DNA from: Beijerinckia sp. 28-YEA-48
GTDB lineage: Bacteria > Pseudomonadota > Alphaproteobacteria > Rhizobiales > Beijerinckiaceae
Reading direction: 5' to 3'
DNA length: 64,000 bases
NCBI RefSeq assembly: GCF_900104955.1
Contig: NZ_FNSI01000002.1
Coordinates: 248,001 to 312,000 of the forward strand
The notes beneath the pieces are model-generated. The model made no database searches and was not told where the DNA came from. It saw only the letters and a program-made list of their open reading frames with translations. Below, piece by piece: positions 1 through 64,000 of this stretch. A program made the translations under genes and the position numbers. Positions within the stretch are counted from its first letter, which is position 1. Each line of letters starts with the position of its first letter.

Positions 1-641
1 ACAGGCACCTCTTTTTAGCGGGGGGGATTGGCATCACTCCGATTATCTCGATGATTAGGCAAGTATCATCCTCGGGGAAGCAGTTCGACTTACATTATTG
101 CACGCGTAATCCTGCACGGACAGCGTTTTTAAGCGAATTAGGATCGTATCGTGACGCTGGGGCTATCGAGCTCCATTTCGATGAAGGTGATCCGGCGAAA
201 GGTTTGGATATCCGTAGTTTATTGCGGGAGGTGCCAGAAGGTGTAGATTTGTACTATTGCGGTCCACCTGGCTTCATGCGCGCGATTAAAGAGGCATCCA
301 GTCACTGGCCTGCTGATCGCGTGCACTTCGAATTATTTGGCCCGTCGGGAAACTCGAGTCAGGTAGCTGCCGATCTCAACAGGTCTTTCCATGTGAAGGT
401 CCTAAGCAGCGGCGCAGAGTTTGAAGTACCCCCGAATAAGTCGATTGCTGAAGTTCTCATTGAAAATGGAATTGATGTTCAGCTCTCATGTCGTGAAGGA
501 TACTGTGGGACCTGCATGACTCCATATGTCGGAGGCCAACCAGATCATCGCGACGAGTTGCTGGATGATGAAGCACGCCAAGATTACGTACTATTGTGCT
601 GTACGCGCTCGAAGTCAGATGTATTAATCATAGATATTTGA
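1..641 (+). CDS. PDR/VanB-family oxidoreductase (ferredoxin reductase), 5' end outside window
   Basis: C-terminal ~213 residues of a phthalate-dioxygenase-reductase-type electron transfer protein that passes electrons from NAD(P)H through flavin to a plant-type 2Fe-2S cluster and on to a Rieske oxygenase or demethylase. The frame is open from base 3, and the first residues (HLFLAGGIGITPI) are the nucleotide-binding GGIGITP motif, so the start lies upstream; the ATG at 51 is internal. YYCGPPGFM closes the NAD domain. The C-terminal ferredoxin domain shows C-x4-C-x2-C (SCREGYCGTC) and a downstream CC. Its oxygenase partner is probably off the left edge. A homologue sits at 18471-19409. Confidence 0.9.
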   Translation, partial: RHLFLAGGIGITPIISMIRQVSSSGKQFDLHYCTRNPARTAFLSELGSYRDAGAIELHFDEGDPAKGLDIRSLLREVPEGVDLYYCGPPGFMRAIKEASSHWPADRVHFELFGPSGNSSQVAADLNRSFHVKVLSSGAEFEVPPNKSIAEVLIENGIDVQLSCREGYCGTCMTPYVGGQPDHRDELLDDEARQDYVLLCCTRSKSDVLIIDI

Positions 642-753
642 CAGTTTTCCATAAGATTACGTTTGCCTGAATCGCAATGGCAAGATCGCGCATTGAGGAA
701 TAGGCATAGCCGGCTGGCCACCAGCCACGGATAAACGACGATCAAGCCTGGAT

Positions 754-1122
754 CTAGCGCCAGCGACACTCGATCCTACTCCCAACCTCTCCAAAGTCGT
801 TCAGATTTTTGAACGGATTTGCGGCTCCTATCAAAGATTGGACGGGGGCAGCTCGGGTATCTGCTGTTTGCGTCGTGCCAATGGGAATAGGGATGCACCA
901 GCTGAGCAAAGGCTGAATGCCTAGTCGTTCGAGAACAACTAATAGCGCACCCAGAAGATATACTGAGAGATCCAGCCGCTTGTGAAAGCCAGGATCGACT
1001 ACTGTCGTCGGCCGAGCCCTTCGAACAAACAGTAGAGCTGCACAAGTGTAACCTAAATCGAATGAACTGGCTGCAAGCTGCGAAAGAATCGATGCCACTC
1101 TAGATGCTTTACCCCACGCCAT
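754..1122 (-). CDS. hypothetical protein, 122 aa
   Basis: Not recognised. It is an uninterrupted 122-codon frame with a well-placed Shine-Dalgarno (GGGGAG six bases before the ATG at 1122). A small inverted repeat, CCGTG-N5-CACGG (1168-1182), lies about 46 bases upstream. The middle of the product has a hydrophobic stretch (LSVYLLGALLVVLERLGI, about residues 52-69). It sits alone between a reductase tail and the DUF35/thiolase cassette, in a gene-poor, probably rearranged stretch, so it may be a gene fragment or a chance frame. Confidence 0.35.
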   Translation of the reverse strand: MAWGKASRVASILSQLAASSFDLGYTCAALLFVRRARPTTVVDPGFHKRLDLSVYLLGALLVVLERLGIQPLLSWCIPIPIGTTQTADTRAAPVQSLIGAANPFKNLNDFGEVGSRIECRWR

Positions 1123-1535
1123 GCTGAGCTCCCCGCACGAGAGACTCTGACGCGAATGATCACGCTACCGTGCGAGACACGGAACGCATTTATGATGCGT
1201 ATCCGTAGCTCTATCAAACAACGTCAATTACAAATGAAACTCTTCTGAGCGAAGATAGTCCTCGGCGGTGACGAACAGGCTATTCGTTCGCTTTATCTTG
1301 AGGTGGAATGTGATCACGCGCAACCTAGTAGTAGGCGGCACTCATTGGGACGGCCCGACCATCATGGTGTCCTAACCGCGAGTTGCCCCGCTTCTAGACC
1401 TTCCATCTCGACAGCACGAGCAACCAACTACTTTTTAAAAACTGAATGGCCCCAGCGTACCAAATTCGATTGAATGTAATCAACGTAGCCCGACTGCTTG
1501 ACAGCAAGCGGCGTACCTGGTTCTCTTCTCTTGAA
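1123..1535. other. gene-poor stretch upstream of the DUF35/thiolase cassette
   Basis: About 410 bases with no recognisable gene on either strand. It contains the inverted repeat CCGTG-cgaga-CACGG at 1168-1182. The part next to 1536 presumably carries the promoter for the cassette starting at 1594. No long direct repeats or IS ends were seen. Confidence 0.4.
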
Positions 1536-1563
1536 TGGAATGTAATTCCACTCAGTGGAATTA
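1536..1563. promoter_or_regulatory. two overlapping IclR-type palindromes
   Basis: TGGAAT-gta-ATTCCA (1536-1550) is a perfect 6-bp-arm inverted repeat of the kind bound by IclR-family regulators. It overlaps a second perfect repeat, TAATTCCAC-tca-GTGGAATTA (1543-1563, 9-bp arms). The pair lies 31-58 bases before the ATG at 1594, where a promoter is expected. The cassette's own IclR gene (ending 3993) is the obvious candidate ligand, which would make the unit autoregulated; that link is inference. Confidence 0.6.
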
Positions 1564-1593
1564 TACAGAAATCTGGTTGGAGGAGGTCTTAAT

Positions 1594-2025
1594 ATGGGTT
1601 CGGTGAGTGCTAACAGCTCCGGCGGAGATGCCACTTCGTTGAATATCATCGCGCCAGAGATGATGGCACTTGGCCCAGACGGCAGGCCGCTTCTAAAGGG
1701 CGGAAGATGTGCCGCGTGTTCAGCTTTGAGCTTTCCGCGAGCTGCTGTTTGCACCGAGTGTCTCTCAGAGGAGATTGAGGAGTACGACTTGCCTCAAGAG
1801 GGACGGTTATACTCATACTCAACAATATACCAGGCGCCCAACGGATGGAATGTTCCGTACGTACTCGGTTATGTAGATTTAACTGACGGACTGCGAGTGT
1901 TAGCCCACATCGCCCTTTCACCTGAGAATGTACGTGTGGATATGCCACTAAAAGTGAGTATCGGCGCTGTTGGATCTGACGATTTTGGTCGGGCACGCCA
2001 CACCTACACATTCACTAACATCTAA
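1594..2025 (+). CDS. Zn-ribbon OB-fold protein (DUF35 family), thiolase partner
   Basis: 143-residue protein of the DUF35 (rubredoxin-like zinc ribbon plus OB fold) family. These proteins bind and support an SCP2-type thiolase encoded next to them, as in the BbsA/BbsB benzoylsuccinyl-CoA thiolase. The zinc ribbon is Cys39-x2-Cys42 and Cys53-x2-Cys56, followed by the OB-fold region (LYSYSTIYQAPNGW onward). The ATG at 1594 is preferred over the upstream one at 1555 because GGAGGAGG lies just before it, and because 1555 falls inside the operator palindrome. The thiolase starts 11 bases downstream, so the two are translationally close. Confidence 0.88.
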   Translation: MGSVSANSSGGDATSLNIIAPEMMALGPDGRPLLKGGRCAACSALSFPRAAVCTECLSEEIEEYDLPQEGRLYSYSTIYQAPNGWNVPYVLGYVDLTDGLRVLAHIALSPENVRVDMPLKVSIGAVGSDDFGRARHTYTFTNI

Positions 2026-2036
2026 GAGATCATACT

Positions 2037-3176
2037 ATGCGCGATGTATTCGTTGTCGGAACGGGCTTGATTCCCTTTGGGAAGTACCCTCACAAAACGT
2101 TAGCTGAAATCGGTTGGCCGGCTGTTAAAGAGGCAATCATTGAGTCGGAACTGTCGCCCCAGTCCATTGACGCGGTCTATTGCGGGTCGGCTTTAGGCGG
2201 AATGTTGACAGGCCAACGTGTGATGAAAACGTTGGGCATAACTGGCATGCCAATCATCAACATTGAAAATGCCTGTTCATCTAGCTCTTCGGCTTTGGCC
2301 GAAGCGTGGACCGCAGTTGCTAGCGGCCGGCATGATGTGGCTCTCGTTATTGGTGTCGAAAAGCTCACAAAGTTCGGCGGCGGTACGCTTCCTCTCGAGC
2401 GCGAAGATTGGGAAGTAAATCAGGGTATGGTTATGCCGGCCTTATATGCAATGCGCGCCAGAAGATACATGCATGAATATGGACTAACTGATCAACAATT
2501 AGCGCAGGTTGCGGTTAAAGCGCATGAGCATGGATCTTTGAATCCTAATGCGCAAATCCGTAAGAAGGTCACCATCGAAGAGGTCATGGCGTCACGTCCG
2601 GTCGCCGATCCATTTACCCTTTGGCATTGCTGTCCAACCGGCGATGGAGCCGCAGCCATTATCGTAGCAAGCGGTGATGTGGCTCGGAAAGGAAGAACGA
2701 AGTCAGTTCGAATAGTTGCATCTGAGGTTACGTCGGGAAAATATACCAACGGGTACCGCGACATGACTTGGGCGGAATTAACTGCAAGAGGCGCAGCTGA
2801 AGCATATGAAATGGCAGGAATTGCGCCCGAGGACATAGACGTTGCGGAAATACATGACGCGTTCACGATCGCCGAGCTCATGTACTATGAGGCCTTTTCC
2901 TTTTGCGAGCGTGGAGGAGCATATGAGTTGTTAGCTAGCGGTGCGACATCTCTGGGTGGCCACGTTTGCGTTAATCCATCAGGAGGACTTCTCTCCCGAG
3001 GCCATCCTGTCGGAGCGACCGGTGCAGCTCAAGCTGTCGAAATCGTTCGACAACTTGAGGGGCGCGCAGGAAGCCATCAGGTAGAAGGGGCGAAAGTGGG
3101 GGTTACCCACGCGACCGGTGGAGGTATATCGGGTTTTGATCATGGAGCGTGCTCCATCCACATCTTCTCCCGATAA
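2037..3176 (+). CDS. SCP2-type thiolase / acetyl-CoA acetyltransferase family
   Basis: 379-residue thiolase-fold enzyme acting on CoA thioesters (thiolytic cleavage or Claisen condensation). The nucleophile region is ENACSSSSSA with Cys80. The C-terminal half has the SCP2-thiolase signature NPSGGLLSRGHPVGATG with the catalytic His, and a final HATGGG block in place of the classical CxGGG loop. Members with this layout need a DUF35 partner, which is the preceding gene. With the CaiB-type CoA-transferase downstream this looks like acyl-CoA activation followed by thiolytic cleavage of a beta-keto aryl or alkyl thioester. The exact substrate is not evident. Confidence 0.88.
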   Translation: MRDVFVVGTGLIPFGKYPHKTLAEIGWPAVKEAIIESELSPQSIDAVYCGSALGGMLTGQRVMKTLGITGMPIINIENACSSSSSALAEAWTAVASGRHDVALVIGVEKLTKFGGGTLPLEREDWEVNQGMVMPALYAMRARRYMHEYGLTDQQLAQVAVKAHEHGSLNPNAQIRKKVTIEEVMASRPVADPFTLWHCCPTGDGAAAIIVASGDVARKGRTKSVRIVASEVTSGKYTNGYRDMTWAELTARGAAEAYEMAGIAPEDIDVAEIHDAFTIAELMYYEAFSFCERGGAYELLASGATSLGGHVCVNPSGGLLSRGHPVGATGAAQAVEIVRQLEGRAGSHQVEGAKVGVTHATGGGISGFDHGACSIHIFSR

Positions 3177-3993
3177 CGCTATGGGCATCGCACCCTCAAC
3201 CGAAAGTCTCGGCACCGTCCAGAGAGTTGCTGAGGTTTTAAGATTCTTCAGTGAGCGAGGAAGCGCGACATTAAAAGAAATGTCCCAAGCGCTTTCACTA
3301 GCACCCAGCACATGTCATCGCCTATGCGAGTTGTTAAGCAGGGACGGTCTTATTGAAAAGGATGAAATCGATAAGAAGTATAAAATCGGGCGTGAGCTAT
3401 TCAGAATTTCGGCCTTGGTGAACGCAAAGAACGATCTGCGCAGCCTGTCTATTCCCTTTCTTGAGGACTTGTCGAATAGATGCAATGAGACGGCCGTATT
3501 GAGCGTGTTTCTGCCGCGAGACTGTAAGGTCTTCTTCGCTGAAAGAGCCGATTCAACTAGAATGTTGCGGTATCAGCTTCCTATGAATCTGCCGATGTCG
3601 CCACTGTGGGGCGCAAGCGGTCGATCGATCCTCGCGTTCCTTGATAGCTCTGACTTGGATCGCGCTCTAGAGAACGAAGAACGGGCTCCAGCGTCTGGAG
3701 AGCGCCCGCCAAGTAGGAAAAGCCTCGAGAAACAACTCGCCATTATTAGAGACCGAGGATTCGATCTCACCTTCGGCCAGAAGATTGTTGGCGCTGTTGG
3801 AATCGCTGCGCCAGTATTTTCGGCCAATGGAAAGGTTGTCGGAAGCGTTTGCCTCACCGTTCCTGAATCTCGAGTCAACACTAGAAATCAAACAAAGCTC
3901 GGCGCGATGGTTCAGAATTCGTCGGCGGCGCTTTCAACAGCTCTTGGCTTCACGAATTATTCGAACCCGCGTAGAAAGGCGGCCACTTCATGA
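3142..3993 (+). CDS. IclR-family transcriptional regulator
   Basis: N-terminal winged helix (SLGTVQRVAEVLRFFSERGSATLKEM, then a recognition helix near APSTCHRLCELL) followed by the C-terminal IclR effector-binding domain (WGASGRSILAFL, VGIAAPVF motifs). The start is uncertain: the frame opens at GTG 3118 inside the thiolase gene; ATG 3142 overlaps the thiolase by 35 bases; ATG 3181, five bases after the thiolase stop, also fits the usual IclR N-terminus. It ends with an ATGA overlap into the CoA-transferase gene, so it is co-transcribed with the enzymes. It probably binds the palindromes at 1536-1563 in response to a pathway thioester or acid. Confidence 0.88.
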   Translation: MERAPSTSSPDNAMGIAPSTESLGTVQRVAEVLRFFSERGSATLKEMSQALSLAPSTCHRLCELLSRDGLIEKDEIDKKYKIGRELFRISALVNAKNDLRSLSIPFLEDLSNRCNETAVLSVFLPRDCKVFFAERADSTRMLRYQLPMNLPMSPLWGASGRSILAFLDSSDLDRALENEERAPASGERPPSRKSLEKQLAIIRDRGFDLTFGQKIVGAVGIAAPVFSANGKVVGSVCLTVPESRVNTRNQTKLGAMVQNSSAALSTALGFTNYSNPRRKAATS

Positions 3994-5216
3994 ATACGGA
4001 AGCAACGAGCGGATACGGTCCGCTTTCGCATCTGAAGGTGCTTGATTTGACTCAATTTCTGTCCGGTCCTTATGCGACGCAGTTGCTAGGGGATATGGGA
4101 GCAGACGTTGTAAAAATTGAAGCGCCAGATGGTGACATGACACGGCGGCTTCCGCCGCATTTCGTTGGCACACAAAGCGCATATTACCTATCTGTCAACA
4201 GAAACAAGAAAAGTCTGACCGTCGATATGAAGACGGCAGCTGGCCTCGCTCTTGTTCGTAAGCTTGCGCAAGTTTCTGACGTCGTTGTCGAAAACTTTAG
4301 ACCAGGTATTTTGGAAAAGCTTGGCATTTCTTACGAAGACATCAAGGCAGTCAGGCCTGGTCTGGTGTGGTGTTCTATTTCTGGCTTTGGACAAGCAGGC
4401 CCGTACAAAAATAGACCTGCATATGATATGATTGTACAGGCGATGTCTGGCGGAATGTCCATTACCGGTCCAACGGAAGGGCCGTCGGTGCGATCCGGAA
4501 TTCCCCTGGGAGATATCGCGGCTGGAATGTACGGGGTCATTGGTATTTTGGCAGCTCTTGCCGACCGCGATCGCTCGGGTAAAGGCAAGCACGTCGATAT
4601 TAGTATGCTCGACTGTCAAGTGGCTATGCTGTCATATCAAGCCGCTTATTATTTGAATTCAGGGAATGTGCCGGAACGACAGGGACGGGGGCATGATTCT
4701 ATTCCGACATATAGAACATTCACTTGCGGGGATGCGGCGGATATCGTCGTTACAGCTAATACGGAGCGCATGTGGAGCAGTTTATGCGACGTCCTTAGTT
4801 GTGCCGAGCTAAGTACTGATTCCAGGTTTGCCGATAATAAGCGCCGATACATCAATCGAGAGGCGCTATGGAGGATTCTTGAGGACGCGTTTTTAACTAA
4901 GTCGGCCCAAGAATGGGTCGACCTAATGCTAGCAGCAGAAGTGCCAGCTGCAGTTGTAAACACACTTGATCGTAGCCTTACAGATCCTCAAGTTATCCAC
5001 CGAAATATGGTTCTGGAGCTAGCTGGGCCGAACGGTGAAAAACTGCGAGTGGCGGGAAATCCAATAAAGTTTGCAAATGAAGATGAAGTGAATCATCGAT
5101 ATCCTCCGCTGCTAGGAGGAGACAGCCTGTCCGTTTTGTCCGACTGGCTAGGAATGAACGCAGGTGATGTAAATGAACTCCGCTGCGACAGTGCGTTTGG
5201 GCCGAATGGTCGGTGA
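3990..5216 (+). CDS. CaiB/BaiF (family III) CoA-transferase
   Basis: 408-residue class III CoA-transferase, moving CoA between carboxylic acids through mixed anhydride and enzyme-thioester intermediates. Conserved features are VLDLTQFLSGPYATQLLGDMGADVVKIE at the N-terminus, NRNKKSLTVDM, and GDIAAGMYG holding Asp175, the expected catalytic aspartate (the GDxxxG motif of formyl-CoA transferase). The ATG overlaps the IclR stop as ATGA, giving tight coupling. It probably activates the substrate acid that ends up at the thiolase. Full length for the family. Confidence 0.9.
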   Translation: MNTEATSGYGPLSHLKVLDLTQFLSGPYATQLLGDMGADVVKIEAPDGDMTRRLPPHFVGTQSAYYLSVNRNKKSLTVDMKTAAGLALVRKLAQVSDVVVENFRPGILEKLGISYEDIKAVRPGLVWCSISGFGQAGPYKNRPAYDMIVQAMSGGMSITGPTEGPSVRSGIPLGDIAAGMYGVIGILAALADRDRSGKGKHVDISMLDCQVAMLSYQAAYYLNSGNVPERQGRGHDSIPTYRTFTCGDAADIVVTANTERMWSSLCDVLSCAELSTDSRFADNKRRYINREALWRILEDAFLTKSAQEWVDLMLAAEVPAAVVNTLDRSLTDPQVIHRNMVLELAGPNGEKLRVAGNPIKFANEDEVNHRYPPLLGGDSLSVLSDWLGMNAGDVNELRCDSAFGPNGR

Positions 5217-5764
5217 GCTAAAGGGAATGCGAACTCAAATCCCTATTGGCTCAAGTCTCGGAGATTGTCTGTACATGCACGCGCCGGGAACGGATCACAT
5301 AAAGAGCGATGCTTACGATCTAGAATTCGTGAACCTGCCCGAATTCTTAGCAGTTGAAGCACGCGGAGTGAAGATTAAGAAGGCTGCAGGGCGCGTAGCT
5401 GGCACTCCTACTGTCCAGCGAACGCGATGAGTAGTACCCCATATTAAACACCGATGGATAGGGGGGCGACACTTTCGGTGGTCTCTGGGCGTAGAGAAGC
5501 TCCAGCCGTGCACCGCTGCTGCCAGATCCGGTAGGCGGTTGGATCGCGAGCCGCCATGACCCACGCCGACTGGTGGCGAGGGAAACGATGCTCCGAGCCG
5601 TCACTCGCGAGCCCGCAAAGTGCAATTACCGACCAACCAGATGAATGGCCGGATTTCATCGTCAGAAGCGCTCGTTGTCGCCGTAGCAATAGGGCGAAAG
5701 GCAGTGAACTCCTGTCCGAGAGAGTATGCGGCAGACCGCCGATAGACGTCCCAGTTAACGTTGG
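5217..5764. other. gene-poor stretch, possible debris
   Basis: About 550 bases with only short competing frames on both strands. A plus-strand frame (5173-5430) overlaps the CoA-transferase end and has no convincing ribosome site or family resemblance. Minus-strand frames of 60-92 codons shift into one another, which is typical of non-coding or decayed sequence. No known gene is recognised. Confidence 0.4.
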
Positions 5765-6460
5765 TTATCCAGCGACAACCCAACCATTAGGTACGGCCCA
5801 ACCATTAGGTCCGGCAGGGTTTGCGAGCGGAACTGGATCGCCGGGATTAGATCGCGATATCGCAATCAAAGAGTTCGAAAGCCATTTAAAGAACACGTTG
5901 AATTGGAGTCCTTTCAGTTTAAGGGGTTGACGTACAGAGAGTTTAGCAAGGGCGCCTAAATCAGCATCGTCGGTGCCTACTACATAAAAGCTGAATGCTT
6001 TCGCGGCTTCGCCGTCCTGGATCAACTTCGCCGCGGCTCCCAAGTTGCTGCTTGGGATGCCGTCGGTAATGAGAACGATCCACGGACGATAGAAGCTGAT
6101 GCCACTGGCCCGATAGCGATCCTTACGATCACGCAACATCTGCAAAGCCGTCTCGATAGCTTCGCCTATCGTGGCCGCGCGCTGAGATGAAAAAGGGGTT
6201 GGGAGAACATTTTTCGCCCCGGTGACGTCTGTTTCAGCTTTTAAGGGATCTAACGTCACAGTGGCAATTTCGACCCGCATAGCAGCAAGGCTGTCGCTTT
6301 GAACCTCTTCCTGTAGAAGACGCAGTCCCTCATTCAGTGGTGCGATGGCGGCTCCCTCCATTGAGATGGAGACATCAAACAGAAGAATACAAGGACACCG
6401 CGCCTGTCGGCTATCCAACAACCCACTGTCGCCAATGTATTCTTGTTTATCGTTACTCAT
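5765..6460 (-). CDS. VWA-domain protein (TerY/YegL-like)
   Basis: 231-residue von Willebrand A domain protein. The metal-ion-dependent adhesion site is visible as Asp29-Val-Ser31-Ile-Ser33 (LLFDVSISM), with the downstream LITDGIPSS block. Length and lack of a signal peptide fit the cytoplasmic YegL/TerY group, which usually sits beside tellurite-resistance, PP2C-phosphatase or kinase genes; none is recognisable here. GGGAAAG precedes the ATG at 6460. The last residues repeat a GPNGWAVPNGWVVAG pattern encoded by a short imperfect DNA repeat near 5779-5814, suggesting local duplication or a recent change at the C-terminus. Confidence 0.82.
   Translation of the reverse strand: MSNDKQEYIGDSGLLDSRQARCPCILLFDVSISMEGAAIAPLNEGLRLLQEEVQSDSLAAMRVEIATVTLDPLKAETDVTGAKNVLPTPFSSQRAATIGEAIETALQMLRDRKDRYRASGISFYRPWIVLITDGIPSSNLGAAAKLIQDGEAAKAFSFYVVGTDDADLGALAKLSVRQPLKLKGLQFNVFFKWLSNSLIAISRSNPGDPVPLANPAGPNGWAVPNGWVVAG
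5779..5814. repeat. short tandem repeat at the 3' end of the VWA gene
   Basis: Two copies of CCCAACCATTAGGT separated by a few bases (ccaaccattaggtacgg then cccaaccattaggtccgg). They encode the repeated PNGW segment at the C-terminus of the VWA protein on the minus strand. Consistent with slippage or local duplication. Confidence 0.6.
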
Positions 6461-6788
6461 ATAACTTTCCCGCGACTGAACACGATAAACTAGGCTCCGG
6501 CTCTATTGGAAGGTGAAATCCATACCGTGTCATCTATGTTTTGAAGCGCCCTTCCGCCGGAAAAATTCCCGGCTCCTAAAACTCATCGGCTCTCCGTCAC
6601 GATACTCCTCATCGTAGCGAGAACTTGCATAGACAGCCATGATTTTTAGCCAGTATGATCTTAATAGGAGCGTCATGAGCGATGAACAGGCTGAATCAGT
6701 CGAGGCATGTTTAAGTTAGCAAAGCAAACGCATAATGTGGCGTGACGTCCAAAGACCCCGATCGGTCACGTAGTCGCGCAAGGTGCGA
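6461..6788. other. intergenic stretch between VWA gene and IS element
   Basis: About 330 bases with no recognisable gene. The end next to 6460 must carry the VWA promoter; the rest up to the left IS end shows no conserved frame. Confidence 0.4.
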
Positions 6789-7898
6789 GTTCCAGCCGAA
6801 GTGCGACGAGCAGCGTCTATGAACGTAGCCGGATCATCGGCTGGCAGCCAGTAGCTTTTGCCGGAACACTTCGGCTGGCGTTTTGAAGCCAAGACATTTG
6901 CGTGGCGTCGAGTTCAGATGAGCGCAAATGTCATAGAGCTCGCGACCTTTGATCGACAACGGGTCAGTGTCTCTTGAAAGCCATTTTCGCGCGCGCCGGT
7001 TCGTATTCTCGACCGTTCCTTTCTGCCACGGCGCCTGCGGATCACAGAACCAGGTTTGCACACCGAGACCGGCCTGCAGGTAAGACCAATCCGTAAACTC
7101 GGTCCCGCGATCAAAGGTGATTGATCGTCGGGCGGCGTGGGGAAGGGGGCTGAGCACATTGATCAGCCCCTCCATGACGGATCGTGATTGCCGATCATTG
7201 TTGCGGAGGAAGACAGTGAAGCGGCTCACCCGCTCAACCAGCGACGTCACATTGGCCTTGCCAAATTTCTGGCGAAACTGGATCAGATCGCACTCCCAAT
7301 GGCCGAGCTGCTTTCGCTCTCGAACGATGTCCGGGCGATGCAATATGCTCAGTTCTGGGCTAAATCTGCGGCCATGCCGGCGTCGAACGTGGCGTGGCCG
7401 ACGCCGGGCGCGGGCCTCAGGAAGATAGCGCCACAGTTTGATCTCCTGACCAACGGCGGAGTACGCAAAGCGGTAGATCGTTTCATGGCAGACACGCACA
7501 CCACGGCCTTCATAGGCTAATCGACCAGCAATTTGCTCCGGTGACCAACCGTGCTCGATCCGTTCAATGATCGCCGCGCGCAGCTTCGGATGCCGAGCCA
7601 GCTTGCGATAGCAGCTCCGGCGCTCTTTGGCCTTACCGTTCGCCACCACGCCGAAATACCCCGTCAGTCCTGGAAACTCCGCATCGTCAAACCGGTTGCG
7701 CGCAATCTCTCTGAAAATCGTCGAGCGATGGCGTCCGAGCCTCTCGGCGATCACATCGACCGATACGCCGGCCTGCCGCCAGCGTTAAATCTTGCGGCGT
7801 TCATCGAGATCGATCTGCGAGTAGGAGCGTACCATCGGCGGTTCCTTGCGTGCGACAAGTTATAGGTATCGTTGCCAAGTCGCACTTCAAGGTAGAAC
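6789..7898 (-). mobile_element. IS30-family insertion sequence (probably inactive)
   Basis: Roughly 1.1 kb, the usual IS30 size, enclosing a single transposase frame. Candidate terminal inverted repeats are at 6789-6807 (left) and 7879-7898 (right). Both contain GAAGTGCGAC in inverted orientation, preceded by the related strings GTTCCAGCC and GTTCTACCTT. The exact outer ends are approximate, and I could not see a clear short target duplication. The flanks are gene-poor, consistent with an insertion hot spot or decay zone. Confidence 0.7.
6834..7835 (-). pseudogene. IS30-family transposase with in-frame stop at codon 17
   Basis: DDE transposase of the IS30 family. The intact part shows the helix-turn-helix IAERLGRHRSTIFREIARN, the catalytic Asp in HWECDLIQF, the second Asp in ITFDRGTEF and the Glu in WQKGTVENTNR. 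The expected N-terminus is present in the same frame from an ATG at 7835 (MVRSYSQIDLDERRKI), but codon 17 is TAA (7785-7787). Translation could only restart at an internal GTG at 7754, losing the first ~27 residues next to the HTH. Either the element is dead or it uses the internal start. Confidence 0.8.
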
Positions 7899-8383
7899 CC
7901 ACCCACTTATATATACCATTCGCATAACGATCATTATGGAACTTAAAATCTAAGATGAAATGTGCGGAAACGCCTCTAAGCCTTTCACGCACATTCCAAG
8001 GAGAGCCGGGCCGATTTTTCAAGACACCGCACAATGTGACTTCAACATCGGTAAGCCAAGGAGCAAGCATCTGCCGATCGTGCGTTGGCCAGATCGTGGT
8101 CCGCTGCATCATTGGCGCCGTGACGTTCTTCGCTGAAGGCTAACTTGCGTGCAGCCTTCAGCGGTCTCCTCGAGTGTAAATTCGGCAATCTCATGAGCAG
8201 TGGTCAAACGAAAGACCTCATCAGTCAGGCCGAAACTTCACATCAATTAGGAGGAGGATAAATTTGGTCGGCTGAATCGTCAGAAACCGGAAGCCACAAG
8301 ATGCGAGCGATGTATAAAACACCCAATATGAGGAGAAGTGCGAAGTTCTCCAAATCCATACTACCTCACAAACACAATCGACT
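7899..8383. other. gene-poor stretch with a possible small gene remnant
   Basis: About 485 bases between the IS element and the hydrolase gene. On the minus strand, about 8240 to 8110, there is an open but startless stretch (FRLTTAHEIAEFTLEET and on) that reads like real protein before hitting a stop. An adjacent frame (down to 7890) continues open, as if a gene had been frameshifted and cut by the IS. The family was not identified. Confidence 0.35.
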
Positions 8384-9436
8384 TTAAAGATGGCTCTTGG
8401 CGAAATCTGCCATCGCCGGCTTGAATAGATGCGCCCTGTCATGCGCACAGTGTCCACTATGTTCATAGAAAATGACGTCCATGGAACTCTGTGCTCTTTC
8501 GCCCAGCCTCGTTATCGAATCCCGCGGTGCGATGGGGTCCTGTCCTCCCTGCACGACAAGCAAGGGCACATCTATGCGCTCCGCGAAGCCATCCAAATCG
8601 AAACCTTTGAAGAAGGCGCGAGCTTCTATAAGGGAGGTCATGCTGGCCGCGCGCATGAATCGCTGCTGCAGTGATGTCGATAGCTGATCGAAGTCGCGCA
8701 GATGGTAGATGAGCCCCCAGGCGATCGCGACCTTGATCCTTGGGTCTGTCGCAGCGGCTTTACACGCCCAGTGTCCTCCGGTGCTGCGTCCGAGAACGCC
8801 AATCCGATTTGGATCAATAGCCGTTTGCGCACCGGCAAAAGTGACAGTGGCAGAAACGGCTTTCTCATAGTCAAGCCGCATCTTCATGCGGTGGAACACT
8901 TCACCCTGCCCTGGACCATCGAAGGTCAAAGTCGCGATATTTCTCGCTAAGAAGTAGCTCGACAGCTCGAACGCATCTTCCTTAGTGGTATCGAGGCCAC
9001 CAAAAAGGATCATACAGGGAAACGGTCCCAGGCCGATCGGCAAGCGGAGATAGCCCGGTAGGAGGGAGTTTTCGAACGGGATGGCAACAGATTCGCACTG
9101 CGGCTGCAGAAGCGAAGCACCGCGCGCGAACAATTGCTGTTTACGTTGATCGGCTTGGAGCTTTTCCTCAGCACCAATCTCCATAAGAATGCCCTGGCCG
9201 AAATGACAGCATAAAGCGGCGCGCCAGAACCGCTCACCAGCTGTCAGATTGCCCCCTTTATCAAGGGCATCGTAAGCCTGCGCCTCATACTCTTCCGATA
9301 AGACGATCCAACGAGCACACCAATCTTGCAGATTGGTAATGTCACGCTTGAGAAAGTCGAGATCACGACAAGGGATTCCATCGGAGACAATGCGCATAGC
9401 ATTGGCATCGATGGCATTAGCGACAGCAATATCCAC
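8384..9436 (-). CDS. alpha/beta hydrolase, dihydroxypseudooxynicotine-hydrolase-like
   Basis: 350-residue alpha/beta hydrolase with an N-terminal helical cap (residues ~20-115). The nucleophile elbow is GRSTGGHW (Ser218), with Asp300 in VVQGGQDPIAP and His329 in EHSGHCAHD as the likely triad. The layout resembles 2,6-dihydroxypseudooxynicotine hydrolase, which cleaves a C-C bond beside a dihydroxypyridine ring, and related FrsA-like esterases. The start is a GTG at 9436 that overlaps the preceding Mo-hydroxylase stop by one base (TAGTG), so the two are translationally coupled. C-C hydrolysis of a ring-hydroxylated ketone is the natural guess; a plain esterase is possible. Confidence 0.82.
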   Translation of the reverse strand: MDIAVANAIDANAMRIVSDGIPCRDLDFLKRDITNLQDWCARWIVLSEEYEAQAYDALDKGGNLTAGERFWRAALCCHFGQGILMEIGAEEKLQADQRKQQLFARGASLLQPQCESVAIPFENSLLPGYLRLPIGLGPFPCMILFGGLDTTKEDAFELSSYFLARNIATLTFDGPGQGEVFHRMKMRLDYEKAVSATVTFAGAQTAIDPNRIGVLGRSTGGHWACKAAATDPRIKVAIAWGLIYHLRDFDQLSTSLQQRFMRAASMTSLIEARAFFKGFDLDGFAERIDVPLLVVQGGQDPIAPRDSITRLGERAQSSMDVIFYEHSGHCAHDRAHLFKPAMADFAKSHL

Positions 9437-11751
9437 TATATCTGTCCTTGTCGCATGAGTTCACGCACCGTTGGCGGGGTCATCATTGGCTCGCGTATGG
9501 CGATGTGCCCACCGAGTGCATCGGTAATGGCGCCAGCTATGGCTGCTGCGACAGGTCCGACATTACCTTCGCCAACCCCACGCACGCCCAATGGGTTAGT
9601 CGTTGCCGGAAATTCAAAATGTTTCAGGATCAGTTCCGGGATATCCCGGGCGTGTGGCATGACATAGTCCATCAAAGTGCCGGTCACGAGTTGGCCTTCG
9701 GGCGAATAAATGATCTTCTCGCCCATCGCGATGCCTAGCCCCTGAGCAAAGGACCCCATCACCTGTCCCTCAACGAGCGTTGGATTGATCTGCCGTCCGC
9801 AGTCATGCCCGATGGCATATTTCAAAATTTTCCAAGTGCCCGTTTCTAGATCCAGCTCGACTACAGCCGCATGTGTCCCGCTGGCCCAAGTTACGGTCGA
9901 CGGATAGAAGTATTGCGTCGAGCACAGACCCGGTGTTCCCTCGGTCGCGAGAATGCGCGAGAAGGCCGCCGTTGCCGCGATTGTCGGCCACGCAGCGACT
10001 TTTTGCCGATCGTCGGCAGCAAAGACCTCGCCATTCTCGATCTGTACCTGATCGGATTCGCAGCCAAGCAGTTTTCCGGCAACAAGCTGAATACGTCGCC
10101 GAACATCCTTGGCGGCCAATGCCACAGCGTTACCGGTGTTGACTGTCACGCGGCTGCCCCCGGTTCCAAAGCCGTAGGGCAACAGTCGAGAGTCACCGCC
10201 GAGCACGCGCACATTCTCAAATGGTAAGCTGAGTAGATCCGCGCAAATCTGGGCGAAGACCGTTTCATGTCCCTGCCCCGATTGTGAAACGCCAATCATG
10301 ACCTCCGCGCGGCCGGCCTCGTCGATCTTAACGGTGGCGCCCTCGCATGGCCAGCCGATTCCACCAGCTTCCATATAGTTTGCGACGCCGATCCCAATGC
10401 GGCGCTTTTGCCCGGAGAGACATTCCCTCTGCCTGGCCCGCCAGTGCTCGACATCCACTGCCGCAACCGTTTCATTGAAGACGAGCGGAAAATCGTTTGA
10501 GTCGTAAGTCACCTCGACACCGTCTCGGTAGACATTGCCGGGCTTATAGGGAATCGCGGAAGCTGGAATAAGATTTCGGCGGCGAATTTCGATCGGATCA
10601 ATATTGAGCTTGATTGCCAGCAGATCGAGGCAACGCTCCATCACCCAGGTCGCCTCGGGCCGGCCGGTCCCACGATATGGCGCCGATGGTACCTTATTGG
10701 TGAGAACGGAATGCGCTTCCGCTCGATATGCCGGTAAAACGTATTGTGATGGAATGTGATTGATGGTGTTGGTAGGCTCAATCACGGCCCAGCAGAGATA
10801 GGCACCCGTGTCCTTGAGAAGTTTGACATCAAGGCCGAGCAGCGTGCCATCCGCTCGCGCCGCCACCCGCGCTTCAATGATCTGATCACGCGCATGTTGC
10901 GAACTCAGCATGAATTCAGAGCGTGTTTGAATCCATTTGACGGGACGATTGACCGTCTTTGCCAGCAGTGGCGCAAGAATGTCTTCGGAATAGAGGCCGG
11001 ATTTCGGCCCGAATGCACCTCCTGTATCCGGGCAGAGCACCACGATATCTTCCTCGCGCAGCCCAGTGAAACGGGCGACGGCGGAGCGCACCGTATAAGG
11101 AAGTTGATGGCCGATTCGAATCGTCAAGGACGAACGCGCGCTCTCATATTCTGCGCTAACACCGCGCGTTTCTATCGGCACGGACGTAATGCGCGGATAA
11201 ACAAAATGCTCGGATAGCACTACGTCGCCATTGGCAAAGGCTGCATCGATGTCGCCTATATTTGCTGCCAGATGCGCCACGATATTGGATTGGCCTTCAT
11301 GTACGCGCCGTTCATCCGACATGGCAAACACTGGGTCAACGACGGGATCGGTAGGCTCGTAATCTATCTCGACCGCCTCCGCGGCGTCGACCGCCCCCGC
11401 AGGCGTCGATGCCAAAACCGCGGCAACAGGTTCACCGACATAGCGCACCACTCCATCGGCCAAAGCGAGCTGTGGCGGCGGCCGCATAAGATCGCAATAG
11501 GGGTTGGTCGCAGGCTCACGAAACAAAGGCAGAGACTCGGCAAGCGTCGGCAGGTCGTGAAAGAACCAGACCGAATGTGCCCCCTGTTCAAGCGCCGCCT
11601 CGGAGCTTGCCGAGACAATTCGCGCGGAAGGATGCGGCGAGCGAACAAGTGCCATATAGAGGCAATTGGCCGGCGTATAGTCGTCGACGAACTGCCCCTT
11701 GCCGCGTAGTAGCCTATTGTCCTCTTTTCGCAGATTCCGCTTTCCGATCAT
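9436..11751 (-). CDS. xanthine dehydrogenase-family molybdopterin-binding (large) subunit
   Basis: 771-residue catalytic subunit of a CoxL-like Mo-hydroxylase, which hydroxylates N-heteroaromatic rings or aldehydes using water. GGAFGPK and AYRGTGRPEA are Mo-cofactor-contact motifs, and the catalytic Glu728 is in RGVGEGNVGP. The AYRGTGR loop lacks the Cys-containing VAYRCSFR loop of form I CO dehydrogenase, so this is not a CODH. The gene overlaps the GntR gene upstream (ATGA) and the hydrolase downstream (TAGTG). Its FAD and 2Fe-2S partners are not adjacent; the only candidates in this region are at 19433-20728 on the other strand. Confidence 0.92.
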   Translation of the reverse strand: MIGKRNLRKEDNRLLRGKGQFVDDYTPANCLYMALVRSPHPSARIVSASSEAALEQGAHSVWFFHDLPTLAESLPLFREPATNPYCDLMRPPPQLALADGVVRYVGEPVAAVLASTPAGAVDAAEAVEIDYEPTDPVVDPVFAMSDERRVHEGQSNIVAHLAANIGDIDAAFANGDVVLSEHFVYPRITSVPIETRGVSAEYESARSSLTIRIGHQLPYTVRSAVARFTGLREEDIVVLCPDTGGAFGPKSGLYSEDILAPLLAKTVNRPVKWIQTRSEFMLSSQHARDQIIEARVAARADGTLLGLDVKLLKDTGAYLCWAVIEPTNTINHIPSQYVLPAYRAEAHSVLTNKVPSAPYRGTGRPEATWVMERCLDLLAIKLNIDPIEIRRRNLIPASAIPYKPGNVYRDGVEVTYDSNDFPLVFNETVAAVDVEHWRARQRECLSGQKRRIGIGVANYMEAGGIGWPCEGATVKIDEAGRAEVMIGVSQSGQGHETVFAQICADLLSLPFENVRVLGGDSRLLPYGFGTGGSRVTVNTGNAVALAAKDVRRRIQLVAGKLLGCESDQVQIENGEVFAADDRQKVAAWPTIAATAAFSRILATEGTPGLCSTQYFYPSTVTWASGTHAAVVELDLETGTWKILKYAIGHDCGRQINPTLVEGQVMGSFAQGLGIAMGEKIIYSPEGQLVTGTLMDYVMPHARDIPELILKHFEFPATTNPLGVRGVGEGNVGPVAAAIAGAITDALGGHIAIREPMMTPPTVRELMRQGQI

Positions 11752-12518
11752 GGCAGCTCCGACAGCGCATTCATTTTTTCAGGATCTTTAGTCTCGAGAT
11801 GGAGACTGTTGCGAAGAACGGGATTGGTGATCTTGTAGGCGTTCTCCAGCTCGACAATGTGTTCACGCATCAGATTTTCAGCGGCATCGCTGTCACGTTT
11901 GCGCACGGCTTCGCAGATTTTCTCGTGCCATATTCTGTTAGAGTTGATGATCTTGAGCTGTTCGGGGCTCTCACGGGACCGAACGATGCTTCGCAAGCTG
12001 CGGTTGATGAATTTGCAATGCACGCACAGCAGCGGATTGGAGGCGCCATCAGCCAACAGATCATGAAACTCGATATGAATCTGCTGATGCCGCTGCCAGT
12101 CTTCGCGCGTCGTCGGATCACCTTGCGAGGCCTGCACATTGGCCTCAAGCCGGCGGATCAGATCCTCGCTAGCCGTTTCGGCCATGTGTCCGGCCAATCG
12201 CGGCTCAAGAACGCGGCGAAGTTCATAGACTTGCGCAGCGGTTAGATGCTTGAAGAAGAAATAGCTTTGCAGATGATTGAGAATACGTGTCTCGGTCACT
12301 TCCGCGATGAACGAACCGCCAGTGGGGCCGGTGCTCGTGCGGATCAGGCCCTGAACCTCCAGTGATTTAAGAGCCTCGCGCACGGAGGCCTTTCCAGCCT
12401 CATACTTTTCGACAAGCTGTTTTTCCGTCGGCAAGCGATCGCCTGGCTTCAGCCCGTCGGTGACAATCGACTGCTTAATCAGATCGGCGATGACATCGCC
12501 GCGCTTTGGGTACCGCAT
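11748..12518 (-). CDS. GntR-family (FCD/FadR-type) transcriptional regulator
   Basis: 256 residues: N-terminal GntR winged helix (LKPGDRLPTEKQLVEKYEAGKASVREALKSLEVQGLI) and C-terminal FCD ligand-binding helices (LRRVLEPRLAGHMAE; EFHDLL; metal-ligand-like histidines in HIEFH and EHIVELENA). It is first in the leftward unit with the Mo-hydroxylase and hydrolase, and divergent from the Rieske gene, so it probably governs both directions from the 12607-12623 palindrome. The effector is likely a pathway acid, as is common for FCD regulators. Confidence 0.9.
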   Translation of the reverse strand: MRYPKRGDVIADLIKQSIVTDGLKPGDRLPTEKQLVEKYEAGKASVREALKSLEVQGLIRTSTGPTGGSFIAEVTETRILNHLQSYFFFKHLTAAQVYELRRVLEPRLAGHMAETASEDLIRRLEANVQASQGDPTTREDWQRHQQIHIEFHDLLADGASNPLLCVHCKFINRSLRSIVRSRESPEQLKIINSNRIWHEKICEAVRKRDSDAAENLMREHIVELENAYKITNPVLRNSLHLETKDPEKMNALSELP

Positions 12519-12592
12519 TCCCAGATCTTTCCTTTGCGAATTGTTGCGACCTCATCATCGGAACGATTCTGTCAGGCTGCGCAACATTTCGC

Positions 12593-12623
12593 TTGACCTA
12601 TTTATATGATAATATGATTATCA
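12593..12623 (+). promoter_or_regulatory. sigma70-like promoter overlapped by GntR-type operator
   Basis: TTGACC (12593-12598), a 17-base spacer and GATTAT (12616-12621) form a plausible promoter toward the Rieske gene. The perfect palindrome TGATAAT-atg-ATTATCA (12607-12623) covers its -10 region, the expected geometry for repression by the divergent FCD-type GntR protein. The palindrome is an exact observation; the promoter call is inference. Confidence 0.5.
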
Positions 12624-12706
12624 GATCAAATGAAAGTTGCGCCGAGGGAGTGGCGCGCTGATCTCGAACACGTTGGATGCGAGAAAAGCTGACAGGAGCG
12701 GGGGTT

Positions 12707-13981
12707 ATGCAGAGTCGAGATGCTGTTATTCCGTATGGCGGTTATCACCTTCGGGAGGTCGACGCCGGGGAGGACGTGGATCTGACGCATGTCGGCCCGG
12801 GCACGCCTGGGGGCGAATATCTGCGGCGCTTTTGGCATCCGGTCGCCTTTTCAGAGGAAATCCAGGATCTACCAAAGCGCATCAAAGTGCTCTGCGAAGA
12901 TCTGGTTCTCTTCCGCGACAAGTCCGGCAATGTCGGCCTTGTTCGCCCGCACTGCCCGCATCGTGGCGCCTCACTCGAATTCGGCATTCCCGACGAGCGC
13001 GGTATCCGCTGCTGCTATCATGGCTGGCTGATCGGAACGGATGGCCGAATTCTGGAGATGCCTGCTGAGCCGGCCAATTCCCCCTACAAGGATCGCATCA
13101 GCCACGGCGCCTATCCGGTGAAGGAATTCAAGGGCCTCATTTTCGCTTATATGGGGCCGCCTGATAAAATGCCGGCGCTACCGATCTACGATGCCTGCCT
13201 GCGTCCTGGCGGCCGCCTGATCCCCAGCGGCTGGACGCCGGGCCGCAAATATGTCTGGCCGTGCAACTGGGTGCAGGTCAAAGAAAACTCAATGGATCCT
13301 GTGCACACCTACTATCTGCACACGATCGCCAGTGGTTCACAATTCACGCCGGAATTCGGCATTGTGCCGGAGTTGGAATATAAAGAAACGCCGATTGGCA
13401 TGGTGTATATCGCCAGTCGCCGCATCGGCGACAATGTCTGGGTCCGCATGCATGACCTGATCATGCCGAATATCCATCTCGTCGCCTCCGTCAATGAAGA
13501 CGGCAAGAAAGAAAAGAAATTCGGACCGCCCTATCTTCTGCATTGGGCCACGCCGATCGACGACAGCAGCTTCATGGAAATCGGCTGGCTGATCGAAAGC
13601 GACGACATGCAGTTCGACGCTGAAATGATCGAAAAATTGCATTTCGGCATGATGGACGACCGCCCGTTCGAAGAACGGCAGCGGACGCCAGGCGACTACG
13701 ATGCCCAAGTTTCCCAAGGCGCCATCCATGTTCATGCGCGCGAACATCTCGGCGCGAGCGACCGCGGTGTGACGATGTTCCGCCGCATGCTGCGCGCCGG
13801 CATCGACGACGTGAAAGCGGGCCGCGATCCGAAAGGATTGGGCCGCGAGGAAGGCGCCGTCATCCAGACCTATACCCAGAATGCCGTCGTGCGCACGCCC
13901 AAGACTTCCGATCCGGATGAAGACAAGAAGCAGGTGCGCGAAGTTGGCCGCCGCGTTTTCACCGGCGAGTTCAGGGACTGA
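12707..13981 (+). CDS. Rieske [2Fe-2S] aromatic ring-hydroxylating oxygenase, alpha subunit
   Basis: 424-residue oxygenase of the phenoxybenzoate-dioxygenase/VanA-like group. The Rieske cluster ligands are Cys83-x-His85 and Cys102-x2-His105 (CPH...CCYH). The mononuclear iron site is ENSMDPVHTYYLH, with His200 and His205. ATG 12707 is chosen over 12677 because CAGGAG sits about ten bases before it. No beta subunit is present, which is normal for this alpha-only group. The reductase at 18471-19409 in the same unit is the likely electron donor. It hydroxylates or O/N-dealkylates the aromatic substrate imported by the ABC system that follows. Confidence 0.92.
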   Translation: MQSRDAVIPYGGYHLREVDAGEDVDLTHVGPGTPGGEYLRRFWHPVAFSEEIQDLPKRIKVLCEDLVLFRDKSGNVGLVRPHCPHRGASLEFGIPDERGIRCCYHGWLIGTDGRILEMPAEPANSPYKDRISHGAYPVKEFKGLIFAYMGPPDKMPALPIYDACLRPGGRLIPSGWTPGRKYVWPCNWVQVKENSMDPVHTYYLHTIASGSQFTPEFGIVPELEYKETPIGMVYIASRRIGDNVWVRMHDLIMPNIHLVASVNEDGKKEKKFGPPYLLHWATPIDDSSFMEIGWLIESDDMQFDAEMIEKLHFGMMDDRPFEERQRTPGDYDAQVSQGAIHVHAREHLGASDRGVTMFRRMLRAGIDDVKAGRDPKGLGREEGAVIQTYTQNAVVRTPKTSDPDEDKKQVREVGRRVFTGEFRD

Positions 13982-13997
13982 GGTCATCGACCATTTA

Positions 13998-14030
13998 CCT
14001 TGCGGACCCGCGCATCGCTTGTCCGCAAGG
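13998..14030 (+). terminator. 10-bp perfect hairpin after the Rieske gene
   Basis: CCTTGCGGAC (13998-14007) and GTCCGCAAGG (14021-14030) form a perfect 10-bp stem around a 13-base loop, 16 bases after the Rieske stop. There is no U-run, so it is not a classical intrinsic terminator. It may protect the mRNA 3' end or partly attenuate transcription into the transporter genes. Confidence 0.45.
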
Positions 14031-14156
14031 CATCTTCGACATTCAGACGTGAAAGCCGTTCGCAGCCGCATTCACAAACTGCAGGTTAGTCCACTCGTTC
14101 ACGCCCCAAAGCGGCGGACGCTGGATGAAAGGTTCGGACCCAATTGGATGGTCAAC

Positions 14157-15218
14157 ATGAGTACGCCACCGAAGGTCGCTCTCAAGGGAATTACCAAGCG
14201 CTACGGGCCTTTGACGGTCAACGATGGTATTGATCTGGATATTCTCGCCGGCGAGTTTCTGACGCTTCTGGGCAGCAGCGGTTCCGGCAAGACGACCCTG
14301 ATGCGCATCGTCGCCGGTTTGGAAATGTGCGACAGTGGCACGGTTTATCTCGACGGACGCGATGTGACGCGAGAGCCGCCGCGCCGACGCGATCTCGGCA
14401 TGGTGTTCCAGCAATATTCGCTATTTCCACACATGACGGTCGCCGAAAACATCCGCTACGGCCTGCGCGTTAAACGCTGGAAGGGTCCGGATGCCGCCAA
14501 ACGCGTGGCAGAAATGCTCGAAATGGTGCAGCTGCCGCAAGTTGCCAATCGCTATCCGCATCAGCTTTCCGGCGGCCAGCAACAGCGCGTCGCCCTAGCC
14601 CGCGCCTTGGCGACATCGCCGCAGGTGCTGATGCTGGACGAACCGCTCGGTGCTCTCGATCTCAAGCTGCGCAAGCAGCTGCAAGTAGAACTGAAGCGCA
14701 TTCATCGGCAGACCGGAACGACATTTCTGTTCGTTACGCACGACCAGGAAGAAGCCCTATCCATGTCCGATCGCGTCGCCGTTCTCAAGAACGGAAAGAT
14801 CGAACAACTGGGAGACACGCGCTCGATCTATCAGGCGCCGCAGACGGCTTTCGTCGCCGACTTCATCGGCGAAGTCAGCCTCGTCTCCTGTGATCGCAGC
14901 GGCGCGCCGTCCGGCATGGCCCGGATCGACGGCACCAGCTACGAAATTCGCATTCCCGCTGACAGTGTTCCGGGCCGTTTCAAGCTCGTCGTCCGCCCCG
15001 AGCATGTGCTGCTGCACAAAGATGCCTCGATCGGAGGCATTCCGGGGCGGATCGCCGATGTCGGCTTTGAGGGGGGCTCTTCGCTCATCCGTGTCGATCT
15101 CGACAACGGACCGACTGTGAAAGCGCGGGTGCTGGGTCTGCCGGAATCGGCCACCGAAATCGGTCAGCGGGTCTGGGCTGAGATCGCCGGGGCCACCGTC
15201 TGCCTCCCCGCCGCATGA
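14157..15218 (+). CDS. ABC transporter ATPase, polyamine/PotA-like
   Basis: 353-residue ATPase: Walker A GSSGSGKTT (residues 39-47), Q-loop VFQQYSLFP, signature LSGGQQQR, Walker B VLMLDEPLGALD, switch His in FVTHDQEEAL, then a C-terminal TOBE domain (IRIPADSVPGRFKLVVRPEHV). The TOBE domain and neighbours make this a PotABCD-type importer for a small, often cationic or amine-containing, solute. ATG 14157 fits the family N-terminus; an in-frame ATG at 14148 is possible, and the frame extends far upstream without coding character. It powers the permeases encoded next. Confidence 0.92.
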   Translation: MSTPPKVALKGITKRYGPLTVNDGIDLDILAGEFLTLLGSSGSGKTTLMRIVAGLEMCDSGTVYLDGRDVTREPPRRRDLGMVFQQYSLFPHMTVAENIRYGLRVKRWKGPDAAKRVAEMLEMVQLPQVANRYPHQLSGGQQQRVALARALATSPQVLMLDEPLGALDLKLRKQLQVELKRIHRQTGTTFLFVTHDQEEALSMSDRVAVLKNGKIEQLGDTRSIYQAPQTAFVADFIGEVSLVSCDRSGAPSGMARIDGTSYEIRIPADSVPGRFKLVVRPEHVLLHKDASIGGIPGRIADVGFEGGSSLIRVDLDNGPTVKARVLGLPESATEIGQRVWAEIAGATVCLPAA

Positions 15219-15229
15219 GGGATGTGACG

Positions 15230-16105
15230 ATGACCTCGCTGACTTCAGCCCGCCGACGCAAGACGACCTTGATGGCGGCCGTCCTGGTCCTTCCCGCATT
15301 GATCGTCATCGCGGGGCTGATGGCGGTTCCGCTGGCCCAGCTCGTCCAAGCCAGTTTCCACCGCGCCGAGTTCGGCCAGATTCTTCCCGGCCGAACCTTC
15401 GAGAACTATCAGACGGTTCTGTTCTCTCCGCTCTACTGGGAAATCTACGCCAAGACGCTCGGCGCGGCGGCGCTAGTGACACTGCTTTGCACGATCTTGG
15501 GCTATCCCGTCGCTTGGCATCTCGTGAACGCACGCAAGAGCGTTCAGCCCCTGCTCTTCTTCCTCATCGCCGCTCCGCTACTCGTCAACACCGTCGTTCG
15601 CACCTACGGCTGGCTGCTACTGCTTGGTCGCAAAGGCGTGATCAATACGGTTCTCATGCAGCTCGGGCTGATCGACAATCCGCTGACCTTGACGAGCAAC
15701 TACATCGGCCTCGTCGTTGGCAGCACGCAGGTCTTCTTGCCCTTCATGATCTTGTCCATCGCCACATCCCTGCAAGGTATCGACCGCCGCCTGTTGGAAT
15801 CAGCCGACATCCTAGGCGCATCGGGGCCCTACCGCTTCTTCACCGTCGACCTGCCGCTCGCCGCGCCGGGGCTGATCGCCGGTGCCATCCTCGTGTTCAG
15901 CCTGATGCTCGGCGCTTTCGTCACTCCACTCATGCTTGGCGGATCGGCAATCCAGTACCTCTCGGTCTCGGTCTATACCGACGCGCTTGTTTTGTTCAAT
16001 CTACCGCGCGCCACCGCCCTGTCGATGATCCTGCTGGCGATCACGGCGGCCATCTACGCCTTCCAGGCGCGCCTGTCTCCCCGCCTCAAGGAGACCCAAC
16101 GATGA
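15230..16105 (+). CDS. ABC transporter permease, PotB-like
   Basis: 291-residue inner-membrane permease with about six predicted membrane segments, starting with MAAVLVLPALIVIAGLMAVPLAQLV. The cytoplasmic EAA-like loop is LLESADILGASGPYRFFTVDLPLAAPGL. ATG 15230 has GAGGG seven bases upstream; an ATGA overlap with the ATPase stop allows 15215 as an alternative. It pairs with the next gene to form the heterodimeric channel. Confidence 0.9.
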   Translation: MTSLTSARRRKTTLMAAVLVLPALIVIAGLMAVPLAQLVQASFHRAEFGQILPGRTFENYQTVLFSPLYWEIYAKTLGAAALVTLLCTILGYPVAWHLVNARKSVQPLLFFLIAAPLLVNTVVRTYGWLLLLGRKGVINTVLMQLGLIDNPLTLTSNYIGLVVGSTQVFLPFMILSIATSLQGIDRRLLESADILGASGPYRFFTVDLPLAAPGLIAGAILVFSLMLGAFVTPLMLGGSAIQYLSVSVYTDALVLFNLPRATALSMILLAITAAIYAFQARLSPRLKETQR

Positions 16106-16905
16106 GCTCAAGGCCCAACGTCACGCTCAGTATCAGTGTCGCGCTGATCTATCTGTTCCTGCTCGCGCCACTAATCATTGTCGTTCTCTTCAGCTTCAGC
16201 GAAAAGTCGTTCTTCACCTTCCCGCCAGAAGGCTTCTCCCTGCGCTGGTATAAGTCAGCTTGGGAACTCGGCATTTTCGGCGGACCGGCCATTCGCAGTA
16301 TCATTCTGGCGGTCAGCGCGACATTTCTCGCCACAGTCCTCGCCATTCCCTCGGCGCTCGCCTTGCGGCGCCTGCAAGGTTCGCTCCTGGCGCGGGTTCT
16401 GGAATTTGTCCTGCTGACGCCCCTGATCGTGCCGGCCCTGATCATCGGCATCGCCTTGCTCTACTTCCTGATCCGCGTCGATATGATCGACACGTTTCCA
16501 GCTCTGCTGGGCGCCCACACGCTCCTGGTTTTTCCGTTCATGTTCCGGGCGATTTTAGTCAACGCCCTCGACATCAAGAAACATCTGGAAGAAGCCTCCG
16601 AGATTCTCGGTGCCGGTCCCTGGCGCACTTTCTTCAGCGTCGTGATGCCTAGCCTCGTCCCTGGCATTACGTCGGGCGCAATTTTCGCTTTCATCGTTTC
16701 GTTTGACCAGTTCACGGTCAGCCTGTTCGTGACGCAGTCCGATCAGATCACGCTGCCGGTGGCGCTCTACAAATATGTCTACGACGTCAACGATCCGGTC
16801 GCGGCGGCCGTGTCCAGCACGCTGGTCATTCTTGGTCTCGTCGTCGCATTCGGCCTGCAAAAGCTAGGCTTGCTGGAGCATATCGGCGGACGAGGGACCG
16901 CCTGA
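16102..16905 (+). CDS. ABC transporter permease, PotC-like
   Basis: 267-residue permease with a signal-anchor-like first segment (VALIYLFLLAPLIIVVLFSFS) and the EAA-like loop LEEASEILGAGPWRTFFSVVMPSLVPGI. The ATG overlaps the preceding stop as ATGA and has AAGGAG nine bases upstream. Longer in-frame upstream sequence lies inside the PotB-like gene and is not coding. Second half of the membrane channel of the PotABCD-like importer. Confidence 0.9.
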   Translation: MSSRPNVTLSISVALIYLFLLAPLIIVVLFSFSEKSFFTFPPEGFSLRWYKSAWELGIFGGPAIRSIILAVSATFLATVLAIPSALALRRLQGSLLARVLEFVLLTPLIVPALIIGIALLYFLIRVDMIDTFPALLGAHTLLVFPFMFRAILVNALDIKKHLEEASEILGAGPWRTFFSVVMPSLVPGITSGAIFAFIVSFDQFTVSLFVTQSDQITLPVALYKYVYDVNDPVAAAVSSTLVILGLVVAFGLQKLGLLEHIGGRGTA

Positions 16906-16945
16906 TCGGGATCATCGGATCATTTGAGTTTTGAAGGAGGGTGGC

Positions 16946-17986
16946 ATGAACATCAAACAAGCAAATCTAGTTCGGTTGTACGGGTCGATGGCTTTGGTCG
17001 GAGCCCTGTCCGTGATGGCCGTTACCGAAAGTTCGGCGCAGCAGCAGCTCATCATGAGCGGATACCCAGGCACGATCGGCAACAACATCAAGAAGGCCTT
17101 CGTCGGTACATACGATCGGGCTTCGGGCCTCCGCTACCTCGAATCCTGGGACAGCGCGCGCTTCACGCAGATGCAGGCCAATCGCGCCAATCCGAAAGAA
17201 GACGTCGTCACCTTCACGGATCTCACCCTGCCGCTCGTTGCGGCCGCGGGCCTGCTCGAGCCGCTCGACACGAAGACGATTCCCGCACTTGCCGACGTCG
17301 ACCCGTCGGTACGCGTAGCTGGTGATGCCGGCGTTCCCTTCACCTATGGCTGCTTTGGCATCGCCTACAATGCCAAATATGTGAAAAATCCAATCACCTC
17401 CTGGGCCGATCTGTTACGCGACGATCTCAAGGGACACGTTTCGGCCCCCAATGTGACTTACACCGGCGCTTTCAACACGTTGGACGGCCTATCGCGCACT
17501 AAGGGCGGCACCCTCAAGAATCCCGAGGAAGGCATGAAGCTCTATCAGCGCATCCGCACCTCCGGGCCCGGCCTGTGGGATCAGGAAAATGTCGCCGTTG
17601 GTTGGCTCAAGACTGGCGAAGTGTGGGCTACGCCCTATTTCAGCGGCAACGTCCTGGTCATGATGAATGATCCTGATCTCAAGGATCTGCGCTTCGTCGT
17701 TCCCTCAGAAGGCGCCTACTACGCGCCGCTGGCGGTGGCGAAGGTCAAGGGCCGCCCTGAGAACGATGGCGCCAGCCGCTTCATCAATCACATGTTGAGC
17801 CCAGAGAACCAGGAGAAATGGGCGGAGCTGGGCAAGACTCGTCCCGTCAACACGAAGGCCAAGGTGCCAGACGACGTCGCCGCCTCCTGCCCGACGGCAA
17901 GTAAATTGAACAAGGTCGATATCGACTACCTCAATCGCTATCGCAACAACATCGTCGATCAATGGAACCAGATCGTCAATCGTTGA
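16946..17986 (+). CDS. ABC transporter periplasmic substrate-binding protein, PotD-like
   Basis: 346-residue family 1 solute-binding protein. The N-terminal signal peptide has a hydrophobic core LYGSMALVGALSVMAV and probable cleavage after ESSA before QQQLIMSG. AAGGAGG six bases before ATG 16946 fixes the start over 16931. The lobe motifs (FTYGCFGIAYNAKYV, GWLKTGEVWATPYFSG) resemble the spermidine/putrescine and aminoalkylphosphonate binding group. It captures the substrate for the 14157-16905 importer. The ligand is unknown, but a small amine or N-heterocycle would suit the neighbouring enzymes. Confidence 0.9.
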   Translation: MNIKQANLVRLYGSMALVGALSVMAVTESSAQQQLIMSGYPGTIGNNIKKAFVGTYDRASGLRYLESWDSARFTQMQANRANPKEDVVTFTDLTLPLVAAAGLLEPLDTKTIPALADVDPSVRVAGDAGVPFTYGCFGIAYNAKYVKNPITSWADLLRDDLKGHVSAPNVTYTGAFNTLDGLSRTKGGTLKNPEEGMKLYQRIRTSGPGLWDQENVAVGWLKTGEVWATPYFSGNVLVMMNDPDLKDLRFVVPSEGAYYAPLAVAKVKGRPENDGASRFINHMLSPENQEKWAELGKTRPVNTKAKVPDDVAASCPTASKLNKVDIDYLNRYRNNIVDQWNQIVNR

Positions 17987-18035
17987 GGCGTCAGTGTTTC
18001 CCGAAGCGAATTGCAAACCCAAGCTGGATAACGTC

Positions 18036-18419
18036 ATGAGCAATAGACAAATTATTCCCATTCCCAACGCCCATAAGGTTGCAGCGCCGCTCGCGCATGC
18101 CGTACGCATCGGTGACCTTCTTTATGTCTCCGGCGTCCCTGGCTATTTTGGCGATCGCGAACTGGCCGTGGATGATTTCGAGGCGCAGTGTGAACAGGCC
18201 CTCGACAATCTCAACATCATCCTTACCGAGGCTGGATCGTCATTCGACAAAATCGTCAAGACGAATGTCATCTTGACCCGGCAGGGCGACTTCGCGGCGA
18301 TGAACGACCTTTACCGGAAACGCTTCAGCGCCGGAAATTTCCCCGCGCGTACTACGATCATCGCCGATCTGTCGCGGCCGGAAATGCTTCTGGAAATAGA
18401 GGTCGTTGCCGCTTTTTAG
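18036..18419 (+). CDS. RidA-family enamine/imine deaminase
   Basis: 127-residue YjgF/YER057c/UK114 protein. The active-site Arg of the family is in FPARTTI and the Glu in LLEIEVVAAF. Members hydrolyse 2-enamines/2-imines, and catabolic versions include 2-aminomuconate deaminase. ATG 18036 gives the usual family length; the frame runs back to a GTG at 17994. Its place between an importer and ring-hydroxylation genes suggests it removes ammonia from a ring-opened, nitrogen-bearing intermediate rather than acting as a housekeeping RidA. Confidence 0.88.
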   Translation: MSNRQIIPIPNAHKVAAPLAHAVRIGDLLYVSGVPGYFGDRELAVDDFEAQCEQALDNLNIILTEAGSSFDKIVKTNVILTRQGDFAAMNDLYRKRFSAGNFPARTTIIADLSRPEMLLEIEVVAAF

Positions 18420-18470
18420 GGATCGCGGCATTTATCGATAAGACTTATCTCTTTCGTACAAGGCCTTGGC

Positions 18471-19409
18471 ATGCAGCCGCTGGAAGTACGGGTAACGGAT
18501 ATCAGGCGGGAAGCGATCGATATACGGTCCTACGGGTTGACACCCGTGGATGATCATCGCATTCCCGCTTTCGATCCGGGCGCGCATATCAAACTGCATT
18601 TGCCCAATGGAATGGCGCGTAGCTATTCCCTGATCAATCCGCCAGAGAATGGCGACGGCTATCGGATCGCGGTCAAGCGCGATGCCGCCGGCCGTGGCGG
18701 CAGCTCCTATTTGCATGATCATGTGAAAGTGGGAGACATCTTCAAAGCGGACACTCCCGCGAACAACTTCCACCTGCGCGAGGAGGCGGAACATTCCATC
18801 CTGGTCGCCGGCGGCATCGGCATCACGCCGATTTACGCGATGGCCCACCGGCTGACGGACCTGGGGCGAAACTGGCGCCTCTACTATACAGCTCGCTCGC
18901 TCGCCCATGCGGCTCTGCTCGAATCAATCTCCACTCTGCCCGGCAAGGTGCAAACGTTCTTTCCCGAGGACGGCACGCCGGCACTGGACCTGCGCGCCAT
19001 CTTTGACAACGCGCCAGCCGGGGCTCATTTCTATTGCTGCGGCCCAGCTGGCATGCTCGATCATTTTATCGCCAGCGCCACCGTTTCCTCCGACTTCGTT
19101 CACATCGAGCGGTTCTCAGGACAGACCGGCACGATCAACGATCGTGGCTGCCGGGTCAAACTAGCGCGCGATGGCCGCACGATCTCGGTGTCGCCAGGGC
19201 AATCCATTCTCGATGCCCTTCTAGACACCGGCATCAAAGTCGAGTTTTCCTGCCGGGAAGGCTTGTGCGGCGCGTGCGAGACGAAGGTCCTCAAGGGCAT
19301 TCCAGATCACCGCGATTTCATCCTCGACGACGAACAGCGCGAAACCAACCGGGTCATGATGGTCTGCTGCTCCGGCGCCACCAGCGACTCGCTGACTCTG
19401 GACCTATAA
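18471..19409 (+). CDS. PDR/VanB-family ferredoxin reductase for the Rieske oxygenase
   Basis: 312 residues in three domains: FMN-binding barrel (RSYSLINPPE), NAD-binding domain (VAGGIGITPIYAM; YYCCGPAGMLDHF-like block), and a C-terminal plant-type 2Fe-2S domain with Cys261, Cys266, Cys269 and Cys299. It carries electrons from NAD(P)H to the Rieske oxygenase at 12707-13981. Its closest relative here is the partial gene at the left edge. The cytoplasmic location and position in the operon make the pairing likely, though unproven. Confidence 0.92.
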   Translation: MQPLEVRVTDIRREAIDIRSYGLTPVDDHRIPAFDPGAHIKLHLPNGMARSYSLINPPENGDGYRIAVKRDAAGRGGSSYLHDHVKVGDIFKADTPANNFHLREEAEHSILVAGGIGITPIYAMAHRLTDLGRNWRLYYTARSLAHAALLESISTLPGKVQTFFPEDGTPALDLRAIFDNAPAGAHFYCCGPAGMLDHFIASATVSSDFVHIERFSGQTGTINDRGCRVKLARDGRTISVSPGQSILDALLDTGIKVEFSCREGLCGACETKVLKGIPDHRDFILDDEQRETNRVMMVCCSGATSDSLTLDL

Positions 19410-19432
19410 CCGTATCCGTGAACCGGGACAGG

Positions 19433-19915
19433 ATGATGAGCGTACCCATTTCAGTGGTCGTGAACGGCAAAGCGATCGAAACCACCGTGGACGAGCGAAC
19501 CCTTCTGGTGACGTTCATCCGAGAAGATTTGAAACTGACCGGCACTCATATCGGATGCGATACGGCGCAATGCGGCGCTTGTTCGATCCATTTGAATGGC
19601 GCGGTGGTGAAAGCCTGCTCTATGCTGGCCCTACAGGCGCAGGGAGGCATGATCACAACGATCGAGGGCATCGCCGAATCCGACACCCAATTGCATCCCA
19701 TGCAACACGCCTTCAGCGAAAATCACGCGCTGCAATGCGGATTTTGCACGCCGGGCATGGTGATGACCGCGCTCGATATCATCAAGGAATATCCCGCGCC
19801 GACGCGCGAGATCGTACAGGAAGGTCTCGACGGCAATCTGTGCCGGTGCACGGGCTATAACGGCATCATCGACGCGGTGATCGCCGGCGCCAAAGCCATG
19901 AACGCGCGGAAATAG
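19433..19915 (+). CDS. Mo-hydroxylase small subunit, two 2Fe-2S clusters (CoxS-like)
   Basis: 160 residues. The first cluster motif is HIGCDTAQCGACSIHLNG with a later Cys in VKACSML; the second is ALQCGFCTPGM and NLCRCTGYNGI. This is the electron-transfer subunit of a xanthine-dehydrogenase-family enzyme. Two adjacent ATGs (19433, 19436) are possible starts. It is followed nine bases later by the FAD subunit, and the large subunit is probably the one at 9436-11751, on the opposite strand 8 kb away. Confidence 0.93.
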   Translation: MMSVPISVVVNGKAIETTVDERTLLVTFIREDLKLTGTHIGCDTAQCGACSIHLNGAVVKACSMLALQAQGGMITTIEGIAESDTQLHPMQHAFSENHALQCGFCTPGMVMTALDIIKEYPAPTREIVQEGLDGNLCRCTGYNGIIDAVIAGAKAMNARK

Positions 19916-19924
19916 GAGCGCCCG

Positions 19925-20728
19925 ATGTTCATGCACCCCTATACCTATCATCGCCCGGGCAGCCTGTCGGACGCCTTGAAGCTCGCCTCAGAGCTGCCGG
20001 ACCCGAAATTCTTGGCCGGCGGGCAGACGTTGGTCCAGGCCATGAAACTACGCCTGGCCGCCCCCAGCGATCTGATCGATCTCAGTGGCCTCGCCGAACT
20101 TCGCGGCATCGACATTCGCAACGAAGCAATCTCGATCGGCGCCATGACCAAGCATGCCGAGGTCTATGGCCATGCCGAGATCAAAAAGCGGATCGGCGCC
20201 CTGGCCTATCTGGCTTCGCAGATCGGCGACCGGCAGATTCGTAACAACGGTACGATCGGCGGTTCCCTCGCCAATTCGGATCCGGCCGCTGATTATCCGG
20301 CAGCAGCATTGGGGCTTGGTGCCACTCTGAAGACGAACGATCGCGAAATTGCCGCCGACGATTTCTTCGTTAGCCTCTATGAGACCGCACTGATGCCGAA
20401 CGAACTGCTCGTTTCAATCCGTCTCCCGGTTCCCAAGCGCGCCGGCTATGTGAAGTTCAAGAGCCCGGCGTCCGGCTTCGCGCTGGTCGGTGTTTTCGTG
20501 GCCGACTTCGGCGATCATGTGCGGGTGGCCGTGACCGGCGCCGGCCCGAAGGTGTTTCGCATTGCCGAGGTGGAACAGGCACTCGGTGCCTCCTTCTCGC
20601 CGAATGCATTGGAGAATATCCGCGTGTCGGCCGACGGGCTGAGCACGGACCTGCAAGCCAATGCCGAATATCGCGCCCATTTGATTCCGGTGCTCGCGCG
20701 ACGCGCGGTTGAATCGGCGCTCGCCTGA
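19925..20728 (+). CDS. Mo-hydroxylase FAD-binding subunit (CoxM-like)
   Basis: 267 residues. FAD-binding motifs are FLAGGQTLVQAMKLRLAAP and IRNNGTIGGSLANSDPAADYPAA, the latter contacting the isoalloxazine, followed by the CO-dehydrogenase flavoprotein C-terminal domain. AGGAG precedes the ATG. It accepts electrons from the 2Fe-2S subunit encoded just upstream and passes them to an unidentified acceptor. No cysteine-rich insertion is present, unlike the FAD domain of the fused protein at 60592-63972. Confidence 0.93.
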   Translation: MFMHPYTYHRPGSLSDALKLASELPDPKFLAGGQTLVQAMKLRLAAPSDLIDLSGLAELRGIDIRNEAISIGAMTKHAEVYGHAEIKKRIGALAYLASQIGDRQIRNNGTIGGSLANSDPAADYPAAALGLGATLKTNDREIAADDFFVSLYETALMPNELLVSIRLPVPKRAGYVKFKSPASGFALVGVFVADFGDHVRVAVTGAGPKVFRIAEVEQALGASFSPNALENIRVSADGLSTDLQANAEYRAHLIPVLARRAVESALA

Positions 20729-20738
20729 GGACAGGACC

Positions 20739-21494
20739 ATGACGAATCTCAGCGGACGCACCATCATTATCACCGGCGCCGGCGGCCTGATCGGGCGGGC
20801 CTTCGCCAACGCCATCGGCTCGGCCGGCGCCAATACTATTCTGGCCGATCTCGAACCGCAGCCTGCCCTGGTCGATACGATCACCCGCAACGGCGGCAAG
20901 GCGGTTTCGCTGATCGTCGATATCAGCACTCCATCTTCGGTGGAGCGCATGGCGAATGAGGTCGTCGGCTCCTTCGGCCGTATCGACGGCCTCGTGAACA
21001 ACGCCGGCTTCTATCGCGGCTGCACGATGGGCTCCTTCGCCGACATTCCCGTCGATGAATGGGACCGCTGTTATAGCGTCAACGTCAGGGGAACCTGGCT
21101 GTGCTGCAAGGCCGTCTTCCCCTATATGCGGCAGCAGAACTACGGGAAGATCGTCAACATCTCGTCCAACACGCCCTTCAAAGGCGTTGGCGGCATGCTG
21201 CAATATGTCTCCTCCAAGGCAGCGATCATAGGCCTGTCCCGCGCTCTGGCGCGCGAAGTCGGCGACTACGGTATCTGCGTCAACAATCTGTGTCCCGACC
21301 TCATTCCCGATCCAAGCGATCTGCAGAACGAGGACGGGATCGTCGGCAACAAACGCGTCGTGGCGCAACGTTGTTTCAAGAGAACCGAAACCGCCGAAGA
21401 CGTGACCGGCGCCCTGGTATTTCTGCTGGGGCCGGGCTCCGATTTCGTCACCGGACAAAGCCTGCTCGTCAATGGCGGCGCGTTCTTTCACTAG
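20739..21494 (+). CDS. short-chain dehydrogenase/reductase (classical SDR)
   Basis: 251-residue Rossmann-fold oxidoreductase: TGAGGLIG nucleotide motif, NNAG (LVNNAGFY), and catalytic Tyr-x3-Lys in LQYVSSKAAI. ATG 20739 has AGGACAGG upstream. In a ring-hydroxylation operon the usual role is oxidising a cis-dihydrodiol to a catechol, or a hydroxyl to a ketone. Either would feed the extradiol dioxygenase encoded next. Confidence 0.9.
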   Translation: MTNLSGRTIIITGAGGLIGRAFANAIGSAGANTILADLEPQPALVDTITRNGGKAVSLIVDISTPSSVERMANEVVGSFGRIDGLVNNAGFYRGCTMGSFADIPVDEWDRCYSVNVRGTWLCCKAVFPYMRQQNYGKIVNISSNTPFKGVGGMLQYVSSKAAIIGLSRALAREVGDYGICVNNLCPDLIPDPSDLQNEDGIVGNKRVVAQRCFKRTETAEDVTGALVFLLGPGSDFVTGQSLLVNGGAFFH

Positions 21495-21553
21495 TATATC
21501 GTCCACATGTCGGAGGCCGGCAGAATGGCGAGCAACGCATAAAGGGATGGATC

Positions 21554-22642
21554 ATGCACAACGAAAAAAAGCGCACGGGTATTGTTGCCGCGGCGGCCGT
21601 GCCGCATGCGCCGCAGCTTCTGAGTCTGCCCAAGAGCGAGGACGCACAGCAGGTCGCGCGCGTCAAAGCCGCCATGCAGGAAATTGGCGATGGTTTCCGC
21701 AAAGCGAAGCCCGACATCTTGATCGTCATCTCCAACGACCATGGCGACGACTTTATTCTCAAGTCCATCCCGGCCTTCATGTTCCATTGCGGCAATCGCG
21801 CCCGCGGGCATGACGGGCATACCGGCTGGTGGAAGGTCGACGGTGCCGCCGGCTACGCCCTGGTGGAAGCCATGCAGGAGGAGGGCTTTGATCCCGCCTT
21901 CACGCTCGATGCCGATCTCGGCACCTTTTTCACAATCCCGGTCGAATACTTCGGCTTTGACCAGGAAACGCCGATCGTGCCGTTGTTCGTCAATTCCTAT
22001 GTCGCACCGCAGCCGCACCCGACGCGCTGCTATGCCTTCGGCCAAGCGCTGGCGCGCGCCGTGACCCGCATGGGCCTCAGCGCCGCCATCATCGGCAGCG
22101 GCGGTCTCTCGCATTATCCAGGCACGGCCCGCTATGCCTCACCCGGTCCAGATCTGGCAGCCGACGAGAAAATTTATCAGAAGCTGGCGGAAGGCAATCT
22201 ACATTACCTCTTGAGCCTCGACGCCCAAGAGCTCGACAAGTCAGGCAATATCGAACTGCGCGCATGGCTGATCATTGCTGGTGCGATTGGCGACCGGCGG
22301 CCGGAAGTCGCCACTTTCGAACCCAACTGGCATCACACCTACGGCATGTTCGGTTGGACGAACATCAAACCGCTTGAGCGCGACCGGCTGTGGTATCCGC
22401 CGACGCCACCGCACCGCGTCGAACTTTCCCACGCCATGCACGCGCTGCGAACGGACGATGCCGCCTGCGATTTTTACATGAGCGATCCGCTGGCCTTCGC
22501 CGACCGATTTGACCTGTCGTCCGAAGAACGCGCCGCTCTGCTGGAGATGAAAGAGGAACGCCTGCGCGACGAACTGCAGATTCACCCCCTGCTCGTAGGC
22601 GGAGCCACGCGCCGATTGCAGTTGCGCAAGAAGGCCAGCTAA
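21554..22642 (+). CDS. class III extradiol ring-cleavage dioxygenase, fused LigB-LigA-like
   Basis: 362 residues. Positions ~1-275 are the LigB-type catalytic domain with the early metal-binding His in AAVPHAPQLL and the NDHGDDF segment. The C-terminal ~75 residues (DPLAFADRFDLSSEERAALLEM to IHPLLVGGATRRL) resemble the small LigA subunit of protocatechuate 4,5-dioxygenase. Gallate dioxygenase-type enzymes have this fused form. It opens a dihydroxylated ring by Fe(II)/O2 meta cleavage. ATG 21554 follows AAAGGGA; the upstream open frame overlaps the SDR gene and is not coding. The substrate is unknown. Confidence 0.88.
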   Translation: MHNEKKRTGIVAAAAVPHAPQLLSLPKSEDAQQVARVKAAMQEIGDGFRKAKPDILIVISNDHGDDFILKSIPAFMFHCGNRARGHDGHTGWWKVDGAAGYALVEAMQEEGFDPAFTLDADLGTFFTIPVEYFGFDQETPIVPLFVNSYVAPQPHPTRCYAFGQALARAVTRMGLSAAIIGSGGLSHYPGTARYASPGPDLAADEKIYQKLAEGNLHYLLSLDAQELDKSGNIELRAWLIIAGAIGDRRPEVATFEPNWHHTYGMFGWTNIKPLERDRLWYPPTPPHRVELSHAMHALRTDDAACDFYMSDPLAFADRFDLSSEERAALLEMKEERLRDELQIHPLLVGGATRRLQLRKKAS

Positions 22643-22655
22643 CCCGGAATCCGCC

Positions 22656-23567
22656 ATGAGCTTGCCACCCTATATTCCACCAGCGCTGCGCCAACTGATG
22701 GCCGATGTCGGCCCGCGCTGGAAAGACGATATCAGCGGGCATATCCGCCTGATGCTCGATAACTTCAGCGCGCTCCTGAAGGATGCACCGAAAGAGGGCG
22801 TCGAGGTCAGGCGAGAGATCAAATACGGCGTCGATCCCAGGCAGGCCTATGACCTGTTTCTACCTCAAGCGGCAGGCACGGGCCGACCGGCTATGCTCTT
22901 CGTGCATGGCGGCGCCTTCACCGAAGGTCACCGCAACCGCACCGACGAGATTTACGCCAACGTTCTCTACTACCTGGCCCGCCACGGCATCGTCGGCGTG
23001 AACATTGGCTATCGTATCGCGCCCCAGGCCTGCTATCCTGAGGCGAGCCGCGACATTGGCGAAGTCGTTCAGGCGATCCATAACAGCGCACCGGAGATCG
23101 GCGTCGATCCACAGCGCATCTTTCTAATGGGCCATTCCGCCGGCGGGGCTCATGTGGCGACCTACGCCTATGATCGCAGCTTGCATCCAGTGGCCGGATC
23201 GGGGCTTGCCGGGCTTGTCATCGTCAGTGGCCGGGTGCGCGCCGAGAACCGTCCCGAAAACCCCAATGCGCGGCGGGTCGAAACCTATTACGAGACCACT
23301 GATCCCGGTACGCTCGATCGGCTGTCGCCCGTGTCACAGGTCGATGCCCAATCGATCCCAACGTTCATCGCCTGGGGCGAATATGAAAACCCACTGATCG
23401 ACGTACATTGTGCGGAGCTCGTTCACTGGCTTGCACAGGCCAAAGGATATACTCCGCCGACGATGTGGCTGCGCGGGCACAATCACACATCCACCATCGC
23501 CCATTTGAACACGAGCGAAGATAATCTCGGTTCAGCCTTGCGTGACTTCATCAATCGCCCACGATAA
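22656..23567 (+). CDS. alpha/beta hydrolase (HSL/arylformamidase-like)
   Basis: 303 residues. The oxyanion-hole motif is FVHGGAF and the nucleophile elbow GHSAGGAH. The fold is that of the hormone-sensitive-lipase/kynurenine-formamidase group, hydrolysing esters or N-formyl/amide bonds. It is the last gene of the rightward unit, 13 bases after the dioxygenase stop, so it plausibly acts on the ring-fission product or a formyl/amide side product. The exact bond cleaved is not predictable. Confidence 0.85.
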   Translation: MSLPPYIPPALRQLMADVGPRWKDDISGHIRLMLDNFSALLKDAPKEGVEVRREIKYGVDPRQAYDLFLPQAAGTGRPAMLFVHGGAFTEGHRNRTDEIYANVLYYLARHGIVGVNIGYRIAPQACYPEASRDIGEVVQAIHNSAPEIGVDPQRIFLMGHSAGGAHVATYAYDRSLHPVAGSGLAGLVIVSGRVRAENRPENPNARRVETYYETTDPGTLDRLSPVSQVDAQSIPTFIAWGEYENPLIDVHCAELVHWLAQAKGYTPPTMWLRGHNHTSTIAHLNTSEDNLGSALRDFINRPR

Positions 23568-23860
23568 ACGCGGAAAGTTGAAAATGATCGGGTGACAGTT
23601 TTGCTGCTGCAATTTTGACTGCTAGCTTCCGGCAGCAGCGCGGCACATCTCCAATCACGCCGACTATTCGCTAATGGCTTCGTTCCCGCTTAGCTGGCAC
23701 GCCACAGGCGAGGACAAGAAATCTCAATCGCAACAAGCTGCACCTTAGCTTATTGCGGGCGCTCGATATATTTGCATGCAAAACATCAAAAGTGCATTTA
23801 TTATATCAACCTAAGCTCGTCCGTACGCCATTCTGAATGCAAATTTGAAGAGTTCGCTAA
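23568..23860. promoter_or_regulatory. intergenic region with TTTGCATGCAAA palindrome
   Basis: About 290 bases between the hydrolase and the second GntR gene. It contains the perfect 12-base palindrome TTTGCATGCAAA at 23771-23782, 79-90 bases before the GntR start, plus related half-sites (AGTGCATTTATTAT and GAATGCAAATTTG). The same core recurs before the FAH operon at 24668-24683. Near 23620 a long-loop GCTGCTG...CAGCAGC pairing could act as a weak hairpin. No gene is seen. Confidence 0.55.
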
Positions 23861-24544
23861 ATGGAAACCACCCTATCCCAAACCATCGCCCAATCCTTGG
23901 CCGAGCAGATTGTTGCCGGACAGCTTGAACCTGGCCGTAAGCTGGATGAAATGTCCCTGGCTGCCCGCTTCAATGTCTCACGGAGCCCTGTACGCGACGC
24001 TTTACATGAACTGGTGACGACACAGCTCGTCGAATATTTCCCCCGGCGTGGCTTTGCAGTCGCCCATATTGAACCCACTAAACTTGAAGACATGTTCGAA
24101 GCTGCAAGCGAGATGGAAGCCTTAGCCGCTCGAATGTGCGCATTACGCGCTAGTGCTGCTGACCGCAGCCGCATCGAGTTCCTTCACAAGCAGGCCAGCG
24201 CAGCCTTGGACCGCAATGATGTCAAAGCCTACGCGGCGTTGAACGAAGACTTCCACCTGGCGATCTATGCCGGCGCGCGCAATAAAACCATCGAAGAGAT
24301 GGCTATCAACTTGCGTCAGCGTCTGGCTCCGTTTCGCCTCCGCGTCTTCTTTTCACCAGACCGTGTTCAGACGTCCCTCTCCGAGCATGACGCCATCGTG
24401 CAGGCGATTCTTGCTCAAAACAGTGGTGATGCTGCACAGGCCATGCGCGACCATTCCACCGGCTCCGTGATGAATGTCATGCAACACTTCTCGAAAATCC
24501 TACCCAACGAAGCAGAGCCTCGCCGCCGTCGGATACGCAGCTAG
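23861..24544 (+). CDS. GntR-family (FCD) transcriptional regulator
   Basis: 227 residues: winged helix (LAEQIVAGQLEPGRKLDEMSLAARFNVSRSPVRDALHEL) and an all-helical FCD domain (EMEALAARMCALRAS; DFHLAIYAGARN; HDAIVQAILAQN). Palindromes with TTTGCATGCAAA lie both before this gene and before the operon at 24730, which makes this protein the obvious regulator of both. It is distinct from the GntR protein at 11748-12518, whose operator sequence differs. Confidence 0.9.
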   Translation: METTLSQTIAQSLAEQIVAGQLEPGRKLDEMSLAARFNVSRSPVRDALHELVTTQLVEYFPRRGFAVAHIEPTKLEDMFEAASEMEALAARMCALRASAADRSRIEFLHKQASAALDRNDVKAYAALNEDFHLAIYAGARNKTIEEMAINLRQRLAPFRLRVFFSPDRVQTSLSEHDAIVQAILAQNSGDAAQAMRDHSTGSVMNVMQHFSKILPNEAEPRRRRIRS

Positions 24545-24642
24545 CTTAGGTCAGACGGCCTAATTCGCTGGTTTAAGGCAGTTAAACGGAACCGCGTCGA
24601 GCCTCTGCGAAAAGCCATCCGAAGCTCCGGCCATTTTCCCTA

Positions 24643-24683
24643 TTGACATCCCGAACACACAGGTGACATTTTGCATGCAAAAT
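24643..24683 (+). promoter_or_regulatory. promoter -35 and TGCATGCA-type operator for the FAH/ABC operon
   Basis: A consensus -35 hexamer TTGACA (24643-24648) is followed by the perfect 16-base palindrome ATTTTGCATGCAAAAT (24668-24683), which overlaps where the -10 region should be. The ATG of the FAH gene is at 24730. The shared core with 23771-23782 supports a single GntR ligand for both sites. The -10 itself is weak. Confidence 0.55.
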
Positions 24684-24729
24684 AGACAAACAGAGCTCAA
24701 TATTTATATTTTGTCGGCAGGAAATCGAA

Positions 24730-25665
24730 ATGATCCAGTTTGCATTGGCGACCTATCGTAAGAACGGCCACGTGGCCCCCGCTTTGATGCTGGATGGCCA
24801 GCTCTACGATTTCCAGGATGCGGCGGCAGCAGGCGCGCGACTTCCCGAGGCAACCTGGATGTCGAACGGCTTGCCGGAGATGCTGAAAGATTGGAGCCGC
24901 AGCGGGCCAGCGCTCACCGCATTCGCGGAGGCGGTCACCAAGCTTGTCGCGAGCAATCGGCTTTCCGCCATCACCGATGGGCTGTCGAAGCTGACGGCGC
25001 CTTATCGCCCGGAACGCATCTATTGCGCGGCCTCGAACTATATCGAGCATGCCAACGAAATGGGCACTGTCCTTGCCGCGAAGGCCGACAGTAAGCCGTA
25101 TATGTTCCTCAAATTGCAGAACGCCGTCGTTGGACCAAACGATGAAATTCGCATGCCGCCCGAAACCTCCCAGCTCGACTGGGAAATAGAACTCGGCGCT
25201 GTCATCGGTACGCGTGGTCGGCGCATTACGGCCGAAAACGCATTGAATCATGTCGCCGGCTACACGATCGTCAACGACATCACTGCCCGCGACCTCAACA
25301 AACGCACCGATTATCCCTTCAAGTTCGACTGGTTTCAGGGCAAATGCCACGACACTTTCGCACCGCTCGGCCCGTGGATGGTGCCGGCCTCATCCATCCG
25401 CGATCCGCAGGCGGTCCATATGCGCCTGACCGTGGGCAACGAGGTGATGCAGGAAGACAGCACCCGGAACATGATTTGGACCCTGCGCGAGCAGATCGCC
25501 TATCTATCCACGATCGTAACGCTTGAGCCGGGCGATGTCATCGCCACCGGCACCCCGACCGGTGTCGGCATCGGCCGCGGCATCTTCTTGAAAGCCGGAG
25601 ATGTCGTCTCGGCCCATATAGACGGCATCGGCACGCTCACCAATACGGTTGTCGCGGAACAATAA
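24730..25665 (+). CDS. fumarylacetoacetate hydrolase-family protein
   Basis: 311 residues with the FAH C-terminal fold. Metal-site acids are in QLDWEIELGAVIG and NDITARDLN, with the downstream GTPTGVGIG substrate loop. Family members hydrolyse acylpyruvates or act as isomerase/decarboxylase on meta-cleavage products. It is first in an eight-gene unit controlled by the 24668-24683 palindrome, so a lower-pathway C-C hydrolase or hydratase role is expected. A homologue is at 55439-56464. Confidence 0.88.
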   Translation: MIQFALATYRKNGHVAPALMLDGQLYDFQDAAAAGARLPEATWMSNGLPEMLKDWSRSGPALTAFAEAVTKLVASNRLSAITDGLSKLTAPYRPERIYCAASNYIEHANEMGTVLAAKADSKPYMFLKLQNAVVGPNDEIRMPPETSQLDWEIELGAVIGTRGRRITAENALNHVAGYTIVNDITARDLNKRTDYPFKFDWFQGKCHDTFAPLGPWMVPASSIRDPQAVHMRLTVGNEVMQEDSTRNMIWTLREQIAYLSTIVTLEPGDVIATGTPTGVGIGRGIFLKAGDVVSAHIDGIGTLTNTVVAEQ

Positions 25666-25729
25666 GCCGTTCCGGCGGTCGTCGGCACGAACATGTGATG
25701 ATTGGCGATGCGCCAAGGAGGGTCATCAA

Positions 25730-26716
25730 ATGAAACGCCCTATTTCCGTAATGATCGGCCTTGCATTGTCGCTGGGCGCTACTCTAACGGCCTCTGCGCA
25801 AGAAAAGGTGACCTACAATATGGCGTGGCTGCCTCAGGGCAGCAGCGTCGGTGTCGCCGTCGCCATTGATCGCGGTTGGTTCAAGGAAGCTGGGCTCGAT
25901 GTCACCATGATGCGCGGCTACGGCGGCAATCGCACCGCGAACGAACTCGATCAAGGGCAATATGAAATCGGCTATGTCGATCCCGTAAGCCTAGTCCTGA
26001 ACCGAGTGAATGGCGGCAAGATTCGGCTCGTCGGCGCGATCAACACACATTGGCCCGCCGGCATTTGCTACCTTAAGAAAAACGGGCAGCCGAAAACACT
26101 CGACAACATGAAAGGAATGCAGCTCGGCGGTGGATCCGCCTCACCCGTCCACAATATCATCCCGGCCTGGCTCGAAGCGAACGGCAAACCGAAGGATTTT
26201 ATTAGCCTCTTGCGGCTTGATCCAGCTGTGGTCGACGCATCGTTGGTCGAAGGGAAGATCGACCTGGCGGAATGCTGGCGCGCCAGCAACCGGCCTGTCA
26301 TGTCCAAGCAAGCCAAAATCGCTGGCGTCGATCTGGCTTGGATTGAATACAGCGACTACGGCTTGAATGCCTACGGCAGCGGCTTCGCGGCAAGCGAAGA
26401 TATGATTGCCAAAAAGCCAGATGTGATCCGCAAATTCCTCAAATCCTCCTACCGGGGGTATGACTTTGCACGCTCCAATCCCGATCAGGCCGCCGACATC
26501 ATGGTGAGGATGTTCCCGACTTTGGATCGGTCCGTGGTGCTCGACCAGATCAAGGACATCAACGATCTGATCGCAGACAAATCAGCGGGAAACAGCGGTC
26601 TTGGCTTCATGCGCGACGACCGCATCCAGTCGACGATGCAATTCATCGACAAGTCCTTCGACCTGAAAGGCAAGGTAAAACCTGCCGATATCTACACGAA
26701 TGCATTGCTGAACTGA
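25730..26716 (+). CDS. NitT/TauT-type ABC transporter substrate-binding protein
   Basis: 328 residues with a signal peptide (SVMIGLALSLGATLTASA, cleavage before QEKVTYN) and the SsuA/THI5/NMT1 fold (MAWLPQGSSVGVAVAIDRGWFKEAGLDV). AAGGAGG just before ATG 25730 sets the start; the open frame upstream overlaps the FAH gene end. It works with the permease (27339) and ATPase (28549), which are interleaved with two VOC genes. The ligand is unknown; family members bind sulfonates, nitrate, pyrimidine precursors or aromatic acids. Confidence 0.9.
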   Translation: MKRPISVMIGLALSLGATLTASAQEKVTYNMAWLPQGSSVGVAVAIDRGWFKEAGLDVTMMRGYGGNRTANELDQGQYEIGYVDPVSLVLNRVNGGKIRLVGAINTHWPAGICYLKKNGQPKTLDNMKGMQLGGGSASPVHNIIPAWLEANGKPKDFISLLRLDPAVVDASLVEGKIDLAECWRASNRPVMSKQAKIAGVDLAWIEYSDYGLNAYGSGFAASEDMIAKKPDVIRKFLKSSYRGYDFARSNPDQAADIMVRMFPTLDRSVVLDQIKDINDLIADKSAGNSGLGFMRDDRIQSTMQFIDKSFDLKGKVKPADIYTNALLN

Positions 26717-26773
26717 AGACGACAGTCAGCATTACTTTTGCCATCGCTCGATTAACCCTCGGAGGAAAGCGCC

Positions 26774-27319
26774 ATGCGACCCCAGCCCAGGAAGCTCGGT
26801 CATCTCGTCATGTTCGCGCGGGATCTCAAGAAGTCTGTCGATTTCTACACTCGCATCGTCGGCTTGGAAGTCTCGGACTGGATCGAAGATCAGATGGTCT
26901 TCCTGCGCTGTGGAACCGATCATCACGATCTAGCGCTAGCCCAAATCCCGACCGACGCTAAACATATGAACGACCTCTACTATTGGGGGCGGCCCGGTCT
27001 CGAACATTTCGCCTACGAACTCGAGTCGCTTGAAGCTATTGAGGCGGCAGCAACACACCTACAGGACAATGGCATCGAGATCGTGCGCGGCATCGGCAAG
27101 CACGGACCCGGAGAAAACCTGTTCCTCGTCTTCAAGGATCCCGACGGCAACTATGTCGAGTTCTATGCGGAAATGGTCCAGGTGACGGAAGAAAAGCCCT
27201 ATTCGGCCAGCGTCTGGGAGAACAATCTCGAAGCTTTCGATCAATGGCGTTTTGAGAAATTCGTTGTTCCGCCGCCAAATTGGGGCGGCCCACCCGGCAC
27301 ACGCAACAAATTGAAATAG
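26774..27319 (+). CDS. VOC-family protein (glyoxalase / type I extradiol dioxygenase fold)
   Basis: 181 residues with paired beta-alpha-beta-beta-beta modules. Probable metal ligands are His in RKLGHLVMF, His in PGLEHFAYE and Glu in YVEFYAEMV, matching the His-His-Glu set of catechol 2,3-dioxygenase-type enzymes. DPDGNYVEFY is the canonical C-terminal motif. The C-terminal tail (to PPNWGGPPGTRNKLK) extends past the fold. In a catabolic operon a ring-cleavage role is plausible, though an isomerase or lyase cannot be excluded. GGAGGAAAG precedes the ATG. Confidence 0.85.
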   Translation: MRPQPRKLGHLVMFARDLKKSVDFYTRIVGLEVSDWIEDQMVFLRCGTDHHDLALAQIPTDAKHMNDLYYWGRPGLEHFAYELESLEAIEAAATHLQDNGIEIVRGIGKHGPGENLFLVFKDPDGNYVEFYAEMVQVTEEKPYSASVWENNLEAFDQWRFEKFVVPPPNWGGPPGTRNKLK

Positions 27320-27338
27320 AAGCGCCGCCGAAACTAGC

Positions 27339-28127
27339 ATGGACGGAACAACAATGAACATGACGGGATCAAGTAGACTCTGGAATTGGCGCGCGACCGT
27401 CGAACGCACAGTGTTCTTCGCCCTGCTCGCTTTGCTGTGGGAATATGCCGTCACTCTCTTCCAGATCAAATCTTATCTGCTGCCACCACTCTCCCGTGTT
27501 CTTGAAAGCTTGTGGGCCAATAAAATCATCCTGCTTCAGCATTCACTGGTCACCACTTGGGAAATCGTCCTCGGCTATATCGCTGCGGTTTTCGGTGGCT
27601 TGGCACTCGGACTAGCTATTTTCGCATGGCCTATGGGACAGCGCCTTCTCTATCCCTTGGTTGTTCTGTTTCAGGGACTGCCAAAGGTTGCTCTCGCGCC
27701 ACTGATGGTCGTTTGGATTGGCTATGGCACCTCCTCCAAAGTCCTCATGGCCTTTCTGTTTGCTTTCTTCCCCGTGGTAATCGCCACACTCGGCGGGCTC
27801 GCGGGCACACCCGCTCATCTCATCGAGCATTTTAAATCGATCGGTGCTTCGCGCTTAACCACGTTCCGCCGTCTCGAAATGCCGGCTGCGCTGCCAGCCA
27901 TCATGGACGGATGCAAAACGGCCATGCCGCTCGCCGTTATCGGCGCGATCGTCGGCGAGTTCGTCGGCGCGCAGCACGGGCTTGGGTATCTGATCCTGGA
28001 AGCAAATGCCGCCGCACGAACCGATCTGCTGTTTGCTGCACTCGTTGCTATCTCGATTCTTGCCACCCTCCTCTACTGGCTCGTCGAGATCGCGGCAAAT
28101 CGTGTCTGGTGGCGGGCTCTAACCTGA
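27339..28127 (+). CDS. NitT/TauT-type ABC transporter permease
   Basis: 262-residue permease of the SsuC/TauC kind with about six membrane spans. The EAA-like loop is FKSIGASRLTTFRRLEMPAALPAIMDG. Two starts are possible (27339 and 27354); neither has a strong ribosome site. It belongs with the binding protein at 25730 and the ATPase at 28549. Its placement between two VOC genes suggests transport and enzyme genes are co-regulated. Confidence 0.9.
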   Translation: MDGTTMNMTGSSRLWNWRATVERTVFFALLALLWEYAVTLFQIKSYLLPPLSRVLESLWANKIILLQHSLVTTWEIVLGYIAAVFGGLALGLAIFAWPMGQRLLYPLVVLFQGLPKVALAPLMVVWIGYGTSSKVLMAFLFAFFPVVIATLGGLAGTPAHLIEHFKSIGASRLTTFRRLEMPAALPAIMDGCKTAMPLAVIGAIVGEFVGAQHGLGYLILEANAAARTDLLFAALVAISILATLLYWLVEIAANRVWWRALT

Positions 28128-28156
28128 CTCCCGTTGAACATTGAAAGGAATTAAAG

Positions 28157-28552
28157 ATGGCAAAGATCCGACATGTGGCAATGTCCGTTCCAGATCCTCA
28201 GGCAGCGGCCAAGTTCTATTGCGATGCCTTCGATATGAAGATCGTCGGCGAAACGGATTCGCCACTCGCCAGCGGGCTATACGTTTCCGATGGCACGATT
28301 TCGCTCGCCCTGCTCAACTACAAAGCTGACGAATGGGCCGGCATGAACAAGGATGCGGTCTGCATCAATCATATCGGCTTCTGGGTCGACGATTTGGATC
28401 AGCAATCCGATCGGATCAAGGAGAACGGCGGCAGCTTTTTCCGCGAACTCCCTCTGGATAAGGAATCGCTCTATTATGAAATGAAATTCCGCGATCCCAA
28501 CGGCATCATCTTCGACATTTCCCACAATGGTTGGGTCGGGGCGAAGAAGTGA
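28157..28552 (+). CDS. VOC-family protein, 131 aa
   Basis: Single-domain VOC protein: HVAMSV at the start and INHIGFWVDDLDQQ in the middle give two histidines. The usual C-terminal Glu is replaced (DPNGIIFDISHNGW), leaving Asp at the ligand position, so metal binding and activity may differ from classical glyoxalases. GAAAGGA precedes the ATG. The stop overlaps the GTG start of the ATPase gene. The function is not predictable beyond the fold. Confidence 0.82.
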   Translation: MAKIRHVAMSVPDPQAAAKFYCDAFDMKIVGETDSPLASGLYVSDGTISLALLNYKADEWAGMNKDAVCINHIGFWVDDLDQQSDRIKENGGSFFRELPLDKESLYYEMKFRDPNGIIFDISHNGWVGAKK

Positions 28553-29370
28553 TCCAGCTTTCGGAGGCTCCCTCGCTATCGTCTGGGCCACTCCTCTCTG
28601 CGTTCCAACAGAGCGGTGATGTCGCCATTCGGGCCGATCGCGTGTCCAAGACATTCGGAGGTGCCGTTCAAGCTTTGGACGCAGTGAGTTTTGAAGTCGA
28701 GCGTGGTGACTTTGTCGCTGTGCTTGGACCCAGCGGGTGCGGCAAAAGCACATTGCTACGGATCCTGGCCGGCCTCATTCAAGCAGACGAAGGCAGCCAG
28801 ATCACTGTCTTAGGGCACCATCAGATCAAACCATCGCGTGATGTCAGTGTGGTGTTCCAGACCCATAATATGTTGCCTTGGCTGACAGTTGAGGCCAACA
28901 TTCGCCTCGCCGCCGAAGTTCAAGGTATGGCGGCAGCCGATATCGACAGCCGAGTGAATGATATTCTGCCGGTGCTACGACTGGAGAAATTCCGCAAGAA
29001 TTACCCCTGCGAACTGTCCGGCGGCATGCGTCAGCGGGCCGCAATCGGACAAGCTCTCATCCTACGCCCGCAGGTCCTTCTGCTCGATGAACCCTTCGGC
29101 GCACTCGATGCACTCACACGAGACCAACTCAATGTCGAATTGCTTCGCCTGTGGCAGGACATCCACAAGACCGTCCTCTTAATCACCCACAGCATTGCCG
29201 AAGCGGTTTTCCTCGCGAACCGCGTCTTGGTGATGTCGGACCGTCCAGGCCGGATCGTCGAAGATATCAAGATTGATTTGCCACGCCCGCGCGATCCCCG
29301 CACCACCAAAGGGCGACCTGAATTCGGCCAGTATGTGCAACACCTCAGTCGCATCATGGGCGTAGACTGA
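28549..29370 (+). CDS. NitT/TauT-type ABC transporter ATPase
   Basis: 273 residues: Walker A GPSGCGKST, Q-loop VFQTHNMLPW, signature LSGGMRQR, Walker B VLLLDEPFGALD, switch His in LLITHSIAEAV. The start is the GTG at 28549, which overlaps the VOC stop (GTGA); the TTG at 28531 would lie well inside the VOC gene. It energises the importer made with the 25730 and 27339 products. SsuB/TauB-like in architecture. Confidence 0.9.
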   Translation: MIQLSEAPSLSSGPLLSAFQQSGDVAIRADRVSKTFGGAVQALDAVSFEVERGDFVAVLGPSGCGKSTLLRILAGLIQADEGSQITVLGHHQIKPSRDVSVVFQTHNMLPWLTVEANIRLAAEVQGMAAADIDSRVNDILPVLRLEKFRKNYPCELSGGMRQRAAIGQALILRPQVLLLDEPFGALDALTRDQLNVELLRLWQDIHKTVLLITHSIAEAVFLANRVLVMSDRPGRIVEDIKIDLPRPRDPRTTKGRPEFGQYVQHLSRIMGVD

Positions 29371-29404
29371 CCCGCTTCCCATCCTCATGCAAAGGAGATC
29401 CATC

Positions 29405-30301
29405 GTGGATCTAAGCAAGTTTCGTGGCGTCATCCCCGCCATGGCTACGCCATTCAGCTCTGATGAACGTTTTGATGCGGGTCGTACACGTGAACTGATC
29501 GAATGGTACCTCGCCTCCGGCGTTCACGGCATCTCGGTCGCCGGCAGCCAGGGTGAATTCTTCGCACTCGATCACGACGAACATATCAAACTGCTCGAAA
29601 CGGCGATGAAGACAATTGGCGGTCGCGTCCCCCTTTATGCCGGGACAGGCGCCGGCAATACGAAGGAAACGCTTCGTCTCACTCAAGCCGCCGAAGCGAT
29701 TGGTGTCGACCTCGCCCTCGTGATCACGCCATATTTTGTGCAGCCGACGCAAGACGAACTGGTCGAGCATTACACAGCCATCGCCAAGAGCACCAAACTA
29801 CCACTGATGCTCTACAACAATCCTCCCCGCACCGCGGTTAATGTCTCGCCGCCAACATTGGCACGCTGCATGGCCGCCGCCGAAAATATCGTCGGCATGA
29901 AGGATTCGAGTGGCGACGTGACTCAATCGGTGGAGTATCTGCTGCTGACCCAAGGACGGTCGTTGCTGTTCTCCGGCCGCGATACGATCGCACTGGCGCT
30001 GTTCATGCATGGTGGTCACGGCACGATTTCGCCGGCCGCCAACGTCTTTCCGCGTCTGATGGTGCGGCTCTACGATGCCTTCATGGCCGGCGATCTGGCC
30101 GAGGCACGCCGGATCTCCAACGTCTTTGCGCCTTTGCGGGCCGCCTGGGCCTGGGGTTCTTTTCCGGTCGTGATCAAAGAGGCAATGACCCTCGTCGGTC
30201 ACAGCGCCGGCCCTGCCCGGCGGCCGATCGCCGGCTTGCCTGCCAATAAGATCGCCGATTTGAAAACCGTCGTCGAACGCATTGCGGCCGAAGACCGCTG
30301 A
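29405..30301 (+). CDS. DapA/NAL-family lyase or aldolase
   Basis: 298-residue (beta/alpha)8 Schiff-base enzyme of the dihydrodipicolinate synthase/N-acetylneuraminate lyase family. The catalytic Lys166 is in IVGMKDSSGD and Tyr137 in MLYNNPPRT. The start is a GTG at 29405 with AAAGGAGA six bases upstream; the ATG at 29387 contains that ribosome site. In a catabolic operon a pyruvate-releasing hydratase-aldolase role is more likely than lysine biosynthesis. Confidence 0.87.
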   Translation: MDLSKFRGVIPAMATPFSSDERFDAGRTRELIEWYLASGVHGISVAGSQGEFFALDHDEHIKLLETAMKTIGGRVPLYAGTGAGNTKETLRLTQAAEAIGVDLALVITPYFVQPTQDELVEHYTAIAKSTKLPLMLYNNPPRTAVNVSPPTLARCMAAAENIVGMKDSSGDVTQSVEYLLLTQGRSLLFSGRDTIALALFMHGGHGTISPAANVFPRLMVRLYDAFMAGDLAEARRISNVFAPLRAAWAWGSFPVVIKEAMTLVGHSAGPARRPIAGLPANKIADLKTVVERIAAEDR

Positions 30302-30305
30302 TCTG

Positions 30306-30944
30306 ATGTTAAGTTCCGCGCACAAGACACAAGAGAACCCCGACAAACGCCGAATGCTCGACGATCCAGCTCTTGATCTGCTGTTTCGCCGGGCTCGATC
30401 TCAGAACGGCTGGCTACCGCGCCCGGTCGAAGACGACCTGTTGCGGGAGCTTTGGAATGTGTTGAAATGGGGCCCGACATCGGCAAACTGCTCGCCCATG
30501 CGTCTAATCTTTCTGCGCACAGCGGAGGCTAAAGCACGACTGAAGCCTTATCTCGGTCCAGCTAATATAGACAAAACCATGACCGCACCGGTAGCGGCGA
30601 TCATCGGATATGACACCCAGTTCTATCGGCAGCTTCCCACGCTTTTTCCTCATAATTCGCAGGCGGAAGGCTGGTTCTCTGGCGAGGAGAGGCAGGTCTT
30701 TGCGGCGGCTACGGCCTTGCGCAATGGCTCGCTACAGGGCGGCTATTTCATCGTGGCGGCACGCGCGTTGGGGCTCGACTGCGGCCCTATCTCGGGTTTC
30801 GACCATGATGCTGTGGACGCTGAATTCTGGTCAGGAACAACGGTACGCACTAATTTCATTTGCAATATCGGCTACGGTAGTGGCGAAAAGCTATTCGATC
30901 GTCTTCCGCGGTTGGAAGTGGACGAGGTTTGCAGCTTTTTTTGA
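30306..30944 (+). CDS. RutE-like nitroreductase-family FMN oxidoreductase
   Basis: 212 residues. MLDDPALDLLFRRARSQNGW and LWNVLKWGPTSANCSPMRLIF match the RutE/3-hydroxypropionate dehydrogenase subgroup of nitroreductases, which reduces malonic semialdehyde and related compounds with FMN. The next best start is the ATG at 30282 inside the DapA-like gene; 30306 is preferred. Last gene of the FAH operon. Likely a lower-pathway semialdehyde or nitro/quinone reductase. Confidence 0.85.
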   Translation: MLSSAHKTQENPDKRRMLDDPALDLLFRRARSQNGWLPRPVEDDLLRELWNVLKWGPTSANCSPMRLIFLRTAEAKARLKPYLGPANIDKTMTAPVAAIIGYDTQFYRQLPTLFPHNSQAEGWFSGEERQVFAAATALRNGSLQGGYFIVAARALGLDCGPISGFDHDAVDAEFWSGTTVRTNFICNIGYGSGEKLFDRLPRLEVDEVCSFF

Positions 30945-30988
30945 ACAAGGGAAATAATAGTCATTCCTGATCGGGCCTGGCATGCATT

Positions 30989-31813
30989 TCAGACGAGCAG
31001 ATCGGCAATCTGCCGCATCAATAACGAGTTTGGAGATCTCAGGCCTTCAAGAACCGTATAATGGTTTGCATTGCAGATAGGTACGAGTTGGCCGCCGAGA
31101 TGCTTTTCCGCGCGATAGGCGTGATAGTCTCGGCTCGATGCAATCATCGCTGGAAGCTCATTTGTCCCATAAGCGATTGAGAAAGCCTTGTTTGCCGGCG
31201 ATAATCGTTTCGGTGAGAGAAACTCAACCTCCACATCAGTCAGCATCACTTTATCATTGACGTGTGGCGAACCTTGTAAGTGAGCGAGATCGTAGACACC
31301 AGAGATCGCGAGACCCGCGGCAATGCGAGGATGATCGAGAAGATAAGCAGCAAGATGACCACCAGCTGACCAACCGGTCACAATCACGGGTCCCGCAATC
31401 CCATGGCGGGCGGCGTTGGCCGACAACCAGTCAAAGGCAGTTCGCAACTCTTCGGTAATTCGCGTTAGACTCACCTGTGGTGCGAGCGTGTAACCGGGAA
31501 GCGCGGCAGACCAACCACGTGCCAGTGCTCCTTCAGCCACGCAAGCGAAGAGCTCTTTACTCCCTCGCTGCCAATAGCCGCCATGGATATGAACAAGACA
31601 AGGGGCATTGGGATCAAAGCCGGGATAGAGATCCCACTTTGTTCGTTCAGAGTTTTTGTAGATAAGATCGAGATGCTGGGAATATTGACTGCGAAGAGCC
31701 CCAGAGGAAACCTCTAATCGCTTATTCTCAAGAGCTACAAATTCCGCTCCGACATGGGCTGTATTATTGTAAGCGAGGTTGCGCTCTTCTCCTGACATCA
31801 GTTCCCAGTTCAC
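30989..31813 (-). CDS. arylformamidase-like alpha/beta hydrolase (KynB-eukaryote type)
   Basis: 274 residues. The oxyanion-hole motif HGGYW (77-81) and the nucleophile elbow GWSAGGHLAAYLL (Ser149) are those of kynurenine formamidase-type serine hydrolases, with the C-terminal His in CNANHYTVLEG. The expected acid position reads GTNELPA rather than a clear Asp, which is unusual. The start is a GTG with AGGAGA six bases before it. Convergent with the FAH operon, 44 bases from its end. It suggests an N-formyl or amide intermediate in the region. Confidence 0.83.
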   Translation of the reverse strand: MNWELMSGEERNLAYNNTAHVGAEFVALENKRLEVSSGALRSQYSQHLDLIYKNSERTKWDLYPGFDPNAPCLVHIHGGYWQRGSKELFACVAEGALARGWSAALPGYTLAPQVSLTRITEELRTAFDWLSANAARHGIAGPVIVTGWSAGGHLAAYLLDHPRIAAGLAISGVYDLAHLQGSPHVNDKVMLTDVEVEFLSPKRLSPANKAFSIAYGTNELPAMIASSRDYHAYRAEKHLGGQLVPICNANHYTVLEGLRSPNSLLMRQIADLLV

Positions 31814-32203
31814 TCAATTCTCCTAAGAAGTCAGCTCGCGAAGCCTCTAGTGGAGGACAATGTAAGAAAATGACAATAGCTGCAAGGATTTCGAAACGAC
31901 CTTGGATATCTGCCACGAACAGCAAAATCAGCGGAGCTATGATCTATGCCGCGTCGCGGCCCTAAGGGATCGTGTAGACGATCAATAGAAATGTTCCTAC
32001 CGACCTCATTTCAAATATCACTCTCCGCGGCTCGTTGATCGCGCTTTCTAAGCTCGATGCAACTGCTGATAGCTAAGATGCGGACGAACATACTATTAAG
32101 ACCGCCGCTTGCCTCCCCTCACCAATGCTCGGCGACGTCCGGCCGGTCGATGAAGCCGGAGGATTGCCCACAGGCTAATAGGCCAGAGCCATACCCTGCT
32201 AAA
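31814..32203. other. gene-free stretch
   Basis: About 390 bases carrying the promoter of the arylformamidase-like gene at its left end and the 3' region of the MFS gene at its right end. A short GC-rich patch at about 32110-32185 reads on the minus strand as an open tail ending SSGFIDRPDVAEHW, possibly a gene remnant. No complete gene is seen. Confidence 0.4.
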
Positions 32204-33502
32204 TTATGAGATCGCCGCCTGCCCTGATGCCGCTTTTGAAGGTAACAAGAGTGTAATGACGCCGACCAGGCCAATCAACGCCATGGCCAATACGTAGTAG
32301 GCGGCCGACGCCTTGTCGCTGGTTAAAAAGACCAACCACGAGACCATCAACGGTGCAAGTCCACCGAAGACCATATTCGCCACATTATAGCCTACTCCAA
32401 GAGTGGAGGCGCGAACACTAGCTGGAAAAAGCTGCGCACAAACAACCGTCATCAAACCGACGATCATGCTCCCTGGAATCGCCAACGCCATTTGCATCGC
32501 GATCAATACACCCAGACTCGAATGTGCAATAACCCAAACATAGAGCGGATAAACGATGACAGCCAACAACAGCGCTGCCAGACCGAGAAGCCAACGCGCC
32601 GAAACGCCTCTATCAACGAGCGACGCCCAGAATATACCACCAACGGCGCACATCAGGCCCGCAACGCTGGTGCTCAAAAAGGGAGCAAGCGGACCGAGGC
32701 CAAGTTCACGTACAGCAAAAGCCGGCATGTAAACAAAAGTCACGTAGAAATTCCCGGCGCTCATGGCCATGAGGGCAAATGCCGCGATCAACTCCCGACT
32801 TTTCTCCCTTGAGAGCAAAACCATGTCTTGGAGCCAAGACGACCGCCTATGCGATGAAAGGTCGAGTGTTTCGTCCACTTGTCGCCGAATGTAATAACCA
32901 ATCGGCGCGATCAATAGACCGACAAGGAATGGAACTCGCCAGCCCCATGCTTCAAGCTGAGCGGTGGTAAGAAACAAAATGCCGGCCAGGCCAATAGCTC
33001 CGGCCAATACGATCGCGAGAAGCGAACTCGTCATCTGCCATGCAATATAGAATGACTTACGATTCGGTGGGGCCGATTCCGCCAACAATGCAACCGCACT
33101 GCCATATTCACCCGATGCGGCAAACCCCTGTAAAAGCCGCGCCATCAGAACGACCGCTGGAGCGATTGGCCCCGCCATCTCATATGTCGGTGAGAAAGCT
33201 ATCAAGGCTGTCGCGACGGCCATGATCCAGATTGTCGTTGTTAACGCCGCTCGCCGCCCCACGCGGTCCGCGTAGATCCCAATCAATAATCCGCCTACTG
33301 GCCGCATGATAAAACCTGCCGCGAACGTCGCAAGCGTCAGCATCAAGGCCACGTCACTGTCATAAGTTGGAAAGAATAGCCGAGACATCGTTACGGCCAG
33401 ATATCCATAAATGACGAAGTCAAACCACTCGAACGCATTCCCAAGTGCAGCCGCGATGAGAACCTTTTTCGGATACGAACTCGCTTGATCAATTCTCGGC
33501 AT
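32204..33502 (-). CDS. MFS transporter, metabolite:H+ symporter (MHS) subfamily
   Basis: 432-residue secondary transporter with 12 membrane spans. The N-terminal AAALGNAFEWFDFVIYGYLA and ADRVGRRAALTTTIWIM motifs mark the MHS group (ProP, ShiA, alpha-ketoglutarate permease). ATG 33502 has GGAGGGG four bases upstream; the ATG at 33514 precedes that site. It is the last gene of the leftward unit that starts at 42209 and gives a second route for uptake beside the TRAP system. Small zwitterions or organic acids are typical substrates. Confidence 0.9.
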   Translation of the reverse strand: MPRIDQASSYPKKVLIAAALGNAFEWFDFVIYGYLAVTMSRLFFPTYDSDVALMLTLATFAAGFIMRPVGGLLIGIYADRVGRRAALTTTIWIMAVATALIAFSPTYEMAGPIAPAVVLMARLLQGFAASGEYGSAVALLAESAPPNRKSFYIAWQMTSSLLAIVLAGAIGLAGILFLTTAQLEAWGWRVPFLVGLLIAPIGYYIRRQVDETLDLSSHRRSSWLQDMVLLSREKSRELIAAFALMAMSAGNFYVTFVYMPAFAVRELGLGPLAPFLSTSVAGLMCAVGGIFWASLVDRGVSARWLLGLAALLLAVIVYPLYVWVIAHSSLGVLIAMQMALAIPGSMIVGLMTVVCAQLFPASVRASTLGVGYNVANMVFGGLAPLMVSWLVFLTSDKASAAYYVLAMALIGLVGVITLLLPSKAASGQAAIS

Positions 33503-33679
33503 CGGCCCCTCCATTGATACCTAACATCGATTCATCGTTCACAAGGATCATGGCGTGACTCGCGGCTTGCCTGATCGGGGCCGCACCGACCACTCACATC
33601 CCGTGTGAGCGGCGCAACCCGGCCGATAGGCCGCCTCGCGCGCATCATCGATTCTATTGTCGACGAGGCGAAAAGCAGA
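33503..33679. other. intergenic spacer with small inverted repeats
   Basis: Contains CTCACA-tcccg-TGTGAG and CGGCC-gata-GGCCG close together (about 33593-33632). They could fold in the mRNA between the amidohydrolase and MFS genes and modulate read-through. No U-run follows. Confidence 0.35.
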
Positions 33680-34963
33680 TCACGGAATCGGTCCCGAAAT
33701 TCCAGCTCCAACAAGCATGGCGCTCACATCACGATCCAGAACTGTCCGACCGTTTAGCACCACCTGCCGGATCTTTTCGGGTTGCCGCAACACGCGGATA
33801 TCAGTCAATGGATCACCATCGAGTATGATAAGATCAGCATTCTTGCCCTCCTCCAGAGAGCCGATCTGCTGGTCGAGTTTCAGGAGGCGCGCGGAATCAA
33901 GCGTCGCGACGCGAACCGCCTCCTGCGGCGCCAATCCCATCTCCACGAGATAGGCGAGCTCATCGAGATTGCTACCGTGATACGTGAAGGGCACACCAGA
34001 ATCGGTCCCCATTGTCATCCGGACTCCCGCGCGATGTGCGGCTTTGAAGCTCGACATATGAGCTTCGATAGCTGAATTCGCCTTCTCCGCAATATGCGAC
34101 GGAATCCCCGCTGCGACGCCATGTGACACGACATTGCGCACGGCCGCCGACGTTGCGACCAGCCAGGTACCACGAGCGAGCATCAACTCGATGCCCTCCT
34201 GATCGATGAAATATGCATGCTCGATGGAATCCGCTCCTGCGAGCGTCGCACGTTTAACGCCTTCAGCACCATGCGCATGCGCCGCTGCGATCTTGCCTGC
34301 GTCATGAGCTTCGTCGACCGCAACACGCATTTCGTCAATCGAGAACTGCGGTCGACCGATATCTGTGCCAGCCGTTAAGATCCCCCCACTGGCAATCAGC
34401 TTAATATTGTCCGCACCAGCTCTAAGCTGTGTCCGTGCCGCGCGACGAATCGCATCTCGCCCATCGACTTCTTCACCGAGCAGTTGCCAACCATGCCCTC
34501 CAGTCATACAAAGCGCCGTCCCGCTCAGGAGCAATCGCGGCGTGATACAGAGGCCCTCCTGAGCCGCCCGGCGTAGTGCGAAGTCGATCTGCTTTGGGGC
34601 GCCGCAATCCCGAACGGTGGTGACGCCAGCGTGCAGCGTCGTCAATGCGTTGATCGACGCACGCATCAATGTCACCATTTCGTCCATCTTTGTGACGATT
34701 GGTGTGGGCGCAGCATGGCCATGCATTGTCAGGTGAACATGGCAATCGATGAAGCCTGGCAGTAACGCCCGTCCGGCAAGATCGACCTGCCGCACGTTAC
34801 CTTCCGGCAATCGCTGCTTTGGCTCCCCCACGCCGACCGCCACAATCGACTCGTCTTTCGTGACCAAATAGCCATTTGGAATATCTCGCAACCCGTCCAG
34901 AATACGACCGTTGCTGTAAACCGTGACAGAATTTGCGCTGGAACGTGTCATCGCGTCCCTCAT
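33680..34963 (-). CDS. metal-dependent amidohydrolase (prolidase/imidazolonepropionase-like), copy 1
   Basis: 427-residue TIM-barrel amidohydrolase: GFIDCHVHL (first metal His pair), Lys in ADNIKLIASGG, AHAHG, SIEHAYFID and the acid in TMGTDSGVPF. This is the Xaa-Arg/Xaa-Pro dipeptidase-like branch. The ATG overlaps the TRAP large-permease stop (ATGA). A clear paralogue, including the CMTGGHGW segment, is the first gene of the unit (41001-42209). The duplicate ends suggest two related amide or dipeptide-like substrates. Confidence 0.88.
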   Translation of the reverse strand: MRDAMTRSSANSVTVYSNGRILDGLRDIPNGYLVTKDESIVAVGVGEPKQRLPEGNVRQVDLAGRALLPGFIDCHVHLTMHGHAAPTPIVTKMDEMVTLMRASINALTTLHAGVTTVRDCGAPKQIDFALRRAAQEGLCITPRLLLSGTALCMTGGHGWQLLGEEVDGRDAIRRAARTQLRAGADNIKLIASGGILTAGTDIGRPQFSIDEMRVAVDEAHDAGKIAAAHAHGAEGVKRATLAGADSIEHAYFIDQEGIELMLARGTWLVATSAAVRNVVSHGVAAGIPSHIAEKANSAIEAHMSSFKAAHRAGVRMTMGTDSGVPFTYHGSNLDELAYLVEMGLAPQEAVRVATLDSARLLKLDQQIGSLEEGKNADLIILDGDPLTDIRVLRQPEKIRQVVLNGRTVLDRDVSAMLVGAGISGPIP

Positions 34964-36270
34964 TTGGTCATATAGCTAGGTAGCCAGAGGGACAGCACCG
35001 GGAATGCGATCAGCAGCGCCATCAAGATCAGATTGATGATGATGATGGGCCAAGCCGCGCGCGTGATATCGGCCATAGTGGCATTGGGTGGGACCCCTCG
35101 TACCACATACAGCAATATGCCAAACGGTGGCGTAATCTGCGCCAGCTCGACATTGAGCAGCATAGCTGTGCAGAACCAGATCGGCTCATAACCCAACGAC
35201 TTCACAACTGGGATGAAGATCGGGATCGTCATCATGATCAGAGGAATGCCGCCGATCGGTCCGCCGAGGACCAACGTCACTAGATGCATCAAAACGATGA
35301 CCCATATGGCTGGGATCGGCAATGTGCCGGCAATTTGCACCAGCTTCTGCGCCGAACCAGTATAGGCCAACAATTGAGTGAACGTTTGCGACGCCGCAAG
35401 AATCGCCAGAACCATCACGGAAATCCGCAATGTCGAGAATAGCGCGTCGCGGGTCGCAGCCCAGGTGAGCCGACCGTAAACGGCAGCCAGGCCGAAAGAG
35501 GCGAAGGTGCCGAGCGAAGCGGCCTCGGTCGGTGTTGCAACACCGCGGAAAATCACCACGATCATTGCAATGATCAGGAAGGACAATGGCAAAACATACT
35601 TTGCCGTCATGACCAATCGTTCCTTGATCGGAACCCGCTTCGCTTCATAGCGTGGCGCGGCATTCGGATCGATCTTGCACACACCAAGAATATAAACGAC
35701 GTAGAGCAGTGCGAGCAGAAAACCAGGAATCACGATAGCGATCAGCAGCTTGCCGACGGAGACATTGGCTATCACCGCCAAGATCACACCGAGCGCACTG
35801 TGCGGCATCATCACCGCGAGGCCTCCGCTGCCGAGCAAAGGACCGACGCTCAGCTTCTTGCTGTAACCGCGCTCCTCCATGGCCGGGGCGAGCGCGCGCG
35901 TCAGCATTGCCGTGGTTCCTATACTCGCGCCCGACAACGACGCAAGGATCGTTCCTGATCCCACGGCCAACAGCGACAATCGTCCTGGAATGGAGCCAAG
36001 CCAGCTATCCAACGCATCGATCATCCGCATGACGAGCCCAGTTCGGAACAAGATCTCGCCCTGCAGGATGAACATCGTGATTGGTAAGAGGACGAAAACG
36101 GACAGGCTGCCATAAACGCTGTCGATCAACAGTTCGAACCCAGGCTCGCCCATGAAATAGCCAAGGAAAATCACGTTCACGCCGAAGAATGCGAAAACGA
36201 CTGGAATGCCGAGCAGTACCAGCACGAAGAAGCACGCCATCAACAACAAGAAAGCGGTATACCATTCCAT
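34960..36270 (-). CDS. dctM: TRAP transporter large permease (DctM type)
   Basis: 436 residues with ~12 hydrophobic segments and the DctM signature region (LLGIPVVFAFFGVN; GSGTILASLSGASIGTTAML). It forms the ion-coupled translocation channel and acts with the small permease and periplasmic binding protein encoded just upstream. Length is normal for the family. Organised as binding protein, small permease, large permease, amidohydrolase. Confidence 0.93.
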   Translation of the reverse strand: MEWYTAFLLLMACFFVLVLLGIPVVFAFFGVNVIFLGYFMGEPGFELLIDSVYGSLSVFVLLPITMFILQGEILFRTGLVMRMIDALDSWLGSIPGRLSLLAVGSGTILASLSGASIGTTAMLTRALAPAMEERGYSKKLSVGPLLGSGGLAVMMPHSALGVILAVIANVSVGKLLIAIVIPGFLLALLYVVYILGVCKIDPNAAPRYEAKRVPIKERLVMTAKYVLPLSFLIIAMIVVIFRGVATPTEAASLGTFASFGLAAVYGRLTWAATRDALFSTLRISVMVLAILAASQTFTQLLAYTGSAQKLVQIAGTLPIPAIWVIVLMHLVTLVLGGPIGGIPLIMMTIPIFIPVVKSLGYEPIWFCTAMLLNVELAQITPPFGILLYVVRGVPPNATMADITRAAWPIIIINLILMALLIAFPVLSLWLPSYMTK

Positions 36271-36279
36271 CGGATGCCC

Positions 36280-36810
36280 TCAGATATCGGCGCTGCTGTC
36301 ATGAGAGTGTGTTCTGCCATCCGCGCCCGGCCAACTTTGGCGGCGCAGGAGCTGGATCAGCCACAGGAGGCTGCCGATCGGTATGATTACGTAAATGTAA
36401 GCAATGGGGACTTCACGCAGCTTGAAGAAGTCATAAGTGTCCTTCGAAAAATTGTCCCACGTGACGATCGTCCCGTACCAGGTCAGAAGCATGCAGGTGG
36501 TGACCGCCAGAACCCAGCCAAACCGCTCCGCCGCCCAGTTCACCCAGGGCGGCAACAGCGTAACGATCGAGTCGTCGCTTGTGTGGCCACCTTCACGCTG
36601 CAACCAAGCAGCACCGATAAAGGTCAGATAAACGAGACTCCACTCGTTCAATGGCGTGACAATGCTGAACGAGAGATCGAAAAAATAGCGACACAGCACC
36701 TCGATCGAGACACTCACCACCTGGAAGCCGAGCAACGCACATCCAATCCAGGCGCAAAGATCGAGAAGCCAATCAAAAGTGATCCCAAGCTTTCGGCAAA
36801 GGCGATCCAC
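36280..36810 (-). CDS. dctQ: TRAP transporter small permease (DctQ type)
   Basis: 176 residues with four predicted membrane helices (FDWLLDLCAWIGCALLGFQVVSV; VLAVTTCMLLTWYGTIV; IYVIIPIGSLLWLIQLL). The start is a GTG at 36810 with GGAGGG about seven bases upstream. It ends nine bases before the large permease gene. Confidence 0.9.
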   Translation of the reverse strand: MDRLCRKLGITFDWLLDLCAWIGCALLGFQVVSVSIEVLCRYFFDLSFSIVTPLNEWSLVYLTFIGAAWLQREGGHTSDDSIVTLLPPWVNWAAERFGWVLAVTTCMLLTWYGTIVTWDNFSKDTYDFFKLREVPIAYIYVIIPIGSLLWLIQLLRRQSWPGADGRTHSHDSSADI

Positions 36811-36852
36811 GGCGTTCCCTCCGTTTGTCCATCTTAGAGTTCATGCGACGGG

Positions 36853-37839
36853 TCAGTCGCGGCTGATCAAAGCGCGAATCTTCGCGGTCTGCTCGGCACC
36901 AAGCTTGCTGGCGAGCGTTTCAAACCGGGAATTGTTGGCCATTTGCCGCCATTGCTTGGCTTCGTCCGGCGACAGATGTGTAAAAGTTATGCCGGATTTT
37001 TCCAGCTTCGCTCGTTCTTCGCCGATCAATTTGGCTTCGATAGCGGCCATATCCTTCTCGATCTCAAGCTGAGCGTCGGTCAAAATTGCTTTTTGCTTTG
37101 GGGTGAGACCTCTGAACTTCTTGAGATTCATGAAAGTGAACGTTGTATATGACGGCCAGAACGGATCGGCGAGCCCATACTTGACAACTTCCTGAAGTCC
37201 CATGTCGTAAACGAATATGTTATACGGAGCGGCGGTCACGATTCCGCGTTCCAGGGCACCATAAATTTCCGCAATGTTCATACCGATCGGAACAGCACCT
37301 ACTTGCCTGAATAGTGGATCATAGCCTGAGTGCGAGCGAATCTTCATATTCTTGAAGTCCGCAAGCTTATTGATCGGCTGCTTAGAAAATATGTAGAAGC
37401 CTGAATTTGTCGCGGTCCGTCCGATCACTTTGACATTGATCTTTTCGTGCGCTTTGTCGAGAAGCTCGAAATAGCCATTCTGCCGCTCCTCCGTTGGCGT
37501 GATATCAGATAGTCCTGAGGTATCGACTTCCGGAACAAGCGGCGTATGGACTGTAAAGGTCATGACGATGTCGACAAGGCCTTTGCTGAGCGCATTGATC
37601 TGATCGCTAATCGGAAATACTTCCGGGCCACCAATCAGCTCAATGCGAACATCACCCTTGCCAGCGGTGTTTACCTTGTCGATCCACATCTTGAAGATCG
37701 CCATGCTGTCCTCGATCTTGGACGGCGGTACATAGGCGATGGCACGAAGCACTGTTTCAGCTGATGCCGCAGACCATGGCAACCATCCAAGAATAGCCAC
37801 CAGTAATGCCCGGCCAATGAAATTCATGGTCCTGCGCAT
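36853..37839 (-). CDS. dctP: TRAP transporter periplasmic solute-binding protein (DctP type)
   Basis: 328 residues. Signal peptide FIGRALLVAILGWLPWSAASA precedes ETVLRAIAYV. The DctP fold motifs include NKLADFKNMKIRS with the conserved Arg that pairs with a substrate carboxylate, and GMNIAEIYGALERGIV. ATG 37839 is preferred because the G-rich ribosome site directly abuts the ATG at 37845. The ligand should carry a carboxylate. It feeds the permease pair encoded next. Confidence 0.9.
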   Translation of the reverse strand: MRRTMNFIGRALLVAILGWLPWSAASAETVLRAIAYVPPSKIEDSMAIFKMWIDKVNTAGKGDVRIELIGGPEVFPISDQINALSKGLVDIVMTFTVHTPLVPEVDTSGLSDITPTEERQNGYFELLDKAHEKINVKVIGRTATNSGFYIFSKQPINKLADFKNMKIRSHSGYDPLFRQVGAVPIGMNIAEIYGALERGIVTAAPYNIFVYDMGLQEVVKYGLADPFWPSYTTFTFMNLKKFRGLTPKQKAILTDAQLEIEKDMAAIEAKLIGEERAKLEKSGITFTHLSPDEAKQWRQMANNSRFETLASKLGAEQTAKIRALISRD

Positions 37840-37876
37840 ACTCATCCCCCCTCTGAAAACGACTATTCAGTTGTCC

Positions 37877-38854
37877 CTATCCATACATGTCGAAGTCGAT
37901 GCCTATCTTGGCCGCCAGTGCCCGCCGATAGATTTCCCAACCGACCACGACATCGGTGCTGGCGATGCCGCATACCGCAACGACACTTCGATCCGAAAGT
38001 CCGGCACGCGCAGCATTTCCGGTTACAAGGTCATGCGTTCGAACTGGTGCACGCATCGCGGCGAAATCCTGTTCGCTACGAGCTCCCACCTGCTTGGCGA
38101 AATGCGGAAAATCGTCGGCGACGACTCGATCTGCCGCCAACAGAACATCGTCGGACCAGGAATTGACTATATCAAGGGGAATGAACACCGTGCCTGGTGT
38201 AAAGGCATCACCGGTCAGCGGACGCGCCCCGGTCGGCGGCACGGAGCTGACAACAATATCCATATCGCGCATTGCCTGCGATGCGTCGGAAACCGGGGTG
38301 ATCGTCCAAGTACCTTCTTTGGCCATATTGGCACAGAATGTCTCACGCGTTTCCGCGGTTCGCGATGAGACCATGACGCGCTCGATCGAAGGAAAAACGG
38401 CGCTCATAATGCGTAACGACCATAAACCAAGGCCGCCGCAACCAACCAATCCAAGCGATTTTGGTTCACGTGCGATAAGATGCTTAGCAGCGACGGCGGC
38501 ACAAGCAGCGGTCCGCAGGAAGGTGACATACATCCCTTCCATAAAGCAGCATGGCTGACCGTGATCAGGCTCATTCAAAACGATTAGGCCATGAGAGTCC
38601 TGAATTCCATGATCGAAGCTTCCGGGAAAATACGACACCCACTTCATACCCAAGGCGCGGCTTGATCCTCCTACCCAGGCTGGCATTGCATGGAGAAATG
38701 ACTTCCGCCGGTCGGGGTGAACGCCAATCTTGGTCGGAACCTCCGCATCACCGGCGGCATCAATACTGTAAGCCTGCTCGACCAAAGCAACGATCTCTTG
38801 CGCCGTCGGAGCAACCGCCTTTACGTCCTTTTCGCTGAGCAGCCGTATCTTCAT
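37877..38854 (-). CDS. ornithine cyclodeaminase/mu-crystallin family protein
   Basis: 325 residues. The dinucleotide-binding loop is LGLVGCGGLGLWSL. The substrate-side motifs (SYFPGS, TFLRTAACAAVAAKHL) are those of the OCD family, which includes ornithine cyclodeaminases, alanine dehydrogenases, ketimine reductases and the ectoine-pathway EutC. ATG 38854 is taken over the TTG at 38860. It probably converts an amino acid or imine intermediate made by the neighbouring peptidase, amidohydrolases and aminotransferase. Confidence 0.88.
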   Translation of the reverse strand: MKIRLLSEKDVKAVAPTAQEIVALVEQAYSIDAAGDAEVPTKIGVHPDRRKSFLHAMPAWVGGSSRALGMKWVSYFPGSFDHGIQDSHGLIVLNEPDHGQPCCFMEGMYVTFLRTAACAAVAAKHLIAREPKSLGLVGCGGLGLWSLRIMSAVFPSIERVMVSSRTAETRETFCANMAKEGTWTITPVSDASQAMRDMDIVVSSVPPTGARPLTGDAFTPGTVFIPLDIVNSWSDDVLLAADRVVADDFPHFAKQVGARSEQDFAAMRAPVRTHDLVTGNAARAGLSDRSVVAVCGIASTDVVVGWEIYRRALAAKIGIDFDMYG

Positions 38855-38864
38855 GACCAATTTC

Positions 38865-40028
38865 TCACATCACTTGGAAAAGGCGCCAATCGGAGACGGA
38901 GGATAGAATTTCGCAGCCACCCTCCCGGATTACGACGTGCTCTTCCGGGTTCAGCAAACCCTCAACGGTTTCGATCTTCGGTTCCGGCGTCAACGCCATG
39001 CCAACTTGCAGCACGGCATCGTCGGTCGCCGAAATCGAAGGAGGCTCGTTTTCAAGCCCGATGCCGTGGCCGATGCGCTTTGATGGATGGTCTGAATAAT
39101 TTTGCCACTCTGGATGGCGAGCCAAGCAGCGTTGCGAGAACTCGAACAACTCGCGCATCGACACTCCAGGCTTCATGCGTTCAATAAGCTCGTGGAGGAT
39201 CCCCCACATACCGTCGTGCTCGGCACGCTGCCGAGAAGATGCTGGCCCGAATACGGCGCGGCGGGCATAATCCATCTTATATCCGCAGAAATTAGCACCA
39301 CCGTCGATGTACAGAATATCTCCCGCCTGGAAGGTGCGGTTCGGCCCGGTTGATCCCATCACCATAGGTGGTTCCGATGTGAGATCGCCACCTTCATCGA
39401 AATAGTAGTCCAGCACTTTACGCTGGACTTCCGTAGCCTTGATGCCCGGCCGCAACTCCTCGAACGCACGCTGCCAGGCTCTCCCGCCGATGGCACATGC
39501 CTTGCGCATGCACTCGATTTCCCATTCCGATTTAACCAGCCGACAGCCCCAGATCACGTCACTGGAATCAACGAAGGTGGCTCGCGGCAGCGTCTCCCGC
39601 AACAAATCAAAATCGTTTACAGCGATCCCGAGCCAGACCTCGCGTCCGAGTTCGATCCCGAGCTTGCCCGAAGACAGCCCTCGTTCTTTCAGTACGTCGG
39701 CAATACCCCAATCCACCCGAGGCGCTTCCGTAAACGGCACTTCGGGATAGATGCGGCGATCGGTGACCCATGATGGAAACGGCTGCTTGTACAGCCGCGC
39801 AAACATTTCAGGGCCCGACCAGCAAATCAGCGCTGGCTCACCGGTGAGCGGCAGCACGAATATCGCCGGCCGCGACCGCATCCAAGATGCGACCTTGTGG
39901 CCGGTGAAATACGAATAGTTCACAGGATCGGTGACAATAAGGCCGTCAAGCCCGTGGCGCCGCATGAGCGCACGAGCCCGACCGACACGGTTGTCGTACT
40001 CGTCGGGTGGACTCAAAAACATCGCCAT
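38865..40028 (-). CDS. M24-family metallopeptidase (aminopeptidase P/creatinase fold)
   Basis: 387 residues with the creatinase N-terminal domain and pita-bread catalytic domain. The metal ligands are retained: Asp in LYIDGGANF, Asp in KMDYARR, His in IGHGIGLEN, Glu in PEPKIETVEG and Glu in NPEEHVVIREGG. Ectoine hydrolases and creatinases have lost these, so a metal-dependent peptidase or amidase is more likely. ATG 40028 follows GGTTGGA; the ATG at 40058 lies inside the aminotransferase gene. Confidence 0.87.
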   Translation of the reverse strand: MAMFLSPPDEYDNRVGRARALMRRHGLDGLIVTDPVNYSYFTGHKVASWMRSRPAIFVLPLTGEPALICWSGPEMFARLYKQPFPSWVTDRRIYPEVPFTEAPRVDWGIADVLKERGLSSGKLGIELGREVWLGIAVNDFDLLRETLPRATFVDSSDVIWGCRLVKSEWEIECMRKACAIGGRAWQRAFEELRPGIKATEVQRKVLDYYFDEGGDLTSEPPMVMGSTGPNRTFQAGDILYIDGGANFCGYKMDYARRAVFGPASSRQRAEHDGMWGILHELIERMKPGVSMRELFEFSQRCLARHPEWQNYSDHPSKRIGHGIGLENEPPSISATDDAVLQVGMALTPEPKIETVEGLLNPEEHVVIREGGCEILSSVSDWRLFQVM

Positions 40029-40039
40029 TTTTCCAACCC

Positions 40040-40951
40040 CTATACCGGCGTTCGCCATTCCGACCAGTTTGAGTCACGGCCGTAGACAACATCGAAATAG
40101 GCTTTCTGCATCGCGGCAGTCACCACGCCACGCTTTCCGTTACCTATCTTTCGATTGTCGATCTCCACGACTGGAGTAACCTCCGCACCGGTGCCCACAA
40201 AAAACACCTCATCAGCGGTCAGCATGTAGTCGCGAGAGAAGAGTTCTTCCCGCACTTCCATTTTATTCGCGCGGGCAAGCTGAATCACGCTGTCGCGCGT
40301 AATACCGTCCAAAAGATTGCCGAGCGGCGGCGTAATCAACGCTCCGTCACGCACGAGGAAGATATGTTCCACCGAGCCTTCTGCCACATATCCATTGGTG
40401 TCGAGCAAAATCGCTTCATCGTATCCGTCACGTTTTGCTTCTGTTCGCGCCATCTGAAACAGCATATAGTTGCCACAGGCCTTGGCCTTAGACATGTTCG
40501 TGTTGATATGCTGGCGAACATAGCTTGAAACGCGAGCGCGACTGCCATTCTCTAGCGTTCCCTTGCCAACATACTCGCCCCAGTGCCATACCGCGATCGA
40601 AACATCGATCTTGCACTCTTCATAGGCAAGCCCCATACCGCCGTAGCCAATGTACGCGATCGGGCGAATGTAGCACTGCTCAAATTTGTTTTCGCGAATG
40701 ACCTGGCGCGTGGCTTCCGTCAGTTCCTCAATACCAAAGGGAACCTCGAATCCGAGGATCGTGGCGGAGCGGCGCAGGCGATCAAGATGTTCCTTCAGCC
40801 GAAAGACCGACGGGCCCTGCTCAGCCTTGTAGCAGCGGATACCCTCGAACACTCCAAATCCATACTGCAAAGTGTTGCTGATCAGATGCACATGCGCGGC
40901 ATTCCAATCAACGATCTTGCCATTCGTCCAGACTTTTTCTGCCTTTTCCAC
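40040..40951 (-). CDS. branched-chain amino acid aminotransferase-like (fold type IV PLP)
   Basis: 303 residues. The PLP lysine is in NMSKAKACGNYML and the cofactor phosphate loop in LLDGITRDSV; YVAEGSVEHIFLV is the EGxxxNIF-type motif. A GTG at 40951 with GAGGTTG five bases upstream gives the normal IlvE length and leaves 49 bases after the amidohydrolase gene. The longer frame from 41050 would overlap that gene by 50 bases. A dedicated catabolic aminotransferase in this unit would release or move amino groups from the imported compound. Confidence 0.88.
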   Translation of the reverse strand: MEKAEKVWTNGKIVDWNAAHVHLISNTLQYGFGVFEGIRCYKAEQGPSVFRLKEHLDRLRRSATILGFEVPFGIEELTEATRQVIRENKFEQCYIRPIAYIGYGGMGLAYEECKIDVSIAVWHWGEYVGKGTLENGSRARVSSYVRQHINTNMSKAKACGNYMLFQMARTEAKRDGYDEAILLDTNGYVAEGSVEHIFLVRDGALITPPLGNLLDGITRDSVIQLARANKMEVREELFSRDYMLTADEVFFVGTGAEVTPVVEIDNRKIGNGKRGVVTAAMQKAYFDVVYGRDSNWSEWRTPV

Positions 40952-41000
40952 GATCAACCTCAGATGTCGGTAATGGCGATTAACGCCTTCAGTGCGGATA

Positions 41001-42209
41001 TCAACGCTTGGTCGGGGCGCGATCGACCAGGACCTTGCCGCCGACGGCAACAGTCAGAATGCGGTTCCTATCCTGCAGGATCTTGGTGTCAGCGAGAGGG
41101 TCGCCGTCGACCACGACATAATCGGCGAGCTTCCCGACCTCGAGACTCCCGATGCGGTCCGACATTTTTAGAAGCTTGGCGGCATCGAAGGTCGCCGCCG
41201 TCAAAGCCTCCATGGGCGTCAAACCCATTTCCTCCAGATAAACGATCTCGTCGAGGTTGTTGCCATGATCTGTGAATGGGACGCCGGTATCGGTGCCCAT
41301 CGCCAACTTCACGCCTGCCTTGTATGCGCGTTTAAAGCCATCCACATGCCGTTCGATCGCCTCCTGCGCCTTGCGCACCACATCGGGACGAATGCCCGCG
41401 GCTGTGCCGTGTTTAACGACATTGCGCACCGCCGCCGATGTCGCGACCAGATAGGTTCCTCGATCGAGCATCAGTTGAATGCCCTCGTCATCAATCAAGT
41501 AGCCGTGTTCGATCGAATCGACCCCGGCTTTGGTCGCATTCTTGATGGCCGTTGCGCCGTGGGCATGTGCGCAGCAGATCTTACCGGCGGCATGCGCCTC
41601 CTCAACGGCGGCTCGCATCTCTTCGATCGTGAATTGTGGGGCTCCAATATCGGTGCCCGGCGAGAGGATGCCACCGCTCGCGATCAATTTAACATTATCG
41701 GCACCAGCCTTGATCATGGCGCGCGCCGCCCGGCGCAATCCATCCGGGCCGTCAGCCTCATAGCCGAGCGACCAGCCATGTCCGCCGGTCATACAGATCA
41801 TCATACCGCTCAAAACGAGCCTCGGGGTGGGACACAGGCCCTGCTGCGACGCAGCCCGTAAAGCATAGTCGATGCCGCCGCGCGACCCACAATCGCGGAT
41901 TGTCGTAATTCCCGCATCCAATGTGCGGCGCGCATTGCGAGCGGAGCGTAGAGTGGCGACCGCATCCGAATCCGCCGCAGCCTGTGCTCGCGGGTCGGCG
42001 ACCCCATCATTACGCAGATGAACGTGGCAGTCGATGAGGCCAGGTAGAATTGACTTCGAAGTCAGGTCTCGCAGCTCAACATCACCACCGAAAGAGGGTA
42101 AATCACTGCGACCAATTTCGGCGACCTTGTCGCCATCGACAATCACATATCCTTGATAAGCATTGCCACGACCATCGATCACCTGGCCATTTACATACGC
42201 GATCGCCAT
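41001..42209 (-). CDS. metal-dependent amidohydrolase, copy 2
   Basis: 402 residues. GLIDCHVHL, ADNVKLIASGG, AHAHG, SIEHGYLID and LAMGTDTGVPF are the metal and substrate motifs. It is strongly similar to the protein at 33680-34963 in order and wording of motifs (TTIRDCG, CMTGGHGW, NVVKHG). It is the first gene of the leftward unit, with GGGAG 11 bases before the ATG, and divergent from the LysR gene. A dipeptidase or lactam/amide hydrolase role is likely. Confidence 0.88.
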   Translation of the reverse strand: MAIAYVNGQVIDGRGNAYQGYVIVDGDKVAEIGRSDLPSFGGDVELRDLTSKSILPGLIDCHVHLRNDGVADPRAQAAADSDAVATLRSARNARRTLDAGITTIRDCGSRGGIDYALRAASQQGLCPTPRLVLSGMMICMTGGHGWSLGYEADGPDGLRRAARAMIKAGADNVKLIASGGILSPGTDIGAPQFTIEEMRAAVEEAHAAGKICCAHAHGATAIKNATKAGVDSIEHGYLIDDEGIQLMLDRGTYLVATSAAVRNVVKHGTAAGIRPDVVRKAQEAIERHVDGFKRAYKAGVKLAMGTDTGVPFTDHGNNLDEIVYLEEMGLTPMEALTAATFDAAKLLKMSDRIGSLEVGKLADYVVVDGDPLADTKILQDRNRILTVAVGGKVLVDRAPTKR

Positions 42210-42326
42210 AGTTTGCTCGTCTCCCTCGCATCACCAATAAGTGGAGCGATGCTCTTCAACCAACCTGTACCTATTATCTTTGATGGGCAGTATTGCTTTT
42301 TGATAGAGAGGTCATAACAATTCGGC
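42210..42326. promoter_or_regulatory. divergent promoter region between amidohydrolase and LysR genes
   Basis: 117 bases that must hold the promoters of both the nine-gene leftward unit and the LysR gene. LysR regulators normally bind such regions at T-N11-A sites. Only AT-rich stretches (CCTATTATCTTTGATGG) were noted; no exact site is claimed. Confidence 0.45.
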
Positions 42327-43322
42327 ATGGCTATCGATCATCGCGAACTTGCGGTCTTTTTGAACGTGGCACGGCTTGGCAGCGTTGGCGCTGCCGCTGC
42401 GGCAATGGCGTTGACGCAACCCGCACTCAGCAGGACGTTGCGTCGTCTAGAGCAGCAACTTGGCGTGTCTCTATTTATTCGCCACTCCACCGGCATGGAG
42501 CTCACGACATACGGTCGATCGTTGCTCCCACACGCAGAATCGCTCGCCAACGGATTGCGCCGCGCGGTTGATGAGATTGATCAGCTCAAAGGCGCGTCGA
42601 AGGGGGTGGTCCGGATCGGCATTTTGCCAAGTCTCGCGCCAGATCATTTGCCGATAGTTCTGCCCAATGTTTTGCAGAAACTGCCAGGCGTCCAACTACA
42701 AATTCTAGAAGGACCAAACCATCAGCTCATCTTTTCGCTACTGCGCGGCGAGATCGACTTCGCCATCGCGACCGTTTCACCAGATTTCGCCGAGGATAAT
42801 ATTCGGGTCACTTCACTTGTCCAATACGAGATGTGCATCGTCGCGAGAGACGATCATCCGCTCCTTTCCAAGAAAAAGATCGCACCCGCGGATTTGTGCC
42901 TTTATTCATGGGCGCTTCAGGAGAAGGGCGGCACCATTTGGCGGGATTTTCTTGCCACCTTCAATCATCTGGGCCTTGAGGCGCCTACCGTCGTCGTGAC
43001 GGCAAATTCGATACAGACGCTCAAAACTTTGATCATGTGCAGCGATCTCGTGACCGTCCTGCCACGTATTTCGATTCAAGCAGAGGAGAAGAACGGGATA
43101 CTCCGCTCCCTTCCGCTCCGCGAGGCGATTTGGCACCGACAGCTCGCAATTTTTCGCCGTACCACGGGACCCGTTTTACCGGCTACCAACTTCGTGATAG
43201 CCGAATTTCGTAAGGCACTGGCCAGCACGTTGCCATTGCCAAAACTGGGGCATAGTCCGGATCTAGACACGTCCGCAGCTGACGCCCAAAGCCAGCGCGG
43301 CAAACGGATTCGAAAGACCTGA
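42327..43322 (+). CDS. LysR-family transcriptional regulator
   Basis: 331 residues with the N-terminal LysR HTH (LAVFLNVARLGSVGAAAAAMALTQPALSRTLRRLEQQLG) and a C-terminal effector-binding fold (GVVRIGILPSLAPDHLP). Divergent from the amidohydrolase-led unit, the classic arrangement for LysR control of an adjacent catabolic operon including its TRAP importer. The C-terminal tail beyond about residue 295 is unusually long and basic. Confidence 0.93.
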   Translation: MAIDHRELAVFLNVARLGSVGAAAAAMALTQPALSRTLRRLEQQLGVSLFIRHSTGMELTTYGRSLLPHAESLANGLRRAVDEIDQLKGASKGVVRIGILPSLAPDHLPIVLPNVLQKLPGVQLQILEGPNHQLIFSLLRGEIDFAIATVSPDFAEDNIRVTSLVQYEMCIVARDDHPLLSKKKIAPADLCLYSWALQEKGGTIWRDFLATFNHLGLEAPTVVVTANSIQTLKTLIMCSDLVTVLPRISIQAEEKNGILRSLPLREAIWHRQLAIFRRTTGPVLPATNFVIAEFRKALASTLPLPKLGHSPDLDTSAADAQSQRGKRIRKT

Positions 43323-43469
43323 TGACACGTTCGAAGGTTCGCGCCTCTCATCTTCGATATCCTCGGCAGCTATTCAGAGTGTACTCGATAGGTCCGCTTA
43401 TGCCGATTCAGCTGTCATCTTTGAGCCTGCGAACCCGACGATCCTCCGAAGCCCCGTAGCGGCGCTCTA

Positions 43470-44174
43470 TTAAGCCAGCGGCGTATTCGAGACCCCGGCG
43501 CGATCCAGAAGTTCCAGAACGTCCTGCGTTTCGAGAACGTCACCGAATTGTTGAATGATGGTCTCCAAAGTCGCTCTATGTTCATCGTCGGAAAGGGCGG
43601 CGCAACAATCGGAAACCATGACAACCTTGAAATCCAGCATCATCGCGTCTCGCGCGGTTGCTTCACAACATACATTGGTTTTAGTTCCGGCAATCAGAAC
43701 GGTGTCTATGCCAAGATTGCGGAGAATCTGTTCGAGATTTGACGAGCCGGCAATGAGAGCGCTGTAACGGTTCTTGATAACCACGATATCCTGCTTCGAG
43801 GTTGTAAGATCCTGCCACACACTCTGTCGCTCCGGCGCCAGGCTCTCGATCGTGCGTTCACGAACATTGTCGGCGACAACATGATTGAAAAAGAGATTCC
43901 AGTCGCTTTTCTCGCTGAAATGAGCGTTGGCATGCAGGACCCAGATGATCTGAACGCCCCGTTCACGCAGGCTGTCCGTCAGGACATTGACGTTGGGAAC
44001 AATATTTCTGGAGACCGGAACTTCGGCTGGTGATCCGGGTTCGCAGAAGGTATTCTGCATATCGATGACCACCAATGCAGTCCGTGCCGGATTCAGGGAA
44101 TCGAACCAGCTCACGCGACCTCGGCGTGCCATCAAGCGGTCAATAATTTCTTGTCGAATCTTTACATCGTGCAT
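43470..44174 (-). CDS. isochorismatase-family cysteine hydrolase (RutB/N-carbamoylsarcosine amidase-like)
   Basis: 234 residues. The catalytic triad is Asp38 (VVIDMQN), Lys134 (VIKNRYSAL) and Cys169 in GTKTNVCCEATARD, the RutB/CSHase signature. These enzymes hydrolyse carbamoyl or amide bonds in ureidoacrylate, N-carbamoylsarcosine or maleamate-like compounds. AAGGAG precedes the ATG by eight bases. It ends a six-gene leftward unit with the acetone-carboxylase-like trio and two cupin regulators, which suggests release of ammonia/CO2 after ring opening. Confidence 0.88.
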   Translation of the reverse strand: MHDVKIRQEIIDRLMARRGRVSWFDSLNPARTALVVIDMQNTFCEPGSPAEVPVSRNIVPNVNVLTDSLRERGVQIIWVLHANAHFSEKSDWNLFFNHVVADNVRERTIESLAPERQSVWQDLTTSKQDIVVIKNRYSALIAGSSNLEQILRNLGIDTVLIAGTKTNVCCEATARDAMMLDFKVVMVSDCCAALSDDEHRATLETIIQQFGDVLETQDVLELLDRAGVSNTPLA

Positions 44175-44185
44175 ATCACCGCTCC

Positions 44186-44785
44186 TTAGAACGATAGCTT
44201 ATCGCTAAACACCCACACCACGGTTGATTCTCCCGGGTGCGTATTTTCCCAAGAATGCTCAATCTGGCTTTTGAATTGGATATATTCGCCGCTCGCCAAA
44301 TCGATCAGTTGATCGCCAATGCGATAGCGGATTGCGCCGGAGAGAACGAAGCAGAGTTCCTCTCCCTCGTGCTGCATTGGGCTGATGCCGGAATGGGCGC
44401 CCTTGTCCAATACACCCACGCGTGATTCCAGAGCGCCGGGAAAGAAGTTGCCGCTAAGATCTTGCAGAGTCATGTTCATTTCGGAATAGTTGATGGTGTC
44501 GCGTCCATCTTTCCGAATGACGACCACGGGCTCAGGGCGCTTGCGATATCGTTCCACAAGAAACCCAAGATTCTCCTCAAGCGCCATCGCGAGATTGATC
44601 GCGTTGACAAGGCTGGGCCTCAACAGCTGATTTTCGATCTTGCTGATTGTGCTGGCAGGTACGCCAGACATATCAGCAAGCTGAGTGAGCGTCATACCGC
44701 GCTCAGTGCGTAGCTGCTTGAGCCGCTTGCCGACGGTTTCCACGACATACTTGGACTGGGGAAGCTTTTTCTTGGGCTTAGGCAC
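44186..44785 (-). CDS. XRE-family regulator with C-terminal cupin domain, type A
   Basis: 199 residues: XRE helix-turn-helix (LTQLADMSGVPASTISKIENQLLRPSLVNAINLAMAL), linker, and a cupin domain (GEELCFVLSGAIRYRIGDQLIDLASGEYIQFKSQIEHSWEN) ending VVWVFSDKLSF. Effector binding by the cupin would tune DNA binding. A close paralogue is at 59676-60266 with the same C-terminal motif. The start is a GTG, weakly supported. It lies inside the acetone-carboxylase-like operon. Confidence 0.88.
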   Translation of the reverse strand: MPKPKKKLPQSKYVVETVGKRLKQLRTERGMTLTQLADMSGVPASTISKIENQLLRPSLVNAINLAMALEENLGFLVERYRKRPEPVVVIRKDGRDTINYSEMNMTLQDLSGNFFPGALESRVGVLDKGAHSGISPMQHEGEELCFVLSGAIRYRIGDQLIDLASGEYIQFKSQIEHSWENTHPGESTVVWVFSDKLSF

Positions 44786-44794
44786 AATCGCGGC

Positions 44795-45070
44795 TCATGA
44801 AAAGAGGCGATCATTGAGAAACGGATCGCCCGACAGCGCGACTTCGGTATCAAGAAGCGCGCCGCACTGCTTGCAGCTAAATTGCCGGATCATCACATCC
44901 AAACCTATGCCGAGGCCTTGGCCAGGCAGATCAGCGGCAGGAGTTTCGCTCAATGCGCTATGCTCCTTCCAGATTTTCTCTGTCGAACAGATCGATTTAC
45001 GGCAATGCGCGCAGCAGACGTGACCGTCGGTGATTTCAAGTTTCAAGGACATACGTTTGCTGGTCATCAC
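44795..45070 (-). CDS. small zinc-ribbon protein, acetone/acetophenone-carboxylase small-subunit-like
   Basis: 91 residues with two Cys pairs: Cys20-x2-Cys23 and Cys66-x2-Cys69 (VCCAHCRKSIC; FSCKQCGAL), likely binding one zinc. Such small proteins accompany the two large subunits of acetone and acetophenone carboxylases. The start overlaps the upstream hydantoinase B stop: GTG 45070 (GTGA overlap) or ATG 45067. It is much shorter than the acetone carboxylase gamma subunit, so the match is by motif and context, not full length. Confidence 0.7.
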   Translation of the reverse strand: MMTSKRMSLKLEITDGHVCCAHCRKSICSTEKIWKEHSALSETPAADLPGQGLGIGLDVMIRQFSCKQCGALLDTEVALSGDPFLNDRLFS

Positions 45071-46881
45071 ACACCCATGCTGGCTTGACGTTGAGACCGT
45101 CTCTGGCTTCTCAGTTCGCGCGTCGATTGCGCATCGACCACGCCCTCTTTCAGTACGACGCCATAGACGGATTCCGCAGCCTCCATCGAAACGATCCCCG
45201 AGGCGACGTCGTCGAAGACGGCTTCGGGCTTTCTATCGATCGGGTCGCCAATGCCGCCGCCGCCATTCCACCGCAAATAAAGAGCGTCATCGCCACGAAG
45301 CGGGAATACACCCCACGAAATCGGCTCCTTTTTGCCTGGCAAGTCCGAAAGGCTCTGTTCGAAGGCCGGCTTCCGGTTGCCACCTCCTTCCGCCTTGACC
45401 CAGACATAGTCGTTGACCGATCCGGGAAGCCCGCCGGCGAGGCCATCGCTTTGCGGAAATCTCGAGCCTTTGCCGGAGAGGACATAGTCCAACCCGCCGT
45501 TCGGCGCATCGTGAGGGACGATGGCCATCTCGCCGCCGGCTCCCCCTCTGTGCTGACCTGGTCCACCAGAATCGAGCAAACGGCGCCGAAACAGATATCG
45601 AATGGGAAAAGTGCTTTCGATCGTCTCGACGTTCGCCATGCGAGAAATGGGATTGGGAATTTCTCCGCCGACATCGACGCCATCTGCGAACGTTCGGGCG
45701 CCGCCAGCGCCAGCAAATGTTTCGGTCAAAATACCAATGGATAGTCGTCCGTGCTGATTTTGGCCGAACATGAAGAGAGCGAAATGATTGGCGTGCCAGA
45801 CAGCCGTCGCCTCTTCCGCGTATTTCTCACTCGCCGCCAGCATTTTGCCGATTGCCGAGCAGGCGGCATTGTTGACGGATTGAATAGCGCCGACCGTTGC
45901 CACGGAGACGGGAGCCGGACGCGTGCAATTGACGATGCTACCTTCGGGGGCAACCATTGTAATGGGGCGAATAACGCCTTCATTCCAGACGATGTCATAG
46001 CAGAGGAGCGGGAACAACGGCGCGAACAGTCCGCCCAAGGATGCCCATTTGGTGCAGTTGACGCTGTACTGCGACTGGGGAGAGGATCCTGTAAAGTCAA
46101 ACGTCAGGGTGTCGCCGAGCTTGCGCATCGTCAGAAAGACGCGAAAGACCTCGCCCTTGACATCGAGATACTGTCTGGACTGCCATTCGCCATCAGGCAG
46201 CTCCCGCAGCCTCGCTCTGAGCCGCGTCTCCGATTGTTCGATCAACTGCTGGCTGGCCGCGTCAACAGTTTCCGCACCATATTTGTCGACAAGCGCCAGC
46301 ATGCGCTCGCGGGCCACGTTGTTGCAGGCAATCATCGATTTCAGGTCGAGGGCGACCATCTCCGGTCCTCGAACCATGTTCAAGATCGTGTCCCACACAT
46401 CCTGCCGAAGCTGGCCTTTTGATACCAGCTTGATGCCGGGGCTGCTGAAACCCTCTGAAAATATATCCACGGCATCTGGCGCGAACCCACCTGGATTCAT
46501 GGCGCCGATGTCGAACACGTGGACGAAGCAGGCGCTCCAGGCGATCAAGCGGCCTTGATGATGAATGGGGCTGACAAGATAAACGTCAGAGGTATGCAGG
46601 GCTGCAGTGAAGGGATCGTTCAGAAGGAAGATATCGCCTTCTTCAATGTCGTCCTTGAAGCGCCGGATGATCGACTTGCACGCCTCGGAAGCGCTGGTCA
46701 GATGGTGCAGAAAGCCGACGCCGCCCATCAACAGCGAGCCGTCAGCGCGATACAGGGACACCATCAGATCGTGTCCCTCATTGGTGATGGCCGTGCCCGA
46801 CACATGCTTGAGCGTGATGACGGCCTCTTCGACAACGCGAAACAAGCGATGGCGGATGATGGCAAAGGTAATGGGATCCAT
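45067..46881 (-). CDS. hydantoinase B/oxoprolinase-family (acetone carboxylase alpha-like) subunit
   Basis: 604 residues, HyuB/AcxB-type. MDPITFAIIRHRLFRVVEEA and the Gly-rich GGPGQHRGGAGGEMAIVPHD and LRWNGGGGIGDPI segments are the family hallmarks. ATG 46881 has GGGAG six bases upstream; the open frame back to 46959 overlaps the partner gene. With the HyuA-type gene it would form an ATP-dependent carboxylase or hydrolase acting on ketones, hydantoins or related lactams. Confidence 0.9.
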   Translation of the reverse strand: MDPITFAIIRHRLFRVVEEAVITLKHVSGTAITNEGHDLMVSLYRADGSLLMGGVGFLHHLTSASEACKSIIRRFKDDIEEGDIFLLNDPFTAALHTSDVYLVSPIHHQGRLIAWSACFVHVFDIGAMNPGGFAPDAVDIFSEGFSSPGIKLVSKGQLRQDVWDTILNMVRGPEMVALDLKSMIACNNVARERMLALVDKYGAETVDAASQQLIEQSETRLRARLRELPDGEWQSRQYLDVKGEVFRVFLTMRKLGDTLTFDFTGSSPQSQYSVNCTKWASLGGLFAPLFPLLCYDIVWNEGVIRPITMVAPEGSIVNCTRPAPVSVATVGAIQSVNNAACSAIGKMLAASEKYAEEATAVWHANHFALFMFGQNQHGRLSIGILTETFAGAGGARTFADGVDVGGEIPNPISRMANVETIESTFPIRYLFRRRLLDSGGPGQHRGGAGGEMAIVPHDAPNGGLDYVLSGKGSRFPQSDGLAGGLPGSVNDYVWVKAEGGGNRKPAFEQSLSDLPGKKEPISWGVFPLRGDDALYLRWNGGGGIGDPIDRKPEAVFDDVASGIVSMEAAESVYGVVLKEGVVDAQSTRELRSQRRSQRQASMGV

Positions 46882-46894
46882 TGTCAACTCCCGG

Positions 46895-49012
46895 TCAAAC
46901 CGTTTCGAGGAAAATGTTGCGGTAGCCATCCATCCGGGCCGTTTGTTGGGCCTGGACAACGATTGTCGTAATCGGGGTATGGATGACGGCCGGGCCGCTC
47001 AGAACATTTCCAGGTTCGAGCTTCTCGAAATCGTAGATGTCCGCCTCCCGGAAATCATTGTCGAGGCTGACATAGATAGGGCGTTTACCCATAAGAGCCC
47101 CTCTCGCCTCCGAAGAGCCTAAGGGAAGCGGCGCAAGCTCGGGCCTTTCCATCAGACCGCGCGCCGTCAACCGGAACATGGTCATCTCGATACCTGCCTC
47201 CCGATAGGCCGAGCCCTTGCCGAATTTGCGTTCGTAGAGAGCTTCGAAATCGTTGATGAGGCGCTCGAGGGAGTGATCATCCATCGGCATGACGCCCCGT
47301 ACCAGCGTGGTCACTTCGTGAACCTGTCTGAGGTAGCGAAGGTCTATCGACCAATCGAACGCCATTTTATCGGGAGAGAAACCTTCCGCGGCAAGGCTCT
47401 TGCGAGCCTGATCGATCATAGGCGCGTAAAGAGCGTTCACCTCCGCCGGCGATGCAGACGAAGGCAATACTTTCGCGACCGAATATTCGTGCACGATATC
47501 GGCGGAGATCATGCCGAAGGCACAATTGACCGAAGCCGTATAGGGAATGACGATTCGCTTGACGCCGAGTTCGGGACCAAACACACCAGCGATCATGCCG
47601 CAAGAGCCGCCAAATGCGTGGAGGATAAAGTCTCTTGGATCGAGGCCACGTTCAACGGTGATTTCGCGGATGAGATCGGAGACCTGCGCGCAAGCCACGC
47701 GATACACGCCAAACGCCGCCTGCTCCACCGACATTCCCAACGGCTTGGCGATCCTTGTTTCAAAGACCCGCCTGGCATTTTCCCGATCGAGCTTCATGCT
47801 CCCACGCAGGAACGTATCGGGATCCATATAGCCAACCAGCATGAAAACATCAGTGAGCGTCGGTTCGCCTCCTCCCAATCCATAACACACAGGCCCCGGA
47901 CGGGAACCGGCCGATTGCGGCCCGACACGCGGCGCGTTCGTTCCCGGCTCAAGAGAAATAATGGACCCGCCCCCCGCGCCGATAGATACGACCTCGATTT
48001 TTGGCTGGGTATAATGAAACCGATCGACCATCGGTTCACGGGCGTATTCAATTTCTCCGTTCTGAAGGACCGACACTTTGAATGTAGTCCCCCCCATGTC
48101 GGTCGCGATGACATTTGGCTGCTCAAGAAGGTTGCCCAACGCCTGGCTACCAATCACGCCGGCCGCGGGCCCACATTCCAGCATGCCGATGGAGCGTTCC
48201 GCGGCTTCGACGCCGGGAAGCAGTCCGCCATAGCCTTGCATGACCATCAGAGGGCCGCCGTAACGGTGCGAGGTCAACAATCTTGAGAGGTCGCCAAGAT
48301 AATTCTTCGTCACTCTGCCCGCATAGGCATTGATAGCCGTCGTCGAAGTCCGTTCGTATTCACCCGGCGTCGGCGCAACCTGAGAGGACAGGGTGCAATA
48401 GACCCCAGGCGCAACGCGCTCAACCGCCTGCCGAAGCACTTCTTCATTCCGCGAATTGAAGAATGACCACAGGAATGACACGGCGATCGCGTCAACGCCT
48501 TTCTCCTCCACGAGGAACCGAACAGCCCGTTCGGCCTCCTTCGGATCAAGGTCCAGGAGGATAGCGCCTTTGTAGTCGACCCGTTCGCCCACCCCGACAA
48601 TGCAATCGGGGGCGACCAGCGGCGCTGCCCGGCTCGTTTTCACCGGATGCTTGAGACGATCTTCCGTCAGTCCGCCCCACCGGCCGTAAGCGCCGCGGGT
48701 GATCAGGATCGTATCCTCGAATCCCTTGGTGGTGATGAGACCGATCTTGGACCCATCCCGGGTAAAGACCGTATTATCCACGACCGTCGAGCCATGAACG
48801 AAGAGCTTCGTCTGGGAAAGCAGCTCCTCGAGCGAAACATTCATCACATCGCACGCGGAGCGGATCGAATCCAGAACGCCTGCGGCAAAGTTGGGCGGAG
48901 TTGATAGCGCCTTGCCAATGTGAACAGGCTCACCCGCAGCAAATACGACCGTATCCGTACAAGTTCCGCCAACATCAGTGGCAACGAGATACTTTTGAGC
49001 ACGATCAAGCAC
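46895..49012 (-). CDS. hydantoinase/oxoprolinase A-family (acetone carboxylase beta-like) subunit
   Basis: 705 residues, ATP-binding ASKHA-like fold: VATDVGGTCTDTVVF, HGSTVVDNTVFTRDGSKIGLITTKGFED, IATDMGGTTFKVSV, IGAGGGSI. The start is a GTG at 49012 with GGGAGG five bases upstream. The family phosphorylates the substrate carbonyl or amide before CO2 addition or hydrolysis. It precedes the B subunit by 13 bases. Length is close to acetone carboxylase beta. Confidence 0.92.
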   Translation of the reverse strand: MLDRAQKYLVATDVGGTCTDTVVFAAGEPVHIGKALSTPPNFAAGVLDSIRSACDVMNVSLEELLSQTKLFVHGSTVVDNTVFTRDGSKIGLITTKGFEDTILITRGAYGRWGGLTEDRLKHPVKTSRAAPLVAPDCIVGVGERVDYKGAILLDLDPKEAERAVRFLVEEKGVDAIAVSFLWSFFNSRNEEVLRQAVERVAPGVYCTLSSQVAPTPGEYERTSTTAINAYAGRVTKNYLGDLSRLLTSHRYGGPLMVMQGYGGLLPGVEAAERSIGMLECGPAAGVIGSQALGNLLEQPNVIATDMGGTTFKVSVLQNGEIEYAREPMVDRFHYTQPKIEVVSIGAGGGSIISLEPGTNAPRVGPQSAGSRPGPVCYGLGGGEPTLTDVFMLVGYMDPDTFLRGSMKLDRENARRVFETRIAKPLGMSVEQAAFGVYRVACAQVSDLIREITVERGLDPRDFILHAFGGSCGMIAGVFGPELGVKRIVIPYTASVNCAFGMISADIVHEYSVAKVLPSSASPAEVNALYAPMIDQARKSLAAEGFSPDKMAFDWSIDLRYLRQVHEVTTLVRGVMPMDDHSLERLINDFEALYERKFGKGSAYREAGIEMTMFRLTARGLMERPELAPLPLGSSEARGALMGKRPIYVSLDNDFREADIYDFEKLEPGNVLSGPAVIHTPITTIVVQAQQTARMDGYRNIFLETV

Positions 49013-49023
49013 AACAACCTCCC

Positions 49024-49611
49024 TCAGGATACCGCAGCAGCTTCAGCAATGGTGACGACGCAGAGAACTATGGCGCGTTTCGTGGATCGATTGGCCCAAG
49101 CTGTCTGCTGTTCTTGCGCCACGTGAAGCGCATCGCCCTCCGAAAGCCGCTCAACACGACTTTCTCCTATCGTGATCTCAAAATCCCCTTCGACCACATA
49201 GATGAAGAATGGCACGCCGATCGGCCGTTCGGCCTCCGGCAGCGCGCTCTTCGATGGAATGATATGAATCGAGCTGCGCATACGCGGCTGAACCAGAAGT
49301 CCCATCTGTGCGCTATACTTCGTCGTGCGTTTCGGCAGAGACCCTCGAATAATTTCCGGTGGCTTATCCGGTTCGATCGACGCCGCAATCAGTCGATCAA
49401 CAGGCTCTTCGAGCGCTTCAGCCAACGCCAGAACGTTCAATAGACTCGGGCTACTTTTGCCGGCTTCAAGATCGCGGATCATTGAAACACTGACGCCACT
49501 TTCCACGGACAAACTCCGAAGCGAAATCTTTCGCGCTTCGCGCAGCGTCTTGAGCCGCTCGCCCAGCTTTCGAAGTTGTGTTTCCCCAAACTCAGTTCGC
49601 GCCACGAGCAC
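49024..49611 (-). CDS. XRE-family regulator with C-terminal cupin domain, type B
   Basis: 195 residues. The HTH is LRSLSVESGVSVSMIRDLEAGKSSPSLLNVLALAEAL and the cupin half has GVPFFIYVVEGDFEITIGESRVERLSEGDALHV. The start is a GTG at 49611 (MLVARTEF) with a weak ribosome site. First gene of the acetone-carboxylase-like unit; its promoter carries the large palindrome 49695-49724. Related in layout to the protein at 59033-59629. Likely autoregulated. Confidence 0.87.
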   Translation of the reverse strand: MLVARTEFGETQLRKLGERLKTLREARKISLRSLSVESGVSVSMIRDLEAGKSSPSLLNVLALAEALEEPVDRLIAASIEPDKPPEIIRGSLPKRTTKYSAQMGLLVQPRMRSSIHIIPSKSALPEAERPIGVPFFIYVVEGDFEITIGESRVERLSEGDALHVAQEQQTAWANRSTKRAIVLCVVTIAEAAAVS

Positions 49612-49669
49612 TTCTCTTGATCAGCGGTTGGACATCGCGCGATGCGCGGGCATATCGCCTCTGCCAGCA

Positions 49670-49724
49670 ATGAGAGCATCGAAAATCTGAATTGTCAAAT
49701 ACCATACGCATGTATGCTATTTGA
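49670..49724 (-). promoter_or_regulatory. promoter with 30-bp palindrome before the type B XRE-cupin gene
   Basis: On the minus strand TTGACA (49693-49698), a 17-base spacer and TCTCAT (49670-49675) form a promoter. Overlapping the -35 is an extended inverted repeat at 49695-49724: outer arms TCAAATA/TATTTGA, one unpaired base on each side, inner arms CATAC/GTATG around a GCAT centre. The position suits an autoregulatory operator for the XRE-cupin protein encoded 84 bases downstream. It could alternatively be a hairpin ending the upstream asparaginase operon. Confidence 0.6.
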
Positions 49725-49728
49725 AAAT

Positions 49729-49917
49729 TCACTTTTGTCGACTTGAAGAGCTCTGTTTCCGAGATTTGACCTTCCACTCGTCGATACTGATTCCTCTCGC
49801 GCCACGTTTGCAGCACAGATCGGCGACCGGAAGCTCGGTCTCCTGCCCTTCAATGTCCCGCTCCCGCCCCCACTCTGCTATTCTTACGAAACAAATTTCG
49901 TCATTCATTTCGTACAT
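49729..49917 (-). CDS. small hypothetical protein, 62 aa
   Basis: 62-codon frame starting 24 bases after the asparaginase-like stop and ending just before the 49695-49724 palindrome. The product is polar, with two adjacent Cys (DLCCKRG) and a basic, Ser-rich tail. No family is recognised and the ribosome site is weak. It could be a small gene of the same leftward operon or chance. Confidence 0.3.
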   Translation of the reverse strand: MYEMNDEICFVRIAEWGRERDIEGQETELPVADLCCKRGARGISIDEWKVKSRKQSSSSRQK

Positions 49918-49941
49918 CCCGATTAACTGATGCTCGCGGTC

Positions 49942-51645
49942 TCAATGTGATTCAAAGATTGCCTGATATTTTGCAACCGCGACTTTCAACGCCTCAATTT
50001 CCGTGACAGTTGGAGAATCGGGATCGCGAGCCGGCGGTAAGCTGCCGAGCTTCAGAAGGCTCGCCATCAAAAGAAGCCGCGCTTTCGTGGCCGTCAGATT
50101 CGACGCCGCTATTTGAAACTCGTGCGGGTCGGCAAAACCTTCTGGAGTTCCACGCCCGACTTTGACAACTGGCATGCCGCAGAATGAGGCCCGTATCAGT
50201 GCTTTATGCCGCGCCTGCGAGGGTGTTATTCCGTAGGGTGTAAGTCCTTCAACCACAAAGCCAGCGAGAAGCCCCATATCAAGCTTGTGGTTGATGGAGG
50301 CCATCAGATCGACCTCAAGCTCAGGATCATCGCCGAAATCGATACCCGAGTAACTCCCATCCTTCATGATCGAGACGATAGGAATGGCATCCGCAAGCAG
50401 CCGCCCCTCAGAATCTTTAATTGCAAGATCGACGTAATCGATGCCAGCCACCCCTCGACGAACAACTTTGACCGAACTGGGCAGTTTGGTGAGTCTCAGC
50501 TCGGACGTATATGTGTGTTTGTAAACGGGTAGATAGGTGAGGTGGATTCGACCACGATGGGTCACCTGCCCAATGATGCCCCCATGCCCACCCGTCGCAT
50601 TAAACCCTCCCGGACGTGCATCCACTTTGGCCACCTCTCGGGCCGCGAAGAATTGCTGATCCTGAGCGAGAACAACCCCAAAGCGATTGCGTCCTTGATC
50701 ATCGGCCCAAGCCCGCGAAGAGATAAACTCCACCGCATCGAGAAGATTTTTAGGGCCATCGGCACTGATTTGGCCTTGAGGCCGCTGCGCAGCGCAACCG
50801 CATATGGGCAAAGTGGTATCAATCAGAAGGTTGAACCAGTATGCAGTTTCCTCGATCTGCGGGCTACCTTGCGTCCATATTATGCCATCATACGCACCGC
50901 TCAGTGCAATGGCTTGCATATCATTGGTTTCTCGAGCCAACACTGGACGTGTGGGACTGGAGGCCAAGTGGTAAGGCTTATAGGGATAGAAGTCTTTTCC
51001 GAGAACTTCTTGTGAAATGTCACCCGCACCCATATCGGTACGTAGATGCGCAGCCAGCCCCTTGGTGAAACCGGCAGGGGGGGCGCTTCGATAGAAATCA
51101 ACAACGGCGCGGGAGGAAATCTGGCTCGCCATGCCATCTGCCCCAAGGGACAAACGATCAATCTCTTCAAAACCTCTCGATCCGTCCGGAAAGAAGCCTT
51201 GGCGAGCAAAGCTACTCGGCGCGCCAGGGTAGGCACATTCTTCTTCCCAAGCGCGCCCGTCGGCCTGTAGCGCCATATATGGCAAAGGATATAAGCCATC
51301 GTCGGGATGAAGCTCGATTTCGTAGACGGGCTTGTCGTCGCTCCCAACCCGGACTTTGCGGAACTGACCGTCCGTTCCGAGATAGCCATCTGGCGGCCCG
51401 TAGAGTTCCGCAGCATCACCTTCCAGAGGATGCGCGGAAAACTGTTCCACATAAACCTTGGCCGGAGCCGCCAACCGTTGCGCGCGCAATCCATCAAACT
51501 GTGGGAGGCTGCCGTCTCGGTTCAATCGAGGCGGCAGACCATGCCTCAGGCGCGCTTTATTGGATGTGACAAGCGGCGGGGTATTCTGGATCGTCGCAGC
51601 CGCACCAGACAGATGAGCGATACGGAGTTTGGCTCTATCGTTCAT
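49942..51645 (-). CDS. asparaginase/glutaminase-superfamily-like protein, divergent
   Basis: 567 residues. The second conserved asparaginase block is recognisable (LIDTTLPICGCAAQRP, then QISADGPKNLLDAVEFI), followed by FGVVLAQDQQFFAAREV. The N-terminal nucleophile block, normally TGGTI, reads HLSGAAATIQNT, so the catalytic Thr context is altered, and the protein is about 230 residues longer than a typical asparaginase. ATG 51645 with GGGGAG six bases upstream is the start. It follows two solute-binding proteins, so it may act on an imported amide. Not a standard L-asparaginase. Confidence 0.7.
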   Translation of the reverse strand: MNDRAKLRIAHLSGAAATIQNTPPLVTSNKARLRHGLPPRLNRDGSLPQFDGLRAQRLAAPAKVYVEQFSAHPLEGDAAELYGPPDGYLGTDGQFRKVRVGSDDKPVYEIELHPDDGLYPLPYMALQADGRAWEEECAYPGAPSSFARQGFFPDGSRGFEEIDRLSLGADGMASQISSRAVVDFYRSAPPAGFTKGLAAHLRTDMGAGDISQEVLGKDFYPYKPYHLASSPTRPVLARETNDMQAIALSGAYDGIIWTQGSPQIEETAYWFNLLIDTTLPICGCAAQRPQGQISADGPKNLLDAVEFISSRAWADDQGRNRFGVVLAQDQQFFAAREVAKVDARPGGFNATGGHGGIIGQVTHRGRIHLTYLPVYKHTYTSELRLTKLPSSVKVVRRGVAGIDYVDLAIKDSEGRLLADAIPIVSIMKDGSYSGIDFGDDPELEVDLMASINHKLDMGLLAGFVVEGLTPYGITPSQARHKALIRASFCGMPVVKVGRGTPEGFADPHEFQIAASNLTATKARLLLMASLLKLGSLPPARDPDSPTVTEIEALKVAVAKYQAIFESH

Positions 51646-51672
51646 CGTGCGCTCCCCAAACCTCTCCACCTT

Positions 51673-52692
51673 CTATTGCTTCCTTAGCCGCGCGCCGGCT
51701 TCCAAGGTGATAGTCAAGTCAGAGTATTTTTTCACATCTATCGCGCGCCGGATAAACCCCAATTCTTTCTGCTTATCGATATTGGATTGCATCGCCTCAA
51801 GGTTGGGTAGAGCGTTTGGATCTCGATAGTTATCCTTGCTCGTAAAGACCCAGCTATCGAAGAACACTCGCGGTTGCTTGGTAAATGCGACGACGATATC
51901 GACGGCTTCTTGGTGGTTTTTGGGATCGAGATAGAAATCTCGTGCACGCAACACGTCCTCCATGAAGTCGACCATGGCGGAACGATTCTTTTGCAAAAAG
52001 CTCGCACGCGCTGCCCACAATAGCGTCTGCTCGGGGCCCATACTGTCGCCACGCGCGAAAAGCATACGGGAATTTTGCATCAGTTCCGGATCATAGGCGA
52101 ACGGAACCACCGCCGGTATCAGATCGACTTTGCGCTCCAAAAGCATCGCCTTCATACTTGGGAGAGGCGCTTCGATGATGGTGACGTCACGCTTGTCCTC
52201 CATCTTGTGGCTTCGCAACGCGACGCGCAACGCAATGTCCACCGCACCTCCGACCCCATTGGTCGCGAGGACTTTGCCTTTTAAGTCCTCAATCGTTTTC
52301 AACGGGCTGTCTTTGCGCACAAGAAACCCATCCGCAAAATAGCCCGGTATATTGCCCTGAATGTCGTCGGCGAAAGCGCGAAGGTCTTCCATCTTGGCAT
52401 TCTCAACGGCCAGAGCGAACGATGAATAGGCCAGCAGCGCGATATCCAACTCGCCCGCATACAAGGCCGTAATCATCGGAGGGCTGCCATTGAACCGTAT
52501 CGGCTCCAGCTCATAGGTCTTCCCTAAATGCTGTGCGATACCCGCCTTGGCAAACAAAATTGGCGCCAAATTGGTTGGAGCGGCGATCCAGCCAATACGG
52601 ATCTTGGGCAGGTCGGCGCCCTGAACGATTGGTGCCTTGCCCATCAGAAAGGCGATAGATAAAACAGCCGCCAAAAAACGAGGCATACGCAT
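51673..52692 (-). CDS. NitT/TauT-type ABC substrate-binding protein, copy 1
   Basis: 339 residues, SsuA/TauA fold. Signal peptide FLAAVLSIAFLMGKAPIVQG then ADLPKIRIGWIAAPTNLAPILFAKAG. AAGGAG lies about eight bases before the ATG. It is strongly similar along its whole length to the protein at 52795-53802, so the two arose by tandem duplication. No permease or ATPase lies on this strand; the likely partners are divergently encoded at 56571-58956. Confidence 0.9.
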   Translation of the reverse strand: MRMPRFLAAVLSIAFLMGKAPIVQGADLPKIRIGWIAAPTNLAPILFAKAGIAQHLGKTYELEPIRFNGSPPMITALYAGELDIALLAYSSFALAVENAKMEDLRAFADDIQGNIPGYFADGFLVRKDSPLKTIEDLKGKVLATNGVGGAVDIALRVALRSHKMEDKRDVTIIEAPLPSMKAMLLERKVDLIPAVVPFAYDPELMQNSRMLFARGDSMGPEQTLLWAARASFLQKNRSAMVDFMEDVLRARDFYLDPKNHQEAVDIVVAFTKQPRVFFDSWVFTSKDNYRDPNALPNLEAMQSNIDKQKELGFIRRAIDVKKYSDLTITLEAGARLRKQ

Positions 52693-52794
52693 CGGTGCGC
52701 TCCTTCTATCCGTCTATTCGACAAGTCGTTGGTAAGTGCGATGCAAGTCCTGCAAGAGTGCCGCCCATAAGCGGACCACCCTTGCGGGAACAGG

Positions 52795-53802
52795 TCATTT
52801 TGGCCGAGCAACGGCGGCGTCGATTAAACTGACATCTATATACGGCGCGACATCGATCCGGTTCTTGAGGAAGCCAGATTCATACTGCGTGTCGATATTG
52901 GATTGGAGAGCTTTCGCATTGGGCCGAGCCTGCGGATCCCGGAACGCATCCTCTTCCGTAAACACCCAGCTATCGAAATAAGACCGGGGCTGCTTGGTGA
53001 AATCGATCACAAGGGCGATCGCTTCTTCTCGATTCGCAGGATCCAAATAGAAGCTTCTGGCCCGAATGACGTCCTCCATGAAGTCCGTCAAAGCCGCACG
53101 ATTTTTCTGGATGAACTCCGATTTTGCGGCCCACAGCAGAGTCTGCGTGATACCAACATACTCGCCTTGAGTGAAAAGAACTCGAGAGGCATTCTTCAAT
53201 TCAGGATCATGCGCGAATGGAATGGAGCGAGGAACAAGATCGACCTTCTTTTCGATAAGAAGCGCTTTCATCGATGGCAGCGGCGCCTCGATAATGGTGA
53301 AATCTCTCTTGTCTCTCATGTTATGGCGGCGCATCGCCGTCCGCAGCGCGATGTCAATCGCTCCGCCGGCTCCATTCGTCGCAAGCACCTTCCCCTTCAG
53401 ATCCTCGATCGATTTGATGGGGCTGTCTTTTAAAACGAGATAGCCCTCCTGAAACCGACCGGGAACATTTCCTTGAAAATCATCCGCGATAACTCGAAGG
53501 TCCTTCATTCGTGCATTTTCGACAGCTAGCGCGAATGAGGAATAGGAAAACAAGGCGATATCGAGCTCTCCCGCGCCCATCGCGGTGATCATCTGCGGGC
53601 TTCCGTTAAAGCGGATCGGCTCGACCGTGTAGCTCTTTCCAAGATGCTTAGCGATGCCCGGCTTCGCAAACAGTATGGGCGCCAGATTGGTCGGCGCGGC
53701 CATCCAAGCGATCCGAATCTTAATCGGCTCGGCCGCCTTCGCAGCCATCACCCCGGCGAGCAAACAAACGCCCGCAATAATGCCTGTTTTTCCAAGACGC
53801 AT
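52795..53802 (-). CDS. NitT/TauT-type ABC substrate-binding protein, copy 2
   Basis: 335 residues. Signal peptide GIIAGVCLLAGVMAAKA precedes AEPIKIRIAWMAAPTNLAPILFAKPG. GGGGAGG sits before the ATG at 53802. First gene of the leftward unit of two binding proteins and the asparaginase-like gene. It shares segments such as FNGSPQMITA and KVLATNGAGGAIDIALR with the downstream copy, with differences that could shift ligand specificity. Confidence 0.9.
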   Translation of the reverse strand: MRLGKTGIIAGVCLLAGVMAAKAAEPIKIRIAWMAAPTNLAPILFAKPGIAKHLGKSYTVEPIRFNGSPQMITAMGAGELDIALFSYSSFALAVENARMKDLRVIADDFQGNVPGRFQEGYLVLKDSPIKSIEDLKGKVLATNGAGGAIDIALRTAMRRHNMRDKRDFTIIEAPLPSMKALLIEKKVDLVPRSIPFAHDPELKNASRVLFTQGEYVGITQTLLWAAKSEFIQKNRAALTDFMEDVIRARSFYLDPANREEAIALVIDFTKQPRSYFDSWVFTEEDAFRDPQARPNAKALQSNIDTQYESGFLKNRIDVAPYIDVSLIDAAVARPK

Positions 53803-54198
53803 CTCATCCTCCCCTACGCGACGCTTAGTTCATTTGATATCACATATTATGCAATCTGCAACTTAAATAAGGAAGCCGCTCCGCTATTACCTCTCACACT
53901 CGGCACCCACGACATTGCTTTAGTCGTGCATAATACAAATAGCTGATCATTTTTTGATCTCTGCCTTAGCCTTTATATCCGATTTATCATCAAAATTTTG
54001 TAGACAGCCAGGACCTTAAATGATGTATACTACATATAATCACTGACGATCGAGCCTCTCTCATACACCGATCAGCACCCGCGCATTAAATTCATATAAG
54101 AGAAATAATATTCCAATTGACATAATTATCGAGGCGGTTCACGATCGCTACATTGAGGAGAGCCTCGATAAATTCGATTGGCGTGTCTGGGAGGATCA
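53803..54198. promoter_or_regulatory. divergent AT-rich intergenic region with palindrome
   Basis: About 395 AT-rich bases between the binding-protein unit (leftward) and the ThDP-decarboxylase unit (rightward). It contains ATGTA-tac-TACAT (54023-54035), a candidate operator, and a rightward TTGACA (54117-54122) with CACGAT 17 bases later. No coding frame is evident. One of the two XRE-cupin regulators at 59-60 kb may bind here. Confidence 0.45.
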
Positions 54199-54762
54199 AT
54201 GTCGGCCGCAAAAGCATCCCCGGCCCGCGCGGGCTACAAGCACGATATGGGCGCGATAAGATCCGCCCATCTGGCGCTTAAGGAAGCCGGTATCAGCTTC
54301 GCCGCCCATCTTCCGGACACAATCAACTATCCGCTGATCCACGCCCTTGCGGACGATCCCGATTTTGTTTCGGTAAGTTGCTCAAGAGAGGACGAAGGGG
54401 TCGCCCTCGCCATGGGTGCCTATCTAGGCGGGCGCTGGCCTGTTCTGTTCACCGAGGGGTCCGGATTGGGCTTAGCGGGGCTGGCACTCGCACGAGCCGT
54501 GGTGCAACGCACTCCCATGCTCATTTTAGCGAGCCACAATAGAGCTCTGGGTGAGCGTCATGATTATGCGGCGGCGACCCGGCGCGTAACCGAGCCACTG
54601 TTGGATGCTTTGCGAATTCCTTATGTCGTCGTTATGCGCGGCGCCGACCTGCCTCTACTCATAAAAGAAGCTCAGATGACGGTGTACGGAGATCGATGCC
54701 CAGTCGCACTTCTTTTGCCTCGACACGCTTTGCATGCGGAGAGCGCCCATGAACAGGCATGA
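54199..54762 (+). CDS. ThDP-dependent decarboxylase alpha subunit (sulfopyruvate/phosphonopyruvate decarboxylase-like)
   Basis: 187 residues, equivalent to the N-terminal (pyrimidine-binding) domain of ThDP enzymes. CSREDEGVALAMGAYLGG holds the cofactor-activating Glu (Glu64 or Glu66). GGGAGGA sits five bases before ATG 54199. Like ComD of sulfopyruvate decarboxylase it is a separate polypeptide, with the pyrophosphate-binding half encoded next. Together they decarboxylate a 2-oxo acid, possibly one bearing a sulfonate, phosphonate or aryl group. Confidence 0.85.
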   Translation: MSAAKASPARAGYKHDMGAIRSAHLALKEAGISFAAHLPDTINYPLIHALADDPDFVSVSCSREDEGVALAMGAYLGGRWPVLFTEGSGLGLAGLALARAVVQRTPMLILASHNRALGERHDYAAATRRVTEPLLDALRIPYVVVMRGADLPLLIKEAQMTVYGDRCPVALLLPRHALHAESAHEQA

Positions 54763-55348
54763 CGTCCTCCAAATATTTGCGCGCTATCGCGAAGAAAGTC
54801 CCGCGGTTCTGGGGCCTAGCTTTGGAGGGCGCATTCTCTACGCTCTCGCCCATCGGCCAGCCACCATCTACAATATGGAGCTAGGTTATCCCACAGCTGT
54901 GTGCCTGGGCCTGGCGCTGTCGCTACCTCAAGAGCCAATCTATGCCGTTGAGGGGGATGGCTCGATGCTGGCCGGCCTTGCAACACTCACGACAGTGGCC
55001 CGGTACGCCCCGCCAAACCTAACCATTCTCGTGATCGACAACCGCGCTTACGTGACAACTGGCTCCATCCCCTCGGCCACGGCAACAGGATCTGATCTCG
55101 CTGCGATTGCGCGAGGCGCTGGCCTGACGGAAGTATACTCCGCGCACGACACCTACGAGTTGGAACAAGCGTTCTCTGCCAGAGAATCGCGGCGCGGTCC
55201 CTTCTTCATCGTCGCCAAGATCGATCAAGAGAATATGAGCGAAGTCGGCGTATCGTCGGCCATGCCGTTCGACATCGTCGAATCGAGCATTCGCTTTCGC
55301 AGAACCCTCGAAGACAAAGGTTTGGTACCGCCTATTTGGGCGGTTTAA
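54749..55348 (+). CDS. ThDP-dependent decarboxylase beta subunit (ComE-like)
   Basis: 199 residues. The ThDP/Mg motif is Gly69-Asp70-Gly71-Ser72 ending at Asn98 (EGDGSMLAGLATL...VIDN). ATG 54749 has GGAGAG upstream and overlaps the alpha gene by 14 bases, so stoichiometric production is likely. The C-terminal part is typical of the PP-binding domain. Forms the active alpha/beta decarboxylase with the previous product. Confidence 0.87.
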   Translation: MNRHDVLQIFARYREESPAVLGPSFGGRILYALAHRPATIYNMELGYPTAVCLGLALSLPQEPIYAVEGDGSMLAGLATLTTVARYAPPNLTILVIDNRAYVTTGSIPSATATGSDLAAIARGAGLTEVYSAHDTYELEQAFSARESRRGPFFIVAKIDQENMSEVGVSSAMPFDIVESSIRFRRTLEDKGLVPPIWAV

Positions 55349-55438
55349 CGCGGCACCTATTTGCTCGTCATAAGGCTTCGATGGCTGGGCCGCCAGATAG
55401 GGGATGGCCTGTAACATTTTTTTAAAATGGGAGAACAA

Positions 55439-56464
55439 ATGTCAGTCGTGTATCGCCTCGCAACAGTGTCGCACCGGTCGCATCCCTTCGTGGTGCTGGA
55501 AATTGACGGCACTCTATTCGACTTCAACGCAGCCTATGAGGCTTTCAAAGCCGCGACGGGTCGTCGCGACTTCTTCAAAGCCCGGCACAACTATTCGATG
55601 CTCGATATCTTGGAAGAATGGGATCTATTTGACTCCATCCTCGATGACGTCGCCAACTACCTGGTTCAATCGAAGCCTAACTTCGCCTACTCTCCTAAAG
55701 AGGTGGAGTTCTGCCCTCCCATTCTTTATCCGGATAAAGTTTTAAATGCGGGCTCAAACTTCTATGATCATTCCAAGGAAATGGGAGCAGCACCTCCCGA
55801 ACCCGACAAGCAAGAGCCCTATTTTTTCTACAAGGGATCAAAGCACACTCTGATCGGACACGGCGACAAAGTCAGACTGACCCCAAGGTCGGACTACACC
55901 GACTGGGAGGCCGAAATCGCGGTTGTGATCGGCCGTACCGCTAAGAACGTCAGTAGAGCGGATGCATTCGATTATATTGCTGGATATACCTGCTTCAATG
56001 ACATTTCCGCGCGCGATCGCATGCGTCGCTGGAACGAAACATTTGATTACGATTGGTTCTCCAACAAGGGCAATGACAGCTTCGGCCCGATTGGCCCCTA
56101 CATTCTTCCGCGTAAGTTCATGAGCGATGTTTCGGACATTTCGATCAAATGTTTCCATAACGGAGACATGGTGCAGAATTACTCGACGAGCAATATTATC
56201 TTCGAGATTCCTCGCCTTATCGAAACGGTCAGCTCTGTTACGACCCTTTCACCGGGCGATGTCATCGCTTGCGGCACGGGCGCCGGGGCAGGAATGGCCA
56301 ATGGAATTAAGGTTGGGTGGAATGAAATGGAGAAAGTTTTCGAACACATGTACGCGGGCAAAGCACGCTTGCTAAAGGCCGGCGATGTGATCGCCGTCGA
56401 GATTGACGGTATCGGAAGATTGGAAAATCGCATCTTCCCAGCCGCGAACGAGCAGCTGGCATAG
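55439..56464 (+). CDS. fumarylacetoacetate hydrolase-family protein
   Basis: 341 residues with an extended N-terminus and the FAH catalytic fold. Metal-site acids are in YTDWEAEIAVVIGR and FNDISARDRM, with GTGAGAGMANG as the substrate loop. ATG 55439 follows GGGAG. Probably a lower-pathway C-C hydrolase or decarboxylase acting near the ThDP decarboxylase product. Distinct from the FAH protein at 24730-25665 in its N-terminal extension and loop. Confidence 0.88.
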   Translation: MSVVYRLATVSHRSHPFVVLEIDGTLFDFNAAYEAFKAATGRRDFFKARHNYSMLDILEEWDLFDSILDDVANYLVQSKPNFAYSPKEVEFCPPILYPDKVLNAGSNFYDHSKEMGAAPPEPDKQEPYFFYKGSKHTLIGHGDKVRLTPRSDYTDWEAEIAVVIGRTAKNVSRADAFDYIAGYTCFNDISARDRMRRWNETFDYDWFSNKGNDSFGPIGPYILPRKFMSDVSDISIKCFHNGDMVQNYSTSNIIFEIPRLIETVSSVTTLSPGDVIACGTGAGAGMANGIKVGWNEMEKVFEHMYAGKARLLKAGDVIAVEIDGIGRLENRIFPAANEQLA

Positions 56465-56570
56465 ATCTAATAAGCCGTTTGACGAGGGCGCCTATCTGTA
56501 GAACGGAATGACTTTTCCGTCCGGATAGACGCTCTCGCAGCTGCCAACCACGATAAGCAAGAGGCAAGCG

Positions 56571-57383
56571 ATGCGGATTTCATCGGGGCGGGCCGATGTG
56601 ATTGATGTGAATACAAGCGATCAGACAGCACAGATTGTCGTCGACGGCGTCACCCACACTTATCGACCCAAACAGGGGCGTCAGGTGATCGCCTTAGATA
56701 ACGTAAGTTTGACGGTCGCCAAAAATGAGTTTGTCGCCCTGCTGGGTCCATCGGGCTGTGGCAAGTCGACTCTGCTTTATCTTATGGGTGGATTTCTACC
56801 GATCGAACAGGGATCGATATCCGTCCTTGGCCGACCCGTGCGGGAACCTGGGCCGGATCGCGGTATCGTCTTTCAACATTTTGCACTATTCCCCTGGAAG
56901 ACCGTCCGTGCGAACGTCATGTACGGTCTCGAACGCAAAGGGATTCCGCGCCAGGAAGCGACCCAGAAAGTTCAGGACATTCTTGCTCAAGTCGGTCTCA
57001 GCGGATTTGAGGAGAGCTACCCGTCCCAACTCTCGGGCGGAATGCGTCAGCGAGCTGCCATCGCCCGAACACTTGTCCTGGATCCGACGACTCTTTTGAT
57101 GGACGAGCCATTTGGAGCATTGGATGCGCAGACCCGCCATCTGATGCAAATCGAACTTCTGGCGCTTTGGCGACGCTCTCCCAAAGCGGTCGTCTTTGTG
57201 ACACACGACGTACATGAAGCAGTTCTGCTCGCTGACCGGATTTTCGTAATGTCGGCGCGCCCCGGGCGATTGAAGTCGGTTATACCGACGAATATCGACC
57301 GCTCTGATCCAGACTTCGTGAAATCGCAAGTGTTCGTGGATCAGGTTGAAGAAATCTGGCACCTCCTGCACGAAGCGAAATAG
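56571..57383 (+). CDS. NitT/TauT-type ABC transporter ATPase
   Basis: 270 residues: Walker A GPSGCGKST, Q-loop VFQHFALFPW, signature LSGGMRQR, Walker B TLLMDEPFGALD, switch His in FVTHDVHEAV. SsuB/TauB-like. It is followed by two different permeases, so one ATPase probably serves a heterodimeric channel. Binding proteins are the divergent pair at 51673-53802. Confidence 0.91.
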   Translation: MRISSGRADVIDVNTSDQTAQIVVDGVTHTYRPKQGRQVIALDNVSLTVAKNEFVALLGPSGCGKSTLLYLMGGFLPIEQGSISVLGRPVREPGPDRGIVFQHFALFPWKTVRANVMYGLERKGIPRQEATQKVQDILAQVGLSGFEESYPSQLSGGMRQRAAIARTLVLDPTTLLMDEPFGALDAQTRHLMQIELLALWRRSPKAVVFVTHDVHEAVLLADRIFVMSARPGRLKSVIPTNIDRSDPDFVKSQVFVDQVEEIWHLLHEAK

Positions 57384-57394
57384 GGCGACCTCCC

Positions 57395-58135
57395 ATGATG
57401 AGCGGCGTCAAAAGAAACATTAGCATCCTAGCTCTCGCCATTTTGTGGGAATTGGCCCCGCGGGTTGGCCTGGTGCGCATGGATTCGTTACCACCCATTT
57501 CGCATATCGCCGTGGCTTGGTTTCAGCTCGCTCGCGATGGCGAACTTTTCATCCACGCTGGAATGTCACTCGGACGGGCCGGCGCGGGGCTTCTGATCGC
57601 CGTCATAACGGGAAGTGTCCTTGGAGTATCGATGGCGACCTGGACGCCCATTCGGCTCCTCTTCCGTCCGCTCATGGAAGCCTTTTATCCCATACCAAAA
57701 TCGGCACTCATACCCGTGACCGCCCTATGGTTGGGCCTTGGAGACGCCTCCAAAGTTGTTCTTATAGCTCTTGGCTGCATTCTCCCGGTGACCATAGGCG
57801 CCTACAATGGCGCCCGAGGCTGTGAGCGCGTTCTGATATGGTCGGCGCGGGGAATGGGCGCAAGCAAGCTACGCACGCTCATAGACGTCGTTGTCCCAAG
57901 CGCCCTCCCCGAGCTTCTAAACGGGATTAGAACGGCCCTCGCCCTTGCATTTGTCCTTTTGGTCAGCGCGGAACTCATCGTCGCCAAGAATGGCCTAGGC
58001 TATCTCATCGGCCTTCTCGGTGGCACTGGCCAGTATGACGGGATGTTCGCTGTTGTTTTGACCATCGCCGGCATCGGATTGCTGGCCGATCGTCTCTATG
58101 CGCGGTTCACCAGTTCGGTGCTCTCATGGCAATAG
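57395..58135 (+). CDS. NitT/TauT-type ABC transporter permease 1
   Basis: 246 residues, six membrane spans. The EAA-like loop is WSARGMGASKLRTLIDVVVPSALPELLNG. ATG 57395 or 57398. Overlaps the next permease gene by ten bases. Confidence 0.9.
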   Translation: MMSGVKRNISILALAILWELAPRVGLVRMDSLPPISHIAVAWFQLARDGELFIHAGMSLGRAGAGLLIAVITGSVLGVSMATWTPIRLLFRPLMEAFYPIPKSALIPVTALWLGLGDASKVVLIALGCILPVTIGAYNGARGCERVLIWSARGMGASKLRTLIDVVVPSALPELLNGIRTALALAFVLLVSAELIVAKNGLGYLIGLLGGTGQYDGMFAVVLTIAGIGLLADRLYARFTSSVLSWQ

Positions 58136-58956
58136 CTCCCAACCTCCCATCCTCTCAACGCAAGTTCACGATCCAGATTGCAAAAGCGATCGTTGACCTT
58201 CTGCGCAACTACGGCTCCCTGCTGGTTCTGCTGCTGGTTTGGGAGATCGTTGCACGGATGCAGATCGTCTCTCCCTATATGCTGCCTTCGTTTAGCGATG
58301 TTCTGGCTCGATTTTGGACTGAACTCGGGGATGGAACATTCCCAGAAAATCTCCTTGAAACGATGAGGAGAGCGCTACTCGGGTTTGGGATCGCCGTTGT
58401 TGTGGGAGTTGCAATCGGCTTTATCATCGCCCGGAACGCAACGGCGAACTGGCTCTTAACTCCCCTCATCTCGCTGGGCTTTCCCTTGCCCAAGATCACC
58501 TTCATGCCCATCTTCATTCTGTGGCTTGGAGTGTATGATAGTTCAAAAGTCCTCATGATCGTTTGCGATGCGATCTTTCCCGTCATCACCAGTACCGTGG
58601 CTGGAATTCAGGGCATGGATCGATACCTTATCTGGTCCGCGCGCAATCTCGGCGCTCGCGAACATCATCTTTGGTACACAGCGATACTCCCCGCGGCCGC
58701 GCCCCAGATTCTCAGTGGCATAGAAGTCGCCCTTCCGATCGCTCTGATTATTGCCGTCATTACCGAAATGATGCTTGGTGGCGCTGGCCTGGGTGGCTCC
58801 ATGATGGAAGCCTGGAGATTCGCGGATTCTGTTGGCGTTTTCGCCGGCTTATTCGAACTCTCGGTCGTCGGCCTTCTTCTCATTCAGATTATGAGCGCTG
58901 TCCGTCGCCGCGTCCTCAGATGGCACCCAGAAACCCAAACGGGATTGATGTCCTGA
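58126..58956 (+). CDS. NitT/TauT-type ABC transporter permease 2
   Basis: 276 residues. EAA-like loop WSARNLGAREHHLWYTAILPAAAPQILSG and the family FPLPKITFMPIFILWLG segment. Paired with permease 1, presumably a heterodimer with the 56571 ATPase. The overlapping start gives translational coupling. Confidence 0.9.
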   Translation: MAIAPNLPSSQRKFTIQIAKAIVDLLRNYGSLLVLLLVWEIVARMQIVSPYMLPSFSDVLARFWTELGDGTFPENLLETMRRALLGFGIAVVVGVAIGFIIARNATANWLLTPLISLGFPLPKITFMPIFILWLGVYDSSKVLMIVCDAIFPVITSTVAGIQGMDRYLIWSARNLGAREHHLWYTAILPAAAPQILSGIEVALPIALIIAVITEMMLGGAGLGGSMMEAWRFADSVGVFAGLFELSVVGLLLIQIMSAVRRRVLRWHPETQTGLMS

Positions 58957-58975
58957 GCGGGCCGAGCCGACGATC

Positions 58976-59006
58976 TTGACTTTTCTTATAGTGTCAACAT
59001 AGACAC
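58976..59006 (+). promoter_or_regulatory. promoter/operator before the second XRE-cupin pair
   Basis: TTGACT (58976-58981) is followed by the inverted repeat GTGTC-aacata-GACAC (58991-59006), 26 bases before the ATG at 59033. The repeat would overlap the -10 region and is a candidate binding site for the XRE-cupin proteins. Confidence 0.45.
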
Positions 59007-59032
59007 CTATTAGAAACATTAGGTTTGGATCA

Positions 59033-59629
59033 ATGCCTCGGAAGGTAACAGCGCCCGAAGACCCCCTTCAGGAGGAGGGGGCCTTTGGCGAACAGGAAAT
59101 GATGGCTCTTGGCCGCGAATTCCGCAGGCTACGTCTTCAACGAGGCTGGTCGTTGCAACGCTTGGCGACGGAAAGCGGTATTAGTGTTGCCGGTATTCAG
59201 AAGATCGAGCGCGGAAATACCAATCCAAGCTTGCAAACGGCCGTCAGCCTCTCCGACGCTCTGGGACAGCCTTTGCCGGATTTGGTCACCGCGGCGCGAG
59301 ATGCAATTCGATCCGTGACCATGGTCCATGGCTCTCCACAGGCCATCCCCGACACAGCCGTGGACCTCTCAGGCGCGATCGGAGACCGTGCGATGCGCGC
59401 CGAAATCCTGAGCTTGAGCCCCAAAAAGAGTGTCGAGAAAGAATTGAAGAAAGCTCCGTTGTTTATCTATGTACTTGAGGGAAGCGTTTCGCTCCAATTT
59501 CCAAACGGCCGTTTTGAACACCTTCGCACGCAAGACGCCATTCATCTTCTCGATGAGGTACCCACGCGTATAGAAAACTCTGTTGGCCGCCGCAGTCTTC
59601 TTCTCTGTGTTTCAGATCTGCGAAACTAA
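59033..59629 (+). CDS. XRE-family regulator with C-terminal cupin domain, type B
   Basis: 198 residues. HTH LQRLATESGISVAGIQKIERGNTNPSLQTAVSLSDAL; cupin half KAPLFIYVLEGSVSLQFPNGRFEHLRTQDAIHLLDEVPTRI. Architecture and key phrases (PLFIYVLEG, PSL) match the type B protein at 49024-49611. Immediately followed by a type A regulator, as if the two act together. Confidence 0.87.
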   Translation: MPRKVTAPEDPLQEEGAFGEQEMMALGREFRRLRLQRGWSLQRLATESGISVAGIQKIERGNTNPSLQTAVSLSDALGQPLPDLVTAARDAIRSVTMVHGSPQAIPDTAVDLSGAIGDRAMRAEILSLSPKKSVEKELKKAPLFIYVLEGSVSLQFPNGRFEHLRTQDAIHLLDEVPTRIENSVGRRSLLLCVSDLRN

Positions 59630-59675
59630 GCAGAATTTACTCCTCCGGCTCAACAGTAAGGAAGGTACGGGCAAG

Positions 59676-60266
59676 ATGGCTCATAGCGACATAGAGCCGG
59701 ATGACGAGGCGCAAAAAATCGGTGAGCGATTGCGCAATATGCGTATGTCCCACGGACTAACGATCGGCCAGTTAGCGAAACTTTCCAACGTGCCTGCGAG
59801 CACCATCAGCAAAATTGAAAACGGACATCTGCGACCAAGCTTAGTGAATGCGATTAACCTCGCCCAAGCATTGGGGGAGAATTTGGGCTTCCTCATCGGA
59901 CGCTACCGCGATTCACCGCTCTCACAGGTCGTCGTTCGCTCTTTCGCTCGCGAAACCATTCATTATGATGACATGGGCTTGGTCCTCCAGGACGTCAGTG
60001 GCCACTTCGTACCAGGCGTGCTCGAAGCGCGGATCGGAATTCTCTCCAAAGGCGCGGGCTCTGGCGGGCACGACATGAGTCATGTCGGCGAGGAGCTCTG
60101 CTATGTCATAGCAGGCAAAATTTCTTATCGCATTGATGGACGGGACATTCTTCTTTCAGCCGGCCAGTTCATCCAATTTAAGTCCAATACGCCGCATTCG
60201 TGGAGATGCGCGTCCGGCAGCGAAGCCACCGTTCTATGGGTTTTCTCCGATGGTCTTTCTTTCTAA
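59676..60266 (+). CDS. XRE-family regulator with C-terminal cupin domain, type A
   Basis: 196 residues. HTH IGQLAKLSNVPASTISKIENGHLRPSLVNAINLAQAL; cupin GEELCYVIAGKISYRIDGRDILLSAGQFIQFKSNTPHSW, ending VLWVFSDGLSF. Close paralogue of the type A protein at 44186-44785. ATG 59676 is preceded by GGAAGG about ten bases upstream. Probably regulates the adjacent transporter or Mo-hydroxylase unit. Confidence 0.88.
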   Translation: MAHSDIEPDDEAQKIGERLRNMRMSHGLTIGQLAKLSNVPASTISKIENGHLRPSLVNAINLAQALGENLGFLIGRYRDSPLSQVVVRSFARETIHYDDMGLVLQDVSGHFVPGVLEARIGILSKGAGSGGHDMSHVGEELCYVIAGKISYRIDGRDILLSAGQFIQFKSNTPHSWRCASGSEATVLWVFSDGLSF

Positions 60267-60591
60267 GCCGCACGATGCCGAAGTATCGATCGGGAAGAAA
60301 CAGCGTACGCATAGGCCCCAACAGATATCTTGCTTGGAGCGAGGCTTAGCGAGGACCGTCGACGGCATCTTTTCGGCGAACACTCATTGCAGATACGAAA
60401 AATATTTGACGAACTGAAATTATGACGTACTATTTATAATAAGGCCACCCGATCCGAGGAACCCGTGACACGAGCTGAGAGCATTCAACAGCTCGCCTTC
60501 CATGGCAAAAGACATCAGGCATTCTTAGTCGGCATGCACGCGCCTTACCCAGCGCATGCCGCCGTCAAGACTGCAACTTCGGAAACGGGTC
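60267..60591. promoter_or_regulatory. intergenic region with promoter for the fused Mo-hydroxylase
   Basis: About 325 bases. TTGACG (60406-60411), a 16-base spacer and TACTAT (60428-60433) form a possible promoter, with TATAAT at 60435-60440 as an alternative -10 at poorer spacing. No gene is recognised. Two other possible starts for the next gene lie downstream. Confidence 0.4.
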
Positions 60592-63500
60592 ATGCCTTCT
60601 TTTGAAAATGGAGGTGTGAGATCCGCGATGACGGTAGTCGGCGCTCGGACACGGCATGTTGATTGGAACGCGATAACGAGCGGCAGCGCGCTCTATACTG
60701 CGGATGTATCACTAGACGGCGAGCTGATCGCCATGGTCCTTCGTAGCCCTCATGCCCATGCCGAAATCATCGACATAGAAGTCACTCGGGCTCGATCTCT
60801 GCCAGGCGTTCATGCGGTTCTGACCGCCGCCGACGTTACCGAAAATCGCTATCTGGATTATCGCGAGCCCGATCGGGATCGACAAATTCTGGCCGCCAAG
60901 GTCGTTCGCCATATCGGAGAGCCGGTTGCCATTGTGGCTGCAGCAACCGCTGAAATAGCGGCACAGGCCATCAATCTCATTGCCGTTCGTTATCGCCCGC
61001 TCCCCGTGCTCGATTCGATCGAAAAATCTCTCGCACGAGCAGCGGCAGCCATACATCCTCATCCAACAGAGAAGAACGTTGCGCTTGGTGTGGATCGCTC
61101 ATTTGGGACTGCTTCTAAGCATCCCTCCGCTTCAAGGCACTTTCTGCGAACGGCTTACCGATCGAGCCGACAGACGCATGCGACCATGGAGCCACACACA
61201 GTCAAGGCCCATTGGAGACCGGACGAACGTTGCCTGCATGTTTGGGCGCCTTCGCAGAATCCTCGCTTAATACATCGTGATCTCGCCCAGCTCTTCGGTC
61301 TTGCTCCCAACGAGGTTCGCCTTCACGAGGTATCTATTGGCGGCGACTTTGGAGGACGCACACAGATATCCAGCACAGAGGCTCTGGCATGCGCTCTCAG
61401 CCTGGCAACGGCCCGCCCAGTTGCCTTGTATCAATCGCGAGCGGATGAGTTTGCCTTCACAAAATGGCGCTTGTCTTGGGATATCGATCTTGAGCTCGGT
61501 TGTGACGCCAACGGCAAAGTCACCGATCTTGTCGCAAAATTCGATGTCGATAATGGCGCCTACAACCAAGCCGGACCGGGCGAGATGCTCTATGGCTCCA
61601 TTGCGCTCGGCGCCAGCTACCGCTGGCATAGTTATCAAGTCAATGGACGCTGTGTTTACACCAATAAAACATCGGCATCCTCATTTCGGGGCGCAGGCGG
61701 CTACGCTGTGAACTGGGCGCTCGAATGCGCCGTGGATGAACTTGCCGAGGCCGCCGGAATTGATCCAATCGATTTTCGTCTTACCAATGCGATCGCAGAG
61801 CCCGGAGAAACATCGGTCACCGGTTGGTCCATTAAATCAGCCGCGCTGCGGGAATGCCTGACAACCGCCCGCCGAGAGATTGGTTGGGACGAGAAACGCA
61901 AAATCAGTGGCTCCGGTCGCGGTGTCGGTATCGCCTGTACGATACATGTGACGGCCCTCTCACGCGATTACATGCTGAATTCCACTTGCGCTCTTGATGT
62001 GGAAAGCGGCGGTTCCATTCGAATCCGCTCAGGTTGCGGCGATGCAGGCACCGGCCAGAAAACACTGATCTGCCAAGCCGTCGCGGACGTTCTGGATGTT
62101 CCGGTGGAACAAATATCCATCGTCACGATCGATACGGCCACGACCCCCCACGATGCGGGAGCTGGCGCATCCCGTGGCAGTTTCGTATCGGTCACGGCAG
62201 CGCGATTATTGGCCGAGAAAGCCCGGACCGAGCTTTCCGCCCTGGCAGCTGCGCACCTTGATGCTGATATTGAAGATATTCAATGGACAAGTGGCAGCGC
62301 CCGTCGAGGCAACCACACGATCGATTTAGCTCAACTGGTGAAACTGACCGGAAACGGCATTTATTCTGTCGAGGCCCAATATATTGGCAAAAGTCACGGG
62401 CCCGATCCTCAAGGGTATGAAGACATTGCACCTACCTATTCGTTCGCAGCTCATGCGGTCGAAGTTGAGGTCGATCAAAAAACCGGAATCGTCAAAGTTC
62501 TCAATGTCGTCGCCGTTCACGATTCTGGAACCATCCTGAATCCCATCAGCGCCCAGGGACAGGTCGAAGGCGGCATCGTCATGGGGATGGGTGCCGTTCT
62601 CGGCGAGTCCCTCATTTTTCAAGATGGCCGCGTCGTCAACCCGACATATTCCGATTATGTGCTGCCGCGTGCCAGCGATATGCCGAACATAAAAACCATA
62701 TTTGTCGGAGAGGCGGATAATTTAGGACCTTTTGGCGCCAAGGGGCTCGGCGAAATACCTTTAATTACGATAGGCCCAGCGATCACCAACGCTATTCACA
62801 ACGCCGTTGGGATACGACTGAAGGAAGCGCCGCATTCTCCAGATCGCGTCCTTCAGGCGCTCAGGACCAGAGATGGGGCGCCTCAACATGCCGGGAAAAT
62901 AGCTTTCCGCCCGGAACGGTGGTGGACGGCCTTCGTACGTCAACTGTACCCACGAGGGCTCTATCAAGGAATGCGCTGGTTCGCCGCGCATCTTGATCAA
63001 CGGCATCCACCCAGTCCCATCGGAACGTTTCATAAGCCCACGTCCTTATCCCAAGCGCTCCTTCTTCTGGATCACACCCAGGCCGCAGCTCCCATCGGGG
63101 GGGGCACCGACATTCTCGCTCTTGAGACCAGCGGGCTGCCGGTACCCGAAACCATCGTCGATCTGACGGCCATCAACGAACTGAAGAAAATTGAGATGCG
63201 CTCTGATGGCTCTCTCTCTATCGGCGCTGCAGTTACGCTTTCCGAACTTTCCACCAGCAAATTCTTCGGCTCCGCACTCGTCGAAACAGTGCTGCAAATC
63301 GCCACGCCGCAGATACGCCAGTCGGCAACGCTTGCCGGCAACCTCGCTCAAGCCAAACGATGCTGGTTTTATCGCAATGGATTTGACTGCTATAAACGCA
63401 GTGGCAGCAGTCGTCCGTGTTACGCCATAACTGGGGATCATCGCTTCTACCACGCAATACAAGATGCGCATCGCTGCCAGGCAGTAACACCCTCGGATCT

Positions 63501-63972
63501 AGCTACAACACTGATAGCGCTTGATGCCGAAGTTGAACTCCGGACGGTAGACACCTCCCGGCGCGTAGATATCGAAAAACTATATATCGGCCCAGGTGAG
63601 CTTGGCGTGAGACCGGGCGAGGCGATCACCTCGATCACCATCTCAGCCAAGGCCAGGCAACGCGTCACACTCTATCGGAAGCTATCGCTGTGGCATGGCG
63701 GATTTTCCATAATGAACATATGCGTATCCGCTCAGATCGATGAAACTGGGATCGCATCGGATCTACGCATCGTCATAGGCTCTGTTGCGCCCACACCGTC
63801 GAGAGAGCGTGACTTGGAGAAGGCGCTTATAGGTCGCCGCGTCGACGCCCAGGTGATCGACGAATGCGTTCATCGCTGGTTATTGCGCACGCACCCTCTT
63901 GAACATAATCATTGGAAAGCATTTGCCGCAGCCAATGTTGTTCGAGAGATTTTGTCGGCGTTGTTTAGGTAG
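60592..63972 (+). CDS. fused Mo-hydroxylase: molybdopterin-binding subunit plus Cys-rich FAD subunit
   Basis: About 1126 residues. Residues ~1-790 are a xanthine-dehydrogenase-type molybdopterin subunit: GGDFGGRT, SSFRGAGGYAVNWALECAVDELA, and the catalytic Glu721 in KGLGEIPLI. Residues ~810-1126 are a FAD-binding (CoxM-like) domain (PIGGGTDIL, TLAGNLAQA) with four Cys (924, 933, 943, 962) in a CWFYRNGFDCYKRSG... insertion resembling the 4Fe-4S loop of hydroxybenzoyl-CoA reductase-like FAD subunits. Start 60592 is one option (ATG 60628 after GGAGGTG, or 60556, are others). The subunit fusion is unusual. Confidence 0.85.
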   Translation: MPSFENGGVRSAMTVVGARTRHVDWNAITSGSALYTADVSLDGELIAMVLRSPHAHAEIIDIEVTRARSLPGVHAVLTAADVTENRYLDYREPDRDRQILAAKVVRHIGEPVAIVAAATAEIAAQAINLIAVRYRPLPVLDSIEKSLARAAAAIHPHPTEKNVALGVDRSFGTASKHPSASRHFLRTAYRSSRQTHATMEPHTVKAHWRPDERCLHVWAPSQNPRLIHRDLAQLFGLAPNEVRLHEVSIGGDFGGRTQISSTEALACALSLATARPVALYQSRADEFAFTKWRLSWDIDLELGCDANGKVTDLVAKFDVDNGAYNQAGPGEMLYGSIALGASYRWHSYQVNGRCVYTNKTSASSFRGAGGYAVNWALECAVDELAEAAGIDPIDFRLTNAIAEPGETSVTGWSIKSAALRECLTTARREIGWDEKRKISGSGRGVGIACTIHVTALSRDYMLNSTCALDVESGGSIRIRSGCGDAGTGQKTLICQAVADVLDVPVEQISIVTIDTATTPHDAGAGASRGSFVSVTAARLLAEKARTELSALAAAHLDADIEDIQWTSGSARRGNHTIDLAQLVKLTGNGIYSVEAQYIGKSHGPDPQGYEDIAPTYSFAAHAVEVEVDQKTGIVKVLNVVAVHDSGTILNPISAQGQVEGGIVMGMGAVLGESLIFQDGRVVNPTYSDYVLPRASDMPNIKTIFVGEADNLGPFGAKGLGEIPLITIGPAITNAIHNAVGIRLKEAPHSPDRVLQALRTRDGAPQHAGKIAFRPERWWTAFVRQLYPRGLYQGMRWFAAHLDQRHPPSPIGTFHKPTSLSQALLLLDHTQAAAPIGGGTDILALETSGLPVPETIVDLTAINELKKIEMRSDGSLSIGAAVTLSELSTSKFFGSALVETVLQIATPQIRQSATLAGNLAQAKRCWFYRNGFDCYKRSGSSRPCYAITGDHRFYHAIQDAHRCQAVTPSDLATTLIALDAEVELRTVDTSRRVDIEKLYIGPGELGVRPGEAITSITISAKARQRVTLYRKLSLWHGGFSIMNICVSAQIDETGIASDLRIVIGSVAPTPSRERDLEKALIGRRVDAQVIDECVHRWLLRTHPLEHNHWKAFAAANVVREILSALFR

Positions 63973-63979
63973 ACATGGA

Positions 63980-64000
63980 ATGAAAACCGTCTTGCGAGTG
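63980..64000 (+). CDS. start of next gene, probably Mo-hydroxylase 2Fe-2S small subunit
   Basis: Seven codons (MKTVLRV) from an ATG at 63980, eight bases after the fused protein stop. A VLRVNG-type N-terminus is common in CoxS-like 2Fe-2S subunits, the one subunit the fused protein lacks. The sequence ends here, so this is context-based inference. Confidence 0.4.

What the first reader, a model, noticed from the sequence alone, without database searches (positions are those of the whole stretch)
8384..23567. Candidate undescribed catabolic island for an N-containing aromatic compound
One divergent locus combines a three-subunit Mo-hydroxylase, a Rieske oxygenase with its own reductase, an SDR, a fused LigBA-type extradiol dioxygenase, RidA, two alpha/beta hydrolases and a PotABCD-like importer, under a GntR regulator. 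Mo-hydroxylase plus RidA suggests ring nitrogen or an amino substituent; the importer type suggests an amine or cationic substrate. The combination does not match any of the nicotine, nicotinate or quinoline pathways I know in full.
Basis: inference. Interest (0 to 1): 0.75.

Follow-up and report, generated by a model that had tools for sequence, protein, structure and literature searches.

The report
Gene island for degrading nitrogen aromatics
A set of about fifteen neighbouring genes, kept together in at least three other bacteria, looks like an undescribed route for importing and breaking down a nitrogen-containing ring compound, most likely a pyridine-type one, but the actual compound is not known.

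Summary
The gene inventory is right and not a chance assembly. GntR-MoL-hydrolase // Rieske-ABC importer-RidA-reductase-MoS-MoM-SDR-LigBA-esterase recurs, with variations, in a Pseudolabrys MAG, a Nitratireductor MAG (two contigs) and the isolate Pusillimonas caeni. Its Rieske gene is absent from the 50 other genomes searched of the host genus, so transfer is likely. New: the 8384-9436 hydrolase is a relative of 2,6-dihydroxypseudooxynicotine hydrolase (32%, triad kept); the Mo large subunit is nearest quinoline 2-oxidoreductase and Kdh; the fused ring-cleaving enzyme matches gallate dioxygenase DesB best by fold. Many Burkholderiales LigBA relatives lie beside Mo-hydroxylases, Rid proteins and a flavoenzyme nearest a pyridine-ring oxygenase. 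I read it as N-heteroaromatic catabolism: Mo-hydroxylation beside nitrogen, second hydroxylation by the Rieske system, extradiol cleavage, deamination by RidA. The importer does not support an amine or cationic substrate. No gene-for-gene match turned up in an open-licence literature library. Substrate unknown; bicyclic or benzenoid substrates remain possible. New variant of a known kind.

The parts
8384..9436 (-). hydA: alpha/beta hydrolase of the 2,6-dihydroxypseudooxynicotine hydrolase (C-C hydrolase) kind; predicted to cleave an acyl side chain or the ring-fission product
   Evidence: PDB 2jbw E 2.4e-51; 32% to pAO1 DHPONH, Ser/Asp/His triad aligned; orthologues 56-66% in 3 other islands
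9436..11751 (-). MoL: molybdopterin large subunit of a three-subunit Mo-hydroxylase
   Evidence: Pfam MoCoBD_1/2; PDB 1t3q QorL 2.9e-121, 7dqx KdhL 4e-119; loop PYRGTG and catalytic Glu kept
11748..12518 (-). GntR1: GntR/FCD regulator
   Evidence: Pfam GntR+FCD; 60-77% in the other islands, the 77% over a 56-residue piece
12619..12629 (+). putative operator TATCAGATCAA in the divergent promoter region
   Evidence: only exact TATCNGATMAA in the 64 kb (10 with up to one mismatch, 5.85 expected); exact copies in the same gap of two islands, one-mismatch copy upstream of Rieske in the third; motif read off, so partly circular
12707..13981 (+). Rieske oxygenase alpha subunit (phthalate 4,5-dioxygenase-like, alpha only)
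   Evidence: Pfam Rieske 4.4e-16; PDB 7fhr 6.5e-46
14157..15218 (+). ABC importer ATPase
   Evidence: NCBIfam PhnT2 and PotA, both below cut-off; start ATG
15215..16105 (+). ABC importer permease 1
   Evidence: ORF; 60-77% in other islands
16102..16905 (+). ABC importer permease 2
   Evidence: ATG start, no internal stop; 68-72% in other islands
16946..17986 (+). ABC importer binding protein, ligand unknown
   Evidence: Pfam SBP_bac_8/6; weak PDB matches
17994..18419 (+). RidA-type enamine/imine deaminase (GTG start; an ATG lies at 18036)
   Evidence: Pfam PF01042 1e-24; catalytic Arg and Glu aligned (role from PMC4433059)
18471..19409 (+). reductase, presumably for the Rieske oxygenase (flavin, NAD, C-terminal plant-type 2Fe-2S)
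   Evidence: Pfam Fer2, NAD_binding_1, FAD_binding_6; pairing inferred from adjacency
19433..19915 (+). MoS: 2Fe-2S subunit of the Mo-hydroxylase
   Evidence: NCBIfam small-subunit models; start ATG 19433 or 19436
19925..20728 (+). MoM: FAD subunit of the Mo-hydroxylase
   Evidence: Pfam FAD_binding_5 1.5e-45
20739..21494 (+). SDR dehydrogenase, possible dihydrodiol dehydrogenase
   Evidence: Pfam adh_short_C2; 56% in Nitratireductor; none in the Pseudolabrys stretch, whose contig ends 1.3 kb past MoM
21554..22642 (+). LigBA: fused class III extradiol ring-cleavage dioxygenase
   Evidence: Pfam LigB 4.8e-26; H18, H63, H187, E234 invariant in 30 of 30; fold match to DesB
22656..23567 (+). BD-FAE / hormone-sensitive-lipase-like hydrolase (ester or amide cleavage)
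   Evidence: Pfam BD-FAE 1.2e-22; PDB 4zrs esterase 1.4e-35; 62% in Pseudolabrys only
24730..25665 (+). FAH-family hydrolase of the neighbouring unit, possible lower-pathway member (tentative)
   Evidence: Pfam FAA_hydrolase; homologue follows LigBA in L023 and lies in 9 of 18 LigBA loci

Best explanation
A sporadic, probably horizontally spread catabolic island for an N-heteroaromatic, most likely pyridine-type, compound. Inferred route: an ABC importer takes up the compound; the MoL-MoS-MoM hydroxylase adds oxygen from water to a ring carbon next to nitrogen; the Rieske oxygenase with its reductase (and, where present, the SDR) adds the second, neighbouring hydroxyl; the fused LigBA dioxygenase opens the ring of the resulting vicinal diol; the DHPON-hydrolase-like protein cuts a C-C bond (acyl side chain before, or ketone after, ring opening); the esterase-like hydrolase cuts an amide or ester left over; RidA releases ammonia from the enamine or imine. 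GntR1 controls both arms from the shared promoter region. Shown by sequence: gene content, conservation, and the aligned catalytic residues of hydA, MoL, RidA and LigBA. Inferred: substrate class, order of steps, each reaction, regulation.
For: Conserved order in three other genomes. MoL nearest QorL/KdhL; general-base Glu kept in 13 of 13 aligned, loop PYRGTG in the four islands where CODH has AYRCSF. hydA is of the DHPONH family. Rid-family gene in 4 of 4 islands and in 11 of 18 LigBA loci; MoL homologue in 13 of 18. In Burkholderiales LigBA loci the second hydroxylase appears to be a flavoenzyme (11 of 18 loci) whose L022 copy is nearest MHPCO, a pyridine-ring oxygenase (1e-49, next kind 1.3e-20). 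In LigBA trees one island (Nitratireductor L023) groups with the flavoenzyme-type clusters and one flavoenzyme-type locus (L017) groups with the islands, while the island MoLs are one clade: a hint that the two cluster types can share a ring-opening enzyme. Rhizobium plasmids carry a parallel set with a DHPONH-family hydrolase, LigA, LigB, flavoenzyme and Mo-hydroxylase.
Against: No substrate or activity data. MoL is 34% and hydA 32% identical to the characterised pAO1 proteins; 29-34% relatives of hydA are common in the host genus. Kdh's substrate-contact residues are not kept. Components vary: no SDR in the Pseudolabrys stretch, no PF01042 RidA and no reductase beside MoS in Pusillimonas (another Rid type and another SDR are there), the esterase only in Pseudolabrys. 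Rieske and LigBA by themselves resemble benzenoid-acid enzymes, and JGI names many LigBA homologues 2,3-dihydroxyphenylpropionate dioxygenase. The MHPCO clue comes from other clusters. LigBA otherwise follows cluster type: 8 of 9 island rows and 10 of 11 flavoenzyme-type rows are on separate sides, L023 has a long branch, and without it the well-supported branches no longer rule out one origin.
Confidence: 0.57

Rival explanations
1. Bicyclic N-heteroaromatic (quinoline, quinaldate/kynurenate or quinoxaline type): the Mo-enzyme works on the N-ring, the Rieske system dihydroxylates the fused benzene ring, the SDR restores aromaticity, LigBA opens that carbocyclic ring and hydA cuts the fission product.
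For: QorL is the best PDB match of MoL; the lumichrome pathway uses a xanthine-oxidase-like enzyme, a Rieske dioxygenase and an extradiol enzyme in this order (PMC12746152, passages read); SDR between MoM and LigBA here and in Nitratireductor; MhpB-type models score about as well as LigB-type ones; quinoline and kynurenate pathways recalled.
Against: SDR missing in one island as fetched; Rieske is far from 2-oxoquinoline 8-monooxygenase (3.5e-6 against 6.5e-46 for the phthalate type); LigBA is far below the MhpB cut-offs (80 against 286-291); a RidA step is not obvious if the N-ring survives.
Confidence: 0.18
2. Benzenoid substrate (phthalate-like acid, ether or aromatic amine): Rieske and LigBA do the usual work, the Mo-enzyme oxidises an aldehyde or side chain, RidA removes an amino group or only protects against damage.
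For: Rieske nearest phthalate dioxygenases, LigBA nearest LigB and DesB; two LigBA loci (L021, L029) show Rieske, reductase and a GFO/IDH/MocA-family gene and no Mo subunit (the L029 one by clustering with L021's); RidA-family AmnE works after aminophenol 1,6-dioxygenase (PMC6742747, passages).
Against: No aldehyde dehydrogenase among the island proteins scanned; Mo large subunit in 13 of 18 LigBA loci and MHPCO-like flavoenzyme in 11 of 18; a DHPONH relative has no role in phthalate routes that I know of.
Confidence: 0.18
3. Unrelated operons that lie side by side by chance.
For: SDR, RidA, reductase and esterase are each missing or replaced in some islands.
Against: Core order conserved in Alpha- and Betaproteobacteria; of 17 close Rieske clusters in the protein database, 5 share their longest-contig length with a listed LigBA hit and a sixth is the Pusillimonas contig.
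Confidence: 0.03

Closest known systems
Nicotine pyridine pathway of Paenarthrobacter nicotinovorans pAO1 (ndh, kdh, dhponh, dhph)
   Same: Mo-hydroxylase with the large subunit apart from the small ones, next to a DHPON hydrolase; MoL 34%, hydA 32%
   Different: Of 12 pAO1 proteins compared with 25 window proteins only Mo subunits and DHPONH match; DHPH, nitrilase and cyclase do not; Kdh substrate residues not kept; no Rieske, LigB or RidA is annotated in the 31-kb pAO1 stretch fetched
Lumichrome (riboflavin) catabolism, lum cluster, Nocardioides simplex (PMC12746152)
   Same: xanthine-oxidase-like enzyme, Rieske dioxygenase and extradiol dioxygenase in one route (passages)
   Different: Rieske of four components with alpha and beta subunits; P450, thiamin-dependent decarboxylase, other lower steps
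Quinoline to 8-hydroxycoumarin (Qor, OxoOR, MhpB; recalled)
   Same: Mo-hydroxylase nearest QorL, Rieske plus reductase, LigB-type dioxygenase
   Different: Rieske and dioxygenase belong to other subfamilies; DHPONH-like hydrolase and RidA are extra
LigAB / DesB (gallate dioxygenase) class III extradiol dioxygenases
   Same: LigB fold, iron-site residues, C-terminal LigA-like helical part; DesB is the best fold match
   Different: 19% identity to DesB; 50 bits against a cut-off of 412 for the gallate dioxygenase model
PydA (3,4-dihydroxypyridine dioxygenase, mimosine) and kpi 4-hydroxypyridine route (PMC7356986)
   Same: The authors annotate PydA as a 3,4-dihydroxypyridine dioxygenase in PF02900, so a LigB-type enzyme may open a dihydroxypyridine (passages)
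   Different: The kpi dioxygenase KpiC is not of that family; no PydA sequence was compared here
2-aminophenol amn pathway (PMC6742747)
   Same: aminophenol dioxygenase followed by a RidA-family deaminase (passages); aminophenol 1,6-dioxygenase structures are among the fold matches
   Different: amn has a semialdehyde dehydrogenase, the island has none among the proteins scanned; the island has a Mo-hydroxylase and a Rieske system

Membership tests
XO-family Mo-hydroxylase acting on N-heteroaromatics | three subunits with MoCo, 2Fe-2S and FAD domains | tested here: met
XO-family Mo-hydroxylase acting on N-heteroaromatics | hydroxylase-type active-site loop and general-base Glu, not CODH's AYRCSF | tested here: met
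   PYRGTG and Glu in 4 of 4 islands (loop meaning from PMC8305194 passages)
XO-family Mo-hydroxylase acting on N-heteroaromatics | oxidation of an N-heteroaromatic | not testable with these tools
   needs enzyme assay
Nicotine pyridine pathway | Kdh substrate residues E345 and W551 | tested here: not met
   Cys and Gly in 4 of 4 islands
Nicotine pyridine pathway | DHPH, nitrilase and cyclase present | tested here: not met
   12 pAO1 proteins against 25 window proteins: only Mo subunits and DHPONH match
DHPON hydrolase family | homology over nearly full length with the Ser-Asp-His triad | tested here: met
   triad roles recalled
DHPON hydrolase family | C-C hydrolysis of an acylpyridine | not testable with these tools
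   needs enzyme assay
Class III extradiol dioxygenase (LigB) | PF02900 over cut-off and iron-site residues | tested here: met
   91.9 bits against 26.3; residues invariant in 30 of 30, roles recalled
Fused LigBA / DesB type | C-terminal LigA-like domain | tested here: inconclusive
   DesB best fold match with alignment over the whole length but rmsd 13.5 A; PF07746 in 20 of 30 relatives at E<=1, not in this protein
Gallate or protocatechuate dioxygenase equivalog | NCBIfam equivalog cut-off | tested here: not met
   50.4 against 412; 53.9 against 837
Rieske ring-hydroxylating oxygenase, phthalate type | Rieske domain, phthalate-dioxygenase-like sequence, FNR-type reductase nearby | tested here: met
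   that the two work together is inferred
Lumichrome lum pathway | alpha plus beta Rieske subunits with separate ferredoxin and reductase | tested here: not met
   alpha only, single reductase; lum layout
PotABCD polyamine importer | binding protein and ATPase over PotD / PotA model cut-offs | tested here: not met
   PotD 22.4 against 582; PotA 361.5 against 482; TIGR01187 subfamily 349.3 against 355.6 (ATPase scanned without its first two residues)
RidA imine deaminase | Rid domain with catalytic Arg and Glu | tested here: met
   roles from PMC4433059 passages

The most novel reading that the evidence does not exclude
LigBA is a portable fused dioxygenase family dedicated to N-heteroaromatic diols: it opens 3-hydroxy-2-pyridone rings between C3 and C4, giving an N-alkenyl oxamate; an amidase (esterase or DLH-type here, a gamma-glutamyltranspeptidase-like Ntn hydrolase in Burkholderiales) frees oxalate, and RidA hydrolyses the enamine. 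Different Mo-enzyme and second-hydroxylase pairs (Rieske or MHPCO-like) have been combined with this same ring-opening module, with at least one exchange between the two cluster types.
Probability: 0.18. Interest if true: 0.68.

Novelty: new variant of a known kind. Interest (0 to 1): 0.5.

Why it matters
If right, it adds an undescribed route for aerobic N-heteroaromatic breakdown that combines a Mo-hydroxylase, a Rieske oxygenase and a fused LigBA dioxygenase, and gives a testable marker (LigBA beside a Mo-hydroxylase) for such routes in many Burkholderiales and some Alphaproteobacteria. A cultured carrier, Pusillimonas caeni KCTC 42353, opens the substrate question to direct growth and knockout tests.

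Tried and rejected
Chance neighbourhood: rejected by synteny. CO dehydrogenase: rejected on the active-site loop. Nicotine pathway gene for gene: rejected. Kynurenate/quinaldate gene clusters: the literature search listed mostly mammalian and medical papers, so the idea stays as a rival. Quinolinate: nothing useful listed. GGT as an oxamate amidohydrolase (HpxW, which I recall as 5hft): its two chains score 90.7 and 82.1 bits apart, while the cephalosporin acylase 2nlz scores 184.9, so not shown. Single-sequence scan of genome contigs found no relative; the alignment scan did. FadR-type operator TGTNNNACA (motif recalled): 7 found, 7.84 expected, none in the promoter region. DLH-family gene, neighbour of hydA in three of three other islands: no match in the window; a 46% homologue is on C1 of the host. 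Megablast against plasmids gave no match for 32000-56000 and, for 1-24000, 19 records; the 15 listed are the IS30 and short pieces of an ABC ATPase and a reductase. The small LigB loci kept as possible controls were only 2.9-3.8 kb, so no neighbourhood control was counted.

A claim mended on re-check: my first LigBA tree labelled only four island rows and counted all unlabelled rows as non-island, giving four forced changes. With 9 island rows (five of them labelled by that inference) and 11 flavoenzyme-type rows the tree needs 3 changes, 2 of them forced; without the long L023 row it needs 2, and one origin is not ruled out. I lowered the best-explanation and novel-case odds for this.

Literature: 'no match found' rests on searches of an open-licence library; most subscription papers are missing. 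I read passages of PMC12746152, PMC7356986, PMC8305194, PMC6742747 and PMC4433059, and saw only the listings of the others.
Full report
Observation. Two arms diverge from a 188-bp region: GntR1-MoL-hydA on the minus strand and Rieske-ABC(4)-RidA-reductase-MoS-MoM-SDR-LigBA-esterase on the plus strand; plus-strand gaps are -4 to +59 bp except 175 bp after Rieske (coordinates; itself used slightly wrong ATPase and MoS starts). A second unit with its own GntR starts 293 bp after the esterase.

Conservation. A single-sequence scan of the named genome collection found no relative of LigBA; a profile of 30 homologues (A1) found 18 loci. Mapping the window proteins onto them and onto longer stretches shows the same island in a Pseudolabrys MAG (L018/L055: 56-80% per gene; no SDR, the contig ending 1.3 kb past MoM), in Pusillimonas caeni (L019/L057/L058: 56-72%, and 77% over a short GntR piece; no PF01042 RidA and no reductase between SBP and MoS, but a PF14588 Rid protein and another SDR beside MoM) and in a Nitratireductor MAG, on the ends of two contigs (L059, L023: 41-75%). 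In these three a dienelactone-hydrolase-family gene follows hydA; the window has no match to it, and an IS30 transposase lies near that end. In the protein database the Rieske gene has 17 clusters at 66-96% identity among the 120 listed and then drops to 58%; 5 of these 17 share their longest-contig length with a listed LigBA hit and a sixth is the Pusillimonas contig, which I take as the same contigs.

Spread. A Rieske match at E<=1e-120 occurs in none of the 50 other genomes of the host genus (51 searched). hydA at E<=1e-70 occurs in none of 384 other genomes of the class sample (385 searched) and in 1 of 397 of the phylum sample (398 searched; 36% identity). Island GC is 58.6% against 51.4% (1-6800) and 55.2% (32000-64000). 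The host's one 16S match is 78-79% identical to those of three Burkholderiales, so the host is not close to Pusillimonas; Pseudolabrys and Nitratireductor are Alphaproteobacteria. Horizontal transfer is the simplest reading, not a proof.

Enzymes. MoL: best PDB matches are quinoline 2-oxidoreductase (2.9e-121) and Kdh (4e-119). It is 34% to both NdhC and KdhC of pAO1. In an alignment of 13 large subunits the general-base Glu is kept in all 13, and the loop reads PYRGTG in the four islands, where CODH has AYRCSF. Kdh's substrate residues E345 and W551 are Cys and Gly in all four, so it is not a Kdh. hydA: 2jbw, 2,6-dihydroxypseudooxynicotine hydrolase, at 2.4e-51, next 1.1e-16; its ten best plasmid hits are all on Arthrobacter or Paenarthrobacter plasmids, three annotated as this hydrolase. 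The family is broad, though: 29-34% relatives are common in the host genus. Rieske: phthalate-dioxygenase type. RidA keeps the Arg and Glu tied to imine hydrolysis. The binding protein is not assignable.

LigBA. The four residues that I recall as iron site and acid-base in LigAB (H18, H63, E234, H187) are invariant in 30 of 30. The model (mean pLDDT 89) matches the fused gallate dioxygenase DesB best (7.5e-21, 19% identity, alignment over the whole length but rmsd 13.5 A, so the halves are placed differently), then LigB. Pfam sees LigA in 20 of 30 members at E<=1 but not in the window protein.

Neighbours of LigBA elsewhere. Of the 18 loci, within the fetched stretch and with a hit over at least half the query, 13 hold a MoL homologue, 12 MoS, 12 MoM, 11 a Rid protein, 11 the flavoenzyme, 13 the GGT-like gene, 11 CoxG, 9 FAH, 4 a Rieske, 2 hydA. 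Several queries came from L022 and L019 themselves (the latter as L057/L058), so those loci count by construction. Stretches end about 10 kb from LigBA or at a contig end, so absences are not proof; L023's MoL and hydA are on the other contig, and its GGT-family gene is not in the count. L027 has none of these genes. No control set was counted. The flavoenzyme of L022 is nearest 2-methyl-3-hydroxypyridine-5-carboxylate oxygenase (1e-49; next kind 1.3e-20). Rhizobium rosettiformans and R. tropici plasmids have a third version: DHPONH-family hydrolase (26-28% to hydA), separate LigA and LigB, flavoenzyme, Mo-hydroxylase and CoxG.

Does LigBA follow the cluster type? In a tree of 39 LigBAs with 9 island rows (four from the mapped islands, five labelled by equal contig length) and 11 flavoenzyme-type rows, 8 of 9 island rows and 10 of 11 of the others lie on separate sides. 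The exceptions are the Nitratireductor island L023, inside the Comamonadaceae flavoenzyme group (long branch), and the flavoenzyme-type locus L017, inside the island side. Three changes are needed and two are forced by well-supported branches; without L023 two are needed and one origin is not ruled out. The island MoLs form one fully supported clade. One exchange of the ring-opening gene, in Nitratireductor, is thus likely but rests on one long-branched row; it would make sense if both cluster types meet a similar ring.

Regulation. The divergent gap shares TATCnGATMAA with two islands. The exact motif occurs once in the window, in that gap, once in L055, four times in L057 (one pair overlaps on opposite strands), and with one mismatch upstream of Rieske in L059; none in L058. 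As the motif was read from three of these, only L059 is an independent and weaker test.

Reading. Oxygenation by two different enzymes before an extradiol dioxygenase, together with a Rid deaminase and a relative of an acylpyridine C-C hydrolase, fits N-heteroaromatic catabolism best. Precedents: lumichrome breakdown uses a xanthine-oxidase-like enzyme, a Rieske dioxygenase and an extradiol enzyme (PMC12746152, passages); a LigB-type PydA was annotated as a 3,4-dihydroxypyridine dioxygenase (PMC7356986, passages); a RidA-family deaminase follows aminophenol dioxygenase (PMC6742747, passages). None matches this set gene for gene. A bicyclic or benzenoid substrate remains possible, and the compound is unknown. 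The neighbouring FAH, DapA-like and malonic-semialdehyde-reductase-like genes (the last 279 bits against a cut-off of 152) could form a lower pathway, which is speculation.

Noticed in passing
window 23861-30944 (+) and 30989-31813 (-): A second catabolic unit: GntR, FAH-family hydrolase, NMT1-type ABC importer, two VOC proteins, DapA-like aldolase, malonic-semialdehyde-reductase-like protein, and a BD-FAE hydrolase on the other strand.
   Followed up: partly
window 6834-7754 (-): IS30-family transposase, 77% identical to copies on Aminobacter plasmids, near the end of the island where the other islands have a dienelactone-hydrolase-family gene.
   Followed up: partly
window 45067-49012 (-): Hydantoinase A and B (oxoprolinase-type) pair, with an asparaginase-domain protein at 49942-51669: more nitrogen-compound catabolism.
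   Followed up: no
window 60556-63972 (+): 1138-aa ORF with the Mo large subunit and FAD subunit domains fused in one chain.
   Followed up: no
G000 (host genome): 27 stretches match MoL and 11 match LigBA at E<=0.001: a gene set rich in oxidative and aromatic-type enzymes.
   Followed up: no
L020, L022, L024, L025, L026, L028, L030-L032, L034: Burkholderiales clusters of Mo-hydroxylase subunits, fused LigBA, MHPCO-like flavoenzyme, CoxG and GGT-like Ntn hydrolase, often with a Rid protein, apparently another undescribed N-heteroaromatic route.
   Followed up: partly
L070, L071: Rhizobium plasmid clusters with a 3-keto-5-aminohexanoate cleavage protein, DHPONH-family hydrolase, separate LigA and LigB, flavoenzyme and Mo-hydroxylase.
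   Followed up: partly
L010 (G014, same genus): A 43% LigBA relative on a very long branch in a genome of the same genus.
   Followed up: no
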